This document shows, piece by piece, positions 1-45,654 of a stretch of 45,654 nt of DNA. Origin of the DNA: Kineococcus rubinsiae. GTDB taxonomy: Bacteria > Actinomycetota > Actinomycetes > Actinomycetales > Kineococcaceae. How positions within the stretch are numbered: the first letter of the stretch is position 1; the number at the start of each line of letters is the position of its first letter. The notes under the pieces were generated by a model, which saw only the letters and a list, made by a program, of their open reading frames with translations, ran no database searches and was not told the origin of the DNA. Position numbers and translations under genes: made by a program. The stretch is taken from positions 1 through 45,654 of the forward strand of contig NZ_VWPY01000035.1 of assembly GCF_011839805.1 (NCBI RefSeq). The letters are read 5' to 3'.

Positions 1-184
1 ATCGTGGGTCGTATCCAGTATTAGCCACCGTTTCCGATGGTTATCCCAGAGCCAGGGGCAGGTTGCTCACGTGTTACTCACCCGTTCGCCACTGATCCAC
101 CCCGAAGGGCTTCACCGTTCGACTTGCATGTGTTAAGCACGCCGCCAGCGTTCGTCCTGAGCCAGGATCAAACTCTCCGTTGAA
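1..184 (-). rRNA. rrs: 16S ribosomal RNA, 5' end (partial)
   Basis: The reverse strand reads the universal 16S 5' sequence AGAGTTTGATCCTGGCTCAG (from 176 downwards), followed by the conserved GACGAACGCTGGCGGC and the V1 region and GTGAGTAACACGTGAG segment. The gene enters from the left edge, so only about the first 180 nucleotides of the mature RNA are present. The exact mature 5' end is estimated from the usual distance of about 8 bases before AGAGTTTGATC. The V1 loop is short and of the type seen in Kineosporiales, but I cannot verify the genus. Confidence 0.97.
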
Positions 185-352
185 AAATCATTAGAGAACC
201 ATTTCACCCGGCATCATAACCTCACCAGCCCACTGACGAACCAGGGAAGGCACAACACCAAAGGAATCCTCAACACCCAGCCACCTGGCCCCACACAACG
301 CAGGACCAGACCACCAGATGCCCAGGGTTAACAAATTGGCATCAACACTTGG

Positions 353-376
353 CACACTGTTGAGTTCTCAAGAACC
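353..376 (-). promoter_or_regulatory. rRNA leader antitermination element (boxA-like)
   Basis: On the reverse strand the leader reads TTGAGAACTCAACAGTGTG, a block strongly conserved upstream of actinobacterial 16S genes, where it acts as the Nus-factor boxA/antitermination and processing region of the pre-rRNA leader. It sits about 170 bases before the 16S start and downstream of the two proposed promoters, as expected. Identification rests on sequence similarity remembered from other actinobacterial rrn leaders. Confidence 0.75.
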
Positions 377-426
377 GGACGACCACTGTTCGACCACCGT
401 GAAGCAGTATCTTCAGCGCCTTTCCC

Positions 427-456
427 AGTCTAGACCAGAATCTCTCCCGGCCTCAC
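427..456 (-). promoter_or_regulatory. Putative proximal rrn promoter (P1)
   Basis: Reverse strand: -35-like GTGAGG (456-451), 18-base spacer, -10-like TAGACT (432-427). It lies just upstream of the boxA-like element. The -35 match to TTGACA is weak, so the main support is position, the good TANNNT -10 box and its occurrence at the same place in both copies of a 58-bp tandem repeat. Confidence 0.5.
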
Positions 457-542
457 CACCCGGTTTCCCGAGCGGCTTGCTGCAATCTTAGACCAGATTC
501 TCACCCGGCCCGACCACCCGGTTTCCCGAGTGGTTCCTGCTG
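431..542. repeat. 58-bp tandem duplication upstream of rrn
   Basis: Two head-to-tail copies (431-488 and 489-546) share TAGACCAGA at their left ends and an 18-bp perfectly identical core ACCACCCGGTTTCCCGAG (455-472 and 513-530), with only scattered differences over the first 54 bases. Each copy contains one proposed promoter, with the invariant core lying immediately upstream of the -35 position, where an activator or UP-type element would be. Confidence 0.85.
485..514 (-). promoter_or_regulatory. Putative distal rrn promoter (P2)
   Basis: Reverse strand: -35-like GTCGGG (514-509), 18-base spacer, -10-like TAAGAT (490-485). It occupies exactly the same place in the second repeat unit as P1 does in the first, 58 bases away, which suggests that a whole promoter was duplicated. 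Confidence 0.5.
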
Positions 543-546
543 ATCG

Positions 547-839
547 CGGGACGATGCTCTCACATTCCCGCTCCGGCCTGAACCACGACCGGTCCTGCAT
601 TCTTCCCAGGCCCGGCACGAGGCCAGACCTCACCCCTTCGACGTTCCTCGGGATGATCACCTCGGTGGGCTGTCCGACCTCCGACCCGAAGGTCCGGCGG
701 CCGCCCCAGCACGTTGGGCAACGAGGAAGAACACTACGCGTCCGGGGGCGACGGTGCAAGTCCGGTCCCGGAGCAGCTCCACCACGCCACGCCACGCGCT
801 CCTGGTGATGCCTGGGACGGGTGTTGGCAGGATGGGCGG
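547..839. other. Intergenic stretch between rrn promoters and the glycosidase gene
   Basis: I see no credible gene, RNA or strong hairpin in this stretch. Short open frames are present in several phases but have no ribosome binding site or family resemblance. It probably holds further upstream rrn control sequence and the promoter of the rightward glycosidase gene; no clear promoter hexamers could be assigned. Confidence 0.4.
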
Positions 840-3551
840 GTGAGCCAGCCGAGCGGGAGCCAGCACGACGGATCCGAGCACCTCAGTCCCGAGCACGCCC
901 GCATGGCCGAGTCCCCCGGGCCCGACGGGCCCTGGCGCCTCTGGGGTCCCTACGTCGCCGGCCGTCAGTGGGGCACGGTGCGCGAGGACTACTCCGCCGA
1001 CGGGGACGCGTGGTCCTCCTTCCCCTTCGACCAGGCGCGGGCCCGCACCTACCGCTGGGGCGAGGACGGCCTCGGCGGGATCTGCGACCGCTTCGGCTTC
1101 CTCAACCTCGGCGTGGCCCTGTGGAACCGCAAGGACCCCTTCCTCAAGGAGCGCCTCTTCGGCCTCACCAACGGCGAGGGCAACCACGGCGAGGACGCCA
1201 AGGAGTACTGGTGGGCCCTGGACGGGACGCCGTCGCACAGCTGGATGCAGTGGCTCTACCGCTACCCGCAGGCCGAGTTCCCCTACGCGCAGCTGCGGGA
1301 GGAGAACGCCGGGCGCGGGCGCGACGAGCGCGAGTACGAGCTCGGCGACACGGGCGTCCTGGACGAGAACCGCTTCTTCGACGTCACGGTCACCTACGCC
1401 AAGGCCTCCCCCGACGACCTGTGCCTGACCATCACGGCGACCAACCACGGCCCCGACGCGGCACCGCTGGACCTCGTCCCGCAGATCTGGTTCCGCAACA
1501 CCTGGTCCTGGGGGCTCGACAAGCGGCGCGGGACCATGGACCAGGTCCTGCCGCCCACCCTCACCGTGGGGGGGCTGGAGGCCGTCGAGTGCGAGCACGG
1601 CCACCTGGGCCGCTACTACGTCACGGCCGAGGGCAGCCCCGAGGTGCTCTTCTGCGAGAACGAGACGAACGCCGTCGAGCTCTTCGGCGCCGAGCGCAAC
1701 CTCACGACCTACACCAAGGACGGGATCGACCGGCGGATCGTGCAGGGCGACCGCAAGGCCGTCAACCCCGCGCGCCAGGGCACCAAGGCGGCCTTCTGGT
1801 ACCGCTTCGACGAGGTCCTGCCCGGCGAGACCATCACGGTCAACCTGCGCATGTCCCGCAACCCCCCGAGCCTGGACACCTTCGGCCGGGGCTTCGCCGC
1901 CGTGATGCGCGACCGCCGCCACGAGGCCGACCGCTTCTACGAGCACGTCATCCATCCCGACCTGGACCCGGAGGACCGCCACGTCGCCCGGCGCGCCTAC
2001 GCCGGCCTGCTGTGGACCAAGCAGCTGTACCGCTTCGACGTCCGGCAGTGGCTGGACGGGGACCCGGCGGGTGAGCCCCTGCCCGACTCCCGGCGCGGGC
2101 GGGGCAGCCGCAACTCCGGCTGGCGGCACCTGGCGCTGGCCGACGTCGTGTCCATGCCGGACGAGTGGGAGTACCCCTGGTTCGCGGCCTGGGACACGGC
2201 CTTCCACACCCTCCCCCTGGCGCACGTGGACCCGGAGTTCGCCAAGGAGCAGCTCGTCCTCATGTGCCGCGAGTGGTCGATGCACCCCAACGGGCAGCTG
2301 CCGGCCTACGAGTGGGCCTTCGGCGACGTCAACCCGCCCGTGCACGCCTGGGCCGCCTGGCACGTCTACCGCCTCGACGGCTACCGCGACCAGGGCTTCC
2401 TCGTGCGGGTCTTCACCAAGCTGCTGCTGAACTTCTCGTGGTGGGTCAACCGCAAGGACTCCAGCGGGTCCAACCTCTTCGAGGGCGGCTTCCTCGGGAT
2501 GGACAACATCGGCCTGTTCGACCGCTCCGCCAAGCTGCCGCCCGGCTACCGGCTGGAGCAGTCCGACGCCACGAGCTGGATGGCCTTCTACTGCCAGCAG
2601 ATGTTCAAGATCGCCCTGGAGCTCTCGCGCCACGACCCGGCGTGGGAGGACGCGGCGACCAAGTTCCTCGAGCACTTCCTGTCCATCGCGCAGGCCATGA
2701 ACCAGTTCGGGTCGCAGGACGTGTCGCTGTGGGACGAGGAGGACGGCTTCTTCTACGACGTCCTGCTGCACCCCGACGGCACCCCGGAGCCCATGCGGGT
2801 GCCGTCGATGGTCGGGCTGCTGCCCATCCTCGGGGCGACCGACGTGCCCGGCTGGATCGCCGAGGAGTGCCCCGACCTCACGTCGCGGCTGCGCTGGCTG
2901 CAGCGGCGGCGCCCGGACCTCACCTCGCCGCTGCTGACCAACTCCGGCCCCGGCGGGCGCCGCATGCTGCTCTCGCTGCTCGACCAGGACCGCCTGGTGC
3001 GCATCCTCGAGCGCATGTTCGACAGCGAGCAGTTCCTGTCGACCTACGGCATCCGCTCGCTGTCGGCCGCCGTGAAGGACGAGATCACCACGTCGGTCAG
3101 CGGGCAGAGCTCGTCCATCACCTACGAGCCCGGCGAGTCCCGCACGGGGCTCTTCGGCGGCAACTCCAACTGGCGCGGGCCCATCTGGTTCCCCGTCAAC
3201 GTGCTGCTGGCGGACAAGCTGCGCACCTACGGGCGCTTCTTCGGCGACTCCCTCACCCTGGAGGTCCCGAAGGGCTCCGGCACGCGGATCACCCTCGTCG
3301 AGGCGGCCGACCTCGTCGACAACAGCCTCGTGTCCCTGTTCCGGCCCGTCGACGGCCGGCGCCCGGCGGACGGCCAGCGCATCGAGGCCTCCGACGACCC
3401 GCTGTGGTCGCAGCACCCGTCGTTCAACGAGTACTTCGACGGCGACACCGGCGAGGGCCTCGGCGCGACCCACCAGACCGGCTGGACCGCGCTCGTCGCG
3501 CACCTCCTGCACCCCCGCCTGCCCCCGGGACCGCCGACCCGCCCCCGCTGA
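840..3551 (+). CDS. Glycoside hydrolase family 63-type (MGH1-like) glucosidase
   Basis: A 903-residue protein resembling bacterial relatives of mannosyl-oligosaccharide glucosidase (GH63), inverting enzymes with an N-terminal beta domain and a C-terminal (alpha/alpha)6 barrel. The N-terminal hallmark WGPYVAGRQWGTVREDYS is at about residues 35-52; barrel motifs are FAAWDTAFH (W451), PAYEWAFGDVNPPVHAW (Y490 to about 504, with D496) and GGNSNWRGPIWFP (about 773-785). Acidic residues in these blocks are the catalytic candidates. No signal peptide is seen, so it should be cytoplasmic and may act on glucosides or mannosylglycerate-type solutes; the substrate is unknown. The GTG at 840 follows an AGGATGGG; an ATG at 903 is an alternative that would still keep the hallmark. 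An in-frame extension to 714 is unlikely. Transcribed away from the rRNA operon. Confidence 0.88.
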   Translation: MSQPSGSQHDGSEHLSPEHARMAESPGPDGPWRLWGPYVAGRQWGTVREDYSADGDAWSSFPFDQARARTYRWGEDGLGGICDRFGFLNLGVALWNRKDPFLKERLFGLTNGEGNHGEDAKEYWWALDGTPSHSWMQWLYRYPQAEFPYAQLREENAGRGRDEREYELGDTGVLDENRFFDVTVTYAKASPDDLCLTITATNHGPDAAPLDLVPQIWFRNTWSWGLDKRRGTMDQVLPPTLTVGGLEAVECEHGHLGRYYVTAEGSPEVLFCENETNAVELFGAERNLTTYTKDGIDRRIVQGDRKAVNPARQGTKAAFWYRFDEVLPGETITVNLRMSRNPPSLDTFGRGFAAVMRDRRHEADRFYEHVIHPDLDPEDRHVARRAYAGLLWTKQLYRFDVRQWLDGDPAGEPLPDSRRGRGSRNSGWRHLALADVVSMPDEWEYPWFAAWDTAFHTLPLAHVDPEFAKEQLVLMCREWSMHPNGQLPAYEWAFGDVNPPVHAWAAWHVYRLDGYRDQGFLVRVFTKLLLNFSWWVNRKDSSGSNLFEGGFLGMDNIGLFDRSAKLPPGYRLEQSDATSWMAFYCQQMFKIALELSRHDPAWEDAATKFLEHFLSIAQAMNQFGSQDVSLWDEEDGFFYDVLLHPDGTPEPMRVPSMVGLLPILGATDVPGWIAEECPDLTSRLRWLQRRRPDLTSPLLTNSGPGGRRMLLSLLDQDRLVRILERMFDSEQFLSTYGIRSLSAAVKDEITTSVSGQSSSITYEPGESRTGLFGGNSNWRGPIWFPVNVLLADKLRTYGRFFGDSLTLEVPKGSGTRITLVEAADLVDNSLVSLFRPVDGRRPADGQRIEASDDPLWSQHPSFNEYFDGDTGEGLGATHQTGWTALVAHLLHPRLPPGPPTRPR

Positions 3552-3647
3552 CGGGTCGTCCCGGCCGCGCCGGCGTCCGGACGGTGGCGCGGACCACCCG
3601 GACGGCGTCTCAGGCCGGGAGCCGCGCCGGTCGATGACCCGGACGAC

Positions 3648-3668
3648 GCGCCCGTCGGGGACGGGCGC
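3648..3668. terminator. Hairpin upstream of the diguanylate cyclase gene
   Basis: Perfect inverted repeat with 9-bp arms GCGCCCGTC / GACGGGCGC and a 3-base loop, 97 bases after the glycosidase stop and just before the ribosome binding site (about 3671-3680) of the next gene. No T-run follows. It may be a terminator of the glycosidase transcript or a 5'-leader structure of the cyclase mRNA. Confidence 0.45.
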
Positions 3669-3691
3669 CCGGGGAGAGGACGGTCGGGCGG

Positions 3692-5272
3692 ATGCCGGGG
3701 CTCGCCGTGCTCGTCGCCGTCGCGTCGGCGGTCACCGCCGTCACGGCGGTGCTGTGCTGGCGACGGCGCACGGGCGCCCCCGCGGCCGGGCCGCTCGTCG
3801 CCGGCCTGGCGTCGGTGACCCTCTGGGGCGCGAGCGTCGCCGTCGCCCACGCGGGCGTCCCGCTGCGCGTCCAGGCCCTGCTGGTGCTGCCGCAGTTCGC
3901 CGGCGTGGCCGCGACCGTGGTGGCCATCCGGCGCTTCGCCGACGTCGTCACGCGGGGCGGGGTGCCGCGGTGGCGGCGCCTGCTGCTCGTCGAGCCCGCG
4001 CTCCTGATGGTCGTCCTCGCGCTCGACCCCTGGCTGCACGTCTTCCACGCGACCGTCTCCGCGACGGGCGACCCGCCGACGCGCACGACCACGGCCGGCT
4101 GGGCGTTCTGGGTGCACTCCGCCTACAGCTACCTCGTCATCGCCTCCGGGGGGCTGGCGCTGGTGCGGGCCCGGCGCCGGGCGACCGGGCAGGCCCGCCG
4201 CCAGCTGACGACCATGCTCGTGGCCCTCGGCGCCCCCGTCGCCTGCAACGTCGCCGTCAACGCGCTGCCGCCGGTCTGGTTCCCCGTCGACCTCACGCCC
4301 GTGAGCTTCGCCGTGACCGGCCTGCTGTTCAGCTGGGCCGTCCTGCGCCAGGACCTGCTGCGGCTCCTGCCCGTGGCCCGCAGCCTCGTCGTGGACACCA
4401 TCGAGGACGCCGTCCTCGTCATCGACCGCACCGACCGGCTCGTGGACCTCAACCCGGCCGCGGCCGCGCTGCTGCCGCTGCTCGCCGGCCTGCCCGCCGC
4501 CGACGCCGTGGGCCGCGACCTCGTGGACTTCGGCGGGCCGGTGCTCGCCGCGGCGGTCGGGGACCCCGCGGGCGCCGCCGTCGTCGAGGTCGCCGCCGGC
4601 GTCAGCCTCGACGTGCGCACCCGCCCCATCCACGACCGGCGCGGGCAACGCCTCGGCCGGCTCGTCGTGGCGCGCGACGTCAGCGCGCAGCTCGCCCAGC
4701 AGCGGGCGCTGGAGCGCGCCAACGACCAGCTGCACGCGCACGTCGCCACCATCGACCGCCTGCGCGCCGACCTCGCCGAAGAGGCCACGCGCGACCCGCT
4801 GACGGGGCTGCGCAACCGGCGGCGCTTCTCCGAGGACCTCAGCGGCGCGCTCGAGCGGGCCCGGCCCGAGGGGCGGCCGACGGCCGTGGTGCTCCTGGAC
4901 GTCGACCACTTCAAGCGCATCAACGACACCCACGGGCACGCCGTGGGCGACCGCGTCCTCATCGCCGTCGCGGAGGCCCTGCGCCGCACCGCGCGCTACG
5001 ACGACGTCGTCCGCTACGGCGGGGAGGAGTTCGTCGTCGTCCTGCCCGACCACGACGCGACGGCCGCGGCCGCGCGCGCCGAGCAGCTGCGCGCGGCGTG
5101 CGCAGAGCTCCAGCTCGTCGCCGCGGGGGTGCGGCTGCGCGTCACCCTCAGCGCCGGCGTGGCCGCCAGCCCCGAGCACGGCAGCACCCCCGACGACCTG
5201 CTGCTCACCGCCGACCGGGCCCTCTACGCGGCGAAGGAGGCCGGCCGGGACCGGGTGGGGCGGCCCGGCTGA
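3692..5272 (+). CDS. Membrane-anchored PAS-GGDEF diguanylate cyclase
   Basis: A 526-residue protein. The first ~225 residues hold about seven hydrophobic segments, like the 7TM sensor domain of some histidine kinases; residues ~233-335 look like a PAS domain (TIEDAVLVIDRTDRLVDLN); ~360-520 is a GGDEF domain with RYGGEEFVVVLPD (GGEEF at 443-447) and the substrate-binding LLDVDHFKRINDTHGHAVGD. The intact GGEEF predicts synthesis of cyclic di-GMP from two GTP. The canonical inhibitory RxxD site is not in the usual register, so product inhibition may be altered. The ATG is 12 bases downstream of GGGGAGAGGA. Two other c-di-GMP-related proteins, a degenerate GGDEF and a PilZ protein, lie 30 kb away. 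Ends tail-to-tail with the M13 peptidase gene. Confidence 0.92.
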   Translation: MPGLAVLVAVASAVTAVTAVLCWRRRTGAPAAGPLVAGLASVTLWGASVAVAHAGVPLRVQALLVLPQFAGVAATVVAIRRFADVVTRGGVPRWRRLLLVEPALLMVVLALDPWLHVFHATVSATGDPPTRTTTAGWAFWVHSAYSYLVIASGGLALVRARRRATGQARRQLTTMLVALGAPVACNVAVNALPPVWFPVDLTPVSFAVTGLLFSWAVLRQDLLRLLPVARSLVVDTIEDAVLVIDRTDRLVDLNPAAAALLPLLAGLPAADAVGRDLVDFGGPVLAAAVGDPAGAAVVEVAAGVSLDVRTRPIHDRRGQRLGRLVVARDVSAQLAQQRALERANDQLHAHVATIDRLRADLAEEATRDPLTGLRNRRRFSEDLSGALERARPEGRPTAVVLLDVDHFKRINDTHGHAVGDRVLIAVAEALRRTARYDDVVRYGGEEFVVVLPDHDATAAAARAEQLRAACAELQLVAAGVRLRVTLSAGVAASPEHGSTPDDLLLTADRALYAAKEAGRDRVGRPG

Positions 5273-5280
5273 GCCGCCCC
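5257..5280. terminator. Bidirectional terminator hairpin overlapping the cyclase stop
   Basis: Inverted repeat GGGGCGGC (5257-5264) / GCCGCCCC (5273-5280) with an 8-base loop that contains the end of the cyclase reading frame. It sits in the 27-bp gap between convergent genes, where a shared terminator is expected. There is no T-tract, which is common in this group. Confidence 0.55.
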
Positions 5281-5299
5281 CAACCCCGTCAGGCGCGCA

Positions 5300-7267
5300 T
5301 CACCAGATGCGGACGCGGTCCGCCTCGTCGAGCCAGAGCCCGTCGCCGGGCTGGACGCCGAACGCCTCGTGGAACTCCTCGAGGTTGCGCACGACGGCGT
5401 TGCAGCGGAACTCCGGCGGGGAGTGCGGGTCGATCGCGAGCCGGCGGGCGACCTCGGCCGGGCGCACCTTGCCGCACCACACCCGGGCCCACCCGACGAA
5501 GAGCCGCTGCGGGCCCGTCAGGCCGTCCACGACCGGCGCCTCGGCCCCGGCCAGGGAGATGGCGTAGGCCTTGTGCGCGATGGTCAGGCCGCCCAGGTCG
5601 CCGATGTTCTCGCCCACGGTCAGGGCGCCGTTGACGTGCTGGCCCGGGGTCTCGGGCGGCTCGAGCGCGTCGTACTGCGCGACGAGCGCCGCGGTCCGCT
5701 GGCCGAACTCCTCGCGGTCGGCGTCGGTCCACCAGTCGCGGAGGTTGCCGAGGCCGTCGTACTTGGCGCCCTGGTCGTCGAAGCCGTGACCGATCTCGTG
5801 GCCGATGACCGCCCCGATGCCGCCGTAGTTCGCGGCGTCGTCGGCGTCGAGGTCGAAGAACGGGGGCCGCAGGATCGCCGCCGGGAAGACGATCTCGTTC
5901 ATCCCCGGGTTGTAGTAGGCGTTCACCGTCTGCGGCGTCATGAACCACTCGGAGCGGTCCACGGGCGCGCCCAGCTTGGCGAGCTCGCGGTCCACCTCGA
6001 AGGCGAACGCGCGGCGGACGTTGCCCAGCAGGTCCTCGCGGTCGACCTCGAGCGCGGAGTAGTCGCGCCACGTGTCCGGGTGGCCGATCTTCGGCGTGAA
6101 CTGGGACAGCTTCTCCAGCGCCCGGTCCTTCGTCTCCCGCGTCATCCAGTCCAGCGCCTCGATGTCCTGGCGGTAGGCCTCGACCAGGTTGGCGACGAGC
6201 TCCTCCATGCGGGCCTTCGCGGCCGGCGGGAAGTGCCGCTCGACGTACAGCTCGCCCAGCGCCTCGCCGAGGTTGCCCTCGACGAGCCCGACGCCGCGCT
6301 TCCACCGCTCGCGCAGCTGCGGCGCGCCGGTCAGCGTCGTGCCGTAGAACGCGAAGTTGGCGTCGACGAAGGCGGCCGGCAGGAAGGGCGCGGCCTGGTG
6401 CAGGACCCGCCACGCGAGCCACTCGCGCCACGTGCCGACGTCGGTGCCCGTGAGCACCGCGGCCGCGCCCTGCAGGTAGCTGGGCTGGCGCACGACGACC
6501 TCGGCGAAGGCGGACGCGGGCAGCCGGGCCTCGTCCAGCCAGGCCGCGAGGTCGACGCCCGGCAGCAGGTCCTGCAGCCCGGCGCGGTCGACCTTGTTGT
6601 AGGTGAGGTTCGCGTCGCGGTTGCGCACGCGGTCCCAGTGGTGGCTCGCGAGCGTCGTCTCCAGCGCCAGGACGCGCTCCGCGCTGCCCGCCGGGTCCGG
6701 GCGGCCGCCCAGCTCCAGGACCGTCGCGACGTGCGCCTGGTACGCGGCGCGGATCTCCGCGTACTGCTCCTCGCGGTAGTACGACTCGTCGGGCAGGCCG
6801 AGGCCCGACTGCGTCACGTAGACGACGTAGTTCTCCGAGGCGCCCGCGTCGGTGTCGACCCAGTAGGCGAACGGCCCGCCGACGCCCGAGCGCTCGAAGG
6901 CGCCGAGCCGGCGCACGAGCCCGTCCACGTCGGTGACCGCGTCGACCGCCGCGAGCTCCGAGGCCAGCGGCGAGACGCCCAGCGCCTCGATGCGCTCGGT
7001 GTCCATGAAGCTGGCGAACAGGTCGCCGATCTTGCGCTGGACGGTGCCCGGCGCCGCGTCGGCGGCGGCGGACTCCTCGACGATGGCGCGCGACTGGGCC
7101 TCGGCCTCGTCGCGCAGCCGGATGAAGGCGCCGTCGACCGCGCGGTCGTCGGGGATCTCGGTGGTCGCCAGCCAGTGCCCGTTCACGTGCCGGAACAGGT
7201 CGTCCTGGGGGCGGACGGTCTCGTCGAAGCCCGTCGCGGGGGGTCGCTGGTCCGGAGTCGAGCTCAT
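5300..7267 (-). CDS. M13 family zinc metalloendopeptidase (PepO/neprilysin-like)
   Basis: 655 residues, the usual M13 length. Catalytic motif HEIGHGFDDQGA (H490, E491, H494) supplies two zinc-binding histidines and the general base; GENIGDLGGL (E553) supplies the third zinc ligand; NAYYNPGMNEIVFPAAIL is the NAYY substrate-binding block. The C-terminus has the family ending CNAVVRNLEEFHEAFGVQPG followed by RIW. The N-terminus (TGFDETVRPQDDLFRHVNGHW) is the typical start of soluble bacterial M13 enzymes and has no signal peptide, so it is probably cytoplasmic and degrades short peptides. Its ATG overlaps the stop of the upstream exporter gene by four bases (ATGA), indicating translational coupling. 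Confidence 0.96.
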   Translation of the reverse strand: MSSTPDQRPPATGFDETVRPQDDLFRHVNGHWLATTEIPDDRAVDGAFIRLRDEAEAQSRAIVEESAAADAAPGTVQRKIGDLFASFMDTERIEALGVSPLASELAAVDAVTDVDGLVRRLGAFERSGVGGPFAYWVDTDAGASENYVVYVTQSGLGLPDESYYREEQYAEIRAAYQAHVATVLELGGRPDPAGSAERVLALETTLASHHWDRVRNRDANLTYNKVDRAGLQDLLPGVDLAAWLDEARLPASAFAEVVVRQPSYLQGAAAVLTGTDVGTWREWLAWRVLHQAAPFLPAAFVDANFAFYGTTLTGAPQLRERWKRGVGLVEGNLGEALGELYVERHFPPAAKARMEELVANLVEAYRQDIEALDWMTRETKDRALEKLSQFTPKIGHPDTWRDYSALEVDREDLLGNVRRAFAFEVDRELAKLGAPVDRSEWFMTPQTVNAYYNPGMNEIVFPAAILRPPFFDLDADDAANYGGIGAVIGHEIGHGFDDQGAKYDGLGNLRDWWTDADREEFGQRTAALVAQYDALEPPETPGQHVNGALTVGENIGDLGGLTIAHKAYAISLAGAEAPVVDGLTGPQRLFVGWARVWCGKVRPAEVARRLAIDPHSPPEFRCNAVVRNLEEFHEAFGVQPGDGLWLDEADRVRIW

Positions 7268-8511
7268 GCTCGGAGCCTACGACCTGAGCGGTGCGCGGCC
7301 ACGGCCAGCAGCAGGCCGTTGCCCACCGTGGCGCCCACCATGACGACGGCCATCGCCGTGGCGTCGCCGCCGGCCACCGCGGTCAGCGTGCTGACGAGGC
7401 CACCGACGCCGGACTGCAGCGCGCTGACCAGGGCCGCGGCGGAGCCGGCGCTGGCCCCGTGCGGCTCCAGGGCGAGCGTGACCGCGTTGGGCGTGACCAG
7501 GCCGCTGCTGCCGAGCAGCAACCACAGCGGGACGACGAGAGCCACCAGGGAGTGCACGTCGCTGAGCACCACCCACAGCAGCGCGGCGGCGAACACCAGC
7601 GACAGCAGCACGCCCGTGCGCAGGAGGGCCTGCGAGCCGAAGCGCTCGACCAGCGCCGCGTTCAGCTGCGACCCTCCGACCAGGGCGGTGCCGTTGACGG
7701 CGAACAGCAGCGCGAACTGCCCGGAGGTGAGGTCGAAGCCCTCCCTGAAGACGAACGGGGACACCGAGACGTAGCTGAGGATCAGCGCCATGGTCAGGCC
7801 CGGCACGACCGCGAGCCCGAGGAAGCGGACGTCGCGCAGCAGCGGGAGGTACGCGGCGAAGGCCCGCCCCACGCGAGCGGCCGGTGACGCGGCCGGCCGA
7901 CCGGCGGCGGCGGTGGGCTGCGGCCGGGTCTCCGGCAGCCGGCGCCACACGGCGACGAAGACCGCCAGGCCCGCGACGACGAGCAGGGCCAGCACGACCC
8001 GCCACCCCCACAGCCCCGCGAGCGCACCGCCGACCGTCGGCGCGAACAGGGGCGCGACGCCGATGACGAGGACGAGGCGGGACATCAGCTTGGCCGCGAC
8101 CGGGCCGACGAAGAGGTCGCGGACGACGGCCATGCCGATGACGGACCCGGCCGAGGCCCCGACACCCGCGAGGACGCGGAACAGCGTCAGCGCCTCGAGG
8201 CTCTGCGCCGTGCTGCACAGCAGGCAGGCCACGACGTAGACCGAGAAGCCGACGAGCGCGGGCCGGCGCCGGCCGAACGCGTCGCTCAGCGGGCCGACCA
8301 GGAGCTGGCCGAAGCCCGCCCCGACCAGGACGCCCGTGATGGTGACCTGCGCCTGCGCGGCCGTGGTCCCGAGGTCGGTGGCCACCTGGGGCAGCGAGGG
8401 CAGGTAGAGGTCGATGGTGACGGCGAACAGCGCGGCCATGGAGCCCAGGAGGACGACGAGTCCGACCGTGGAGCGGCGTGCGGCGGCGACGGGGGTGGAG
8501 ACAGCAGTCAT
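7264..8511 (-). CDS. Bcr/CflA-type multidrug MFS exporter
   Basis: 415 residues with about 12 membrane segments. The N-terminal signature FAVTIDLYLPSLPQVATDLG and the loop GPLSDAFGRRRP are typical of DHA1-family Bcr/CflA exporters, which use proton motive force to export drugs or small metabolites. Starts at an ATG (8511) with no recognisable ribosome binding site. Its stop overlaps the start of the M13 peptidase by four bases, so the two are one operon; an exporter coupled to a peptidase may point to export of peptide-derived or toxic compounds, which is inference. Confidence 0.92.
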   Translation of the reverse strand: MTAVSTPVAAARRSTVGLVVLLGSMAALFAVTIDLYLPSLPQVATDLGTTAAQAQVTITGVLVGAGFGQLLVGPLSDAFGRRRPALVGFSVYVVACLLCSTAQSLEALTLFRVLAGVGASAGSVIGMAVVRDLFVGPVAAKLMSRLVLVIGVAPLFAPTVGGALAGLWGWRVVLALLVVAGLAVFVAVWRRLPETRPQPTAAAGRPAASPAARVGRAFAAYLPLLRDVRFLGLAVVPGLTMALILSYVSVSPFVFREGFDLTSGQFALLFAVNGTALVGGSQLNAALVERFGSQALLRTGVLLSLVFAAALLWVVLSDVHSLVALVVPLWLLLGSSGLVTPNAVTLALEPHGASAGSAAALVSALQSGVGGLVSTLTAVAGGDATAMAVVMVGATVGNGLLLAVAAHRSGRRLRA

Positions 8512-8708
8512 GCGGGAGGGGGTCCTCGGGGGCCTCGACAGGGTGCTCCACGCGCCGTCGGGTGGAGCGGGGCGGCGGGACGCCGTCCGTCACCTCCGAC
8601 AGTAGGGCCCGCCGGGCGCCCGGGCCCTGTTCCGGAGCGTCGCGGCGCCGAACCGGTTCAGCGGCCCGCCTCGCAGGATCGGCGTGGAACCGTCCGGGAA
8701 CGACGACA

Positions 8709-8736
8709 GCCGGGCACCCCCGCGGGGGTGCCCGGC
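8709..8736 (-). terminator. Perfect 28-bp palindrome, terminator of the permease gene
   Basis: GCCGGGCACCCCCG followed by its exact reverse complement, directly downstream of the amino-acid permease stop (8758, minus strand). The hairpin is very GC-rich with no unpaired centre in DNA and no T-run; position makes a terminator or 3'-end stabiliser the simplest reading. It lies in the 246-bp gap between the permease and the Bcr-type gene; nothing else stands out in that gap. Confidence 0.6.
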
Positions 8737-8757
8737 CGTCGGGCGCGGAGGCGACCG

Positions 8758-10257
8758 TCAGTCGCGGCGGGGCCGGTCGGCCTTGACCGGGAACTCGCCG
8801 GTGTAGCCCATCCGCTCCTCGGCCGCGGCGAGGACGCGCTTGCGCACGGAGAACCAGCCGACGACGAGCAGCGGGATGATGACGACGAGCGAGAGGACCG
8901 TGGGCCGGCTGTCCTCGTCGTAGGCCATGATCGCGAGCACGGCCACGAGGAACGCCAGCACGAGGTAGCCCGTGTACGGGGCGCCGAACAGCCGGTAGGA
9001 CGGGCGGTCGACGATCCCCTTCTTCGACCAGCTGTGCAGCCGCAGCTGGCACAGCACGATCGTGCCCCAGCTGGCGATGATGCCGAGCGCCGAGGCGTTC
9101 AGGACGATCTCGAACGCCTTGCCCGGGGCAACGGCGTTCAGGACGACGCCGAGGACGGCGATGGCGCCGGTGATGAGGATGCCGCCGAAGGGCACGCCGC
9201 CCTTGTTGAGCTTGGCCGTGAACTTCGGGGCGGAGCCGTTCATGGCCATCGAGCGGACGATGCGGCCGGTGGAGTACAGGCCGGCGTTCAGGCTCGACAG
9301 CGCCGACGTGAGCACGACGAAGTTCATGATGTCGCCCGCGCCGGGGACGCCGATCTTCGAGAAGAACGTCACGAAGGGGCTCTCGTCGGCGGAGTAGGCC
9401 GTGTAGGGCAGCAGGAGCCCGAGCAGGATCAGCGAACCGCAGTAGAAGACGACGATGCGGACGATGACGGTGTTGATCGCCCGCGGCATGATCTTCCCGG
9501 GGTTCTCGGTCTCCCCCGCGGCGGTGCCGACGAGCTCCACGGCCGCGTAGGCGAAGACCACGCCGGAGATGACGACGATGAGCGGGACGGCGCCCGTCGG
9601 GAACCAGCCGCCCGCGTCGGAGACGACCGACAGGCCGGTCGTCTGGCCCTCGATCGGGAAGCGCCCGGCCAGGAACACGATGCCGATGACGAGGAAGGCG
9701 GTCAGCGCGACGACCTTGATGAGCGCGAACCAGAACTCCATCTCGCCGAAGATCTTGACGCTGACGAGGTTGAGGGACAGGACGACGACCAGGGCGATGA
9801 GGGCCAGCAGCCACTGCGGGGCCGAGGAGAACGTCTGCCAGTAGTGCATGTAGGTCGCGATGGCGGTGATGTCGACGATCGCGGTCATCGCCCAGTTGAA
9901 GAAGTACATCCAGCCGGCCACGAAGGCGGCCTTCTCGCCGTAGAACTCGCGGGCGTAGGAGACGAAGGACCCCGACGACGGCCGGTGCAGGACGAGCTCA
10001 CCCAGCGCGCGGAGCATGAGGAAGACGAAGAAGCCGCAGATCCCGTAGACGATGAACAGCCCGGGACCCGCCGTCGCCAGCCGGCCGCCGGCGCCGAGGA
10101 AGAGCCCGGTGCCGATGGCGCCGCCGATGGCGATCATCTGGAGCTGGCGGTTCTTGAGGCCCTTGTGCAGGCCCCCGTCCTCGTGGGAGAAGTCCTGCTG
10201 TCCCTGGTTCTTGACGAGGGCGGGGGAGCCCCCCGAGTTGCGGTCGGCCGTGGCCAT
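8758..10257 (-). CDS. APC-superfamily amino acid permease (AnsP/CycA-like)
   Basis: 499 residues with 12 predicted membrane segments. The first segment block [19 protein letters not shown] and the following GGRLATAGP are the amino-acid transporter (AAT) family hallmark; [17 protein letters not shown] and [16 protein letters not shown] are seen in asparagine, GABA and aromatic amino-acid permeases of this family. It should import an amino acid by proton symport; the similarity is closest in my memory to asparagine permease AnsP, but the substrate cannot be fixed. The ATG at 10257 is chosen because GGTGGAGGG lies about 10 bases upstream; an in-frame extension of 14 residues has no such site. 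A hairpin lies just before the ribosome binding site. Confidence 0.92.
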
Positions 10258-10282
10258 GGGCGCTGTTCCCTCCACCTGACGG

Positions 10283-10302
10283 GCTGTGCGGACCGGCACA
10301 GC
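10283..10302 (-). promoter_or_regulatory. Leader hairpin or operator upstream of the permease gene
   Basis: Inverted repeat GCTGTGC / GCACAGC with a 6-base centre, ending 7 bases before the GGTGGAGGG ribosome binding region of the permease. It could be a protein-binding operator or an mRNA structure affecting initiation. No adjacent regulator gene is present. Confidence 0.35.
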
Positions 10303-10365
10303 AGAGCAGGTGCACGTTCCGTTGTCATGCTCGACACGTTTCGGGCACGTGACCGCCGCCTCTCA

Positions 10366-10382
10366 GCCCCCCGTCCGGGGGC
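10366..10382 (-). terminator. Hairpin downstream of the second MFS gene
   Basis: GCCCCC (10366-10371) and GGGGGC (10377-10382) form a 6-bp GC stem with a 5-base loop, about 20 bases after the stop of the MFS gene at 10404 (minus strand). A plausible terminator by position; no T-tract. Confidence 0.45.
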
Positions 10383-10403
10383 CACGACGTCGCGGCGCGA
10401 CCC

Positions 10404-11648
10404 TCAGGCGCCGGGCAGCGGCGGCAGCCCCGGCTCCCCGCCGCGCACCCGCTGCGCCCGGGCGCTGCGCGCCGCCCGCCCCGCGAGGACGAGGCCGAGG
10501 ACGCCGAGCACCACGACCAGCGCGGAGTACCCGTCGGTGGCGCGCTCGAGGCCGGTGGTGGGGGCGAGCAGGCCCGCGACGACGGCCGGGACGCCGAAGG
10601 CCAGGTAGCTGAGCACGTAGACGGCCGACAGGACGCCCGCCCGCCCGGCCGCGGGGGCGGTGGCCAGGACGGTCCGCAGCGCGCCCTGGAAGCCGGCGCC
10701 GAAGCCGACCCCGGACAGCGCGGCCCCCAGGAAGAACCCGGCCGTCGAGCGCTGCTCGAGCGCCACGACCAGCAGCAGCGGCCCCACCACGAAGGCCGCC
10801 GAGCCGAGGGCCACGACGCGGGCCGCGTCGGCGTGCCGGCTGAGGACGCCGACGAGCGCCCCCACCCCGGCCACCGAGGCGACGACGAGCCCGCCGACGA
10901 GGTGGTCGCCGCGGCCGAGGACCTGCGCGGCCAGCGACGGTCCGAGGGAGAGGTACAGGCCCCCCAGCGCCCAGCTGCCGACGAAGGCCGGGGCGGCGTG
11001 CAGCAGCGCGGGGCGGGTGGCGGCCGGCACCGCGACCGTCGGGCGCAGCGAGGCGAGGGCGCCCGGCACGCGCTCGGCGGTCGAGGGCAGGAACCACAGC
11101 GCCGCGGCGCACAGCAGCAGCAGGGCCGCGAAGACCACGTAGACCAGGCGCGTCGGGGCCGGGGCGAACTGCACGAGCAGGCCCGAGCCGAGGGCGCCGA
11201 GGGTGAGGCCGACCGGCGGGGCCGCCCCGTTGACGAGCTGCGCCAGCTGGCGGCCGGGGCGCTGCAGGTCGAGCAGGGCGGCACCCAGCGAGCCGATCGC
11301 CGCCCCGGTGCTCACGCCCTGCAGCGCGCGCGCCGCGAGCAGCCAGCCCACCGAGTCGGCCCGGGTGAACAGGACCGTGGCCGCCACCACCCCGAGCACG
11401 CCCGCGAGCGCCACGGGACGGCGGCCGAGGTGGTCCGACAGCGAGCCGGCCGTGAGGAGGGTGAGGAGCAGGGTCGCCGCGTAGACGGCGAAGACGAGGG
11501 TGACCGCGGTCGGGCCGAGCCCCCAGCGGTCCTCGTAGACGGGGAACAGGGGTGACGGCGCGGCCGAGGCGGCGAGCAGCACCGTCAGCGTCGCGGCGAC
11601 GGCCCAGAAGCCGGTGGCGGGGGGCAGGCGGACGGGCCGGGTGCTCAC
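10404..11648 (-). CDS. MFS transporter
   Basis: 414 residues with 12 hydrophobic segments. The motif A-like loop [14 protein letters not shown] lies between segments 2 and 3, and [14 protein letters not shown] resembles motif C-type helices of drug/H+ antiporters. Hence an exporter of unknown substrate in the cytoplasmic membrane. Starts at GTG 11648, preceded by AGGAG at a good distance. The C-terminal tail is basic and proline-rich. Divergent from terD, with 173 bp between. Confidence 0.88.
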
Positions 11649-11821
11649 GGTGCTCCTCGCGGGGTGCGGTGACGGTTCGCCCGTGCAACCACCCGCCGGT
11701 CGGTGATCATCCCGGCCGCCCCCCGCCGGCCGGGTCCGGCCACCCCCGAGGCGCCGTCCAGCCGCGTCGGCTAGCTTCGGCTCGGGGCGCCGGCCGCGGC
11801 GCGCGGGAGGAGCACGGAACC

Positions 11822-12400
11822 ATGGGCGTCACGCTGGCCAAGGGCGGCAACGTCTCCCTGTCGAAGGTCGCACCGAACCTCGTGCGGGCCCACGTGGGCC
11901 TCGGGTGGGACGCCCGGACCACGACGGGGCTCGACTTCGACCTCGACGCGAGCGCGCTGCTCCTGGGCGCGAACGGCAAGGTCCTCTCCGACGCGCACTT
12001 CGTCTTCTACAACAACCTCGACAGCCCCGACGGCTCGGTGCACCACACGGGCGACAACCGCACGGGCGCGGGCGAGGGCGACGACGAGGTCATCGACATC
12101 GACCTCTCCGTCGTGCCGGCCGAGTGCCAGAAGGTCGTCTTCGCCGTCTCGATCCACGACGCGCAGGCGCGGCGGCAGAGCTTCGGGCAGGTGGCGGGCG
12201 CGTTCATCCGGCTCGTCGACCAAGCCGACGAGAGCGAGGTCGTGCGCTACGACCTGAGCGAGGACGCCTCGACCGAGACGGCCATGGTCTTCGGCGAGGT
12301 GTACCGCTACAGCGGCGAGTGGAAGTTCCGGGCCGTCGGCCAGGGCTACGCCGACGGGCTGCGCGGGATCGCCACGGACTTCGGCGTCGACGTCGACTGA
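11822..12400 (+). CDS. TerD family protein
   Basis: 192 residues, exactly the usual length of TerD/TerE. The N-terminal [15 protein letters not shown] and the calcium-binding acidic stretches [31 protein letters not shown] and the FVFYNN block are diagnostic. TerD proteins bind calcium and belong to stress-response systems linked to tellurite, phage or metal resistance; this one stands alone without other ter genes, which is common for single TerD paralogs in Actinobacteria, so resistance to tellurite should not be assumed. ATG preceded by GGGAGGAG. Convergent with the DsbA-like gene. Confidence 0.95.
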
Positions 12401-12405
12401 GGGCC

Positions 12406-12426
12406 GCCCGGGTCGGACGGCCGGGC
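12406..12426. terminator. Hairpin between terD and the DsbA-like gene
   Basis: GCCCGG (12406-12411) and CCGGGC (12421-12426) flank a 9-base centre inside the 27-bp gap between two converging stops. Probably a shared terminator; weak stem and no T-run. Confidence 0.4.
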
Positions 12427-12427
12427 G

Positions 12428-13147
12428 TCAGATCGCGCAGCCGTCCGGGCCGCACGCGTCGGCGTCGACGCCGGCCGGCGTCAGCACGACGGGGGTCCGC
12501 TCGGACCAGGCCTGCTCCAGCACGGCGAGGAACTGCTCGGCGGGCTGCGCGCCCGCGACGCCGTAGCGGCGGTCCACGACGAAGAACGGCACCCCGCGGG
12601 CACCGAGGGCCGCCGCCTCGGCGATGTCCGCGCGAACCTCGGCCAGGTAGCGGTCGCCCGCGAGGACGGTCCGCGCCTCGTCCGCGTCGAGCCCGGCCTC
12701 GGCGCCGAGCCGGACGAGGGTGTCCCGGTCGCCCAGGGCCTCGCCTTCGGTGAAGTTCCCCCGCAGCAGCCGCTCCTTCACGGCGCCCTGCACGCCGCGG
12801 TCGGCGGCCAGGTGCAGGAGGCGGTGGGCGTCGACGGTGTTCGCCGCGACCTGCAGCTCGGGGTGGAAGTCCAGGCCCTCGGCCGCGGCCGTCGCGGTCA
12901 TGTCGTCCACCAGGCGGGTCGCCTCGGCGAGCGGCATGCCGAACTTGGCCGCGAGGGAGCGCGCGTGGCCGTCACCCGGGCCGTCGGCCCTGCCGGGCGC
13001 GGAGACGGTCGTGGGGTCGAGCTGGAAGGAGCGCCAGCGGACCTCGACCGCGTCGCGGTGCTCGAAGCGGCTCAGCGCGGCCTCGAAGCGGCGCTTGCCG
13101 ACGTAGCACCACGGGCACACGACGTCGGACCAGACCTCGACCAGCAC
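12428..13147 (-). CDS. DsbA family (FrnE-like) thioredoxin-fold oxidoreductase
   Basis: 239 residues. The N-terminus VEVWSDVVCPWCYVGKRRFE carries a CPWC active site of the FrnE/2-hydroxychromene-2-carboxylate isomerase-like DsbA subgroup. The end has GARGVPFFVVDRRYGVAGAQP, the cis-proline loop of the thioredoxin fold. There is no signal peptide, so it acts in the cytoplasm, perhaps in redox stress defence. The C-terminus holds two extra cysteines in ADACGPDGC, which could form a second redox pair. GTG start with GGGGAGAG upstream. It lies at the end of a same-strand run with thyA and folA. Confidence 0.93.
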   Translation of the reverse strand: MLVEVWSDVVCPWCYVGKRRFEAALSRFEHRDAVEVRWRSFQLDPTTVSAPGRADGPGDGHARSLAAKFGMPLAEATRLVDDMTATAAAEGLDFHPELQVAANTVDAHRLLHLAADRGVQGAVKERLLRGNFTEGEALGDRDTLVRLGAEAGLDADEARTVLAGDRYLAEVRADIAEAAALGARGVPFFVVDRRYGVAGAQPAEQFLAVLEQAWSERTPVVLTPAGVDADACGPDGCAI

Positions 13148-13225
13148 AGCGCTCTCCCCACCCCGACGGACGTTCCACGGGCGCCAACGTCCGCGCCCGC
13201 GTGATCCATCCCGGGGAGGGGGCGG

Positions 13226-13531
13226 TCAGTTCCCGCCGCCGCCTCCACCGCCGGAGTCGCCCCCGGCGGACCCGCCGGAGTCGCCGCCCCAGCCACCGCC
13301 CCAGCCGCCCCCGTCGTGGCCCGCGGAGTGGCCGTGGGAGTGGGAGTGGCCGCCGAAGCCGCCGTGGTGCGGCACGGAGCCGTCCGTGAGGTCGACGCCG
13401 TCGCCGAGGTCGGCGCCGGACCACGCGGAGCCCGTCGAGGAGTGGCGCTCACCGGGCCGCGAGCGCCCGGCGACGCGGCCGACGAGGGCCGCCACCGCGA
13501 CGATGACCAGGAGGGAGAGGACGAGAGTCAC
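13226..13531 (-). CDS. Small single-pass membrane protein with His- and Gly-rich tail
   Basis: 101 residues if started at GTG 13531, which has GAGGAG six bases upstream; an 18-residue in-frame extension exists but lacks such a site. The first ~20 residues are one hydrophobic segment (TLVLSLLVIVAVAALVGRVAG), then a polar stretch, a histidine cluster GGHSHSHGHSAGH and a tail made almost only of Gly, Ser, Asp and Trp (GGGWGGGWGGDSGG). The family is not recognised; Gly-rich tails of this kind occur in some actinobacterial membrane proteins of unknown role. The histidines could bind metal. Between folA and the DsbA-like gene, same strand. Confidence 0.7.
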   Translation of the reverse strand: MTLVLSLLVIVAVAALVGRVAGRSRPGERHSSTGSAWSGADLGDGVDLTDGSVPHHGGFGGHSHSHGHSAGHDGGGWGGGWGGDSGGSAGGDSGGGGGGGN

Positions 13532-13618
13532 GACGTGCTCCTCGCTGCCGGGGCCGGAGGACGGCCCGATGAGCGAGCGTCGCACACGGGCCCGCGCGCC
13601 GCGAGGGTTTCGCGGCTG

Positions 13619-14137
13619 TCAGCGGACGGACGAGCCTCGGCGGACGTGCGTGGCGCTGCGGACGTACGTGGAGATGCGGAACCGGGCCCCCGTGCGGGAG
13701 GTCCGCCAGCCCTCGGCGGGGTCGCGGTGGTCCAGGGCCCAGCCGTCGCCCCGGTCGGGGGCCGTGACGTCGCCGGGGAAGGCGTCGGCGAGCTCGGTGA
13801 CCACGAGGCGGTCGGCGTGCGGCAGGGCCGCCCGGTACACCTCGCCGCCGCCGATGACCCAGACGTCGCCGGAGCCCGCGAGCGCCGCCGCCAGGTCGTG
13901 CACGACCTCGGCGCCGGGCGCCTCGTAGTCCGCGCGGCGGGTCAGCACCACGTTGCGGCGCTCGGCGAGGGGCCGGAAGCGCGGGGGCAGGGACTCCCAC
14001 GTCGCGCGGCCCATGACCACGGTGGAGCCCGACGTGAGGGCCTTGAAGTGCGCCGTGTCCTCGGGGATGCGCCAGGGCAGCGCGCCGTCGGCGCCGATGA
14101 CCCCGTTGGCCGCCTCGGCCCAGACCAGGCCGATCAC
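13619..14137 (-). CDS. folA: Dihydrofolate reductase
   Basis: 172 residues. Reduces dihydrofolate to tetrahydrofolate with NADPH. Visible motifs are IGLVWAEAANGVIGADGALPW, the catalytic acid within WRIPEDTAHFK, VVMGRATWESLP and the NADPH-binding VWVIGGGEVYRAALPHADRL. GTG start with GGGAG upstream. Lies 13 bases after thyA on the same strand; the pair form the usual thymidylate cycle, in which thymidylate synthase makes the dihydrofolate that this enzyme recycles. The C-terminus is about 10 residues longer than average and basic. Confidence 0.97.
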   Translation of the reverse strand: MIGLVWAEAANGVIGADGALPWRIPEDTAHFKALTSGSTVVMGRATWESLPPRFRPLAERRNVVLTRRADYEAPGAEVVHDLAAALAGSGDVWVIGGGEVYRAALPHADRLVVTELADAFPGDVTAPDRGDGWALDHRDPAEGWRTSRTGARFRISTYVRSATHVRRGSSVR

Positions 14138-14150
14138 CGCGGGCTCCCGC

Positions 14151-14972
14151 TCAGACCGCCACCGGCGCCTTGATCGAGGGGTGGTGCCGGTAGTCCACGA
14201 CCTCGAAGTCCTCGTAGGTGTGCTCGAACAGCGAGGCCGCCGGGCGCACCCGCAGGGTCGGGAACGGGTACGGGGTGCGGGTCAGCTGCTCGCGGACCTG
14301 CTCGACGTGGTTGTCGTAGACGTGGCAGTCCCCGCCCGTCCAGACGAAGTCGCCCGGCTCCAGCCCGACCTGCTGCGCGACGAGCACGGTGAGCAGGGCG
14401 TAGCTGGCGATGTTGAACGGCACGCCGAGGAAGAGGTCCGCGGAGCGCTGGTAGAGCTGGCAGGAGAGCCGGCCGTCGGCGACGTGGAACTGGAACAGCG
14501 CGTGGCACGGGGCCAGGGCCATCGAGGGCACCTCGGCGACGTTCCAGGCCGAGACGACCATGCGGCGGGAGTCCGGGTCGGTGCGCAGCGTCTCGAGGAC
14601 CTGGGCGATCTGGTCGATCGAGCCGCCGCCCGGGGTCGGCCACGAGCGCCACTGCACGCCGTAGACGGGGCCCAGCTCGCCGTCGGCGTCGGCCCACTCG
14701 TCCCAGATGGTCACGCCGCGCTCGCGCAGCCAGCCGACGTTGGACTCCCCGCGCAGGAACCACAGCAGCTCCTGGGCGATCGAGCGGAAGTGCACCCGCT
14801 TGGTCGTGACGAGCGGGAAGCCCTTCGAGAGGTCGAAGCGCATCTGGTGGCCGAAGACGCTGCGCGTGCCCGTCCCCGTGCGGTCCGACTTCGGCGTCCC
14901 GTGCTCCAGGACGTGGCGCAGCAGGTCCTCGTACTGGGTGTCGACGTGCTGGGTGTCGGTCTGATCGCTCAC
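14151..14972 (-). CDS. thyA: Thymidylate synthase
   Basis: 273 residues. Methylates dUMP to dTMP using methylene-tetrahydrofolate. Motifs are the phosphate-binding [12 protein letters not shown] near the N-terminus, the active-site region [12 protein letters not shown] with its catalytic cysteine, [21 protein letters not shown], and the conserved C-terminus IKAPVAV. The GTG start overlaps the stop of the upstream HAD gene by four bases (GTGA), so translation is likely coupled. Followed at 13 bases by folA. Confidence 0.98.
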
Positions 14973-15952
14973 GCGGCGCTCCCTCGCTCGGCCGCGAGGC
15001 TACCCGGGGCCGCCTGCGGCAGGTGGTCGTCGAAGCCCGCGTCGTCGGCGGCCTCGCCGCGCACCACGGCGACGAGCCGGGTGAGCCACGCGGCGCCGGC
15101 CACGTCGTTCGTGCTGCGCTGGGCGGCGAGCACCGGGTACGGCGTCGCCGGGACGCCGTCGACCGGGCGGACGTCGACGTGCGCCACCTCCAGGCCCTGC
15201 GCGTGCAGCCAGTCGGCCATCGCGTAGTCCGTGCGCGAGTCGCCCACCGTGCGCCACGCCAGCGGCATCGGCCCGTCGGTCGCGAGGAGCTCCAGCGCGC
15301 GCTCGGCGCCCCGGTCCTTGCCCAGCAGGACCGACTCGACGTCGGTGGAGATGATCGTCGGGTCCACGCGGTAGTCGACGCGGCCCGCGGCGTCGGGGCG
15401 GACTTCGTCCAGCCAGCGGGCTCCGAGGCCGAGGACCCCGAAGGCCTCGAGGGCGTCGGCGTCGAAGGCGTGCCGCTGCTCCAGGTACTGCCCGGCCGTG
15501 ACGTCGAGGCGCTGCTCGACGGAGACCATGGCGCGCTTGGTGCGGTCGAAGAACATCGTGGCGCAGTAGCGCTCGTCGACGAGCCGCTCGACCGCCTGGC
15601 CGTAGGCGGCGGGCACGGCCAGGCTCTCGTCGACGCTGACCTCGCCCATCCCGGCCGCCGTGATCGAGAACCACACGGCGCCCTTCTCGCACACGGCGTG
15701 GACGCGGGCTCCGGGCGGGAAGCCGGCGGCCAGCAGGGGCTCCACCACCTCCAGGCGCAGGAACGCGTCGGAGCGGCCGGTGTTGAAGACGATCGGGACG
15801 CCCGCCGACGCCAGCGCCAGGAGGCCCTCGAGGACGCCCGGCTCGCTGATGGAGCGGGTGACGGGGCTCGCGATCGGGCCGTCGACGTCGAGGAGGAGGC
15901 CGAAGGGCGGCCGGGCGGGGCCGGCGGCGGGGTCGGCGACGGGTGCGCTCAC
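14969..15952 (-). CDS. HAD superfamily hydrolase coupled to thyA
   Basis: 327 residues. HAD phosphatase motifs: [15 protein letters not shown] (motif I, nucleophile D in DVDG), IVFNTGRSD (motif II) and [20 protein letters not shown] (motif IV). The cap region and length resemble Cof-type or sugar-phosphate phosphatases, but the substrate is not clear. GTG 15952 is chosen because GGGAGGAT precedes it; a 13-residue extension is possible. The overlap with thyA suggests a job in nucleotide or folate metabolism, for example removal of a phosphorylated side product, but that is inference from context alone. Confidence 0.85.
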
Positions 15953-16025
15953 GGCCCCATCCTCCCGGATCCCCGGCCGTGCCCGGCGCACCGGCGACGC
16001 GTCGGGGCCGCGCGCGGGGCGGGCG

Positions 16026-16910
16026 TCAGAGCGGCCAGGCCGTGCCGGTCAGCTCCTCCGACAGCGTCCACAGGCGCTTCGCCAGGCTCGTGTCGCTGGC
16101 GTCGCGGCTGCGCCCGACCAGCGTCGGCGCACCCCGCATCTCGCCCACGCCCCCCGGCCCCGCGTAGCTGCCGCCGGGGAGGTCCTGCGTCGCCGCGAAC
16201 AGCGTGGGCAGCGCCCCGTCGTCGGCGCTCTGGGCGAAGACCGCGTTGGCGGCGCGCCCGGCCAGCACGGCGGCCCGGTTCTCCGACCGGGTCTGCAGCC
16301 CCGTCGAGGCCCAGCCCGGGTGGGCCGCGAGCGCCCGCACGCCCGAGCCGGCCGCCGTGAGCCGGCGCTGCAGCTCCAGGGTGAAGAGCAGGTTGGCGAG
16401 CTTCGACTGCCCGTAGGCGGCGACGCGCTGGTAGCGGCGGCGCTCCCAGTTCAGGTCGGCCAGGTCCACGCGCCCGGCCCGGTGGGCGGAGGAGGACACC
16501 GCGACGACCCGGTCGGTGACGTGCGGCAGCAGGAGCTGCGTCAGCGCGAAGGCGCCGAGGTGGTTGGTGCCGATCTGCTGCTCGAAGCCGTCGGCCGTGC
16601 GCCCCAGCGGGACCATCATCACGCCGGCGTTGTTGACCAGGACGTCCAGCGGGCCCTCCCAGCCGGCCGCGAAGGCACGCACCGACGCGAGGTCCGCGAG
16701 GTCCACGACCCGGACCTCGGTGTCGCCCGGCATCGTCGCGGCGGCGGCGCGGCCGCGGTCGGCGTTACGCACCGCGAGGACCACCCGGGCGCCCGCCCCG
16801 GCCAGGGCGCGCGCGGCGGAGCGGCCGATGCCGCTGCTCGCTCCCGTCACCACCACGGTCCGCCCGTGCTGGTCCGGCAGGTCGTCGACGCTGAACCCGG
16901 GGGTCGCCAC
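16026..16910 (-). CDS. Short-chain dehydrogenase/reductase (retinol dehydrogenase-like)
   Basis: 294 residues with a classical SDR Rossmann fold: cofactor motif TGASSGIGRSAARALAGAG, VDLADLASVRAF, NNAGVMM, the catalytic serine in VVAVSSSAH and YGQSK (Tyr and Lys). The arginine after the first motif (LAVRNADRG) suggests NADP(H). The C-terminal substrate part resembles the retinol/protochlorophyllide-type SDRs abundant in Actinobacteria, whose substrates are mostly unknown. GTG start with no clear ribosome binding site. Divergent from the DUF427 gene across a 171-bp region with a 12-bp tandem repeat. Confidence 0.92.
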   Translation of the reverse strand: MATPGFSVDDLPDQHGRTVVVTGASSGIGRSAARALAGAGARVVLAVRNADRGRAAAATMPGDTEVRVVDLADLASVRAFAAGWEGPLDVLVNNAGVMMVPLGRTADGFEQQIGTNHLGAFALTQLLLPHVTDRVVAVSSSAHRAGRVDLADLNWERRRYQRVAAYGQSKLANLLFTLELQRRLTAAGSGVRALAAHPGWASTGLQTRSENRAAVLAGRAANAVFAQSADDGALPTLFAATQDLPGGSYAGPGGVGEMRGAPTLVGRSRDASDTSLAKRLWTLSEELTGTAWPL

Positions 16911-16970
16911 GAGGGCACCCTAGGCACGGGCCCCACCCCGTCCGCCACCGCCCGGGGTGGCGCCCGGACG

Positions 16971-17005
16971 GTGGCCCGGGTGGTGGCCCGGGTGGTGGCC
17001 CGGTT
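16971..17005. repeat. Three tandem copies of a 12-bp unit
   Basis: GTGGCCCGGGTG occurs twice exactly (16971-16982, 16983-16994), followed by a partial third copy GTGGCCCGGTT. It sits in the divergent intergenic region between the SDR and DUF427 genes. Each unit carries the palindrome CCCGGG. It could be a slippage product or a set of protein-binding sites. Confidence 0.85.
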
Positions 17006-17081
17006 CCCCGTGCGGCGGGCGGGATCCGGCATAGCCTGACGGCGCCGGACGACCGCGTCCGGTCCGGTCGAGGAGGACGCG

Positions 17082-17384
17082 TTGAAGGCACTGCTGAACG
17101 GGGTCGTGGTCGCCGAGGCGGCCGACGAGGACGTCATCCGCATCGAGGGCAACCCCTACTTCCCGCCGTCGTCGCTGACCGAGGGCGTCTTCACCGAGAG
17201 CCGGACGCCGTACACGTGCCCCTGGAAGGGACCGGCGCAGTACTTCGACGTCACGACGGCCGAGGGCTCGGCGCCCGACGGCGCGTGGAGCTACCCGGAC
17301 CTGAAGCCGTCTGCGGTCGAGCGCGTCGGGCGCGACTTCACGGGCTACGTGGCGTTCAGCCCGGCGGTCACCGTCACGCCGTGA
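17082..17384 (+). CDS. DUF427 domain protein
   Basis: 100 residues, matching the small actinobacterial DUF427 family: MKALLNGVVVAEA, IEGNPYFPPSSL, TPYTCPWKGPAQYFDV and AWSYPDLKPSA are the conserved blocks. These are small mostly beta-stranded cytoplasmic proteins of unknown biochemical role. The unusual TTG start is supported by AGGAGG five bases upstream and by the family N-terminus. The gene for a small HExxH protein follows 20 bases later on the same strand, so both may be co-transcribed. Confidence 0.9.
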   Translation: MKALLNGVVVAEAADEDVIRIEGNPYFPPSSLTEGVFTESRTPYTCPWKGPAQYFDVTTAEGSAPDGAWSYPDLKPSAVERVGRDFTGYVAFSPAVTVTP

Positions 17385-17404
17385 GTCGCTGAGGGGTGGT
17401 CGCG

Positions 17405-17851
17405 GTGGTGGACGTGCGGACGGTGGCGCGGTGGGCGTGGATCGTCGCGCGCGCCGGGCGGAACCTGCCCGCCACGACCCTGGCGGTCGCCTGGGCCCGG
17501 GCGCACGGGGCGACGTTCGTCCTGGGCCCGGACCTGTTCGTGGAGTGCTCCGGAATGCGGCCCGGCTCCTACGCGCGCGGCGGCACCACGATCGGCAACG
17601 CGTGGCTGCACGGCGGGCTCGGGGGGCCGGAGCGCCGCCGCCACGAGCTCCGCCACGCCGACCAGTACGCCCTGCTGGGCACCACGGCCTTCACGGCCCT
17701 GTACGGCCTGAACGCCCTGGTGACGCGCAACCGGCCCTACCGCAACGTCTTCGAGCGGTGGGCCGGGCTCGCCGACGGCGGCTACGCGCCGGCGGGCCCC
17801 ACCACGGGCCGCACGCGCAGGGCGAGCAGGGCCACGTCGTCGTCGGTGTGA
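17405..17851 (+). CDS. Small protein with HExxHxxQ motif, function unknown
   Basis: About 148 residues. I do not recognise a named family, but RRRHELRHADQYALLG contains HELRH, an exact HExxH zinc-peptidase motif, with Q three residues later as in minimal gluzincin-like DUF4157 proteins. The region before it (GTTIGNAWLHGG) and a hydrophobic stretch after it (TTAFTALYGLNALV) are compatible with membrane association. GTG 17405 is selected for its spacing from GAGGGG (17391-17396); GTG 17408 and GTG 17396 are alternatives. The last 70 bases overlap the 3' end of the convergent SpoIIE gene, and the Arg/Ser/Thr-rich last 20 residues look non-conserved. Confidence 0.65.
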   Translation: MVDVRTVARWAWIVARAGRNLPATTLAVAWARAHGATFVLGPDLFVECSGMRPGSYARGGTTIGNAWLHGGLGGPERRRHELRHADQYALLGTTAFTALYGLNALVTRNRPYRNVFERWAGLADGGYAPAGPTTGRTRRASRATSSSV

Positions 17852-19854
17852 CCGTCGACGAGGGCCAGCAGCGCGTCGCAGACCTCGTCGGGCGTCAGGT
17901 CCCCCATGCCCGTCGTCGCCTCGACGAGCCACTGCAGGCCCTCCTCCACCGACTCGCCGCGGCGCTCGACGAGCCCGTCGGTGTAGAGCACGACGATCGC
18001 GCCCGGCGGCAGGCCGTGCACGTGGTCGGCGCGCGGGAAGTCCGCCTCCAGGCCCAGCAGCAGGTCCGGCTCGGTCGTCAGCAGGTGCGCCTGCCCGCCC
18101 GCGACGACCAGGGGCGGGGGGTGCCCGGCGTTGGTCCAGCGCATCCGCCAGGTCTGGGTGCCCTCGATGCGTTCGACGGTGGCCAGCACGGCCGTCGCGA
18201 GCGCGCCCACGCCCAGGTCCCGCATGGCCCGGTCCAGCGACGTCAGCGCTGAGGCCGGCGACACCTCGAGGCTGTAGCCGATGCCCCGCAGCAGGTTGCG
18301 GACCTGGCCCATGGCCGCGGCGGCCTCCTGGTCGTGGCCGGTCACGTCGCCGATGGCCACGCAGGTCGCGCCGGCGGAGGTCAGGAACGCGTCGTACCAG
18401 TCGCCGCCCACCTGGGCGTGCTCGGCCGCGGGCAGGTAGCGGACGGCGATCTGCAGCTCCTCCGGCTGCGGCGCAGCCGTCAGCAGGCTGCGCTGCAGCG
18501 TCTCCGCGAGCGAGCGGACGGCCTCGGCGGCCTGCCGCTCGGCGCGGGAGGCGCGGATGCGGTCCAGCGCCTGCGCCGTGGAGGCCGCGAGCACCTGGAG
18601 GAGGTCGCGGTCCTCGGCGGGGAAGTCCCGCGCCCGGCGCCAGGACACCCCGAGCGCGCCGGTGACGGTGTCGGCCGTGCGCAGCGGCAGGACCGCGACG
18701 CTGCCGCCGGAGGGCACGTCCTCGTAGGACGCGGCCCCGCGCAGGGCGCGCGCGACGGCATCGCCGACCTGGTCGAGGTCGTGGCCGAACAGGCGCAGGC
18801 GCCGCTCCAGCCCCTCCTCGTCGGGCACCAGCAGGCCCAGCGCCACGGCGTCGCTGTGCAGCAGCGCCGCGGTCTCGCGCGTGAGGACGTCCAGCACCCC
18901 AGCCTCGTCGGCCGCGTCGGGCAGGGCCTGCGCGACGTCGACCAGGCTGCGCAGCCGCGCGGCCTGCACCTCCTGCAGGTCGGCGCGGCGGCGCTCCGCC
19001 TCGTAGGAGGCGGCCACCGACAGGGCGTTGCCGAGGGCGGCCGCGACGAGGCGGAGGAACTCCAGGTACGTGCCGTCCGGCGCCAGGTGCTCCGAGAGCG
19101 CGACCGTGAGCACGCCCGAAGCCCCGGGGTGCGCGCCCGGCAGGCGCAGCCAGGCGAGGCGGCCGTCGGGGGTGTCGCCGACGAGGACCTCGTGGGTGCC
19201 GAGCGTGGCCAGCGGCCCGGGCAGGTGCTCCCCGCCGTCGGCGCCCGGCAGCCGCACGTCGACGGCAGGCAGGTCCAGCGGGGCCGTGAGGAGGACTTCG
19301 ACGGCCCGGGCCGGGAGGTCGGCCGAGTTCTCGAGGTCGCTCGTCAGCTCGCCGAGACGGGCCAGCAGCTCCAGCCGACGCCGGTCGACGACCTGGCGGG
19401 TCGTCTCGTCGACGATGTCGAGGACGCCGCGGATGACCCCGTCGTCGTCGGTCAGGGGGGAGAAGGAGAACGTCCAGTAGGTCTCCTCCGCGAAGCCGTG
19501 GCGGTCCAGGAGGAGCAGCTGGTCCTCCGACCACGTCGCCCCCGTACCCGCCACGACGCCGTCGAAGAGGGGACCGAGGTCGTCCCAGGCCTCGGGGAAG
19601 ACGTCTGCCGCGCGACGGCCCAGGGCCGGGTGCTTGGCCCCGATGAGCGGAGCGTAGGCCTCGTTGTAGAGCATCACGTGCTCGGGGCCCCAGGTGATGA
19701 GCACCGCGAAGCGGGTGGTGAGCGCGAGGCGCAGCGCCCGGCGCAGGGCGGTGGGCCAGCCCTGCGGATCGCCCAGCGAGGTCGAGACCCAGTCGACGGC
19801 CTGGTAGGCCTCCCGCAGAGAGCCTGCGCCGTCGAAGGGGGAGGATCCAGGCAC
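17782..19854 (-). CDS. PAS-GAF-SpoIIE (PP2C-type) protein phosphatase
   Basis: 690 residues. The N-terminal ~150 residues form a PAS-like sensor ([24 protein letters not shown], then [20 protein letters not shown]), followed by coiled-coil linkers, one or two GAF-like domains ([20 protein letters not shown] region), and a C-terminal SpoIIE domain with [39 protein letters not shown] and [14 protein letters not shown], all metal-coordinating blocks. Such proteins dephosphorylate anti-sigma-factor antagonists in partner-switching stress pathways. No kinase or antagonist gene is adjacent. GTG start at 19854 lacks a ribosome binding site, so the start is less certain. Confidence 0.92.
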
Positions 19855-19998
19855 CGGAGGAATCTACGGGGTTTCCGGCCGCGACCGCTCTGCGGCGCGA
19901 GGCGCGCGAGACTCCCGCGGCGCGGGAAGAGGCCCCCGGACCGGGTGGTTGAGAGTTCATGCAGACGCCGCCGGGGCGTCGCTGAGAGGGTGGACGAC

Positions 19999-21039
19999 GT
20001 GGAGATCGGGATCAGCTCGTTCGCGGAGACGACCGCGGACCCCCGCACGGGTGAGGTCATGCCCCACCCCCAGCGGCTGCGCGAGGTCGTCGAGGAGATC
20101 GTCCTCGCCGACCAGGTCGGCCTGGACGTCTACGGCCTGGGCGAGCACCACCGCCCGGACTACGCGTCCTCCTCCCCCGCCGTCGTGCTGGCGGCCGCGG
20201 CGACCCGCACCGAGCGGATCCGCCTCACGAGCGCGGTGACGGTGCTGTCCTCGGCCGACCCCGTCCGGGTCTTCCAGGACTTCGCGACGCTCGACGGGCT
20301 CTCGGGCGGGCGGGCGGAGATCATCGCCGGCCGCGGGTCGTTCATCGAGTCGTTCCCGCTGTTCGGCCAGGACCTCGACGACTACGACGAGCTGTACGCG
20401 GAGAACCTCGAGCTGCTGCTCGCCGTGCGCGCCTCGGAGAAGGTCACCTGGCGCGGCGGGCACCGCCCGGCGATCGTCGACCGCGGCGTGTACCCGCGCC
20501 CCGTGCAGGACCCGCTGCCCGTGTGGATCGGCGTCGGCGGCAACCCCGCCTCCGTCGTGCGCGCCGGGACGCTCGGCCTGCCGCTGGCGGTCGCCATCAT
20601 CGGCGGGCGGCCCGAGCAGTTCGCGCCGCTGGTCGAGCTGTACCGCGAGACCGGGCGCGCGGCCGGGCACGACGAGTCCGTGCTGCGGGTGGCCACGCAC
20701 TCGCACGGCTTCGTCGCCGACACGACGCAGCGCGCCGTCGAGGTGAACTTCCCGCCCATGCAGGTCGCGATGAACGCCATCGGCGCCGACCGGGGCTGGC
20801 ACCGCTACAGCCGCACCAGCTACGAGGCCGCGCGCAGCCCCCGCGGGGCGCTGCTCGTCGGCTCGCCGCAGGAGGTGGCGGAGAAGGTCCTGCGCCAGCG
20901 CGCCGACCTCGGCATCGACCGGTTCATGCTCCACGTCAGCGTGGGGACGATGCCGCACCGCGACGTTCTGCACGCCATCGAGCTCCTCGGCACCGAGGTG
21001 GCGCCGATCGTGCGCGCGGAGGCCGCGGCGCACGTCTGA
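19999..21039 (+). CDS. LLM-class (luciferase-like) flavin-dependent oxidoreductase
   Basis: 346 residues, a bacterial luciferase-fold TIM barrel. [12 protein letters not shown] at the start, [56 protein letters not shown] and [17 protein letters not shown] are characteristic of the FMN/F420-using group. It likely uses reduced flavin or F420; the substrate is unknown. GTG 19999 is preferred as GAGAGGG ends 8 bases before it; GTG 19990 lies too close to that site. The ORF is open upstream to 18334 but that part is the antisense of the SpoIIE gene. Ends just before a strong palindromic terminator. Confidence 0.93.
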
Positions 21040-21045
21040 CCGGTG

Positions 21046-21086
21046 CCTCCGTGATCATGCAGGTACTACCTGCATGATCACGGAGG
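21046..21086. terminator. Dispersed 41-nt palindrome, copy A, between convergent genes
   Basis: Perfect 20-bp arms: CCTCCGTGATCATGCAGGTA (21046-21065) and its reverse complement (21067-21086) around a single C. It fills the 54-bp gap between the LLM gene and the DUF3618 gene, whose stops converge on it, so a bidirectional terminator is likely. A second copy, 38 of 41 bases identical, lies at 38693-38733 in the same kind of position, showing that this is a repeated element and not a one-off hairpin. Confidence 0.85.
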
Positions 21087-21093
21087 GGTGGGG

Positions 21094-21441
21094 TCAGTCC
21101 TTCTTGCGCAGGACCAGCCAGACCGCCACGGTCGTGACCGCGACGACGGCCACGAGGAGCGCGGTGTTCTGCTGCTTCGGCGAACCGGGGGCCTTGTCGC
21201 TGGCCTCCTGGTAGCGGCCGAAGGCCTGCGCCTTGAGCTCCTGGGCGGAGTCGAGCGCCTGGTCCTTCTTCTCGCTGACGGCGACCTTGAGGTCGTCGAC
21301 CTTGTGCTGCGCCTGCGCCTTGACGTCGGCCTTGGCGGCCAGCGCGTCGGCCGTGGCCGCGAGGCGCTCGCGGGTCTCGATGATGTCCGCGACGAGGGCG
21401 TCGCGGTCGCCGGGGGGCGGGGTGCCGGGGGGAACGCTCAT
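21094..21441 (-). CDS. DUF3618 domain membrane protein
   Basis: 115 residues. The N-terminal RDALVADIIETRERLAATADALAAKADV is the DUF3618 signature, followed by a charged helical region (KAQAQHKVDDLKVAVSEKK) and one C-terminal membrane segment (TALLVAVVAVTTVAVWLVL) ending KKD. The likely topology is a cytoplasmic helix anchored by a tail. Role unknown; such genes are usually next to phage-holin-like genes as here. Its ATG overlaps the stop of that gene by four bases. A longer in-frame extension to 21603 would run antisense-like through the neighbour and is rejected. Confidence 0.9.
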   Translation of the reverse strand: MSVPPGTPPPGDRDALVADIIETRERLAATADALAAKADVKAQAQHKVDDLKVAVSEKKDQALDSAQELKAQAFGRYQEASDKAPGSPKQQNTALLVAVVAVTTVAVWLVLRKKD

Positions 21442-21911
21442 CGCTTGAGACCCTCTTTGACGGTGGCGGCGTCGGTCTTCAGACCGTCGATCGACGCCTG
21501 GGGCAGCGGCGGGGTGGCCTGGTCGAGCTCCTTCTTGCCGACCAGCGCGGCGACGCCGGCCAGGACGAGCAGGACGACCGCGACGATCAGCGCCGCGAGC
21601 CACCCGTCGACGGCGTGGGACAGGGCGAGGACCGCCGTGGCCACGAGGGAGCCGAGGGCGAAGAAGGCCAGCAGCCCGGCGGCGGAGAACGCCCCGAGGC
21701 TGAAGCCCGCCTTCTTGCCCTTGGCCTTGAGGTCGAGCTGCGCGACGGCGACCTCGTCGCGCACGAGGCGCGACATCTGCTGGGTGAGGTCGCTGACCAG
21801 CTGGCCGACCGTGGCGTCGGACGGGGCCGCGGGGGCGGACCCGCCGGCTGACTCGTCGCGGTGGACGCTGAGCCGGTGGGCCCCGGTGGTGGAGCTCGTC
21901 GGTGGGGACAT
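21438..21911 (-). CDS. Phage holin family (DUF1469-type) membrane protein
   Basis: 157 residues. A cytoplasmic part with TVGQLVSDLTQQMSRLVRDEVAVAQLDLKAKGKKAG is the signature of the Phage_holin_3_6/YqjE-like family; two hydrophobic hairpin segments follow (LGAFSAAGLLAFFALGSLVAT and WLAALIVAVVLLVLAGVAAL). Despite the family name, no phage genes are near; this is a chromosomal membrane protein of unknown role that typically pairs with DUF3618. ATG at 21911. Overlaps the next gene by ATGA. Confidence 0.88.
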   Translation of the reverse strand: MSPPTSSTTGAHRLSVHRDESAGGSAPAAPSDATVGQLVSDLTQQMSRLVRDEVAVAQLDLKAKGKKAGFSLGAFSAAGLLAFFALGSLVATAVLALSHAVDGWLAALIVAVVLLVLAGVAALVGKKELDQATPPLPQASIDGLKTDAATVKEGLKR

Positions 21912-21961
21912 GCTCCCTGTGTACCGCGCCGCCCCGCCTCCCGACACCCGAGACGAGGGCC

Positions 21962-23587
21962 TCACCCCATGTGCGGGTAGCCGTGCTCGGTCGCCGGCAC
22001 GAACGTCTCCTTGACCGCGCGGGGGCTCGTCCAGCGCTGCAGGTTCAGGATCGAGCCGGCCTTGTCGTTGGTGCCCGAGGCCCGCGAACCCCCGAAGGGC
22101 TGCTGCCCGACGACCGCACCGGTGGGCCGGTCGTTGACGTAGAAGTTCCCCGCCGCGAAGCGCAGCGCGGTGGACGCCTGCGCGACCGCGGCGCGGTCGG
22201 TGGCGATGACGGCGCCGGTCAGGCCGTACGGCGACCCCGCGTCGACGAGGCCCAGCACGTCCTCCCACGCGTCGTCCTCGTAGACGTGCACGCCGAGCAG
22301 CGGCCCGAAGTACTCCTCCCGGAACACCTCGTCCGCCGGGTCCTCGCCGAGGACGACCGTGGGGCGCACGAAGAACCCCTCGCTGTCGTCGTACGTGCCG
22401 CCCGCGGCCACGGTCAGGCCCGCGGTCGCGTGCGCCCGGTCGATCGCCGCGGCGTTCTTGGCGAAGGCCCGCCGGTCGATGACGGCGCCGCCGAAGTTCC
22501 GCAGGTCGCTGACGTCGCCGAACTCCAGGCCGTCCACGTCGGCGAGGAACTCCTCGCCCATGCGCGCCCACACCGAGCGGGGGACGAACGCGCGCGAGGC
22601 CGCCGAGCACTTCTGCCCCTGGTACTCGAACGCGCCGCGGAGCATCGCGGTGCTCAGCACGGCCGGGTCGGCCGAGGGGTGGGCCAGGACGAAGTCCTTG
22701 CCGCCGGTCTCACCGACGAGCCGCGGGTAGGTGCGGTAGGAGGAGATGTTCTGCCCCACCGTCCGCCACAGGTGCTGGAACGTCGCGGTCGAGCCCGTGA
22801 AGTGGATCCCCGCCAGGCGCGGGTCGGCGAGCAGGACGTCGGAGACGTCGCGGCCGTCACCCGTCAGCAGGTTGATGACGCCGGGCGGCAGGCCCGCGGC
22901 CTCGAGCAGGCGCATGGTCCAGTGCGCCGAGAGCGTCTGCGTCGGGCTGGGCTTCCAGACGACCGTGTTGCCCATGAGCGCCGGGGCCGTCGGCAGGTTC
23001 CCCGCGATCGCGGTGAAGTTGAACGGCGTGATGGCGTACACGAAACCCTCGAGCGGGCGGTGGTCGAGGCGGTTCCACACCCCCGGCGAGCTGATCGGCT
23101 GCTCGGCGACCAGGCGCCGGCCGAACTCCACGTTGAAGCGCCAGAAGTCGACGAGCTCGCACGGGGCGTCGATCTCCGCCTGCTGCGCGGTCTTCGACTG
23201 CCCCAGCATGGTCGCCGCGGCGATCCGCTCGCGCCACGGGCCGGCCAGCAGGTCGGCCGCGCGCAGGAACACCGCGGCCCGCTCGTCGTAGGACATCGCG
23301 GCCCACGCGGGGGCGGCGGCCGTGGCGGCGTCGGCCGCGGCCTGCGCCTCGGCGCGGGTGGCCGTGCCGAACGTCCCGAGGACGCTCGCGTGCCGGTGCG
23401 GCTGCACGACGTCGACGCGCTCCCCGCCGCCGAGCGTCTGCACGCCCCCGATGGTCTGCGTGAGCTCGACCGGGTTCGCGGCCTGCTCGGTCAGCTGCTC
23501 GGTGAGCCGCTTGCGCTCCGGGCTGCCCGGCGCGTAGGAGTGGACGGGTTCGTTGTAGGCGGCGGGCACCTGGGTCACGGACTGCAC
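21962..23587 (-). CDS. pruA: L-glutamate gamma-semialdehyde dehydrogenase
   Basis: 541 residues. Oxidises glutamate semialdehyde (P5C) to glutamate with NAD+, the second step of proline degradation. The aldehyde dehydrogenase motifs are LVGETGGKDFV (E293), YQGQKCSAASRAF (catalytic C327), AITPFNFTAIAGNLP, FTGSTATF and EEYFGPLLGVHVY; the N-terminal VPAAYNEPVHSYAPGSPER matches the monofunctional RocA/PruA group. GTG 23587 is chosen because GAGGAGG precedes it by five bases. It is 80 bases downstream of the proline dehydrogenase gene on the same strand, so both enzymes are made together. Confidence 0.97.
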   Translation of the reverse strand: MQSVTQVPAAYNEPVHSYAPGSPERKRLTEQLTEQAANPVELTQTIGGVQTLGGGERVDVVQPHRHASVLGTFGTATRAEAQAAADAATAAAPAWAAMSYDERAAVFLRAADLLAGPWRERIAAATMLGQSKTAQQAEIDAPCELVDFWRFNVEFGRRLVAEQPISSPGVWNRLDHRPLEGFVYAITPFNFTAIAGNLPTAPALMGNTVVWKPSPTQTLSAHWTMRLLEAAGLPPGVINLLTGDGRDVSDVLLADPRLAGIHFTGSTATFQHLWRTVGQNISSYRTYPRLVGETGGKDFVLAHPSADPAVLSTAMLRGAFEYQGQKCSAASRAFVPRSVWARMGEEFLADVDGLEFGDVSDLRNFGGAVIDRRAFAKNAAAIDRAHATAGLTVAAGGTYDDSEGFFVRPTVVLGEDPADEVFREEYFGPLLGVHVYEDDAWEDVLGLVDAGSPYGLTGAVIATDRAAVAQASTALRFAAGNFYVNDRPTGAVVGQQPFGGSRASGTNDKAGSILNLQRWTSPRAVKETFVPATEHGYPHMG

Positions 23588-23610
23588 GGCGGCCTCCTCG
23601 GCTCGGGGTG

Positions 23611-23661
23611 GGAGTTCGGGGTTCGGAGTTCTCGGGTTTCGGAGCTGGGGTCCCGGAGTTC
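23611..23661. repeat. GGAGTTC microrepeats between the two proline genes
   Basis: GGAGTTC occurs at 23611, 23625 and 23655, with a variant GGAGCTG at 23641, giving a spacing of 14 to 16 bases in the 80-bp gap. Looks like a low-complexity intergenic repeat; it may affect mRNA structure before the pruA ribosome binding site. No function can be assigned. Confidence 0.6.
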
Positions 23662-23667
23662 CAGGGA

Positions 23668-24594
23668 CTAGCGGGTGACCAGGGAGCGGGCGAAGAACGC
23701 GAGGTTCGCGGGCCGCTCGGCCAGGCGCCGGGAGAAGTAGCCGTACCAGTCGGTGCCGTAGGGCACGTAGACGCGGACGGTGTGCCCGGCGGCGGCGAGG
23801 CGCTGCTGCTCGGTTGTCCGGATGCCGAAGAGCATCTGGAACTCCATCGAGTCGGGCGTGCGGCCGAGGCTCTGCGCGAGGTCCTGCGCGATCTGCACCA
23901 TGCGCAGGTCGTGCGTGGCGACCATCGGGTAGCCCGCGCCCCCGAGCAGCACCTTCAGGCACCGCACGTAGGCCTTGTCGACGTCGGCCTTCGCGGCGTG
24001 CGCCACCGACGGGGGTTCGGCGTAGGCGCCCTTGACGAGGCGGATCCGGGAGCCGGCGACGGCCAGGTCGCGCGCGTCGCCCTCGGTGCGCAGCAGCGCG
24101 GACTGCAGCACGGCCCCGACGCGCGGGAACTCCGCCCGCAGCTCCCGCAGCGTGGTGAGCGTCGCGTCGACCGTCGTGTGGTCCTCCATGTCGAGGGTGA
24201 CGTCGACGCCCAGGCCGGTGGCGTGCGCGACGAGCTCCCGGGCACGCTCGGTGGCGCGGGCGGGCCCGTCGGCGCCCAGCGCCTGGCCGAGGGCGGACAG
24301 CTTCACGGAGACCTCGCCGCCCGCCGCGAGCCCGTCGGCGGCGAGCCGGTCGAGCAGCTGCCCGTAGCCCGCGAGGGTCTGCCCGGCCTGGGCGTCGTCG
24401 GTGATGTCCTCGCCGAGCCGGTCGAGGGTGACGCGCAGCCCCTGCCCGGCGAGCGCCCGCACGGCGGCGAGCGCCTGGTCGACGTCCTCGCCCGCCACGA
24501 AGCGGTCCACGACCCCGCGGCTGAGGCTGCTGCGGGTCACGGCCGCCCGCACGGCGGTGTTGCCGGCCACTCCCAGGAGCACCTGTCCGAACAC
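23668..24594 (-). CDS. Proline dehydrogenase
   Basis: 308 residues, the short monofunctional form. It oxidises proline to pyrroline-5-carboxylate with FAD. The blocks VSVKLSALGQ, VTLDMEDHTTVDATL, GSRIRLVKGAYAEP, PMVATHDLRMV and MEFQMLFGIRTTEQQRLAAAG with VRVYVPYGTDWYGYFSRRLAE are the family barrel strands including the proline-binding YxxRRxxE (here YFSRRLAE). GTG 24594 follows GGAGGAGG. First gene of the catabolic pair; divergent from a PucR-family regulator across 154 bp. Confidence 0.97.
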   Translation of the reverse strand: MFGQVLLGVAGNTAVRAAVTRSSLSRGVVDRFVAGEDVDQALAAVRALAGQGLRVTLDRLGEDITDDAQAGQTLAGYGQLLDRLAADGLAAGGEVSVKLSALGQALGADGPARATERARELVAHATGLGVDVTLDMEDHTTVDATLTTLRELRAEFPRVGAVLQSALLRTEGDARDLAVAGSRIRLVKGAYAEPPSVAHAAKADVDKAYVRCLKVLLGGAGYPMVATHDLRMVQIAQDLAQSLGRTPDSMEFQMLFGIRTTEQQRLAAAGHTVRVYVPYGTDWYGYFSRRLAERPANLAFFARSLVTR

Positions 24595-24698
24595 GTCGAC
24601 CTCCTCCGTCGGGGTGCGCCCCGGTGGAGGCGCTGGCACGACGCTAGGCCTGCCGGGGCGCCGGCGACAGGGACAGACGTCACGATCCGGCCGCACCT

Positions 24699-24718
24699 CG
24701 TCATCCACCTGGATGACG
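24699..24718. promoter_or_regulatory. Putative operator in the divergent proline region
   Basis: Inverted repeat CGTCATCC ACCT GGATGACG, perfect 8-bp arms and 4-base centre. It is 31 bases before the start of the PucR-type regulator and about 105 bases before the proline dehydrogenase start. A dyad in this place is the natural site for autoregulation by the neighbouring regulator, which in proline loci of Actinobacteria activates transcription in response to proline. No promoter hexamers were assigned. Confidence 0.6.
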
Positions 24719-24748
24719 GCGAACCGGTCCGCGCGGCAGACTGCCCTC

Positions 24749-25930
24749 GTGCCCACGCCACCCGCCGCGCCCCCGGCCGAGCTGCAGGAGCTCGTCGACG
24801 CCGTCGCGGAGGGCACGGGCGCCCCGGCGACGCTGGAGGACCGCGAGCTGCACCTGGTCGCCTCCTCGGGTCACGACGACGTCATCGACGAGGTGCGGCG
24901 CCGCTCGATCCTGCGCCGTCGCTCCTCCGCCGCCGTCCAGGAGCTGTTCGCCGGGTTCGGCATCGCGGGCGCCGACGCCCCGCTGCGCATCCCCGGGGAC
25001 CCGGCCGCGGGGCGCCTGCCCCGGTGGTGCGTCCCCGTCCGCTGGCGATCGGTCACCTACGGCTACCTCTGGCTGCTCGACCCCGACGCCCGCGTCACCG
25101 CGGCGGCGCTCGCCTCCGTGGCCGACGTCGTCGAGCAGGTCGCCGCGACCCTGGCCGTGCGCTCGCGGGCCCGCGACCGCTCCCGCTGGGCCGTCGGGGA
25201 GCTGCTGTCCGCCGACGCGGGGGCCCGGGCGGGCGCCGCCGAGGAGCTGGCGCGCGAGGGGCTGCTGCCCGGCGACGGCCGGCTCGTGGTGGTCGCGCTC
25301 GCGCCCGCCGACGGCGCGCCCGCGGGGCCCGTGAACTCGTGGCTGCTGCCCCGGGCGGTGCTCACCTCCCCCGTCGGCGGCCGCGCCGCCCTCGTCGTGC
25401 CCGCCGGCGACGACCCCGCGACGGAGGAGGACCGCGCGGCCCGCCTCGCGGCCCGCGCGGCGCAGACGCTGCTCGCCCAGCACCCCGCCGGGGTCGACGC
25501 CGGGGTGTCGGGCGTCGTCGCGGCCGACCGGGCCCACCTGGGCTGGCGGCAGGCCGACGCCGGGCTGCGGGCCGCCCGGCTGGCGCGGGGCACCGGACCG
25601 GCGGCGGAGCGGGGGACGGGCGAGGTCGACGTCCGCGCCTGGTCGGCGCTCGGCGCCCACCGCCTCCTGGCGCTCGCGGACGCCGACGGGCTGCGGGGCG
25701 CCGTTGTCGACGAGCGGGCCCGGCGCCTGCTGGCGGGGGACCCGGAGCTGCTGCGCACCGCGCGGGCCTACCTCGACCTCGCGGGCAGCGCCCAGCGCAC
25801 CGCCGCGAGCCTCTCGATCCACCGCCAGACGCTCTACCACCGGCTGCGGCGCATCGCCGACGTCACCGGCTACGACCTCGACGACGGCCGGGACCGCCTC
25901 GCCCTGCACCTGGCGCTCGTCCTGGGGTGA
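24749..25930 (+). CDS. PucR-family transcriptional regulator (probable proline catabolism regulator)
   Basis: 393 residues. The C-terminal PucR HTH_30 domain reads LLRTARAYLDLAGSAQRTAASLSIHRQTLYHRLRRIADVTGYDLDDG; the N-terminal ~130 residues hold a degenerate GAF-like sensor (LVASSGHDDV, VRWRSVTYGYLWLLD) and the middle a GGDEF-derived GAF-like segment common in the family. PucR-type regulators next to proline degradation genes (PutR) activate those genes with proline. GTG 24749 is the first reasonable start; no strong ribosome binding site precedes it. Longer in-frame starts upstream overlap the proline dehydrogenase gene. Ends 6 bp from the convergent Asp23 gene. Confidence 0.9.
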   Translation: MPTPPAAPPAELQELVDAVAEGTGAPATLEDRELHLVASSGHDDVIDEVRRRSILRRRSSAAVQELFAGFGIAGADAPLRIPGDPAAGRLPRWCVPVRWRSVTYGYLWLLDPDARVTAAALASVADVVEQVAATLAVRSRARDRSRWAVGELLSADAGARAGAAEELAREGLLPGDGRLVVVALAPADGAPAGPVNSWLLPRAVLTSPVGGRAALVVPAGDDPATEEDRAARLAARAAQTLLAQHPAGVDAGVSGVVAADRAHLGWRQADAGLRAARLARGTGPAAERGTGEVDVRAWSALGAHRLLALADADGLRGAVVDERARRLLAGDPELLRTARAYLDLAGSAQRTAASLSIHRQTLYHRLRRIADVTGYDLDDGRDRLALHLALVLG

Positions 25931-25936
25931 GGGCGC

Positions 25937-26374
25937 TCAGTCCCGCGGGTCGACGTCGGTGACGTGGACGTCCGCGCGGACCCCGTCCGCTCCGGGCGAC
26001 AGCGCCCCGAGCAGGACCGCGAGCTCGGCGACCACGGCGGCGCGGACCGCGGCCGCGACCTCGTGCAGCGACTCGCCGAAGCGCACCGAGAGCTCGACGA
26101 CGACCTGCTGCAGGACGTCCTCCTCGCCCGTCGTGCAGAGGATGCGCGCGGCCGTCGCGCCCGGGACCGCGTCGACCGCCGTCCGCAGCTGCGCCACGAC
26201 GACGTCGGACGCCACGAGGAAGTCGCCCAGGGCGTGCCGGCCGCGGACCGGCGCGGAGGGGCGGAAGGCCGCCGCGGCGCGCGCCAGCACCGCCTCGCGC
26301 ACCCCGGACCACGTGGAGTCGGTGTGCGCGCGCAGCAGACCCGTCGCCCGGGCGAGGTCCTCCTCCGCGCTCAC
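25937..26374 (-). CDS. Asp23/Gls24-like protein (paralog 1)
   Basis: 145 residues. The C-terminal half, VVVELSVRFGESLHEVAAAVRAAVVAEL and VRADVHVTDVD, is the Asp23/Gls24 pattern, alternating strands and a helix ending with a VxVxDV strand. The N-terminus is a helical region with a tryptophan. Asp23 proteins coat the inner membrane and support envelope stress tolerance. GTG 26374 begins 7 bases after the sigma-factor stop, so the two genes form an operon; the sigma factor may control the locus. The homology is moderate in this paralog. Confidence 0.75.
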   Translation of the reverse strand: MSAEEDLARATGLLRAHTDSTWSGVREAVLARAAAAFRPSAPVRGRHALGDFLVASDVVVAQLRTAVDAVPGATAARILCTTGEEDVLQQVVVELSVRFGESLHEVAAAVRAAVVAELAVLLGALSPGADGVRADVHVTDVDPRD

Positions 26375-26381
26375 GCGTGCC

Positions 26382-26993
26382 TCACCGCCATGCCGCGAGC
26401 GTAGTGACGAGCGAGGCGCGTGCCCGCTCGAGCAGGCCGCGCACGACCGTCGGGGTGACGTCGAGGACGGCCCCGACCTCCGCGTAGGACAGCTCCTCCA
26501 CCTCCCGCAGGATCCACGCCGAGCGCTGCCGCTCGGGGAGCAGGCGCAGGGCCGCGTCGAGGTCGGCCAGCAGCTGCCCCTCCTCGCTGACGCCCGCCGG
26601 GTCGGCGCGCGGGTCGACGGCGTCGACGAGGTCCGCCGGGTCCACCGCCCGCAGCTGCGGGCGGGTGCGGTTGCCCGCCGCGCGGCGCTGCTCGGCGAAG
26701 GCCTGGTGGCGCGCCAGCGTGAACAGCCAGGTGCGCACCGCGGCCTCGCCGCGGAAGGACGGCAGCCCGCGCCAGGCCGCGAGGAACGCCTCCTGCACGC
26801 AGTCCTCCGTGGCGCCGTCGTCGTGCAGGAGCCGGCGCGCGTAGCGGTGCAGCGCGGGCCCGTGCCGCTCGACGAGGGCCGCGAAGGCCCCGCGGTCGCC
26901 CATGGCCGCCCGGCGCGCGAGGACGTCGTCGTCGACCTCGGCGGCGTCCGCCGGAGCACCGGGGGCGCGCGCGACGAGGCCCCGACCGCGCAC
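26382..26993 (-). CDS. ECF-type RNA polymerase sigma factor
   Basis: 203 residues. Sigma region 2 is YARRLLHDDGATEDCVQEAFLAAWR with RGEAAVRTWLFTLARH; region 4 is LPERQRSAWILREVEELSYAEVGAVLDVTPTVVRGLLERARASL. No region 3 and no extra C-terminal domain, so a typical ECF factor of group 3/4 type. GTG 26993 directly follows GAGGAGGGTC and is preferred over an in-frame start at 27059. No zinc-binding anti-sigma gene follows; instead an Asp23-like gene starts 7 bases later. That pairing suggests it governs the Asp23 cluster at 27925-30463, which is inference. Confidence 0.92.
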   Translation of the reverse strand: MRGRGLVARAPGAPADAAEVDDDVLARRAAMGDRGAFAALVERHGPALHRYARRLLHDDGATEDCVQEAFLAAWRGLPSFRGEAAVRTWLFTLARHQAFAEQRRAAGNRTRPQLRAVDPADLVDAVDPRADPAGVSEEGQLLADLDAALRLLPERQRSAWILREVEELSYAEVGAVLDVTPTVVRGLLERARASLVTTLAAWR

Positions 26994-27133
26994 GACCCTC
27001 CTCGGGCGCGGGCCGCGGCCCCCGGTCCCGGAGGGCGCCCGCGCGAGACTGGATCGCACCAGCCCCGACCGTGATCGGCAACTCGGGCGGCTAGCGTGTC
27101 CGCGCGACCCGCCCCCACCCGAGGAGACCCCGG

Positions 27134-27775
27134 ATGCCCCACCTGCTGCAGCTCGACTCCTCCATCAGCGGGGCCGGCTCGAAGTCCCGGCAGCTCACCG
27201 CGGCCTTCGCCGACGCCTGGCGCGCCCGCGGCCCCGAGCACACCGTCACCCACCGCGACCTCACTGCGGACCCGCTGCCGCACCTGCTGGACAACGAGCT
27301 GCACTGGCCGCCGCACCTGCGCGCGCCCGGCGCGACGCCGCCCGCCGACGTCGAGGCCGTGCAGGCCGCGGTCATCGCCGAGCTGCTCAGCGCCGACGTC
27401 CTGCTCGTCGGGGCCCCGCTCTACAACTACTCGCTGCCCTCGACGCTGAAGGTGTGGGTCGACCACGTCCACGTCCCCGGTGTCACCACGCCCTTCGACG
27501 GCAGCGCCCAGCCGCTGGCCGGGCGCCCGGCCGTCGTGGTCTCCACCGCGGGCGCGACCTACGACGTGGGCTCACCGACGGCGGACTGGGACCACGGCGT
27601 CCCCGTGCTCGACATCGTCCTGGGGACCGCCTTCGGGATGCCGGTGACGGTCGTCAAGGCCACGCGCACCCTGGCCGCGCGCCTGGAGGGCATGGCCCCC
27701 GAGCGCACCCGCGCCGACGAGGAGTTCGAGGCGGCGCGCGCCCGCCTCGCGGAGCTGGGCGCGACCCTGGGCTGA
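27134..27775 (+). CDS. azoR: FMN-dependent NADH:quinone oxidoreductase / azoreductase
   Basis: 213 residues. The flavodoxin-like NAD(P)H-dependent fold is shown by HLLQLDSSISGAGSKSRQLT, VLLVGAPLYNYSLPSTLKVWVDHV and VVVSTAGATYDVGSP, which match AzoR. It reduces quinones and azo compounds using FMN and NADH, generally as a thiol- or quinone-stress enzyme. ATG with GAGGAG upstream. It separates the sigma factor from the Asp23 operon and points the same way as the latter, but a hairpin and 149 bp follow it. Confidence 0.93.
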   Translation: MPHLLQLDSSISGAGSKSRQLTAAFADAWRARGPEHTVTHRDLTADPLPHLLDNELHWPPHLRAPGATPPADVEAVQAAVIAELLSADVLLVGAPLYNYSLPSTLKVWVDHVHVPGVTTPFDGSAQPLAGRPAVVVSTAGATYDVGSPTADWDHGVPVLDIVLGTAFGMPVTVVKATRTLAARLEGMAPERTRADEEFEAARARLAELGATLG

Positions 27776-27777
27776 GG

Positions 27778-27791
27778 CCCCCGGACGGGGG
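27778..27791 (+). terminator. Weak hairpin after azoR
   Basis: CCCCC and GGGGG flank the 4-base GGAC, four bases after the azoR stop. A short GC-only stem that could be a terminator; no T-run. Confidence 0.4.
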
Positions 27792-27849
27792 TGTGGCGCA
27801 GGTCACGCGTCCTCGACCGTGAGGTTCGGGGCCGCAGCGACTCCCACCT

Positions 27850-27879
27850 GGTGACCGACCGCTGCGGCGGCCGGTCACC
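27850..27879 (+). promoter_or_regulatory. Inverted repeat upstream of the Asp23 operon
   Basis: GGTGACCG (27850-27857) and CGGTCACC (27872-27879) are exact inverted copies separated by 14 bases, ending 31 bases before the ribosome binding site of the first Asp23 gene. It may be an operator or a 5'-leader hairpin controlling the cluster. Confidence 0.5.
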
Positions 27880-27924
27880 CCGCCGGGCACCGGTGGGGCA
27901 ACCAGCGTCCGAGGAGCAGCCCCC

Positions 27925-28380
27925 ATGACCGAGAAGACCCTCACCCCCGCCCCCGCCGGCTCCGTGTCCCCCGGCCGCCTCTCCAGCAACCAGGGCACCA
28001 CGTCGATCGCCGACACCGTCGTCTCCAAGATCGCAGGCATCGCGACCAAGGACGTCTCCGGCGTGCACGCGGTCGGCGGCGGCGCGGCCCGCGCGGTCGG
28101 CGCGCTGCGCGAGCGCATCCCCGGCGGTCGCACCAACCACTCCCAGGGCGTCTCCGTGGAGGTCGGCGAGAGCCAGGCCGCCATCGACCTCGACATCATC
28201 GCCGAGTACGGCGTGGCCATCGACGACCTCGCGACCGCCGTGCGCCGCAACGTCATCGACTCCGTCGAGCGCATGACGGGCCTGCAGGTCACCGAGGTCA
28301 ACATCTCCGTCAACGACATCCACCTGCCCGAGGACGACGTCGAGGACGACGACACCGCCCGTCCCGCGCGCGTCCTGTGA
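27925..28380 (+). CDS. Asp23/Gls24 family envelope stress response protein (paralog 2)
   Basis: 151 residues. A classical family member: GTTSIADTVVSKIAGIATKDVSGVHAVGGG, GVSVEVGESQAAIDLDIIAEYGVAIDDLATAVRRNVIDSVERMTGLQVTEVNISVNDI. Asp23 proteins are abundant cytoplasmic proteins held at the membrane by AmaP. Starts at ATG with GAGGAG 8 bases upstream. First gene of a six-gene string whose members mostly overlap by a few bases, ending with amaP; the next gene's GTG overlaps its stop. The acidic tail EDDVEDDDTA is variable. Confidence 0.93.
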   Translation: MTEKTLTPAPAGSVSPGRLSSNQGTTSIADTVVSKIAGIATKDVSGVHAVGGGAARAVGALRERIPGGRTNHSQGVSVEVGESQAAIDLDIIAEYGVAIDDLATAVRRNVIDSVERMTGLQVTEVNISVNDIHLPEDDVEDDDTARPARVL

Positions 28381-28676
28381 CGCCTGCCGACCCCCGCACC
28401 CCGGGGACGGCCGCGGTGGACGAGCTCGCCGAGCTCGTCCTGGCCGTCCCCGGCGTGGCCCGGCTGCACCCCGGGCGCTTCGGCGAGGTCGCGACCTACC
28501 TGCCGGGGCGCCGGGTCACCGGCATCCGCAGCGGTCGCGACGCCGTGGAGGTGCACCTCGTCCTCGCGGCGGGGCACCCCGCCCAGGCCGTCGCGCAGCA
28601 GGTGCACGCCGTGGTCGCGGCCCGCGTGGACCTGCCCGTGCAGGTGCACGTCGAGGACGTCCTCGACGCCGTCTGA
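28377..28676 (+). CDS. Short Asp23-like protein (paralog 3)
   Basis: 99 residues. It keeps the Asp23 core in shortened form: AVPGVARLHPGRFGEVATYLPGRRVTGIR, VEVHLVLAAGHPAQAVAQQVHAVVAA and PVQVHVEDVLDAV, where the last strand ends with the family's VxVxDV. GTG 28377 overlaps the previous stop by four bases (GTGA), so it is coupled to the classical paralog. It could form mixed assemblies with it; this is inference. Confidence 0.8.
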   Translation: MTPADPRTPGTAAVDELAELVLAVPGVARLHPGRFGEVATYLPGRRVTGIRSGRDAVEVHLVLAAGHPAQAVAQQVHAVVAARVDLPVQVHVEDVLDAV

Positions 28677-28718
28677 CCTCCTTCCCCCCACCGCTCGTCC
28701 CTCGTCCCGGGAGCTCTC

Positions 28719-28898
28719 GTGTCACCTTCCCTCGCCGGCCTCTTCGCCGGTCTGCTCCTCGCCCTCGTGGCCGCCGTGGGCGGCCTCGGCTGGTTCCTGC
28801 TGGCCCTGCTGCTCGGCGTCGTCGGCTACCTCGTCGGCGCCCACCTCGAGGGCCGCATCGACCTGGCCGGTCTCCTGCCCGGCCGCAGCCGTGGCTGA
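28719..28898 (+). CDS. DUF2273-like small membrane protein
   Basis: 59 residues, too short for many gene callers. Sequence from GTG: SPSLAGLFAGLLLALVAAVG is the first hydrophobic segment, then WFLLALLLGVVGYLVGAHL is the second, with a short cytoplasmic tail EGRIDLAGLLPGRSRG. Two closely spaced membrane helices and the position between Asp23 genes and amaP fit the small DUF2273 proteins found in Asp23 operons of Gram-positive bacteria. Its last 8 bases overlap the start of the next gene, which supports translation. Ribosome binding site GGGAGCTC lies 9 bases upstream, partial match. Confidence 0.78.
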   Translation: MSPSLAGLFAGLLLALVAAVGGLGWFLLALLLGVVGYLVGAHLEGRIDLAGLLPGRSRG

Positions 28899-29337
28899 GC
28901 CCGCCACCGCGGTGCTCGCCGGGCACCCGGCGCCGACCGCCCCGCCCGCCCTCGCCGAGGCCGGGGCGCGCGGCCGGCTCGTGGTCGCCGACCGCGTCGT
29001 GCAGCGCATCGCCGAGGCGGCCGCGGCCGGCGTCGACGGGGTCGCCCCGCGCACGTCGTCGGACGGCAGCCTGACCGGGAACGTGACCACCGCGGTCGGC
29101 GGCGCCCTCGGGCGCACCCTGCCGCGCGCCTCCTGCGTGCGGGCGGGCTCCCGCGTGCGGGTCGAGATCGAGGTCGCGACCCTCTGGCCGCGCCCCGCGG
29201 CCGAGGTCGCCGCCCGCGTCCGCGACCGGGTCGCCGAGCGCCTGGAGGCCCTCGCGGGCGTCCGGGTCGACGCCGTGGCCGTCACCGTCGCGAAGGTCGT
29301 GCTGTCCGCGGCCCCGACCCGGGCGAGGGTCCGGTGA
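28891..29337 (+). CDS. Asp23/Gls24-like protein (paralog 4)
   Basis: 148 residues. LVVADRVVQRIAEAAAAGVDGVAPR, VTTAVGGALGRTLPRASCVRAG, VRVEIEVATLWPRPAAEVAARVRDRVAERLEALAGVRVDAVAVTVAKV carry the family pattern, here with a longer N-terminus rich in Ala and Pro. GTG 28891 overlaps the end of the DUF2273-like gene. Its stop overlaps the DUF6286 start by four bases. A single cysteine (SCVRAG) is present. It is the third Asp23-like gene in this string. Confidence 0.85.
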   Translation: MAEPATAVLAGHPAPTAPPALAEAGARGRLVVADRVVQRIAEAAAAGVDGVAPRTSSDGSLTGNVTTAVGGALGRTLPRASCVRAGSRVRVEIEVATLWPRPAAEVAARVRDRVAERLEALAGVRVDAVAVTVAKVVLSAAPTRARVR

Positions 29338-29885
29338 GCGCCGAGACCGGCACCCGCCGCGCCGCACCGCCCACGGGCTCCGGCCCGGTCGGGGTGGTCG
29401 GCCCGGTGCTGGCCGTCCTGCTCGTCGCCCTCGGCGCCCTGCTGGTGCGCGAGGCCCTCGTCACCGGCGGCGTCGTCGGCGGCTCCACCTGGCTGCCGCC
29501 GGCCGCCGGCGCGCTGGACGGCACCGCCCCCGGCGGCGCCGCGATCGCCGTCGGGGTCGTCGCCGCCCTGCTGGGGCTGTGGCTCGTCGTCGTCGCCCTG
29601 CGTCGGCGCACCCGCCGCACGCTCGCGGTCGGCGCGATGTCCTACCTCTCCGCCCGCGACGTGGCCCGGCTCGCGGCCGGTGCGGCGCGCGACGTCGACG
29701 GCGTCCTGGACGTCTCGGCGGAGGCGACCCGCAAGCGCGTCCTCGTCCGGGGCCGCGCCACCTCCCGGGACGGGGTCGAGGAGCCGGTGCGCGCCGCCGT
29801 CGCCCACCAGCTGTCCGCCCTGACCACTCCGCCGGCGATCGTCGTGCGGCTGCGCCCCGAGGACGACGAGGGAGGTGCACGGTGA
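29334..29885 (+). CDS. DUF6286 family membrane protein
   Basis: 183 residues. Two hydrophobic segments, VGPVLAVLLVALGALLVREAL and AIAVGVVAALLGLWLVVVAL, then a soluble part YLSARDVARLAAGAARDVDGVLDVSAEATRKRVLVRGRATS resembling the Asp23-domain fold. Such proteins of unknown role lie next to AmaP in actinobacterial Asp23 loci. GTG 29334 overlaps the preceding stop (GTGA). It overlaps amaP by four bases at its end. Confidence 0.85.
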   Translation: MSAETGTRRAAPPTGSGPVGVVGPVLAVLLVALGALLVREALVTGGVVGGSTWLPPAAGALDGTAPGGAAIAVGVVAALLGLWLVVVALRRRTRRTLAVGAMSYLSARDVARLAAGAARDVDGVLDVSAEATRKRVLVRGRATSRDGVEEPVRAAVAHQLSALTTPPAIVVRLRPEDDEGGAR

Positions 29886-30463
29886 AGCGCTCCGTGCTCG
29901 CACTGGACCGCGTGCTCGTCCTGCTGCTCGGGCTCGTGCTGCTCGTGGGCGGCGTCGCGACGGCGCTCTGGGGCGCCGGCCGCCTGCCGGCCGCGGTCAC
30001 GGCCCCCGAGGAGCTGCGCACCGGGGCCCTCACGCGGGCCTTCGACGCCTCGTGGTGGACCGCTGCCGCGGCCGTGGGCGGGGTCGTCCTCGCCCTGCTC
30101 GGCATCCGCTGGCTCGTCGGGCACCTGCCGGCGCGCGCCGGTGGGACCGTCGCCCTCACCGGCAGCGCCCCCGGGCGCCGACTGGCCCTGGACCTCGACT
30201 CCCCCGTCTCGGTCGCGGCCGACGTCCTCGGCACCACCGCCGGGGTCCGCTCGGCCCGCGGCAGCCTGTCGCGCGGCCCGCGCGGCGGACGGATCGTCAC
30301 CCTGCGTGCCGTCGTGGAGCCGACCGCTGACATCCCGGCGGTCGTGACCGCCGCGGAGGGCGTCTGCGAGGACGTCCTGGGCGTCATCGGCCGCACCGAC
30401 GTGCAGGCCCGCGTGCAGGTGGCCGTCGCCCGCCGGGCGCGCGGTCTGCCCCGCGCCTCCTAG
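29882..30463 (+). CDS. amaP: Alkaline shock membrane anchor protein AmaP
   Basis: 193 residues. N-terminal membrane helices (VLVLLLGLVLLVGGVATALWG and AVGGVVLALLGIRWLVGHLP) with an external loop, then a cytoplasmic domain ending VTLRAVVEPTADIPAVVTAAEGVCEDVLGVIGRTDVQARVQVAVA, the typical AmaP part that tethers Asp23 to the membrane. Start GTG 29882 with GGAGGT 5 bases upstream and a 4-base overlap with DUF6286. Last gene of the string. Followed by three CGCCTCCT repeats and a strong hairpin terminator before the convergent marR-type gene. Confidence 0.85.
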   Translation: MKRSVLALDRVLVLLLGLVLLVGGVATALWGAGRLPAAVTAPEELRTGALTRAFDASWWTAAAAVGGVVLALLGIRWLVGHLPARAGGTVALTGSAPGRRLALDLDSPVSVAADVLGTTAGVRSARGSLSRGPRGGRIVTLRAVVEPTADIPAVVTAAEGVCEDVLGVIGRTDVQARVQVAVARRARGLPRAS

Positions 30464-30495
30464 GGGCCTGCGCCTCCTAAGGCCCCGCGCCTCCT
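30454..30495. repeat. Three CGCCTCCT units at 17-bp spacing
   Basis: CGCCTCCT occurs at 30454, 30471 and 30488. The first copy contains the last sense codons and stop of amaP, and the others lie in the intergenic region, so the end of the gene seems to have been copied in tandem (the units read GCGCCTCCTAGGGGCCT, then GCGCCTCCTAAGGCCCC). A slippage duplication of the amaP 3' end is the simplest view. Confidence 0.75.
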
Positions 30496-30509
30496 GGGCT
30501 CCCCGCTGC

Positions 30510-30540
30510 GACGCCGTCCACCCCCCGGGTGGGCGGCGTC
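30510..30540. terminator. Bidirectional terminator between amaP and the MarR gene
   Basis: GACGCCGTCCACCC (30510-30523) pairs with GGGTGGGCGGCGTC (30527-30540) over 14 bases with one T/G wobble and a 3-base loop. It lies in the 105-bp gap between converging stops. No T-run. Strong stem and placement make a terminator likely. Confidence 0.75.
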
Positions 30541-30568
30541 GTCGCGTCCGGGGACCGGGGACCTGAGC

Positions 30569-31051
30569 TCATGGGCGGGCCGGGGCGCCCGCCCCGTCGT
30601 CGTCCAGACCCGCGTCGACGCGCTGCAGCAGGGTCCGCAGCGCCGCCCGCTCGTCGGCGTCCAGCACCGCGAAGGCCGCGGCGGCCGACGCCCGCGAGCG
30701 CCGGCGCAGCTCGGCGTGGACCTGCTGCCCGGCCTCGGTCAGGAGCAGCCGCCAGGACCGCCGGTTGCCCGGGTCCTGCTCGCGGCGCAGCAGGCCGGCC
30801 TCCTCCAGCGGGTCGACGAGGTCGGTCACCGAGCGGGGCGCGATGTGCAGGTGCTCCGCGAGCTGGCCCATGCGCGGCGGCTCGTCGCTGTGCGCCACGA
30901 CGCGCAGGACGCGGCCCTGCGCGGGGGTGATGCCCAGGTCGCCGAGGTCGGCGCCCGCGCGGCGGCGCAGCCGCCACTGCAGGGACCGCAGGAGCTCGGC
31001 GAGCTCGACCGCGTCGGAGTCGACCTGCTCGGTCCGGGAAGAAACGCTCAC
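30569..31051 (-). CDS. MarR family transcriptional regulator
   Basis: 160 residues, a usual MarR length. Winged-helix region LGITPAQGRVLRVVAHSDEPPRMGQLAEHLHIAPRSVTDLVDPLEEAGLLRREQDPGNRRSWRLLLTEAG includes the recognition helix (PRSVTDLVDPLE) and the wing DPGNRRSW. Usually a repressor that releases DNA when a ligand binds. GTG 31051 has no ribosome binding site, so the mRNA may be leaderless. Divergent from an ABC exporter with 69 bp between them that contain several palindromes; it most likely represses both. Confidence 0.93.
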   Translation of the reverse strand: MSVSSRTEQVDSDAVELAELLRSLQWRLRRRAGADLGDLGITPAQGRVLRVVAHSDEPPRMGQLAEHLHIAPRSVTDLVDPLEEAGLLRREQDPGNRRSWRLLLTEAGQQVHAELRRRSRASAAAAFAVLDADERAALRTLLQRVDAGLDDDGAGAPARP

Positions 31052-31060
31052 GCGGCGAGC

Positions 31061-31092
31061 TTACCTGATGCTGAGGTAACCTCACTGTGAGG
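31061..31092. promoter_or_regulatory. Nested palindromes, probable MarR operators
   Basis: Three dyads overlap here: TTACCT GATGCTG AGGTAA (31061-31079, arms of 6, spacer 7), GAGGTAACCTC (31073-31083) and CCTCACTGTGAGG (31080-31092). They occupy the short divergent region between the MarR gene start at 31051 and the ABC gene start at 31121. Dyads of about 18 bp are the usual targets of MarR dimers. They would block both promoters. Confidence 0.75.
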
Positions 31093-31120
31093 AGACCGCA
31101 CCGACCCAGGAGGTCCGCCC

Positions 31121-32938
31121 GTGCGCGGTGACCCCGCTCGTGACCCGTTCCGCCCGATGAAGCACACCCCCGAGACCGGCGCTCGCCCCGGCGCCGCCGA
31201 GCTGCGCCGCGTCGCGCAGCTGTTCCGCCCCCACGTCCGCACCCTCGCCGTCGTCGGGGCGCTCATCGCCGTCGGCGCCGTCGCCGGCGTGGCCAGCCCG
31301 TTCCTGCTGCGCGAGATCGTCGACGTCGCGCTGCCCCGCACCGACCTGCGCCTGCTGGCGTGGCTCGCCGGCGGTCTCGTCGCCATCGCGGCGATCGGCA
31401 CCGTCCTCGACGTCGTCCAGGGGCTGCTGACCAACCGCATCGGCCAGGGCGTCATGCACGAGCTGCGCGTGCGCCTGTACGCGCACCTGGAGCGCATGTC
31501 GCTCGGCTTCTTCGCCCGCACCCGCACGGGCGAGGTCCAGTCCCGCATCGCCAACGACATCGGCGGCATGCAGACCGTCGTCACCAGCACCGCGACCGAC
31601 TTCGTGCAGAACCTCACGACCGTCGTCGTCACCGCCATCGCCATGCTCGCCCTGGACTGGCGCCTCGCGCTGCTGTCCTTCGCGATCATGCCCGTGTCGC
31701 TGTGGCTGAACCGCCGCGTCGGCCGCCTGCGCCGCCGCATCACCGCGCAGCGCCAGCGGCAGATGGCGGAGATGTCCGCCACCGTCGAGGAGACGCTGTC
31801 GATCTCCGGGATCCTGCTGACCCGCACCACGGGCCGCTCGCCCGAGGTCGTGCGCCGCTTCGCCCAGCAGTCGCAGGACGTCTCCGCCCTCGAGGTGAGC
31901 TCGGAGATGGCCGGGCGCTGGCAGTGGTCGGTCATCACGCTGACCATGGCCGCGATCCCCGCCCTGACCTACCTGCTGGGCGGGCACCTGCGGGGCAGCG
32001 GCACCGACCTCAGCGTCGGCACCCTCGTCGCGCTCGTCACCCTGCAGGGGCAGCTGTTCCGGCCCCTCGGCAGCCTGCTGCGCATCGTGGTGCGGCTGCA
32101 CGCCTCCATGGCGCTGTTCACGCGCGTCTTCGAGTACCTGGACACCCCGCCCGAGGTCGTCGAGTCCCCGACGGCCGTGGCGCTGCCGGCCGTGCGCGGG
32201 CACGTGGAGCTCCGCGACGTGTCCTTCGCCTACCCCGGCGCCGCCACCCCGACGCTCGAGCACGTCGACCTCGACGTCCCCCCGGGCACGTCGCTGGCCG
32301 TGGTCGGCGCCACCGGCTCCGGCAAGACGACGCTCGGCTACCTGCTGGCCCGCCTCTACGACGTCGACGGGGGCTCCGTGCGGATCGACGGCACCGACGT
32401 CCGCGACGTCACGGCGCGCTCGCTGTCCGACGCCGTGGGCGTCGTGACGCAGGAGACGTTCCTGCTGCACGCGAGCGTCGCGGACAACCTGCGCTTCGCC
32501 CGGCCCGACGCCACCGACGCCGACCTGGAGCGCGCGGCCCGCGTCGCCCAGGTGCACGACCTCATCGCCTCGCTGCCCGAGGGCTACGACACCGTGGTGG
32601 GCGAGCGCGGCTACCGGTTCTCCGGCGGCGAGAAGCAGCGCATCGCGCTGGCCCGCACCGTGCTGCGCGACCCGCCCGTCCTGCTGCTGGACGAGGCCAC
32701 CAGCGCGCTGGACACCCGCACCGAGCGGGCCATGGCCGGGGCGCTCGCGGAGCTGTCCGCGGGCCGCACGACCATCACGATCGCCCACCGGCTCTCCACC
32801 GTGCGCAGCGCGGACCAGATCGTCGTGCTGGACGCCGGCCGGGTCGTCGAGCGCGGCACCCACGCCGAGCTCAGCGCCCGCGGCGGGCGCTACGCCGAGC
32901 TGGTGGCGGCCGACGAGGCCCGGGTCCCCTCGGCCTGA
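31121..32938 (+). CDS. ABC transporter, fused permease-ATPase exporter
   Basis: 605 residues. The N-terminal ~320 residues are an exporter-type transmembrane domain with six helices (SLGFFARTRTGEVQSRIANDIGG is the conserved coupling-helix region). The ATPase has Walker A GATGSGKTT (396-404), Q-loop VVTQETFLLHASVADNLRFA, signature FSGGEKQRIALAR (from 500), Walker B VLLLDEATSALD (about 519-530) and H-loop IAHRLSTV. Homodimeric exporter of lipid or drug type; the substrate is unknown. GTG start with AGGAGG 7 bases upstream. Probably repressed by the divergent MarR. Ends 7 bp from the convergent PAS-GGDEF gene. Confidence 0.95.
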   Translation: MRGDPARDPFRPMKHTPETGARPGAAELRRVAQLFRPHVRTLAVVGALIAVGAVAGVASPFLLREIVDVALPRTDLRLLAWLAGGLVAIAAIGTVLDVVQGLLTNRIGQGVMHELRVRLYAHLERMSLGFFARTRTGEVQSRIANDIGGMQTVVTSTATDFVQNLTTVVVTAIAMLALDWRLALLSFAIMPVSLWLNRRVGRLRRRITAQRQRQMAEMSATVEETLSISGILLTRTTGRSPEVVRRFAQQSQDVSALEVSSEMAGRWQWSVITLTMAAIPALTYLLGGHLRGSGTDLSVGTLVALVTLQGQLFRPLGSLLRIVVRLHASMALFTRVFEYLDTPPEVVESPTAVALPAVRGHVELRDVSFAYPGAATPTLEHVDLDVPPGTSLAVVGATGSGKTTLGYLLARLYDVDGGSVRIDGTDVRDVTARSLSDAVGVVTQETFLLHASVADNLRFARPDATDADLERAARVAQVHDLIASLPEGYDTVVGERGYRFSGGEKQRIALARTVLRDPPVLLLDEATSALDTRTERAMAGALAELSAGRTTITIAHRLSTVRSADQIVVLDAGRVVERGTHAELSARGGRYAELVAADEARVPSA

Positions 32939-32945
32939 CCGGTCC

Positions 32946-34286
32946 TCAGCGGGCGCGACGCTCCGGGCCGTCGGAGCGCGGGGCCGCGGCCGTCGCGGCC
33001 CGCCGCAGGTCCTTGGCCACCGCGACGGCGTCGTCGACGCGGGCCAGGACCGAGCGGACGCCCGTGTCGAAGGACGCGCGGCACTCCGACTCCCGGGCCA
33101 GGACCACCCCGGCGCTGACGCCGACGAGCTGGTCGGCGTCGCGCCGCCCGCGGCTGGGCAGCGGGGCAGGCGGGACCCAGTCGGTGACGCGGGCCAGGAT
33201 GCCCGCGGCGTCGGCCTCGCTCAGCCCCGGCAGCACCACCGCGAACTCGTCGGCGCCCAGGCGGCCCGCCGTGGCCGACAGCGGCAGCTGCGAGCGCAGG
33301 TGCTCGGCGAAGGCGATGAGCAGCGCGTCCCCCGTGGGGTGGCCGTAGGAGTCGTTGACGGCGCGGAAGCCGTCGAGGTCCGCGGCCAGCACGCGCAGCG
33401 GCTCCCCCGACGCGGCCGCCTCCGCGAGCGCCAGGGTCAGCCGCTCCTGCAGGAGGCTGCGCGAGGCCACCCCGGTCAGGGCGTCGCGCTGCGTCGTCTG
33501 CACGCGCTGCGACGCGCGGGCCCGCAGGGCCCGGGTGGCGACCCGCAGCGAGTGCTCCAGCTCCCGCACGGGGGTCACGTCGCGCGAGACGAGGACCGCC
33601 CCCGCGACCGCGCCGTCGGCGTCCAGCAGGGCGCTCGCCGCGGCCACCAGGCGCAGCTCCCGCCCGTCCAGGCGCGTGGTGTCGATCTCGACGTCGCGCC
33701 ACGGGCGGCCGGCGCGGAAGGCCGCGAACATCGTCTCCAGGTGCAGCGCGAGGCGCGGCGGGTCGGCGCGGTACATCTCCGCGATGGGCCGCCCGACGAC
33801 GTCCGCGGCGCGCACGCCCCACAGCTGCTCGGCGCCCGCGTTCAGCGACCGCACCACGGCGTCGCCGTCGACCGTGACGATGGAGTCGCCGGAGTCCTCG
33901 AAGTGCCGCTCCAGCGGGCCGCGCCCGGCGACCGCGCGCAGGCAGCCCAGGTGCAGCGCCTCCCCGGCGGGACCCGTGGCGCTCCAGAGCGTCAGGTCAC
34001 CGGTGACCGCGGCCCCGTCGCGGTGGCGCAGCAGCACCCCACCCGCCGTCGATGTCAGGGGCCGGCCGACGAGGTCCTCGAGCGGGCGGCCGAGCGCGTC
34101 GGGCGCGGACCAGCCGAAGGTCGCGGCGGCCGCCGGGTTCCAGGCCAGCACGAGGCCCGCGTCGTCCACGGTCCAGGCCGGGTCGGGGAAGGCGGCCCAG
34201 ACGTCGACGAGGTGCTGCGGGGCGTCGAGGTGCTGGGGCCCGTCGAGGTGCTGCGGCGCGTCGAGCGCCGGGGGCGAGGTCTGCAC
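32946..34286 (-). CDS. PAS-PAS-GGDEF protein with degenerate GADEF motif
   Basis: 446 residues, no membrane segment. Two PAS domains: residues ~28-115 (FPDPAWTVDDAGLVLAWNPA) and ~125-245 (FEDSGDSIVTVDGDAVVRSLNA), the second with a PAC strand. The GGDEF domain starts at about 265 (DALTGVASRSLLQERL), keeps DLDGFRAVNDSYGHPTGD but reads RLGADEFAVVLPG (344-348) in place of GGDEF, so Ala replaces the second Gly. Activity is therefore uncertain; it might be a GTP-binding sensor. An N-terminal hexapeptide repeat precedes PAS 1. GTG 34286 follows GAGGAGGTGG by about 7 bases; an in-frame start at 34355 is less likely. Confidence 0.88.
   Translation of the reverse strand: MQTSPPALDAPQHLDGPQHLDAPQHLVDVWAAFPDPAWTVDDAGLVLAWNPAAAATFGWSAPDALGRPLEDLVGRPLTSTAGGVLLRHRDGAAVTGDLTLWSATGPAGEALHLGCLRAVAGRGPLERHFEDSGDSIVTVDGDAVVRSLNAGAEQLWGVRAADVVGRPIAEMYRADPPRLALHLETMFAAFRAGRPWRDVEIDTTRLDGRELRLVAAASALLDADGAVAGAVLVSRDVTPVRELEHSLRVATRALRARASQRVQTTQRDALTGVASRSLLQERLTLALAEAAASGEPLRVLAADLDGFRAVNDSYGHPTGDALLIAFAEHLRSQLPLSATAGRLGADEFAVVLPGLSEADAAGILARVTDWVPPAPLPSRGRRDADQLVGVSAGVVLARESECRASFDTGVRSVLARVDDAVAVAKDLRRAATAAAPRSDGPERRAR
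34209..34262 (-). repeat. Three-copy 18-bp tandem repeat in the GGDEF gene
   Basis: Codons 9-26 encode three hexapeptides D-A/G-P-Q-H-L in a row (DAPQHL, DGPQHL, DAPQHL). The 18-bp units are nearly identical at the DNA level, so length could vary between strains. It lies between the start and the first PAS domain and would make a flexible linker. Confidence 0.85.
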
Positions 34287-34403
34287 GTCCCGTCCACCTC
34301 CTCGTCGTCGTGCGGGTCCGTCGAGGGAGTCATCGGCGCGCGCGGGCGCCGGCACGAGCAGCCGAACGGGTTGCTCCCGGCCCTGCCCGCAGCCGGCGCC
34401 TGC

Positions 34404-34967
34404 TCAGCCGGCGGCGGGCAGGCCGGGGAGCGCGGCGAGGACCTCCTCGACGTCGGGGGGCACGACGCCCATCGACGCGCTCATCCACAGCCCGTCGCCG
34501 ACGAGCTGCACGACCCGCGACAGCGCCCGGTCGCCCAGCTCCTCCTCGATGGCCACGCGCCACGCCTCGGAGATCTCGGTGAAGGCCTCCACCGCGCGGC
34601 GGTCGGCGTCCTGGACCAGGCGCAGGGCGGCGATGGTCGCGCGCTGCAGCGGGTCGCCCGAGGCGACCACGGACGTGCGGACGTAGTAGCGCGCCGCGCC
34701 CTCCGGGGCCGAGCGCATGCGGGCGAGGTCCTCCTGCGCGAGCGTGCGCAGGCGCCCGAGCAGGCCCTCGACGAGGGCGTCCTTGGTGCCGAAGTGGTAG
34801 AGCAGCCCGCCCTTGGAGACGCCGGCGGCCGCGGCCACCGCGTCCAGGGTCGCGGCGCGCGGGCCGGCCTCGGCGAGCAGCTGCTCGACCGCGTCGAGCA
34901 GGCGGTCCCGGGTGGAGCGGGCCGCGGTGGTGGCGGCGTCGGGAGCGGAGGGCGTGCGGGACGGCAT
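34404..34967 (-). CDS. TetR family transcriptional regulator
   Basis: 187 residues. The N-terminal HTH reads TRDRLLDAVEQLLAEAGPRAATLDAVAAAAGVSKGGLLYHFGTKDALVEGLL, a canonical TetR DNA-binding domain with recognition helix ending YHFGTKDAL. The C-terminal ligand domain resembles TetR_C drug-efflux regulators. ATG 34967 has no ribosome binding site. Divergent from a DHA2 exporter over 87 bp with a palindrome (34996-35009), so it most likely represses that exporter and itself. The last residues PGLPAAG are close to the stop. Confidence 0.94.
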   Translation of the reverse strand: MPSRTPSAPDAATTAARSTRDRLLDAVEQLLAEAGPRAATLDAVAAAAGVSKGGLLYHFGTKDALVEGLLGRLRTLAQEDLARMRSAPEGAARYYVRTSVVASGDPLQRATIAALRLVQDADRRAVEAFTEISEAWRVAIEEELGDRALSRVVQLVGDGLWMSASMGVVPPDVEEVLAALPGLPAAG

Positions 34968-34995
34968 GGGAAGAGGTTAAGGACTCGGACCGTTG

Positions 34996-35009
34996 ACCGT
35001 CCAGACGGT
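34996..35009. promoter_or_regulatory. Probable TetR operator
   Basis: ACCGTC CA GACGGT, a perfect dyad with 6-bp arms, inside TTGACCGTCCAGACGGTACA (34993-35012). Operators of this form are common before DHA2 exporters controlled by TetR regulators. It is 28 bases upstream of the regulator start and 45 before the exporter start, so one site can govern both. Confidence 0.75.
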
Positions 35010-35054
35010 ACAGTCGTGCCCACCCCCCGCCGACCCGCACGCAGAGACGACGAG

Positions 35055-36662
35055 ATGACCCCGCCCTCCCCGACCAGCGCCCCCCGACCCGACCCGCGCC
35101 TCGACGCACCCGCCGCCGCCCCCGCGAAGGCCACCGCCCGCCAGTGGGCCGCCCTCGCCGTGCTCGTGCTGCCCGTGCTCCTGGTGTCCGTCGACACGAC
35201 GGTCCTGAGCTTCGCGCTGCCCTTCATCAGCGAGTCCCTCGCGCCGAGCGGCACGCAGCTGCTGTGGATCGTCGACGGCTACTCCCTGGCGATCGCGGGG
35301 CTGCTGGTCCTCATGGGCACGCTCGGCGACCGCTTCGGCCGCCGCCGCCTCCTCGTCGTCGGTGGCGCGGGCTTCGGCGTCGTCTCGCTCCTGGCCGCCA
35401 CGGCCGACTCCGCGGAGGGGCTGGTCGCCGCCCGCTTCGCCCTCGGCGTGTTCGGCGCGACCCTCATGCCGTCGACGCTGTCGCTGCTGCGCAGCACCTT
35501 CACCGACCGCGAGCAGCGGCGCACGGCCTTCGCCGTCTGGGCCGGGGGCTTCGCCGGTGGTGCCGCGCTCGGCCCGATCGTCGGCGGCTGGCTGCTCGAG
35601 CACTTCTGGTGGGGCTCGGTCTTCCTGCTCAACGTGCCCGTCATGGTGCTGCTGCTGGTGCTCGCGCCGATCCTCGTCAGGGAGAGCCGCGACCCGGCCC
35701 CGGGGCGCGTGGACCTGCTCAGCGCGGCCGTGTCGATCCTCGCCATGGCCGGGGTCGTCTACGGCATCAAGGCCCTGGCCGACGCGGGGCCGAGCCTGCC
35801 CGCCGTCGCGGCGCTCGTCGCCGGCGTCGCGCTCGGCGTGCTGTTCGTGCGGCGGCAGAACACCCTGGCCGACCCGATGCTGGACGTCGCCCTGTTCCGC
35901 ATCCCGGTCTTCCGCACGGCCGTGCTGGCGAACCTCATGAGCATCCTCGGGATGACGGGGATGCTGTTCGCGACGTCGCAGTACCTGCAGCTCGTCCTGG
36001 ACCTGCGGCCTGTACCCGCGGGCCTGCTGCTGCTGCCGGGCGCCGTCGGCTCGATCGTCGCGGGCCTGCTCGCCGCACGCCTCGCGCGCCGGTTCCGCCT
36101 CGACCTGCTCATCGCCACGGGCCTGCTGCTGGGCAGCGCCGGGTACGTCGTCGCGGCCTTCCTCGGCTCGGGGGACGCGGTGCGCGGCGCGGTCCAGCTG
36201 GCGCTCGCCTTCGTGCTGCTCTCGGCCGGGGCGGGGCTCGCCGAGACCCTCACCAACGACGCGATCCTCTCCACCGCCCCGCCGGAGCGCTCCGGCGCGG
36301 CCTCGGCGATCTCCGAGACGGCCTACGAGGTGGGCGCGGTGCTCGGCACCACGCTGCTCGGCAGCCTGCTCAACGCGGTCTACCGCTCGCAGGTCCAGCT
36401 GCCCTGGAACCTCGGCGGCGGCGAGGGGGACGCGGCCCGGGAGACCCTCGGCGGCGCGGTCGACCTCGCCGGCCGGCTGCCCGCGGGCGCGGGCGGGCCG
36501 GAGCTGCTGGCCAGCGCCCGCGAGGCGTTCAGCGCCGGGCTCGACGTCACGGCCGCGGCGGGCGTGGCCCTCACGGCGGCGGCCGCGCTGGTCGTCTGGC
36601 GGCAGCTGCGGCCCGCGGCCCGGTCCGGTGCCCGGGAGGTGGCGGAGCCGGTGCGCGCGTAG
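35055..36662 (+). CDS. DHA2-family MFS exporter (QacA/SmvA-like)
   Basis: 535 residues with about 14 hydrophobic segments. Motif DTTVLSFALPFISESLAPSGTQLLWIVDGYSL at segment 1 and GTLGDRFGRRRLLVVGG (motif A) in the first loop are characteristic of the QacA/Smv type; GVFGATLMPSTLSLLRSTF and GGFAGGAALGPIVGGWLLEHFWW are motif C-like. It exports cationic drugs or dyes with protons. ATG 35055 after a weak GAGACGACGAG. The ORF is open far upstream into the antisense of the TetR and GGDEF genes, which is ignored. Transcription likely repressed by TetR. Confidence 0.94.
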   Translation: MTPPSPTSAPRPDPRLDAPAAAPAKATARQWAALAVLVLPVLLVSVDTTVLSFALPFISESLAPSGTQLLWIVDGYSLAIAGLLVLMGTLGDRFGRRRLLVVGGAGFGVVSLLAATADSAEGLVAARFALGVFGATLMPSTLSLLRSTFTDREQRRTAFAVWAGGFAGGAALGPIVGGWLLEHFWWGSVFLLNVPVMVLLLVLAPILVRESRDPAPGRVDLLSAAVSILAMAGVVYGIKALADAGPSLPAVAALVAGVALGVLFVRRQNTLADPMLDVALFRIPVFRTAVLANLMSILGMTGMLFATSQYLQLVLDLRPVPAGLLLLPGAVGSIVAGLLAARLARRFRLDLLIATGLLLGSAGYVVAAFLGSGDAVRGAVQLALAFVLLSAGAGLAETLTNDAILSTAPPERSGAASAISETAYEVGAVLGTTLLGSLLNAVYRSQVQLPWNLGGGEGDAARETLGGAVDLAGRLPAGAGGPELLASAREAFSAGLDVTAAAGVALTAAAALVVWRQLRPAARSGAREVAEPVRA

Positions 36663-36733
36663 CGTCGGCGCTCCGTCCACCGTCTCCCGTCTCGGACCCG
36701 CCGTCCCGCGTCCGCCGTCCCCCGGAGGAAGCC

Positions 36734-37180
36734 GTGCCGAAGAAGTCGCCGTCGCCGAAGGTCACCAAGGCCGGTCACGCCCGCCAGTCGGAGCTGCCCA
36801 GCACGCTGCAGCGCTCGGACACCAAGGCGCAGGACACCTACGCCAAGGCCCACGACTCCGCGGCCGAGTCCTACGACGGCGATGAGCAGCGCGCGAACCG
36901 CGTCGCGTGGGGCGCGGTCAAGCACACGCACGAGAAGGTCGGGGACCACTGGGCGCCCAAGGAGGGCGGCCGCAAGGGTCCCTCCGACCCGCAGTCCGAG
37001 GGCGGCGCGGACACGGACCGCCGCTCCTCCGGCGGCGTGGACGAGGGGGCGACCAAGAGCCACCTCCTGGACCTGGCCCGCGAGGCCGACGTGAAGGGCC
37101 GCTCCTCGATGAGCAAGGCCGAGCTGGTCGAGGCGCTGCGCAAGGCCAACGACAAGGCGACCGCGGAGGCCCGCTCCTGA
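36734..37180 (+). CDS. ChaB-like protein with Rho N-terminal-type C-terminus
   Basis: 148 residues. The front half (QSELPSTLQRSDTKAQDTYAKAHDSAAESYDGDEQRANRVAWGAVKHTHEKVGDHW) is the ChaB fold, and the last 40 residues (TKSHLLDLAREADVKGRSSMSKAELVEALRKA) resemble the SAP/Rho-N domain that binds nucleic acid. GTG 36734 is preceded by GGAGGAA. Very lysine-rich relative to its neighbours. ChaB was named as a regulator of cation transport in E. coli, but the role of two-domain actinobacterial forms is unknown. Ends 10 bp from a convergent gene. Confidence 0.88.
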   Translation: MPKKSPSPKVTKAGHARQSELPSTLQRSDTKAQDTYAKAHDSAAESYDGDEQRANRVAWGAVKHTHEKVGDHWAPKEGGRKGPSDPQSEGGADTDRRSSGGVDEGATKSHLLDLAREADVKGRSSMSKAELVEALRKANDKATAEARS

Positions 37181-37190
37181 CGCGACGCCG

Positions 37191-37817
37191 TCAGGAGGCT
37201 TGAGCGGACCCGCCGAACAGGGCGGCCGCGAGGCGCGCGTGCGCCGCGTGCAGCTCCCCGGCCTGCCGGGCGGAGCGCTCCAGCAGCTCGCCGAAGGCCG
37301 CGGCGCGCAGCTGCGGGTGGGCCGCGGCCCGGTCGCCCAGCACGCGCCACACGGCTTCGCGCCGGCGCAGGGACGCCTCCAGCGCCTCGAGGTCCAGCAG
37401 GACCTGCACGGCGCTGCGCCGGGGCGCCGCGGCCGCCGGGACCCGGTCCAGCACGGGCAGCCGCTGCAGCAGCGGCGCGAGCTGCCCGACGCGCGCGGAC
37501 GCCCAGGTCAGCCCGAGCACGGCCCAGTCGGTGCCGATGCCGAGGTCGCGCATGACGGCCCGCAGCGCCGCGCGGTCGGCCGCCACCTCGCGGCGCAGCC
37601 GCAGCAGCGCGTCCCGCTCGGCGCCCAGCTCCTCGGAGCGGGCGGCGCGGCGCAGGTCCGCGGCGAGCGACCCGGCGGCCGCCAGGTGCTCGTTGAGGTA
37701 GACCGCGAGCGCCGGGTCCACGGGCGCGGGGGTCGCCGGGGCGGCAGCCGTCGGGCGTGCGGCGGGTGGCGCCGGTGGGCGGCGCAGGCGCAGCACCGGG
37801 GTGGGCACGCGGAGCAC
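37191..37817 (-). CDS. Unrecognised helical protein with conserved HLAAAG-type N-terminus
   Basis: 208 residues. I do not know a named family. After a Pro/Ala-rich leader of 34 residues comes YLNEHLAAAGSLAADLRRAARSEELGAERDALLRLRREVAADRAALRAVMRDLGIGTDW, then a second helical part with LEALEASLRRREAVWRVLGD. The paired helices with H, E and D at regular positions resemble ferritin-like folds, and I recall uncharacterised actinobacterial proteins of this kind. GTG 37817 has GAGGAGG five bases upstream. Divergent from the PilZ gene over 224 bp. Confidence 0.7.
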   Translation of the reverse strand: MLRVPTPVLRLRRPPAPPAARPTAAAPATPAPVDPALAVYLNEHLAAAGSLAADLRRAARSEELGAERDALLRLRREVAADRAALRAVMRDLGIGTDWAVLGLTWASARVGQLAPLLQRLPVLDRVPAAAAPRRSAVQVLLDLEALEASLRRREAVWRVLGDRAAAHPQLRAAAFGELLERSARQAGELHAAHARLAAALFGGSAQAS

Positions 37818-37929
37818 GGGAACCTCCTCGGTCCGGTCAGGGCGGCGCCGACGCTACCGGCGGCCGGGCCCGGCGGCACCGCCGGACCCGTCCACCCGCG
37901 CCGCAGAGCGTCACGGCTCGCCTCCCGGG

Positions 37930-38008
37930 CGAACGGGTGACCTGCGGCGTTCGGATGGAGTCACCCCCGTTCGTGACGTAGCGTGTGCGCGTGGTCACTC
38001 GAATGACC
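37930..38008. promoter_or_regulatory. Cluster of related dyads upstream of the PilZ gene
   Basis: CGAACGGGTGACC (37930-37942), GTCACCCCCGTTCGTGAC (37960-37977) and GGTCACTCGAATGACC (37993-38008) share the half-site GTCAC and a CGTTCG/CGAACG core. The last is an imperfect 16-bp dyad with perfect GGTCA/TGACC arms. Similar motifs are seen in my memory before motility and PilZ genes of motile Actinobacteria, perhaps for a shared regulator; identity unknown. They lie between the divergent unrecognised gene and the PilZ gene. Confidence 0.55.
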
Positions 38009-38041
38009 GCAACGGTGCGAGGACCTGAGACGGGGGCACGG

Positions 38042-38686
38042 ATGAACGGTGCGCAGGGCAGCCTGCTCATGACGGAGGGACCAGCCGTCGACACGATGGT
38101 CACCCTCATGCCGACCTCGTCGGCGACCGTGCACACCGCGACCGTGCGGTCGTGGACCGCGAGCGCCGCCGGCCTCGTCGTCACCAGCTACGTCAGCGCC
38201 ACCCCGGAGTCCGTCGCGGCGCTCGACGGGCAGCGCGTCTGGGTCAGCACCGAGGCCCAGGAGGACGGCTCCGTCGTCCCGCACGCCGTCTTCCAGGCCG
38301 TCGCCCAGGCCCACCGCGACGACGAGCTGGCGCTGACCGGCGTCATGCTGCTGGCCGCGGAGACGCGCCGCGGCGCGGTCCGCGCCACGACGTCCGTGCC
38401 CGCGCACCTGAGCACCCCCACGGGCGACAGCGACGCCGTCACCGTCGACATCTCCCGCACCGGCGTCCGGCTCGAGGGCCGCTTGCTGCCGCGCGCCCAC
38501 GAGGAGGTCGACCTCTCCCTCGACCTCCAGGAGGGGGTCGAGGTCCGCGCCCGCGGCGAGGTCCTGCGCGTGGACGAGTCCACGGGCGAGGCCGTCGTCC
38601 GCTTCGTCTCGCTCGACCGCGATGCCGCGGACGCCCTCGAGCGCAGCGTCCTCATCGAGCTGGCGCGCCAGAACCGCGACGACTGA
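38042..38686 (+). CDS. PilZ domain protein (putative c-di-GMP receptor)
   Basis: 214 residues. N-terminal beta domain resembling YcgR-N (VTLMPTSSATVHTATVRSWTASAAGLVVTS), then the PilZ domain with R109-R110-G-A-V-R114 for the RxxxR loop and VDISRTGVRLEG (about 135-146) for the D/NxSxxG motif. The architecture is like YcgR/FlgZ proteins, which bind cyclic di-GMP and slow the flagellar motor or control exopolysaccharide. ATG 38042 is preferred since the in-frame GTG at 37985 would lie on the regulatory dyad; GGGGG before it is a weak ribosome binding site. Partners may be the GGDEF proteins in this window. Confidence 0.88.
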   Translation: MNGAQGSLLMTEGPAVDTMVTLMPTSSATVHTATVRSWTASAAGLVVTSYVSATPESVAALDGQRVWVSTEAQEDGSVVPHAVFQAVAQAHRDDELALTGVMLLAAETRRGAVRATTSVPAHLSTPTGDSDAVTVDISRTGVRLEGRLLPRAHEEVDLSLDLQEGVEVRARGEVLRVDESTGEAVVRFVSLDRDAADALERSVLIELARQNRDD

Positions 38687-38692
38687 CCCGCC

Positions 38693-38733
38693 CCTCCGTG
38701 ATCGTGCAGGTACTCCCTGCATGATCACGGCGG
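38693..38733. terminator. Dispersed 41-nt palindrome, copy B, between convergent genes
   Basis: Left part CCTCCGTGATCGTGCAGGTA (38693-38712) and right part CCCTGCATGATCACGGCGG at 38715-38733. It matches copy A (21046-21086) at 38 of 41 positions; the changes are A to G at base 12, A to C at 23 and A to C at 39. The first is compatible with G-T pairing, the others give mismatches, so the copy is slightly decayed. It lies between the PilZ and cca stops and would end both transcripts. Confidence 0.85.
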
Positions 38734-38734
38734 G

Positions 38735-40276
38735 TCAGGCCCCGGTCTCCCCCTGCTGGGACTCCGGCTGGTCGGCCCACCAGCGGTGCAGCTCCTCGAC
38801 GGCGGTGTCACGGTCCAGCGGGCCGCGGTCCATGCGCAGCGCCAGCAGGTGCTGGTAGGCGCGCCCGACGACGCGGGACGGCCCGATCCCCAGGACCTCC
38901 ATGATCGCGTTGCCGTCGAGGTCGGGGCGCACGGAGTCGAGCTCCTCCTGCTCGCGCAGCCGCGCGATGCGCACCTCGAGGTCGTCGTAGGCCGCCTCCA
39001 GCCGTCGCGCCTTGCGCTGGTTGCGCGTCGTGCAGTCGCTGCGGGTCAGCTTGTGCAGGCGCGGCAGCAGCGGCCCGGCGTCGGTGACGTAGCGGCGCAC
39101 GGCGGAGTCCGTCCACTCCCCGTCGCCGTAGCCGTGGAAGCGCAGGTGCAGCTCGGTGAGCTTCGCGACGGCCTTCGTCGTGTCGTTGTCGAAGCGCAGC
39201 GCCTTCATCCGCTTGGCGACGAGCTTCGCCCCGACGACCTCGTGGTGGTGGAAGCTCACGCCGCCGCCGTCCTCGAAGCGCCGCGTGCGCGGCTTGCCGA
39301 CGTCGTGCAGCAGCGCGGACAGCCGCAGCACCAGGTCCGGGCCGGGCACCTCGCCGTCCGGGCCGTCCTCGCGGCCGATGGCCTGCTCGAGCACGGTCAG
39401 GGAGTGCTCGTAGACGTCCTTGTGGCGGTGGTGCTCGTCGATCTCCAGCTGCAGCGCCGGCAGCTCCGGCAGCACCTGCTCCGCGAGCCCCGTGTCCACC
39501 AGCAGCCGCAGCCCCGCCACCGGGTCGGGGGCGACGAGCAGCTTCTCCAGCTCGGTGCGCACGCGCTCCGCGGAGACGATGGTGATGCGCTCGGCCATCG
39601 CGGTCATCGCCGCGACGACCTCCGGGGCCACCCGCATCGACAGCTGGGCCGCGAACCGCGCGGCCCGCATCATCCGCAGCGGGTCGTCGGAGAACGACTG
39701 CTCCGGCGTGCCGGGCGTGCGCAGCACTCCCGCGGCGAGGTCGGCCAGCCCGTCGTGGGGGTCGACGAAGTCCAGCGACGGCAGCTGCAGCGCCATGGCG
39801 TTGACGGTGAAGTCGCGCCGGGACAGATCCCCCACGAGGTCGTCGCCGTAGGAGACCTCGGGCTTGCGGGAGGAGGCGTCGTAGCTCTCGGCGCGGTAGG
39901 TCGTGACCTCGACGACGACGTCCTCACCCGCGACCGTGCGGCGGGCCCCGATGGTCCCGAACTCCCGGCCGATCTCCCAGTAGGCGTCGCCCCAGGCGCG
40001 CAGCAGCTTCGCGGTGACGTCGGGACGGGCCGACGTCGTGAAGTCGAGGTCCGCGGAGCGGCGGCCGAGGAAGGCGTCGCGCACGGGTCCGCCGACGAGC
40101 GACAGGTCGTGGCCCGCGCCCGCGAAGACGCGGCCGAGGTCGACGAGCACGCTCATGACCGGTTCGAGGGCCCCGACCGCGCGGCGCCGGGCGTCCTCGA
40201 GGGCCGCGGCCAGCACGGCGGCACCGGGGCCCGCGTCGCGGGGGGCGGGCGGGGGGGCGGAGGGACGGGGCAGCAC
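38735..40276 (-). CDS. cca: CCA tRNA nucleotidyltransferase (HD-domain type)
   Basis: 513 residues. Adds or repairs the 3' CCA end of tRNA. The nucleotidyltransferase head carries VGGPVRDAFLGRRSADLDFTT (G62-G63, D76, D78 as metal ligands), GDLSRRDFTVNAMALQL and the EDPLRMMRA-like DDPLRMMRAARFAAQL; the HD domain has LSALLHDVGKPRTR with HHHE nearby. Length and order are the usual actinobacterial form. GTG 40276 is chosen as a start near the normal N-terminus; TTG 40285 is an alternative; neither has a good ribosome binding site. Divergent from the NUDIX gene with 75 bp between, the standard arrangement. Not transcribed with anything else. Confidence 0.95.
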   Translation of the reverse strand: MLPRPSAPPPAPRDAGPGAAVLAAALEDARRRAVGALEPVMSVLVDLGRVFAGAGHDLSLVGGPVRDAFLGRRSADLDFTTSARPDVTAKLLRAWGDAYWEIGREFGTIGARRTVAGEDVVVEVTTYRAESYDASSRKPEVSYGDDLVGDLSRRDFTVNAMALQLPSLDFVDPHDGLADLAAGVLRTPGTPEQSFSDDPLRMMRAARFAAQLSMRVAPEVVAAMTAMAERITIVSAERVRTELEKLLVAPDPVAGLRLLVDTGLAEQVLPELPALQLEIDEHHRHKDVYEHSLTVLEQAIGREDGPDGEVPGPDLVLRLSALLHDVGKPRTRRFEDGGGVSFHHHEVVGAKLVAKRMKALRFDNDTTKAVAKLTELHLRFHGYGDGEWTDSAVRRYVTDAGPLLPRLHKLTRSDCTTRNQRKARRLEAAYDDLEVRIARLREQEELDSVRPDLDGNAIMEVLGIGPSRVVGRAYQHLLALRMDRGPLDRDTAVEELHRWWADQPESQQGETGA

Positions 40277-40339
40277 GGTGGTCAAGGGTGCCAGAGCCCG
40301 GGAGCGCTCGAGCGTGCCGAAGGCCTCAGGAGCGCTGGC

Positions 40340-40345
40340 TACAGT
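40340..40345 (+). promoter_or_regulatory. Putative -10 box giving a leaderless NUDIX mRNA
   Basis: TACAGT (40340-40345) is followed by six bases and then the ATG of the NUDIX gene at 40352. That spacing puts the expected transcription start at or beside the start codon; no ribosome binding site is present, so the mRNA is probably leaderless. No convincing -35 box was found. Confidence 0.5.
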
Positions 40346-40351
40346 GAGCCG

Positions 40352-40828
40352 ATGGTCAAGCCTGCGAGGGATCCGCGACGGCGGCTGCCCACCGTGCAGG
40401 AGACCTCCTCCGGTGGGCTGGTCGTCGACACCTCCACGGGCACCCCGCGCGCCGCGGTGATCTGCCGGGTCAACCGGGCCGGGCGCCACGAGTGGTGCCT
40501 GCCCAAGGGCCACCTCGAGGGCGCCGAGACGCTCGAGGAGGCCGCGGTCCGCGAGATCGAGGAGGAGACCGGCATCCGGGGCCGCGTCGTCGAGCCGCTG
40601 GGCAGCATCGACTACTGGTTCTCCGCCGAGGGGCGGCGCATCCACAAGGTCGTCCACCTCTTCCTGCTGCTGGCCACGGGCGGGCACCTCACCGTCGAGA
40701 ACGACCCGGACGCCGAGGCCGTCGACGTCGCGTGGATCCCCCTGCCGGAGCTCGACACCCGCCTCGCCTTCCCCAACGAGCGCCGGGTGGCCGAGGCCGC
40801 CTCGCACCGCCTCAGCGAACTCGCGTGA
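40352..40828 (+). CDS. NUDIX hydrolase (MutT-like)
   Basis: 158 residues. The NUDIX box GHLEGAETLEEAAVREIEEE with TGI following (residues 53-75) has all consensus positions, G-x5-E-x7-R-E-x2-E-E-x-G. Hydrolyses a nucleoside diphosphate linked to another moiety; in mycobacteria the gene at this position is mutT4. ATG 40352 is the natural start. It is 7 bp from the DUF6049 gene and convergent-free, so both are probably one transcript. Confidence 0.95.
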   Translation: MVKPARDPRRRLPTVQETSSGGLVVDTSTGTPRAAVICRVNRAGRHEWCLPKGHLEGAETLEEAAVREIEEETGIRGRVVEPLGSIDYWFSAEGRRIHKVVHLFLLLATGGHLTVENDPDAEAVDVAWIPLPELDTRLAFPNERRVAEAASHRLSELA

Positions 40829-40835
40829 GCCGCGG

Positions 40836-43055
40836 GTGACGCCGCGCCGGCCGGGGAGGCTCGCGCGCGGGGCGACGGCGGCCGCCCTGGCGCTGGGCGT
40901 GGCCGCGGTGCCCGCGTCGGGGGCCGTCGCGGCCACGACGTCGCCCTCCCGCACGAGCCCGTCCCCCTCCGCGACGTCCGCCGCGGTGCTGCCGCTGACC
41001 GTCACCCTCCTGCAGGTCACCCCCAGCTCCTACGCCGCCGACGACCCGGCCCGCGCGGTCGTCACCGTGCGCGTCCGGGTCCGCAACACCTCCCGCGCGA
41101 CGGTCGCGGGCCTGCAGGCGCGCCTGGTCGTGCAGCGCTCGGCGCTGGTCACCCGGCAGTCGGTGCAGGGCTGGGCGCAGGCCCCGGCGAGCCGCTCGCT
41201 CGGCAGCAGCACGGTCACCTCCGAGCGGGTCGCCGTGGGCGCGCCCGCCGAGGGGGGCGGCGAGCTGCTCGCGGGCGGCGAGGCGGAGGTCGTCCTGACG
41301 CTCGCGGCCGCCGACCTGCCGCGCGCCGGCGGGGCGCACGCCGCGGCCGTCGAGGTCCAGTCCGGGACCCGCCGGGCGGGGCTGGTCCGCACCTTCGTCA
41401 CGGCCGCGGCCCCCGGCACCGCGCCGACGAAGGTGACCCTGCTGCTGCCGCTGGTCGCCGGGCGCACCGGTGAGGCGGGTGGGGACGCCCCCGTCGACGG
41501 CCTCCTGAGCGCGGACGAGGTGGGCGAGCAGCTCGGCGCCGACGGCCGCCTCACCCACCTGCTCCAGGCCGTCCCCGACCCCCGCGTGTCCTGGGCCGTG
41601 GACCCGGCGCTGCTGGACTCCGTCGCGGCGCTCGCCACCCCCGCCGCGGCGGCCGCGCCCGCTGCGGCCGCGGCCGGGACGACCCCGTCGCCGAGCGCCG
41701 CGAGCGGCGAGCAGGCGGCCGCGGCGGCGTGGCTGGCCGCGCTGCGGACCGCCTCCGCGGGCCGCGACGTCCTCCCGCTGCCCTACGCCGACCCCGACCT
41801 GGCCTCGCTGGCCCGGACGACGGCGGGCGCATCGCTGCTGGCGGCGGCGAGCGGCGGCGATGCCGTGCGCAGCCAGCTCGGCGACGCGGGCGCCGACGTC
41901 CTCGACGGGGTCGCGTGGCCCGCCGACGAGGCCGCGGGCCCGGCCCTGCTGGAGGTCCTGGCCGGGGCCGGGGACCGCGCGGTCGTGCTCGACGACGACA
42001 GCACCCCCACGACCGACGACGACCTGACCTACACCCCGACGGGCCGCAGCGACCTGGACGTCGACGGCACCGAGCTCGCGGGCCTCGTGGCGGACTCGAC
42101 GCTGTCCGGCGTGCTCGCCGACGTCTCCCGGCCCGACGCCGGCGCCGCCCTCGTCCAGCGCTTCGTCGCCGAGGCCGCCACCACGAGCCTGCAGCGGCCC
42201 AACGACGGCCGGAGCCTGCTCGCCGTCGCCCCCCGCTCCGTCGACCCGGACCCGGCGACGATGACGGCCCTGACCACCGCCCTGCAGGACTCGGGGTTCG
42301 CGCAGCTGCAGGGCGTCGAGGAGCTGCTGGCCACGCCCGCCCCCGACGTCGCGCGCAGCGGCCCGGTGCTCCCGGCCGACGCCGCCCGGGCGCAGCTGCC
42401 CACGGCGCACGTGGCCGCGGTGAGCGCGGCCGTCGCCGACGTCGACGCCTTCGGCACGGCCCTGCAGGGGGAGGACCCGGCGCTGGAGGACCGGCGCCGC
42501 GCGGCGCTGGCGCTGCTGTCGGCGAGCTGGCGGGGGCACGCGGGCGGCCTGCCGGACGCCCGGCGCCGGCTCGCGGACGCCATCGGCGCCCTCGCCGAGG
42601 GGGTCCGGATCGTGGGCGGCAGCACCCGCAACCTCGCCGCGACCCGCAGCGAGCTGCCCGTGACGGTCGTCAACGAGCTCGACGTCCCCGTGCGCGTCCA
42701 GGTCGTCCTGCGCGCCCGGGCCCCCCGCGTGCAGCTCACCGCGGTGCCCGAGCAGACGATCGCCGCGCACAGCCAGGTCCGGGTCGCCGTGCCGGTGCGG
42801 GCGCTGGCCAACGGCAGCGTCGTCGTCGACGCCACCCTGCGCTCGCCGGGCGGCTTCCCGATCGGCGCGACCGTGCCCGTGACCCTGAACGTCCGCATGG
42901 GCGTGGAGGGCTGGATCACCGGGGCCGTGGGCGGGCTCGCGGCCCTGCTGCTGGTCGTCGGGGTGGTGCGGGCCGTGCGCCGCCCGCGGCGGCGGATGGA
43001 CGAGGCCGAGCAGGCGCTGCCCGTCGGCGAGGCGTCGGGCGCCGAGCGCGGCTGA
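40836..43055 (+). CDS. DUF6049 family secreted membrane-anchored protein
   Basis: 739 residues. Starts with a signal peptide (LARGATAAALALGVAAVPASGAVA), then a Ser/Thr/Pro/Ala linker and beta-rich parts (LPLTVTLLQVTPSSYAADDP, VTVRVRVRNTS), a middle TIM-like region, and a final Ig-like region before one membrane helix (GWITGAVGGLAALLLVVGVV) with a basic tail RAVRRPRRR. This is the protein always found between the NUDIX gene and murJ in Actinobacteria, with no known function, and is often thought to act in envelope synthesis. GTG 40836 starts 7 bases after the NUDIX stop. Ends 6 bp from murJ, which is convergent here. Confidence 0.9.
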   Translation: MTPRRPGRLARGATAAALALGVAAVPASGAVAATTSPSRTSPSPSATSAAVLPLTVTLLQVTPSSYAADDPARAVVTVRVRVRNTSRATVAGLQARLVVQRSALVTRQSVQGWAQAPASRSLGSSTVTSERVAVGAPAEGGGELLAGGEAEVVLTLAAADLPRAGGAHAAAVEVQSGTRRAGLVRTFVTAAAPGTAPTKVTLLLPLVAGRTGEAGGDAPVDGLLSADEVGEQLGADGRLTHLLQAVPDPRVSWAVDPALLDSVAALATPAAAAAPAAAAAGTTPSPSAASGEQAAAAAWLAALRTASAGRDVLPLPYADPDLASLARTTAGASLLAAASGGDAVRSQLGDAGADVLDGVAWPADEAAGPALLEVLAGAGDRAVVLDDDSTPTTDDDLTYTPTGRSDLDVDGTELAGLVADSTLSGVLADVSRPDAGAALVQRFVAEAATTSLQRPNDGRSLLAVAPRSVDPDPATMTALTTALQDSGFAQLQGVEELLATPAPDVARSGPVLPADAARAQLPTAHVAAVSAAVADVDAFGTALQGEDPALEDRRRAALALLSASWRGHAGGLPDARRRLADAIGALAEGVRIVGGSTRNLAATRSELPVTVVNELDVPVRVQVVLRARAPRVQLTAVPEQTIAAHSQVRVAVPVRALANGSVVVDATLRSPGGFPIGATVPVTLNVRMGVEGWITGAVGGLAALLLVVGVVRAVRRPRRRMDEAEQALPVGEASGAERG

Positions 43056-43061
43056 CCGGGC

Positions 43062-44780
43062 TCAGCCCCGCCGCAGGCCCGGGACGCGGCGCAGCAGCGG
43101 GGACAGCAGGTCCTCGAGCTCCCGGACCCGCATGAGCCGGCAGAGCACCGCGAAGACGGCCAGCACGACGAGGCCGCCGACCACCACGATGCCCGCGCTG
43201 CCCAGCCGCGTGTCGTCGAAGCCGGCGCCGAGCCGCGCGACCGCGGTGCCCGCGAGCGCCGAGGCGACGCCGACGATCAGCAGCCGGACGAGGGTCCGCA
43301 GCAGCCGGTGCCCGTCGATCCCGCCGCCGTCGAGCGCGCCGAAGCGGTGGCGCAGCAGCACGAGGCCCAGGACGCAGCCGACGACGTTGGACAGGCTCAT
43401 GAAGGCGCCGATGCCGATGACCTGCCAGCGCGGCTCCAGCAGGAACCAGCAGACGGCGTTGCCGACGGTCGTGATGACGGCGACGACGGCCTGCACCGTG
43501 AAGGGCGTGCGCGCGTCCTCGTAGGCGTAGAACACCCGCTGCACGAGGTACGTCACGCTGAACGGCACGAGCCCCGCGGCCATGGCGACGAGCACCCAGC
43601 CGATGGGCCGGCCCCGGTCGAACATCGCGGCGCCGATCGACGGGCCGAGGGACACGAAGGCGGCGGTGGCCAGCACCCCCGCCGCGGCGACCGTGCGGGC
43701 GCCGGAGGAGAAGTCGCGGCGCACGGCGCGCACGTCACCGGCCACCGCGGACCGGCTCAGGCGCGTGAACAGCGCCGTCACGAGGGACACGGCGACGAGG
43801 GCGTGCGGCAGCATGAACAGCAGGTAGGCGTAGGTGTAGGAGTTGCCCGAGGCCCCGTTGACGCCGGCGCGGTTCAGCGCGAAGCCCGCGGACGTCATGA
43901 CCTGCGACGTCGGGATGAACGCGAGCTGACCCAGGGCGACCCCGGCGAAGGTCCAGCCCGCCACCCGGCCGGCGCTGCCGAGGCCCATGCCGCGGAAGCG
44001 GAACCGCGGGCGGTAGCGGAACCCGGCGCGGTGCAGCGGCCACACGAGGATCACCGCCTGCAGCGCGACGCCCGCCGTGGCGGTACCCGCGAGCAGCGCG
44101 ACCATGCCGGGCGTCCACGCACCGGCGGTCAGGACGTCGCCGTCCGGGAAGAGGGCGATGAAGACGGCGATGCCCGCGATGGCGACGACGTTGTTCAGCA
44201 CGGGCGCCCACATGTACGGCCCGAAGCTGCCGCGGGCGTTGAGGACCTGCCCGAGCACGGTGTAGAGGCCGTAGAAGAACACCTGCGGCAGGCACCAGAA
44301 CGCCATGGCCGCCCCGAGCACGAGCCAGTCCTGGGTCCAGTCCTTCGCGTACAGGCGCACGACCAGCGGGGCGGCGAGGGTGATGACGACGGTCGCGCCC
44401 GCCATCATCAGCAGGGCCAGGGTGATGAGCCGGTCGACGAACTCCCGGCCGCCGTCGGGCAGGCGGAACGCCTTGACGATCTGCGGCACGAGGACGGCGT
44501 TCAGGACGCCGCCCGCGATGAGGATGTAGAAGTTGTTCGGCGCCTTGTTGGCGACGTCGAACACCTGACCCCCGACGCCCGCCGACGTGCCCCCGACGGC
44601 CGCGACGAGCACGGCGGCCCGGACGAACCCCAGCACCCGCGACACGAGCGTCCCCGACGCCATGAGCGCGCTGGAACGCGCGAGCGAGGCCGCGCCGTCG
44701 CCCGCGTCTCGGCGGGGCACGGGCGGGGCCGGGTCGGTCGCGGCGGGACCGCCGGGCGCGGGGTCGGGTGCGGTGCTCAC
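43062..44780 (-). CDS. murJ: Lipid II flippase MurJ (MviN)
   Basis: 572 residues with about 14 membrane segments. MviN/MurJ blocks are SSALMASGTLVSRVLGFVRAAVL at the start, FYILIAGGVLNAVLVPQIVKAF, YMWAPVLNNVVAIAGIAVF, GLVPFSVTYLVQRVFYAYEDARTPF and GIGAFMSLSNVVG. It moves the lipid-linked cell-wall precursor across the membrane. There is no C-terminal pseudokinase as found in mycobacteria. GTG 44780 is taken as start since the N-terminal STAPDPAPGG is the first plausible start; it may be leaderless. In the canonical order murJ follows the DUF6049 gene on the same strand; here it is reversed. Confidence 0.95.
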   Translation of the reverse strand: MSTAPDPAPGGPAATDPAPPVPRRDAGDGAASLARSSALMASGTLVSRVLGFVRAAVLVAAVGGTSAGVGGQVFDVANKAPNNFYILIAGGVLNAVLVPQIVKAFRLPDGGREFVDRLITLALLMMAGATVVITLAAPLVVRLYAKDWTQDWLVLGAAMAFWCLPQVFFYGLYTVLGQVLNARGSFGPYMWAPVLNNVVAIAGIAVFIALFPDGDVLTAGAWTPGMVALLAGTATAGVALQAVILVWPLHRAGFRYRPRFRFRGMGLGSAGRVAGWTFAGVALGQLAFIPTSQVMTSAGFALNRAGVNGASGNSYTYAYLLFMLPHALVAVSLVTALFTRLSRSAVAGDVRAVRRDFSSGARTVAAAGVLATAAFVSLGPSIGAAMFDRGRPIGWVLVAMAAGLVPFSVTYLVQRVFYAYEDARTPFTVQAVVAVITTVGNAVCWFLLEPRWQVIGIGAFMSLSNVVGCVLGLVLLRHRFGALDGGGIDGHRLLRTLVRLLIVGVASALAGTAVARLGAGFDDTRLGSAGIVVVGGLVVLAVFAVLCRLMRVRELEDLLSPLLRRVPGLRRG

Positions 44781-44935
44781 GCCACGATGGTCGCCGATCC
44801 GCGGCCCGTCGTGTGCCCGGCACCCCGCGACCGCCCCCGTGCGGGGACCCGACGGGCGCCGCCGACGCGCCCGGCCCACCCGTCCGGCCCCGCGACGCCG
44901 TCAAGGCGCGGGGCCTGCGTGCCGACCACCACGGC

Positions 44936-45654
44936 ATGGGAAGGGGAGCGCGTGCGGCGGCGGCCTCGCTGCTGACCGCCGCGCTCCTCGTCCCTGCCAG
45001 CTCCCTCGCCGCCCCGCCCGCCCACGCCGAGCCCGGCGTCACCGCGGCCGCTCCCGGCAGCGCCCGCCTGCAGGAGCGCGCCGACGCCCTGCGCGCCCGC
45101 GTCGAGGGGCTGCGGCTGCAGGCAGAGATCGCCACCGAGGCGTACAGCACGGCCCAGACCGAGGCACAGGCGGCGATGACCGCCGAGGTGCGCGCCCAGG
45201 CCGTGCTCGACGCGGCCGACGGCACCAGCCTGCGCCGCCACTCCGCCGCCACCCGGCGCGTGCGCGCCCTCTACATGGGCGGCGGCGCCCCCGCCGTCCT
45301 GTCCAGTGCCCTGAGCAGCGCCGGGGACCTGCACGCCGTGGCCGCGCACCTGCGCCTGGCCCGCACGGTCGTCGCCGCGGACGCCGCGACGGTCGTCACG
45401 GCGCACGGGTCCGCGCAGGACGCGGCGCGCGCCGAGGCCCGGCTGACGGAGGTGCGCCGGCAGCAGGTCGCCGCCCGGGAGGCCGCTGCCGCGGCCCGCA
45501 CCGAGGTCGAGTCCGCCCTCGCGGAGCAGCAGGGCCTGCTCGCCGGCGCCGACCGGGCCGTCGTGGAGGCCGTCGCGGCCGAGGAGGAGCAGGCCCGGCG
45601 CGACGCCCTGGCCGCCGCGGCCGCCCGCGCCGCCGCCGCCGGCGTCGCCGACGC
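44936..45654 (+). CDS. Secreted coiled-coil protein, probable NlpC/P60 endopeptidase (N-terminal part)
   Basis: At least 239 residues, open to the window end. A signal peptide (RGARAAAASLLTAALLVPASSLAA, cleaved after PAHA before EPGV) is followed by long alanine-rich coiled coil (RLQERADALRARVEGLRLQ, then ALYMGGGAPAVLSSALSS, then AEARLTEVRRQQVAAREA). This is the usual N-terminal part of RipA-like NlpC/P60 cell-wall peptidases; the catalytic domain would be beyond the edge, so the assignment is not proven. ATG 44936 lacks a good ribosome binding site. Divergent from murJ with 155 bp between, which fits a peptidoglycan role. Confidence 0.75.
   Translation, partial: MGRGARAAAASLLTAALLVPASSLAAPPAHAEPGVTAAAPGSARLQERADALRARVEGLRLQAEIATEAYSTAQTEAQAAMTAEVRAQAVLDAADGTSLRRHSAATRRVRALYMGGGAPAVLSSALSSAGDLHAVAAHLRLARTVVAADAATVVTAHGSAQDAARAEARLTEVRRQQVAAREAAAAARTEVESALAEQQGLLAGADRAVVEAVAAEEEQARRDALAAAAARAAAAGVAD

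What the first reader, a model, noticed from the sequence alone, without database searches (positions are those of the whole stretch)
21046..38733. Nearly identical 41-nt palindrome at two convergent gene ends
Seen in sequence: CCTCCGTGATCATGCAGGTA with its reverse complement (perfect 20-bp arms around one base) at 21046, and a copy 38 of 41 identical at 38693. Both fill the space between two genes whose stops converge, at a distance of 17.6 kb. Ordinary terminators have no reason to share sequence so closely. This suggests a family of dispersed palindromes (REP-like or terminator modules) with a preserved core TGATCATGCAGG rather than only a preserved stem. It could be a site recognised by a protein, a mobile palindromic element, or a terminator spread by copying.
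Basis: partly seen in the sequence, partly recalled or inferred. Interest (0 to 1): 0.72.

Follow-up and report, generated by a model that had tools for sequence, protein, structure and literature searches.

The report
REP-like hairpin family at gene ends
Two near-identical DNA palindromes in this bacterium belong to a family of over 50 alike hairpins that sit just behind genes, probably help end transcription, appear to spread by copying, and differ from species to species.

Summary
The two palindromes (38 of 41 identical) belong to a family of at least 54 hairpins in this 4.88-Mb genome, consensus CCCNCC-GTGATCATGCAGG-N5-CCTGCATGATCAC-GGNGGG. Congeners and other actinomycetes carry related hairpins that keep CCGTGATC..GATCACGG around a genome-specific inside. 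The rule is not 'between convergent genes' (25 of 54; 25 tandem) but 'just behind a stop codon' (48 of 54 within 30 nt of a gene 3' end). Position, compensated pair changes, and related hairpins with other insides at some of the same gene ends in other species argue for a 3'-end hairpin, probably a two-way terminator, although there is no U-tract. Copying is inferred from a one-arm defect shared by 6 of 52 hairpins, nested hairpins in congeners, and lack of a recognisable family hairpin at most orthologous ends of the closest relative. A RAYT transposase (PF01797) was not found in 15 of 15 genomes tested. RAYT-less REPs (CGTC type) are in print for five other phyla, so this is a REP-like variant in actinomycetes, not a new category. 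Terminator function, the reading factor and the copying agent remain unshown.

The parts
21045..21087 (.). Hairpin element 1 (core 21051-21081, outer stem about 6 nt each side); perfect palindrome over 21046-21086
   Evidence: member of A1/A2; CM hit G000:C48:21043-21089; RNA fold -47.9 kcal/mol, z -7.05 for 21036-21110
38692..38734 (.). Hairpin element 2 (core 38698-38728); left arm GTGATCGTGCAGG, right arm (reverse complement) GTGATCATGCAGG
   Evidence: CM hit G000:C48:38690-38736; RNA fold -40 kcal/mol, z -6.55 for 38684-38745
19990..21039 (+). Gene ending 11 nt before core 1: luciferase-like monooxygenase (PF00296)
21094..21441 (-). Converging gene ending 12 nt after core 1: DUF3618 protein (PF12277)
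38042..38686 (+). Gene ending 11 nt before core 2: PilZ-domain protein (PF07238)
38735..40276 (-). Converging gene ending 6 nt after core 2: poly(A) polymerase head / CCA-adding-enzyme-like protein with HD domain (PF01743, PF12627, PF01966)

Best explanation
A dispersed, REP-like family of palindromes of about 43-46 bp. Transcribed, each can fold into a roughly 19-20-bp hairpin, usually 5-25 nt behind a stop codon, where it most likely ends transcription or fixes the mRNA 3' end; being palindromic, one copy can serve both strands between convergent genes. Copies appear to spread within a genome as a hairpin-sized unit, so hairpins of one genome resemble each other more than those at orthologous gene ends of sister species. 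The copying agent, and whatever reads CCGTGATC..GATCACGG, are unknown; no Y1/RAYT transposase was found. Shown by sequence: the family, its position, its pairing, presence/absence and different insides between species, shared defects. Inferred: terminator function, mobility, and a factor recognising the outer GTGATC.
For: Copy number: 69 exact 13-mers, reversed control 0; 54 hairpins read. Position: 48 of 54 within 30 nt of a called gene 3' end, against 41% of 1180 random placements in gaps of 43 nt or more; all 13 '++' cores lie 6-18 nt and all 12 '--' cores 12-23 nt behind the upstream stop; 3 of 54 divergent, whereas 71 of 191 other gaps of 40 nt or more are divergent. Other lineages: 0 of 20 hairpins from four genomes divergent, 13 of 20 within 30 nt; 1 of 34 selected named-genome hairpins divergent, 27 of 34 within 30 nt (my recount of its list). 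Pairing: 42 doubly changed cells against 20.1 +/- 3.1 in shuffles, 0 of 500 reaching it. Same gene ends with other insides, by a fixed rule: G001 4 of 37, G002 3 of 43, G003 5 of 32; binomial P 2e-4, 2e-4, 3e-6, and 0.02, 0.01, 0.002 if the genome-wide rate is four times higher (gene numbers assumed). Copying: the arm pair GTGATCTTGCAGG/GTGATCATGCAGG recurs in 6 of 52; L045 and L048 share 24 nt of left flank, 6 of them outer stem; in G005 a complete hairpin with its outer C/G stem sits between the arms of another, and in G009 a composite occurs at two loci.
Against: No U-tract: mean 1.67 T (maximum 4) in 108 tails of 12 nt, about what the mean A or T frequency of 12.3% in the non-coding DNA read would give. 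In tandem sites, mismatches readable as G-U in the transcript do not clearly exceed those readable as A-C (6 versus 5, or 6 versus 3 without L248), so selection on the RNA strand alone is not shown. Pairs are not all kept: the third outer pair is unpaired in 16 of 52 and the outermost in 26 of 52. No target duplication was recognised in the empty/filled comparisons (by eye). Most orthologous ends in relatives have no recognised family hairpin (40 of 43 in G002, 27 of 32 in G003, 33 of 37 in G001 by the rule), so the slot is not strictly required. G009 hairpins lie further from stops (3 of 5 read are 40-109 nt away). No expression data exist here. Three flank pairs, not one, reach 17 of 20 identities; two of them are mainly G-runs and a stop codon.
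Confidence: 0.6

Rival explanations
1. A DNA-level protein-binding palindrome (nucleoid or chromosome-organising site, or a site read by a termination factor), kept alike by selection at each site, not by copying.
For: Outer CCGTGATC is shared by several actinomycete families whose insides differ; 15 columns are invariant in 52 of 52; G-U shows no clear excess over A-C.
Against: The inside is uniform within a genome yet different in sister species; a one-arm mismatch shared by 6 hairpins is odd for a symmetric binding site; the tight spacing to stop codons is not expected for a pure architecture site.
Confidence: 0.17
2. A member of an already described REP class: either GTAG REPs moved by a RAYT (Y1 HUH) transposase that was lost or is too divergent to see, or CGTC REPs, which are reported to lack a dedicated transposase.
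For: Short extragenic palindromes in many copies, species-specific sequence, composites in G009, as described for REPs (passages of PMC3733652, PMC3116915, PMC1525189). CGTC REPs have 4-5-nt loops and no dedicated transposase. Seven of 54 hairpins here have CGTC exactly at the foot of the outer stem on one side, where a shuffle mean of 9.05 over all registers suggests about one.
Against: PF01797: no match in G000 or in 14 of 14 other genomes, control positive in 5 of 14. GTAG in 0 of 108 flanks of 14 nt; CGTC anywhere in 13 of 108, 54 of 500 shuffles reach that. The seven share a C-rich stretch CGTCCCC, so the tag may be composition. The paper lists CGTC repeats in five phyla, actinobacteria not among them.
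Confidence: 0.13
3. Ordinary intrinsic terminators that look alike because of base composition and a common stem preference.
For: They lie where terminators lie, and C-rich/G-rich stems also stand at several gene ends of relatives.
Against: A 13-nt A/T-containing core identical in tens of copies with reversed control 0; in the 449 kb of this genome read, no other non-coding 14-mer occurs in more than 3 places; the orthologous hairpin core CACCCCCGGACC is not dispersed.
Confidence: 0.06
4. A virus-borne or plasmid-borne mobile hairpin.
For: Patchy distribution within the order (31 of 396 genomes).
Against: Viral contigs: 88 stretches matched; of the 80 read, 9 pair above 85%; eight of these are 28 nt long and one (L396, 37 nt) is a well-paired hairpin that I did not follow. 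Phage and plasmid collections were not searched.
Confidence: 0.03

Closest known systems
GTAG REPs / BIMEs / REPINs with RAYT transposases
   Same: Short palindromes, mostly extragenic, tens of copies, often behind genes, species-specific sequence, composites in one congener; proposed roles in termination and mRNA stability (passages of PMC3733652, PMC3116915, PMC1525189)
   Different: No Y1/RAYT gene in 15 of 15 genomes tested; no GTAG tag (0 of 108 flanks); near-perfect 19-20-bp stems; mostly single hairpins in the window genome (one close pair, C2:137306 and 137359)
CGTC REPs (PMC3733652, passages read)
   Same: No dedicated transposase; short stem with loops of 4-5 nt; some hairpins here have CGTC at the foot (7 of 54)
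   Different: Not reported there in actinobacteria (five phyla named); most hairpins here lack the tag; stem sequences were not compared
Bidirectional intrinsic terminators
   Same: Stable hairpin directly behind stops, shared by two convergent genes, compensated changes (compare PMC5381666 on B. cereus, passages read)
   Different: No U-tract; sequence shared between non-homologous gene ends
Terminators built from DNA uptake sequences (Neisseria, Haemophilus; recalled, not tested)
   Same: A repeated sequence doubling as terminator stem
   Different: No uptake role known here; lone exact arms are few (3 of 44 sites)
MITE-like palindromic elements (Correia/NEMIS, RUP; recalled, not tested)
   Same: Small non-coding repeats able to insert and fold
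   Different: Only 43-46 bp; no parent insertion sequence or target duplication recognised

Membership tests
REP (general) | Short extragenic palindrome in many copies | tested here: met
   43-46 bp, 54 copies read, 1 of 54 inside a called gene
GTAG REP / RAYT system | Associated Y1 (HUH) RAYT transposase gene | tested here: not met
   PF01797: 0 of 1 and 0 of 14 genomes; control positive in 5 of 14
GTAG REP / RAYT system | GTAG tag unpaired at one end | tested here: not met
   0 of 108 flanks of 14 nt
CGTC REP | CGTC tag unpaired at one end | tested here: inconclusive
   13 of 108 flanks hold CGTC, shuffles mean 9.05, 54 of 500 at least 13; 7 of them in one register at the foot of the outer stem, each on one side of one hairpin; 47 of 54 hairpins lack it there
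CGTC REP | Stem sequence of the described CGTC-1 to CGTC-4 families | not tested
   Consensus sequences of the paper were not compared
REP (general) | Dimers/BIMEs in alternating orientation | tested here: inconclusive
   One close pair in G000; composites in 4 of the 5 G009 hairpins read; the palindrome is too symmetric to assign orientation
Intrinsic transcription terminator | Stable hairpin just downstream of genes | tested here: met
   48 of 54 within 30 nt of a gene 3' end; mean fold -37.9 kcal/mol
Intrinsic transcription terminator | U-tract behind the hairpin | tested here: not met
   Mean 1.67 T per 12 nt, maximum 4, in 108 tails; the consensus scan did not call the two window sites
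Intrinsic transcription terminator | Transcripts end there | not testable with these tools
   No RNA data
Mobile palindromic element / MITE | Empty orthologous sites | tested here: met
   No family hairpin by the rule at 40 of 43 orthologous ends of G002, for example the PilZ junction and L059 versus L297; loss in G002 instead of gain here is not excluded
Mobile palindromic element / MITE | Target-site duplication or exact junctions | tested here: inconclusive
   Flanks too diverged (by eye); an exact unit is seen only in the nested case of G005 (L086)
Mobile palindromic element / MITE | Parent element encoding the transposase | not tested
   Only Y1 transposases (PF01797) were sought

The most novel reading that the evidence does not exclude
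Mobile terminators: actinomycetes carry families of self-spreading hairpins, marked by an outer CCGTGATC..GATCACGG and a fast-changing inside, that insert behind stop codons, sometimes into the centre of existing hairpins, and so refit the 3' ends of many genes, driven by an enzyme unrelated to RAYTs. Several further hairpin families may be doing the same in G001.
Probability: 0.33. Interest if true: 0.8.

Novelty: new variant of a known kind. Interest (0 to 1): 0.56.

Why it matters
How actinomycetes end transcription without U-tracts is poorly understood (general knowledge, no call), and here a defined, repeated hairpin at gene ends can be tested directly. If copying is real, gene ends are being refitted with one hairpin type per species. 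RAYT-less REPs have been described elsewhere without a known mover (PMC3733652); this family, with a constant outside and a species-specific inside, offers a fresh way to look for one and to separate what is read by a mover from what serves the host.

Tried and rejected
Tried and rejected: Rfam gave no relevant family (E up to 1, window 20900-38900). RAYT/Y1 was sought twice with no match. The idea that the other hairpin at the PilZ junction of congeners is dispersed too was tested with CACCCCCGGACC and failed: 0-13 copies per genome in 11 genomes, reversed control 2-7. A viral origin was not supported, one hairpin (L396) left open. The G-U versus A-C test was uninformative. An exact search of the named genome collection for GTGATCATGCAGGN5CCTGCATGATCAC gave 0 stretches; the tool may leave out the window's own genome. 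Papers: motif and topic searches listed no paper that I recognised as describing this family, 20 of 45 hits were listed, 12 of 297. Passages only were read of PMC3733652, PMC5381666, PMC3116915 and PMC1525189.

Limits of the counts: the covariance search scored at most 150 candidates per genome and its listing was cut, so its numbers are lower bounds; I read 54 sites. A1 holds 41 hairpins. A2 holds 52 of 54; L246 and L249 were dropped because of deletions. One weak match (L052:678) and three lone arms (C45, C66, C83) were dropped. Of G003 gene ends 33 of 37 located were fetched and 32 anchored; of G002 47 located and 43 anchored; of G001 43 matches and 37 anchored. By eye I had first counted 5, 5 and 6 family hairpins at the ends of G001, G002 and G003 and tested these with denominators 37, 47 and 37; the rule gives 4, 3 and 5, which I now report. 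The random placements include gaps that hold hairpins. The tandem group includes L248 and lacks L246. Gene calls are my own codon-model calls trained on this genome, also used for the other genomes.

Changed on checking: I learned that RAYT-less REPs are in print, so I raised that rival a little, and lowered interest, the best explanation and the novel reading a little.

Full report
What was claimed and what is there. The window holds a perfect palindrome at 21046-21086 and a 38-of-41 copy at 38693-38733, each in the short space between two converging genes. The neighbours are ordinary: luciferase-like monooxygenase and DUF3618 at the first, PilZ protein and a poly(A) polymerase/CCA-enzyme-like protein at the second.

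The family in this genome. The 13-mer GTGATCATGCAGG occurs 69 times exactly in 4.88 Mb, its backwards control 0 times. Reading the 44 sites gave 41 hairpins with at least one exact arm and three lone arms. A covariance model of the 41 found 115 matches, both strands counted, in this genome; from its cut listing I took 13 more sites, 54 in all. Consensus: CCCNCC GTGATCATGCAGG N5 CCTGCATGATCAC GGNGGG.

Sequence and pairing are both kept. On 52 hairpins the doubly changed cells number 42 against 20.1 +/- 3.1 in shuffles, 0 of 500 reaching it; A-U to G-C changes occur in 10 hairpins at one core pair and 4 at another; the third outer pair is G-C in 18, U-A in 16 and unpaired in 16. Yet 66 of 104 arms are exactly GTGATCATGCAGG.

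Position. Of 54 sites 25 are convergent, 13 '++', 12 '--', 3 divergent and 1 inside a called gene. All 25 tandem cores lie 6-23 nt behind the upstream gene's stop. 48 of 54 have a gene 3' end within 30 nt, against 41% of 1180 random placements in gaps of 43 nt or more. Of 20 hairpins of G009, G042, G111 and G033 none is divergent and 13 lie within 30 nt of a 3' end; of 34 selected ones of named genomes 1 is divergent and 27 lie within 30 nt; G009 hairpins tend to lie further away. This is where terminators lie, but there is no U-tract.

Relatives. Ten other genomes of the genus have at most 4 copies of TGATCATGCAGG, but the model has matches in 8 of them at E up to 0.1. The ones read keep the outer GTGATC (or GTGGTC) and have another inside: GTGATCTTCCACGGTGCACC in G003, GTGATC..GC.GGG in G001, GTGATC(A/G)AGCACT in G009, GTGGTCGTGCCGG in G002. 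In the order, 31 of 396 genomes match CGTGATCNNGCN(6-34)GCNNGATCACG; seven, this one included, have 11-74 sites; the backwards control is 0 in the listed rows; several genomes with one or two matches look like chance. In a phylum sample 11 of 296 match, with more than one site only in G000 (33), G012 (3) and G417 (2). Named genomes with well-paired hairpins include Kineosporia, Kineosporiaceae MAGs, Bailinhaonella, Actinomadura and Streptosporangiales MAGs.

Same slot, other hairpin. At gene ends orthologous to hairpin-bearing ends of this genome, related hairpins with other insides stand in G001 (4 of 37), G002 (3 of 43) and G003 (5 of 32) by a fixed rule. This is above their genome-wide rates (P 2e-4, 2e-4, 3e-6), and more weakly so (0.02, 0.01, 0.002) if those rates are four times what the capped search showed; gene numbers were assumed. 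The first window hairpin is such a slot: G001 has GTGATCCCGCTGGGAGACCCAGCGGGATCAC there, and G002 an imperfect GTGGTC-type hairpin seen by eye; the second has no such hairpin in G001, G002 or G003. In G001 91 gene ends of 30 loci were checked: five of six flagged GTGATC-type matches belong to three orthologous junctions, and the sixth looks false. Most orthologous ends carry no recognised family hairpin.

Copying. Six of 52 hairpins share the same one-arm mismatch, GTGATCTTGCAGG opposite GTGATCATGCAGG, and in 11 of the 22 hairpins with unequal arms both arms occur in other hairpins, as expected if whole hairpins or arms are copied. L045 and L048 share 24 nt of left flank including 6 of stem; two further pairs score as high over 20 nt but mainly through G-runs and a stop codon. 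In G005 a complete hairpin with its own outer C/G stem sits between the arms of another (L086); in G009 a composite occurs at two loci. No duplication of target sequence was recognised.

Mechanism. Most likely a two-way terminator or 3'-end hairpin that spreads as a unit. A Y1/RAYT transposase was not found in 15 of 15 genomes. The constancy of CCGTGATC suggests that something reads it, either the copying enzyme or a termination or DNA-binding factor; this cannot be decided here. The missing U-tract and the lack of a clear G-U excess are the main points against a simple intrinsic terminator.

Comparison. It resembles REP elements in anatomy and place, but the GTAG tag and RAYT are absent. CGTC REPs are described as lacking a dedicated transposase and were named in five phyla, not actinobacteria (PMC3733652, passages). 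Here CGTC stands at the hairpin foot in 7 of 54 hairpins, more than expected for one register but in the minority and inside C-rich sequence, so membership stays open. It works like a terminator by position and fold. I call it a new variant of a known kind.

Noticed in passing
L368 (G001:C1 near 3440816), L483 (near 3389898): A second hairpin sequence at two gene ends of G001: GCGGAAACAACACTTTCCGCCCT with its reverse complement.
   Followed up: partly
L362, L372, L376 (G001): A third hairpin sequence at gene ends of G001: GATCGTTGCCTCC with its reverse complement, in 3 of 30 loci, so possibly many copies in that genome.
   Followed up: partly
L367, L374 (G001): A fourth repeated hairpin, CTGGGGAGCTT.CCACCCTTC.. 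with a near reverse complement, at two gene ends of G001.
   Followed up: partly
L042, L050, L058, L065, L071, L072:4635, L073 (G000): CGTC directly at the foot of the outer stem, on one side of each of 7 of 54 hairpins, recalling the tag of CGTC REPs.
   Followed up: partly
window 8704-8741: A 19-bp-arm hairpin without loop (95% complementary) 16 nt behind the stop of the minus-strand gene 8758-10257, unrelated in sequence to the family.
   Followed up: no
window 36734-37180: ChaB-domain protein with a possible Rho N-terminal domain (PF07498, 24.3 bits, just below the curated cut-off of 24.9).
   Followed up: no
L066 and L072 (G000): A 17-nt sequence CAGCGGAACTGTCAGCC repeated in non-coding DNA of two loci.
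   Followed up: no
L158, L164, L172, L179 (Nonomuraea): Nonomuraea hairpins have constantly unequal ends (CCGTGATCNNGCAGT.. / ..ACTGCCGGATCACGGAAGA).
   Followed up: no
L396 (viral contig), 13087-13123: A well-paired 37-nt hairpin CGTGATCTCGCTGATCGGGCAGATCAGCGAGATCACG in a viral contig.
   Followed up: no
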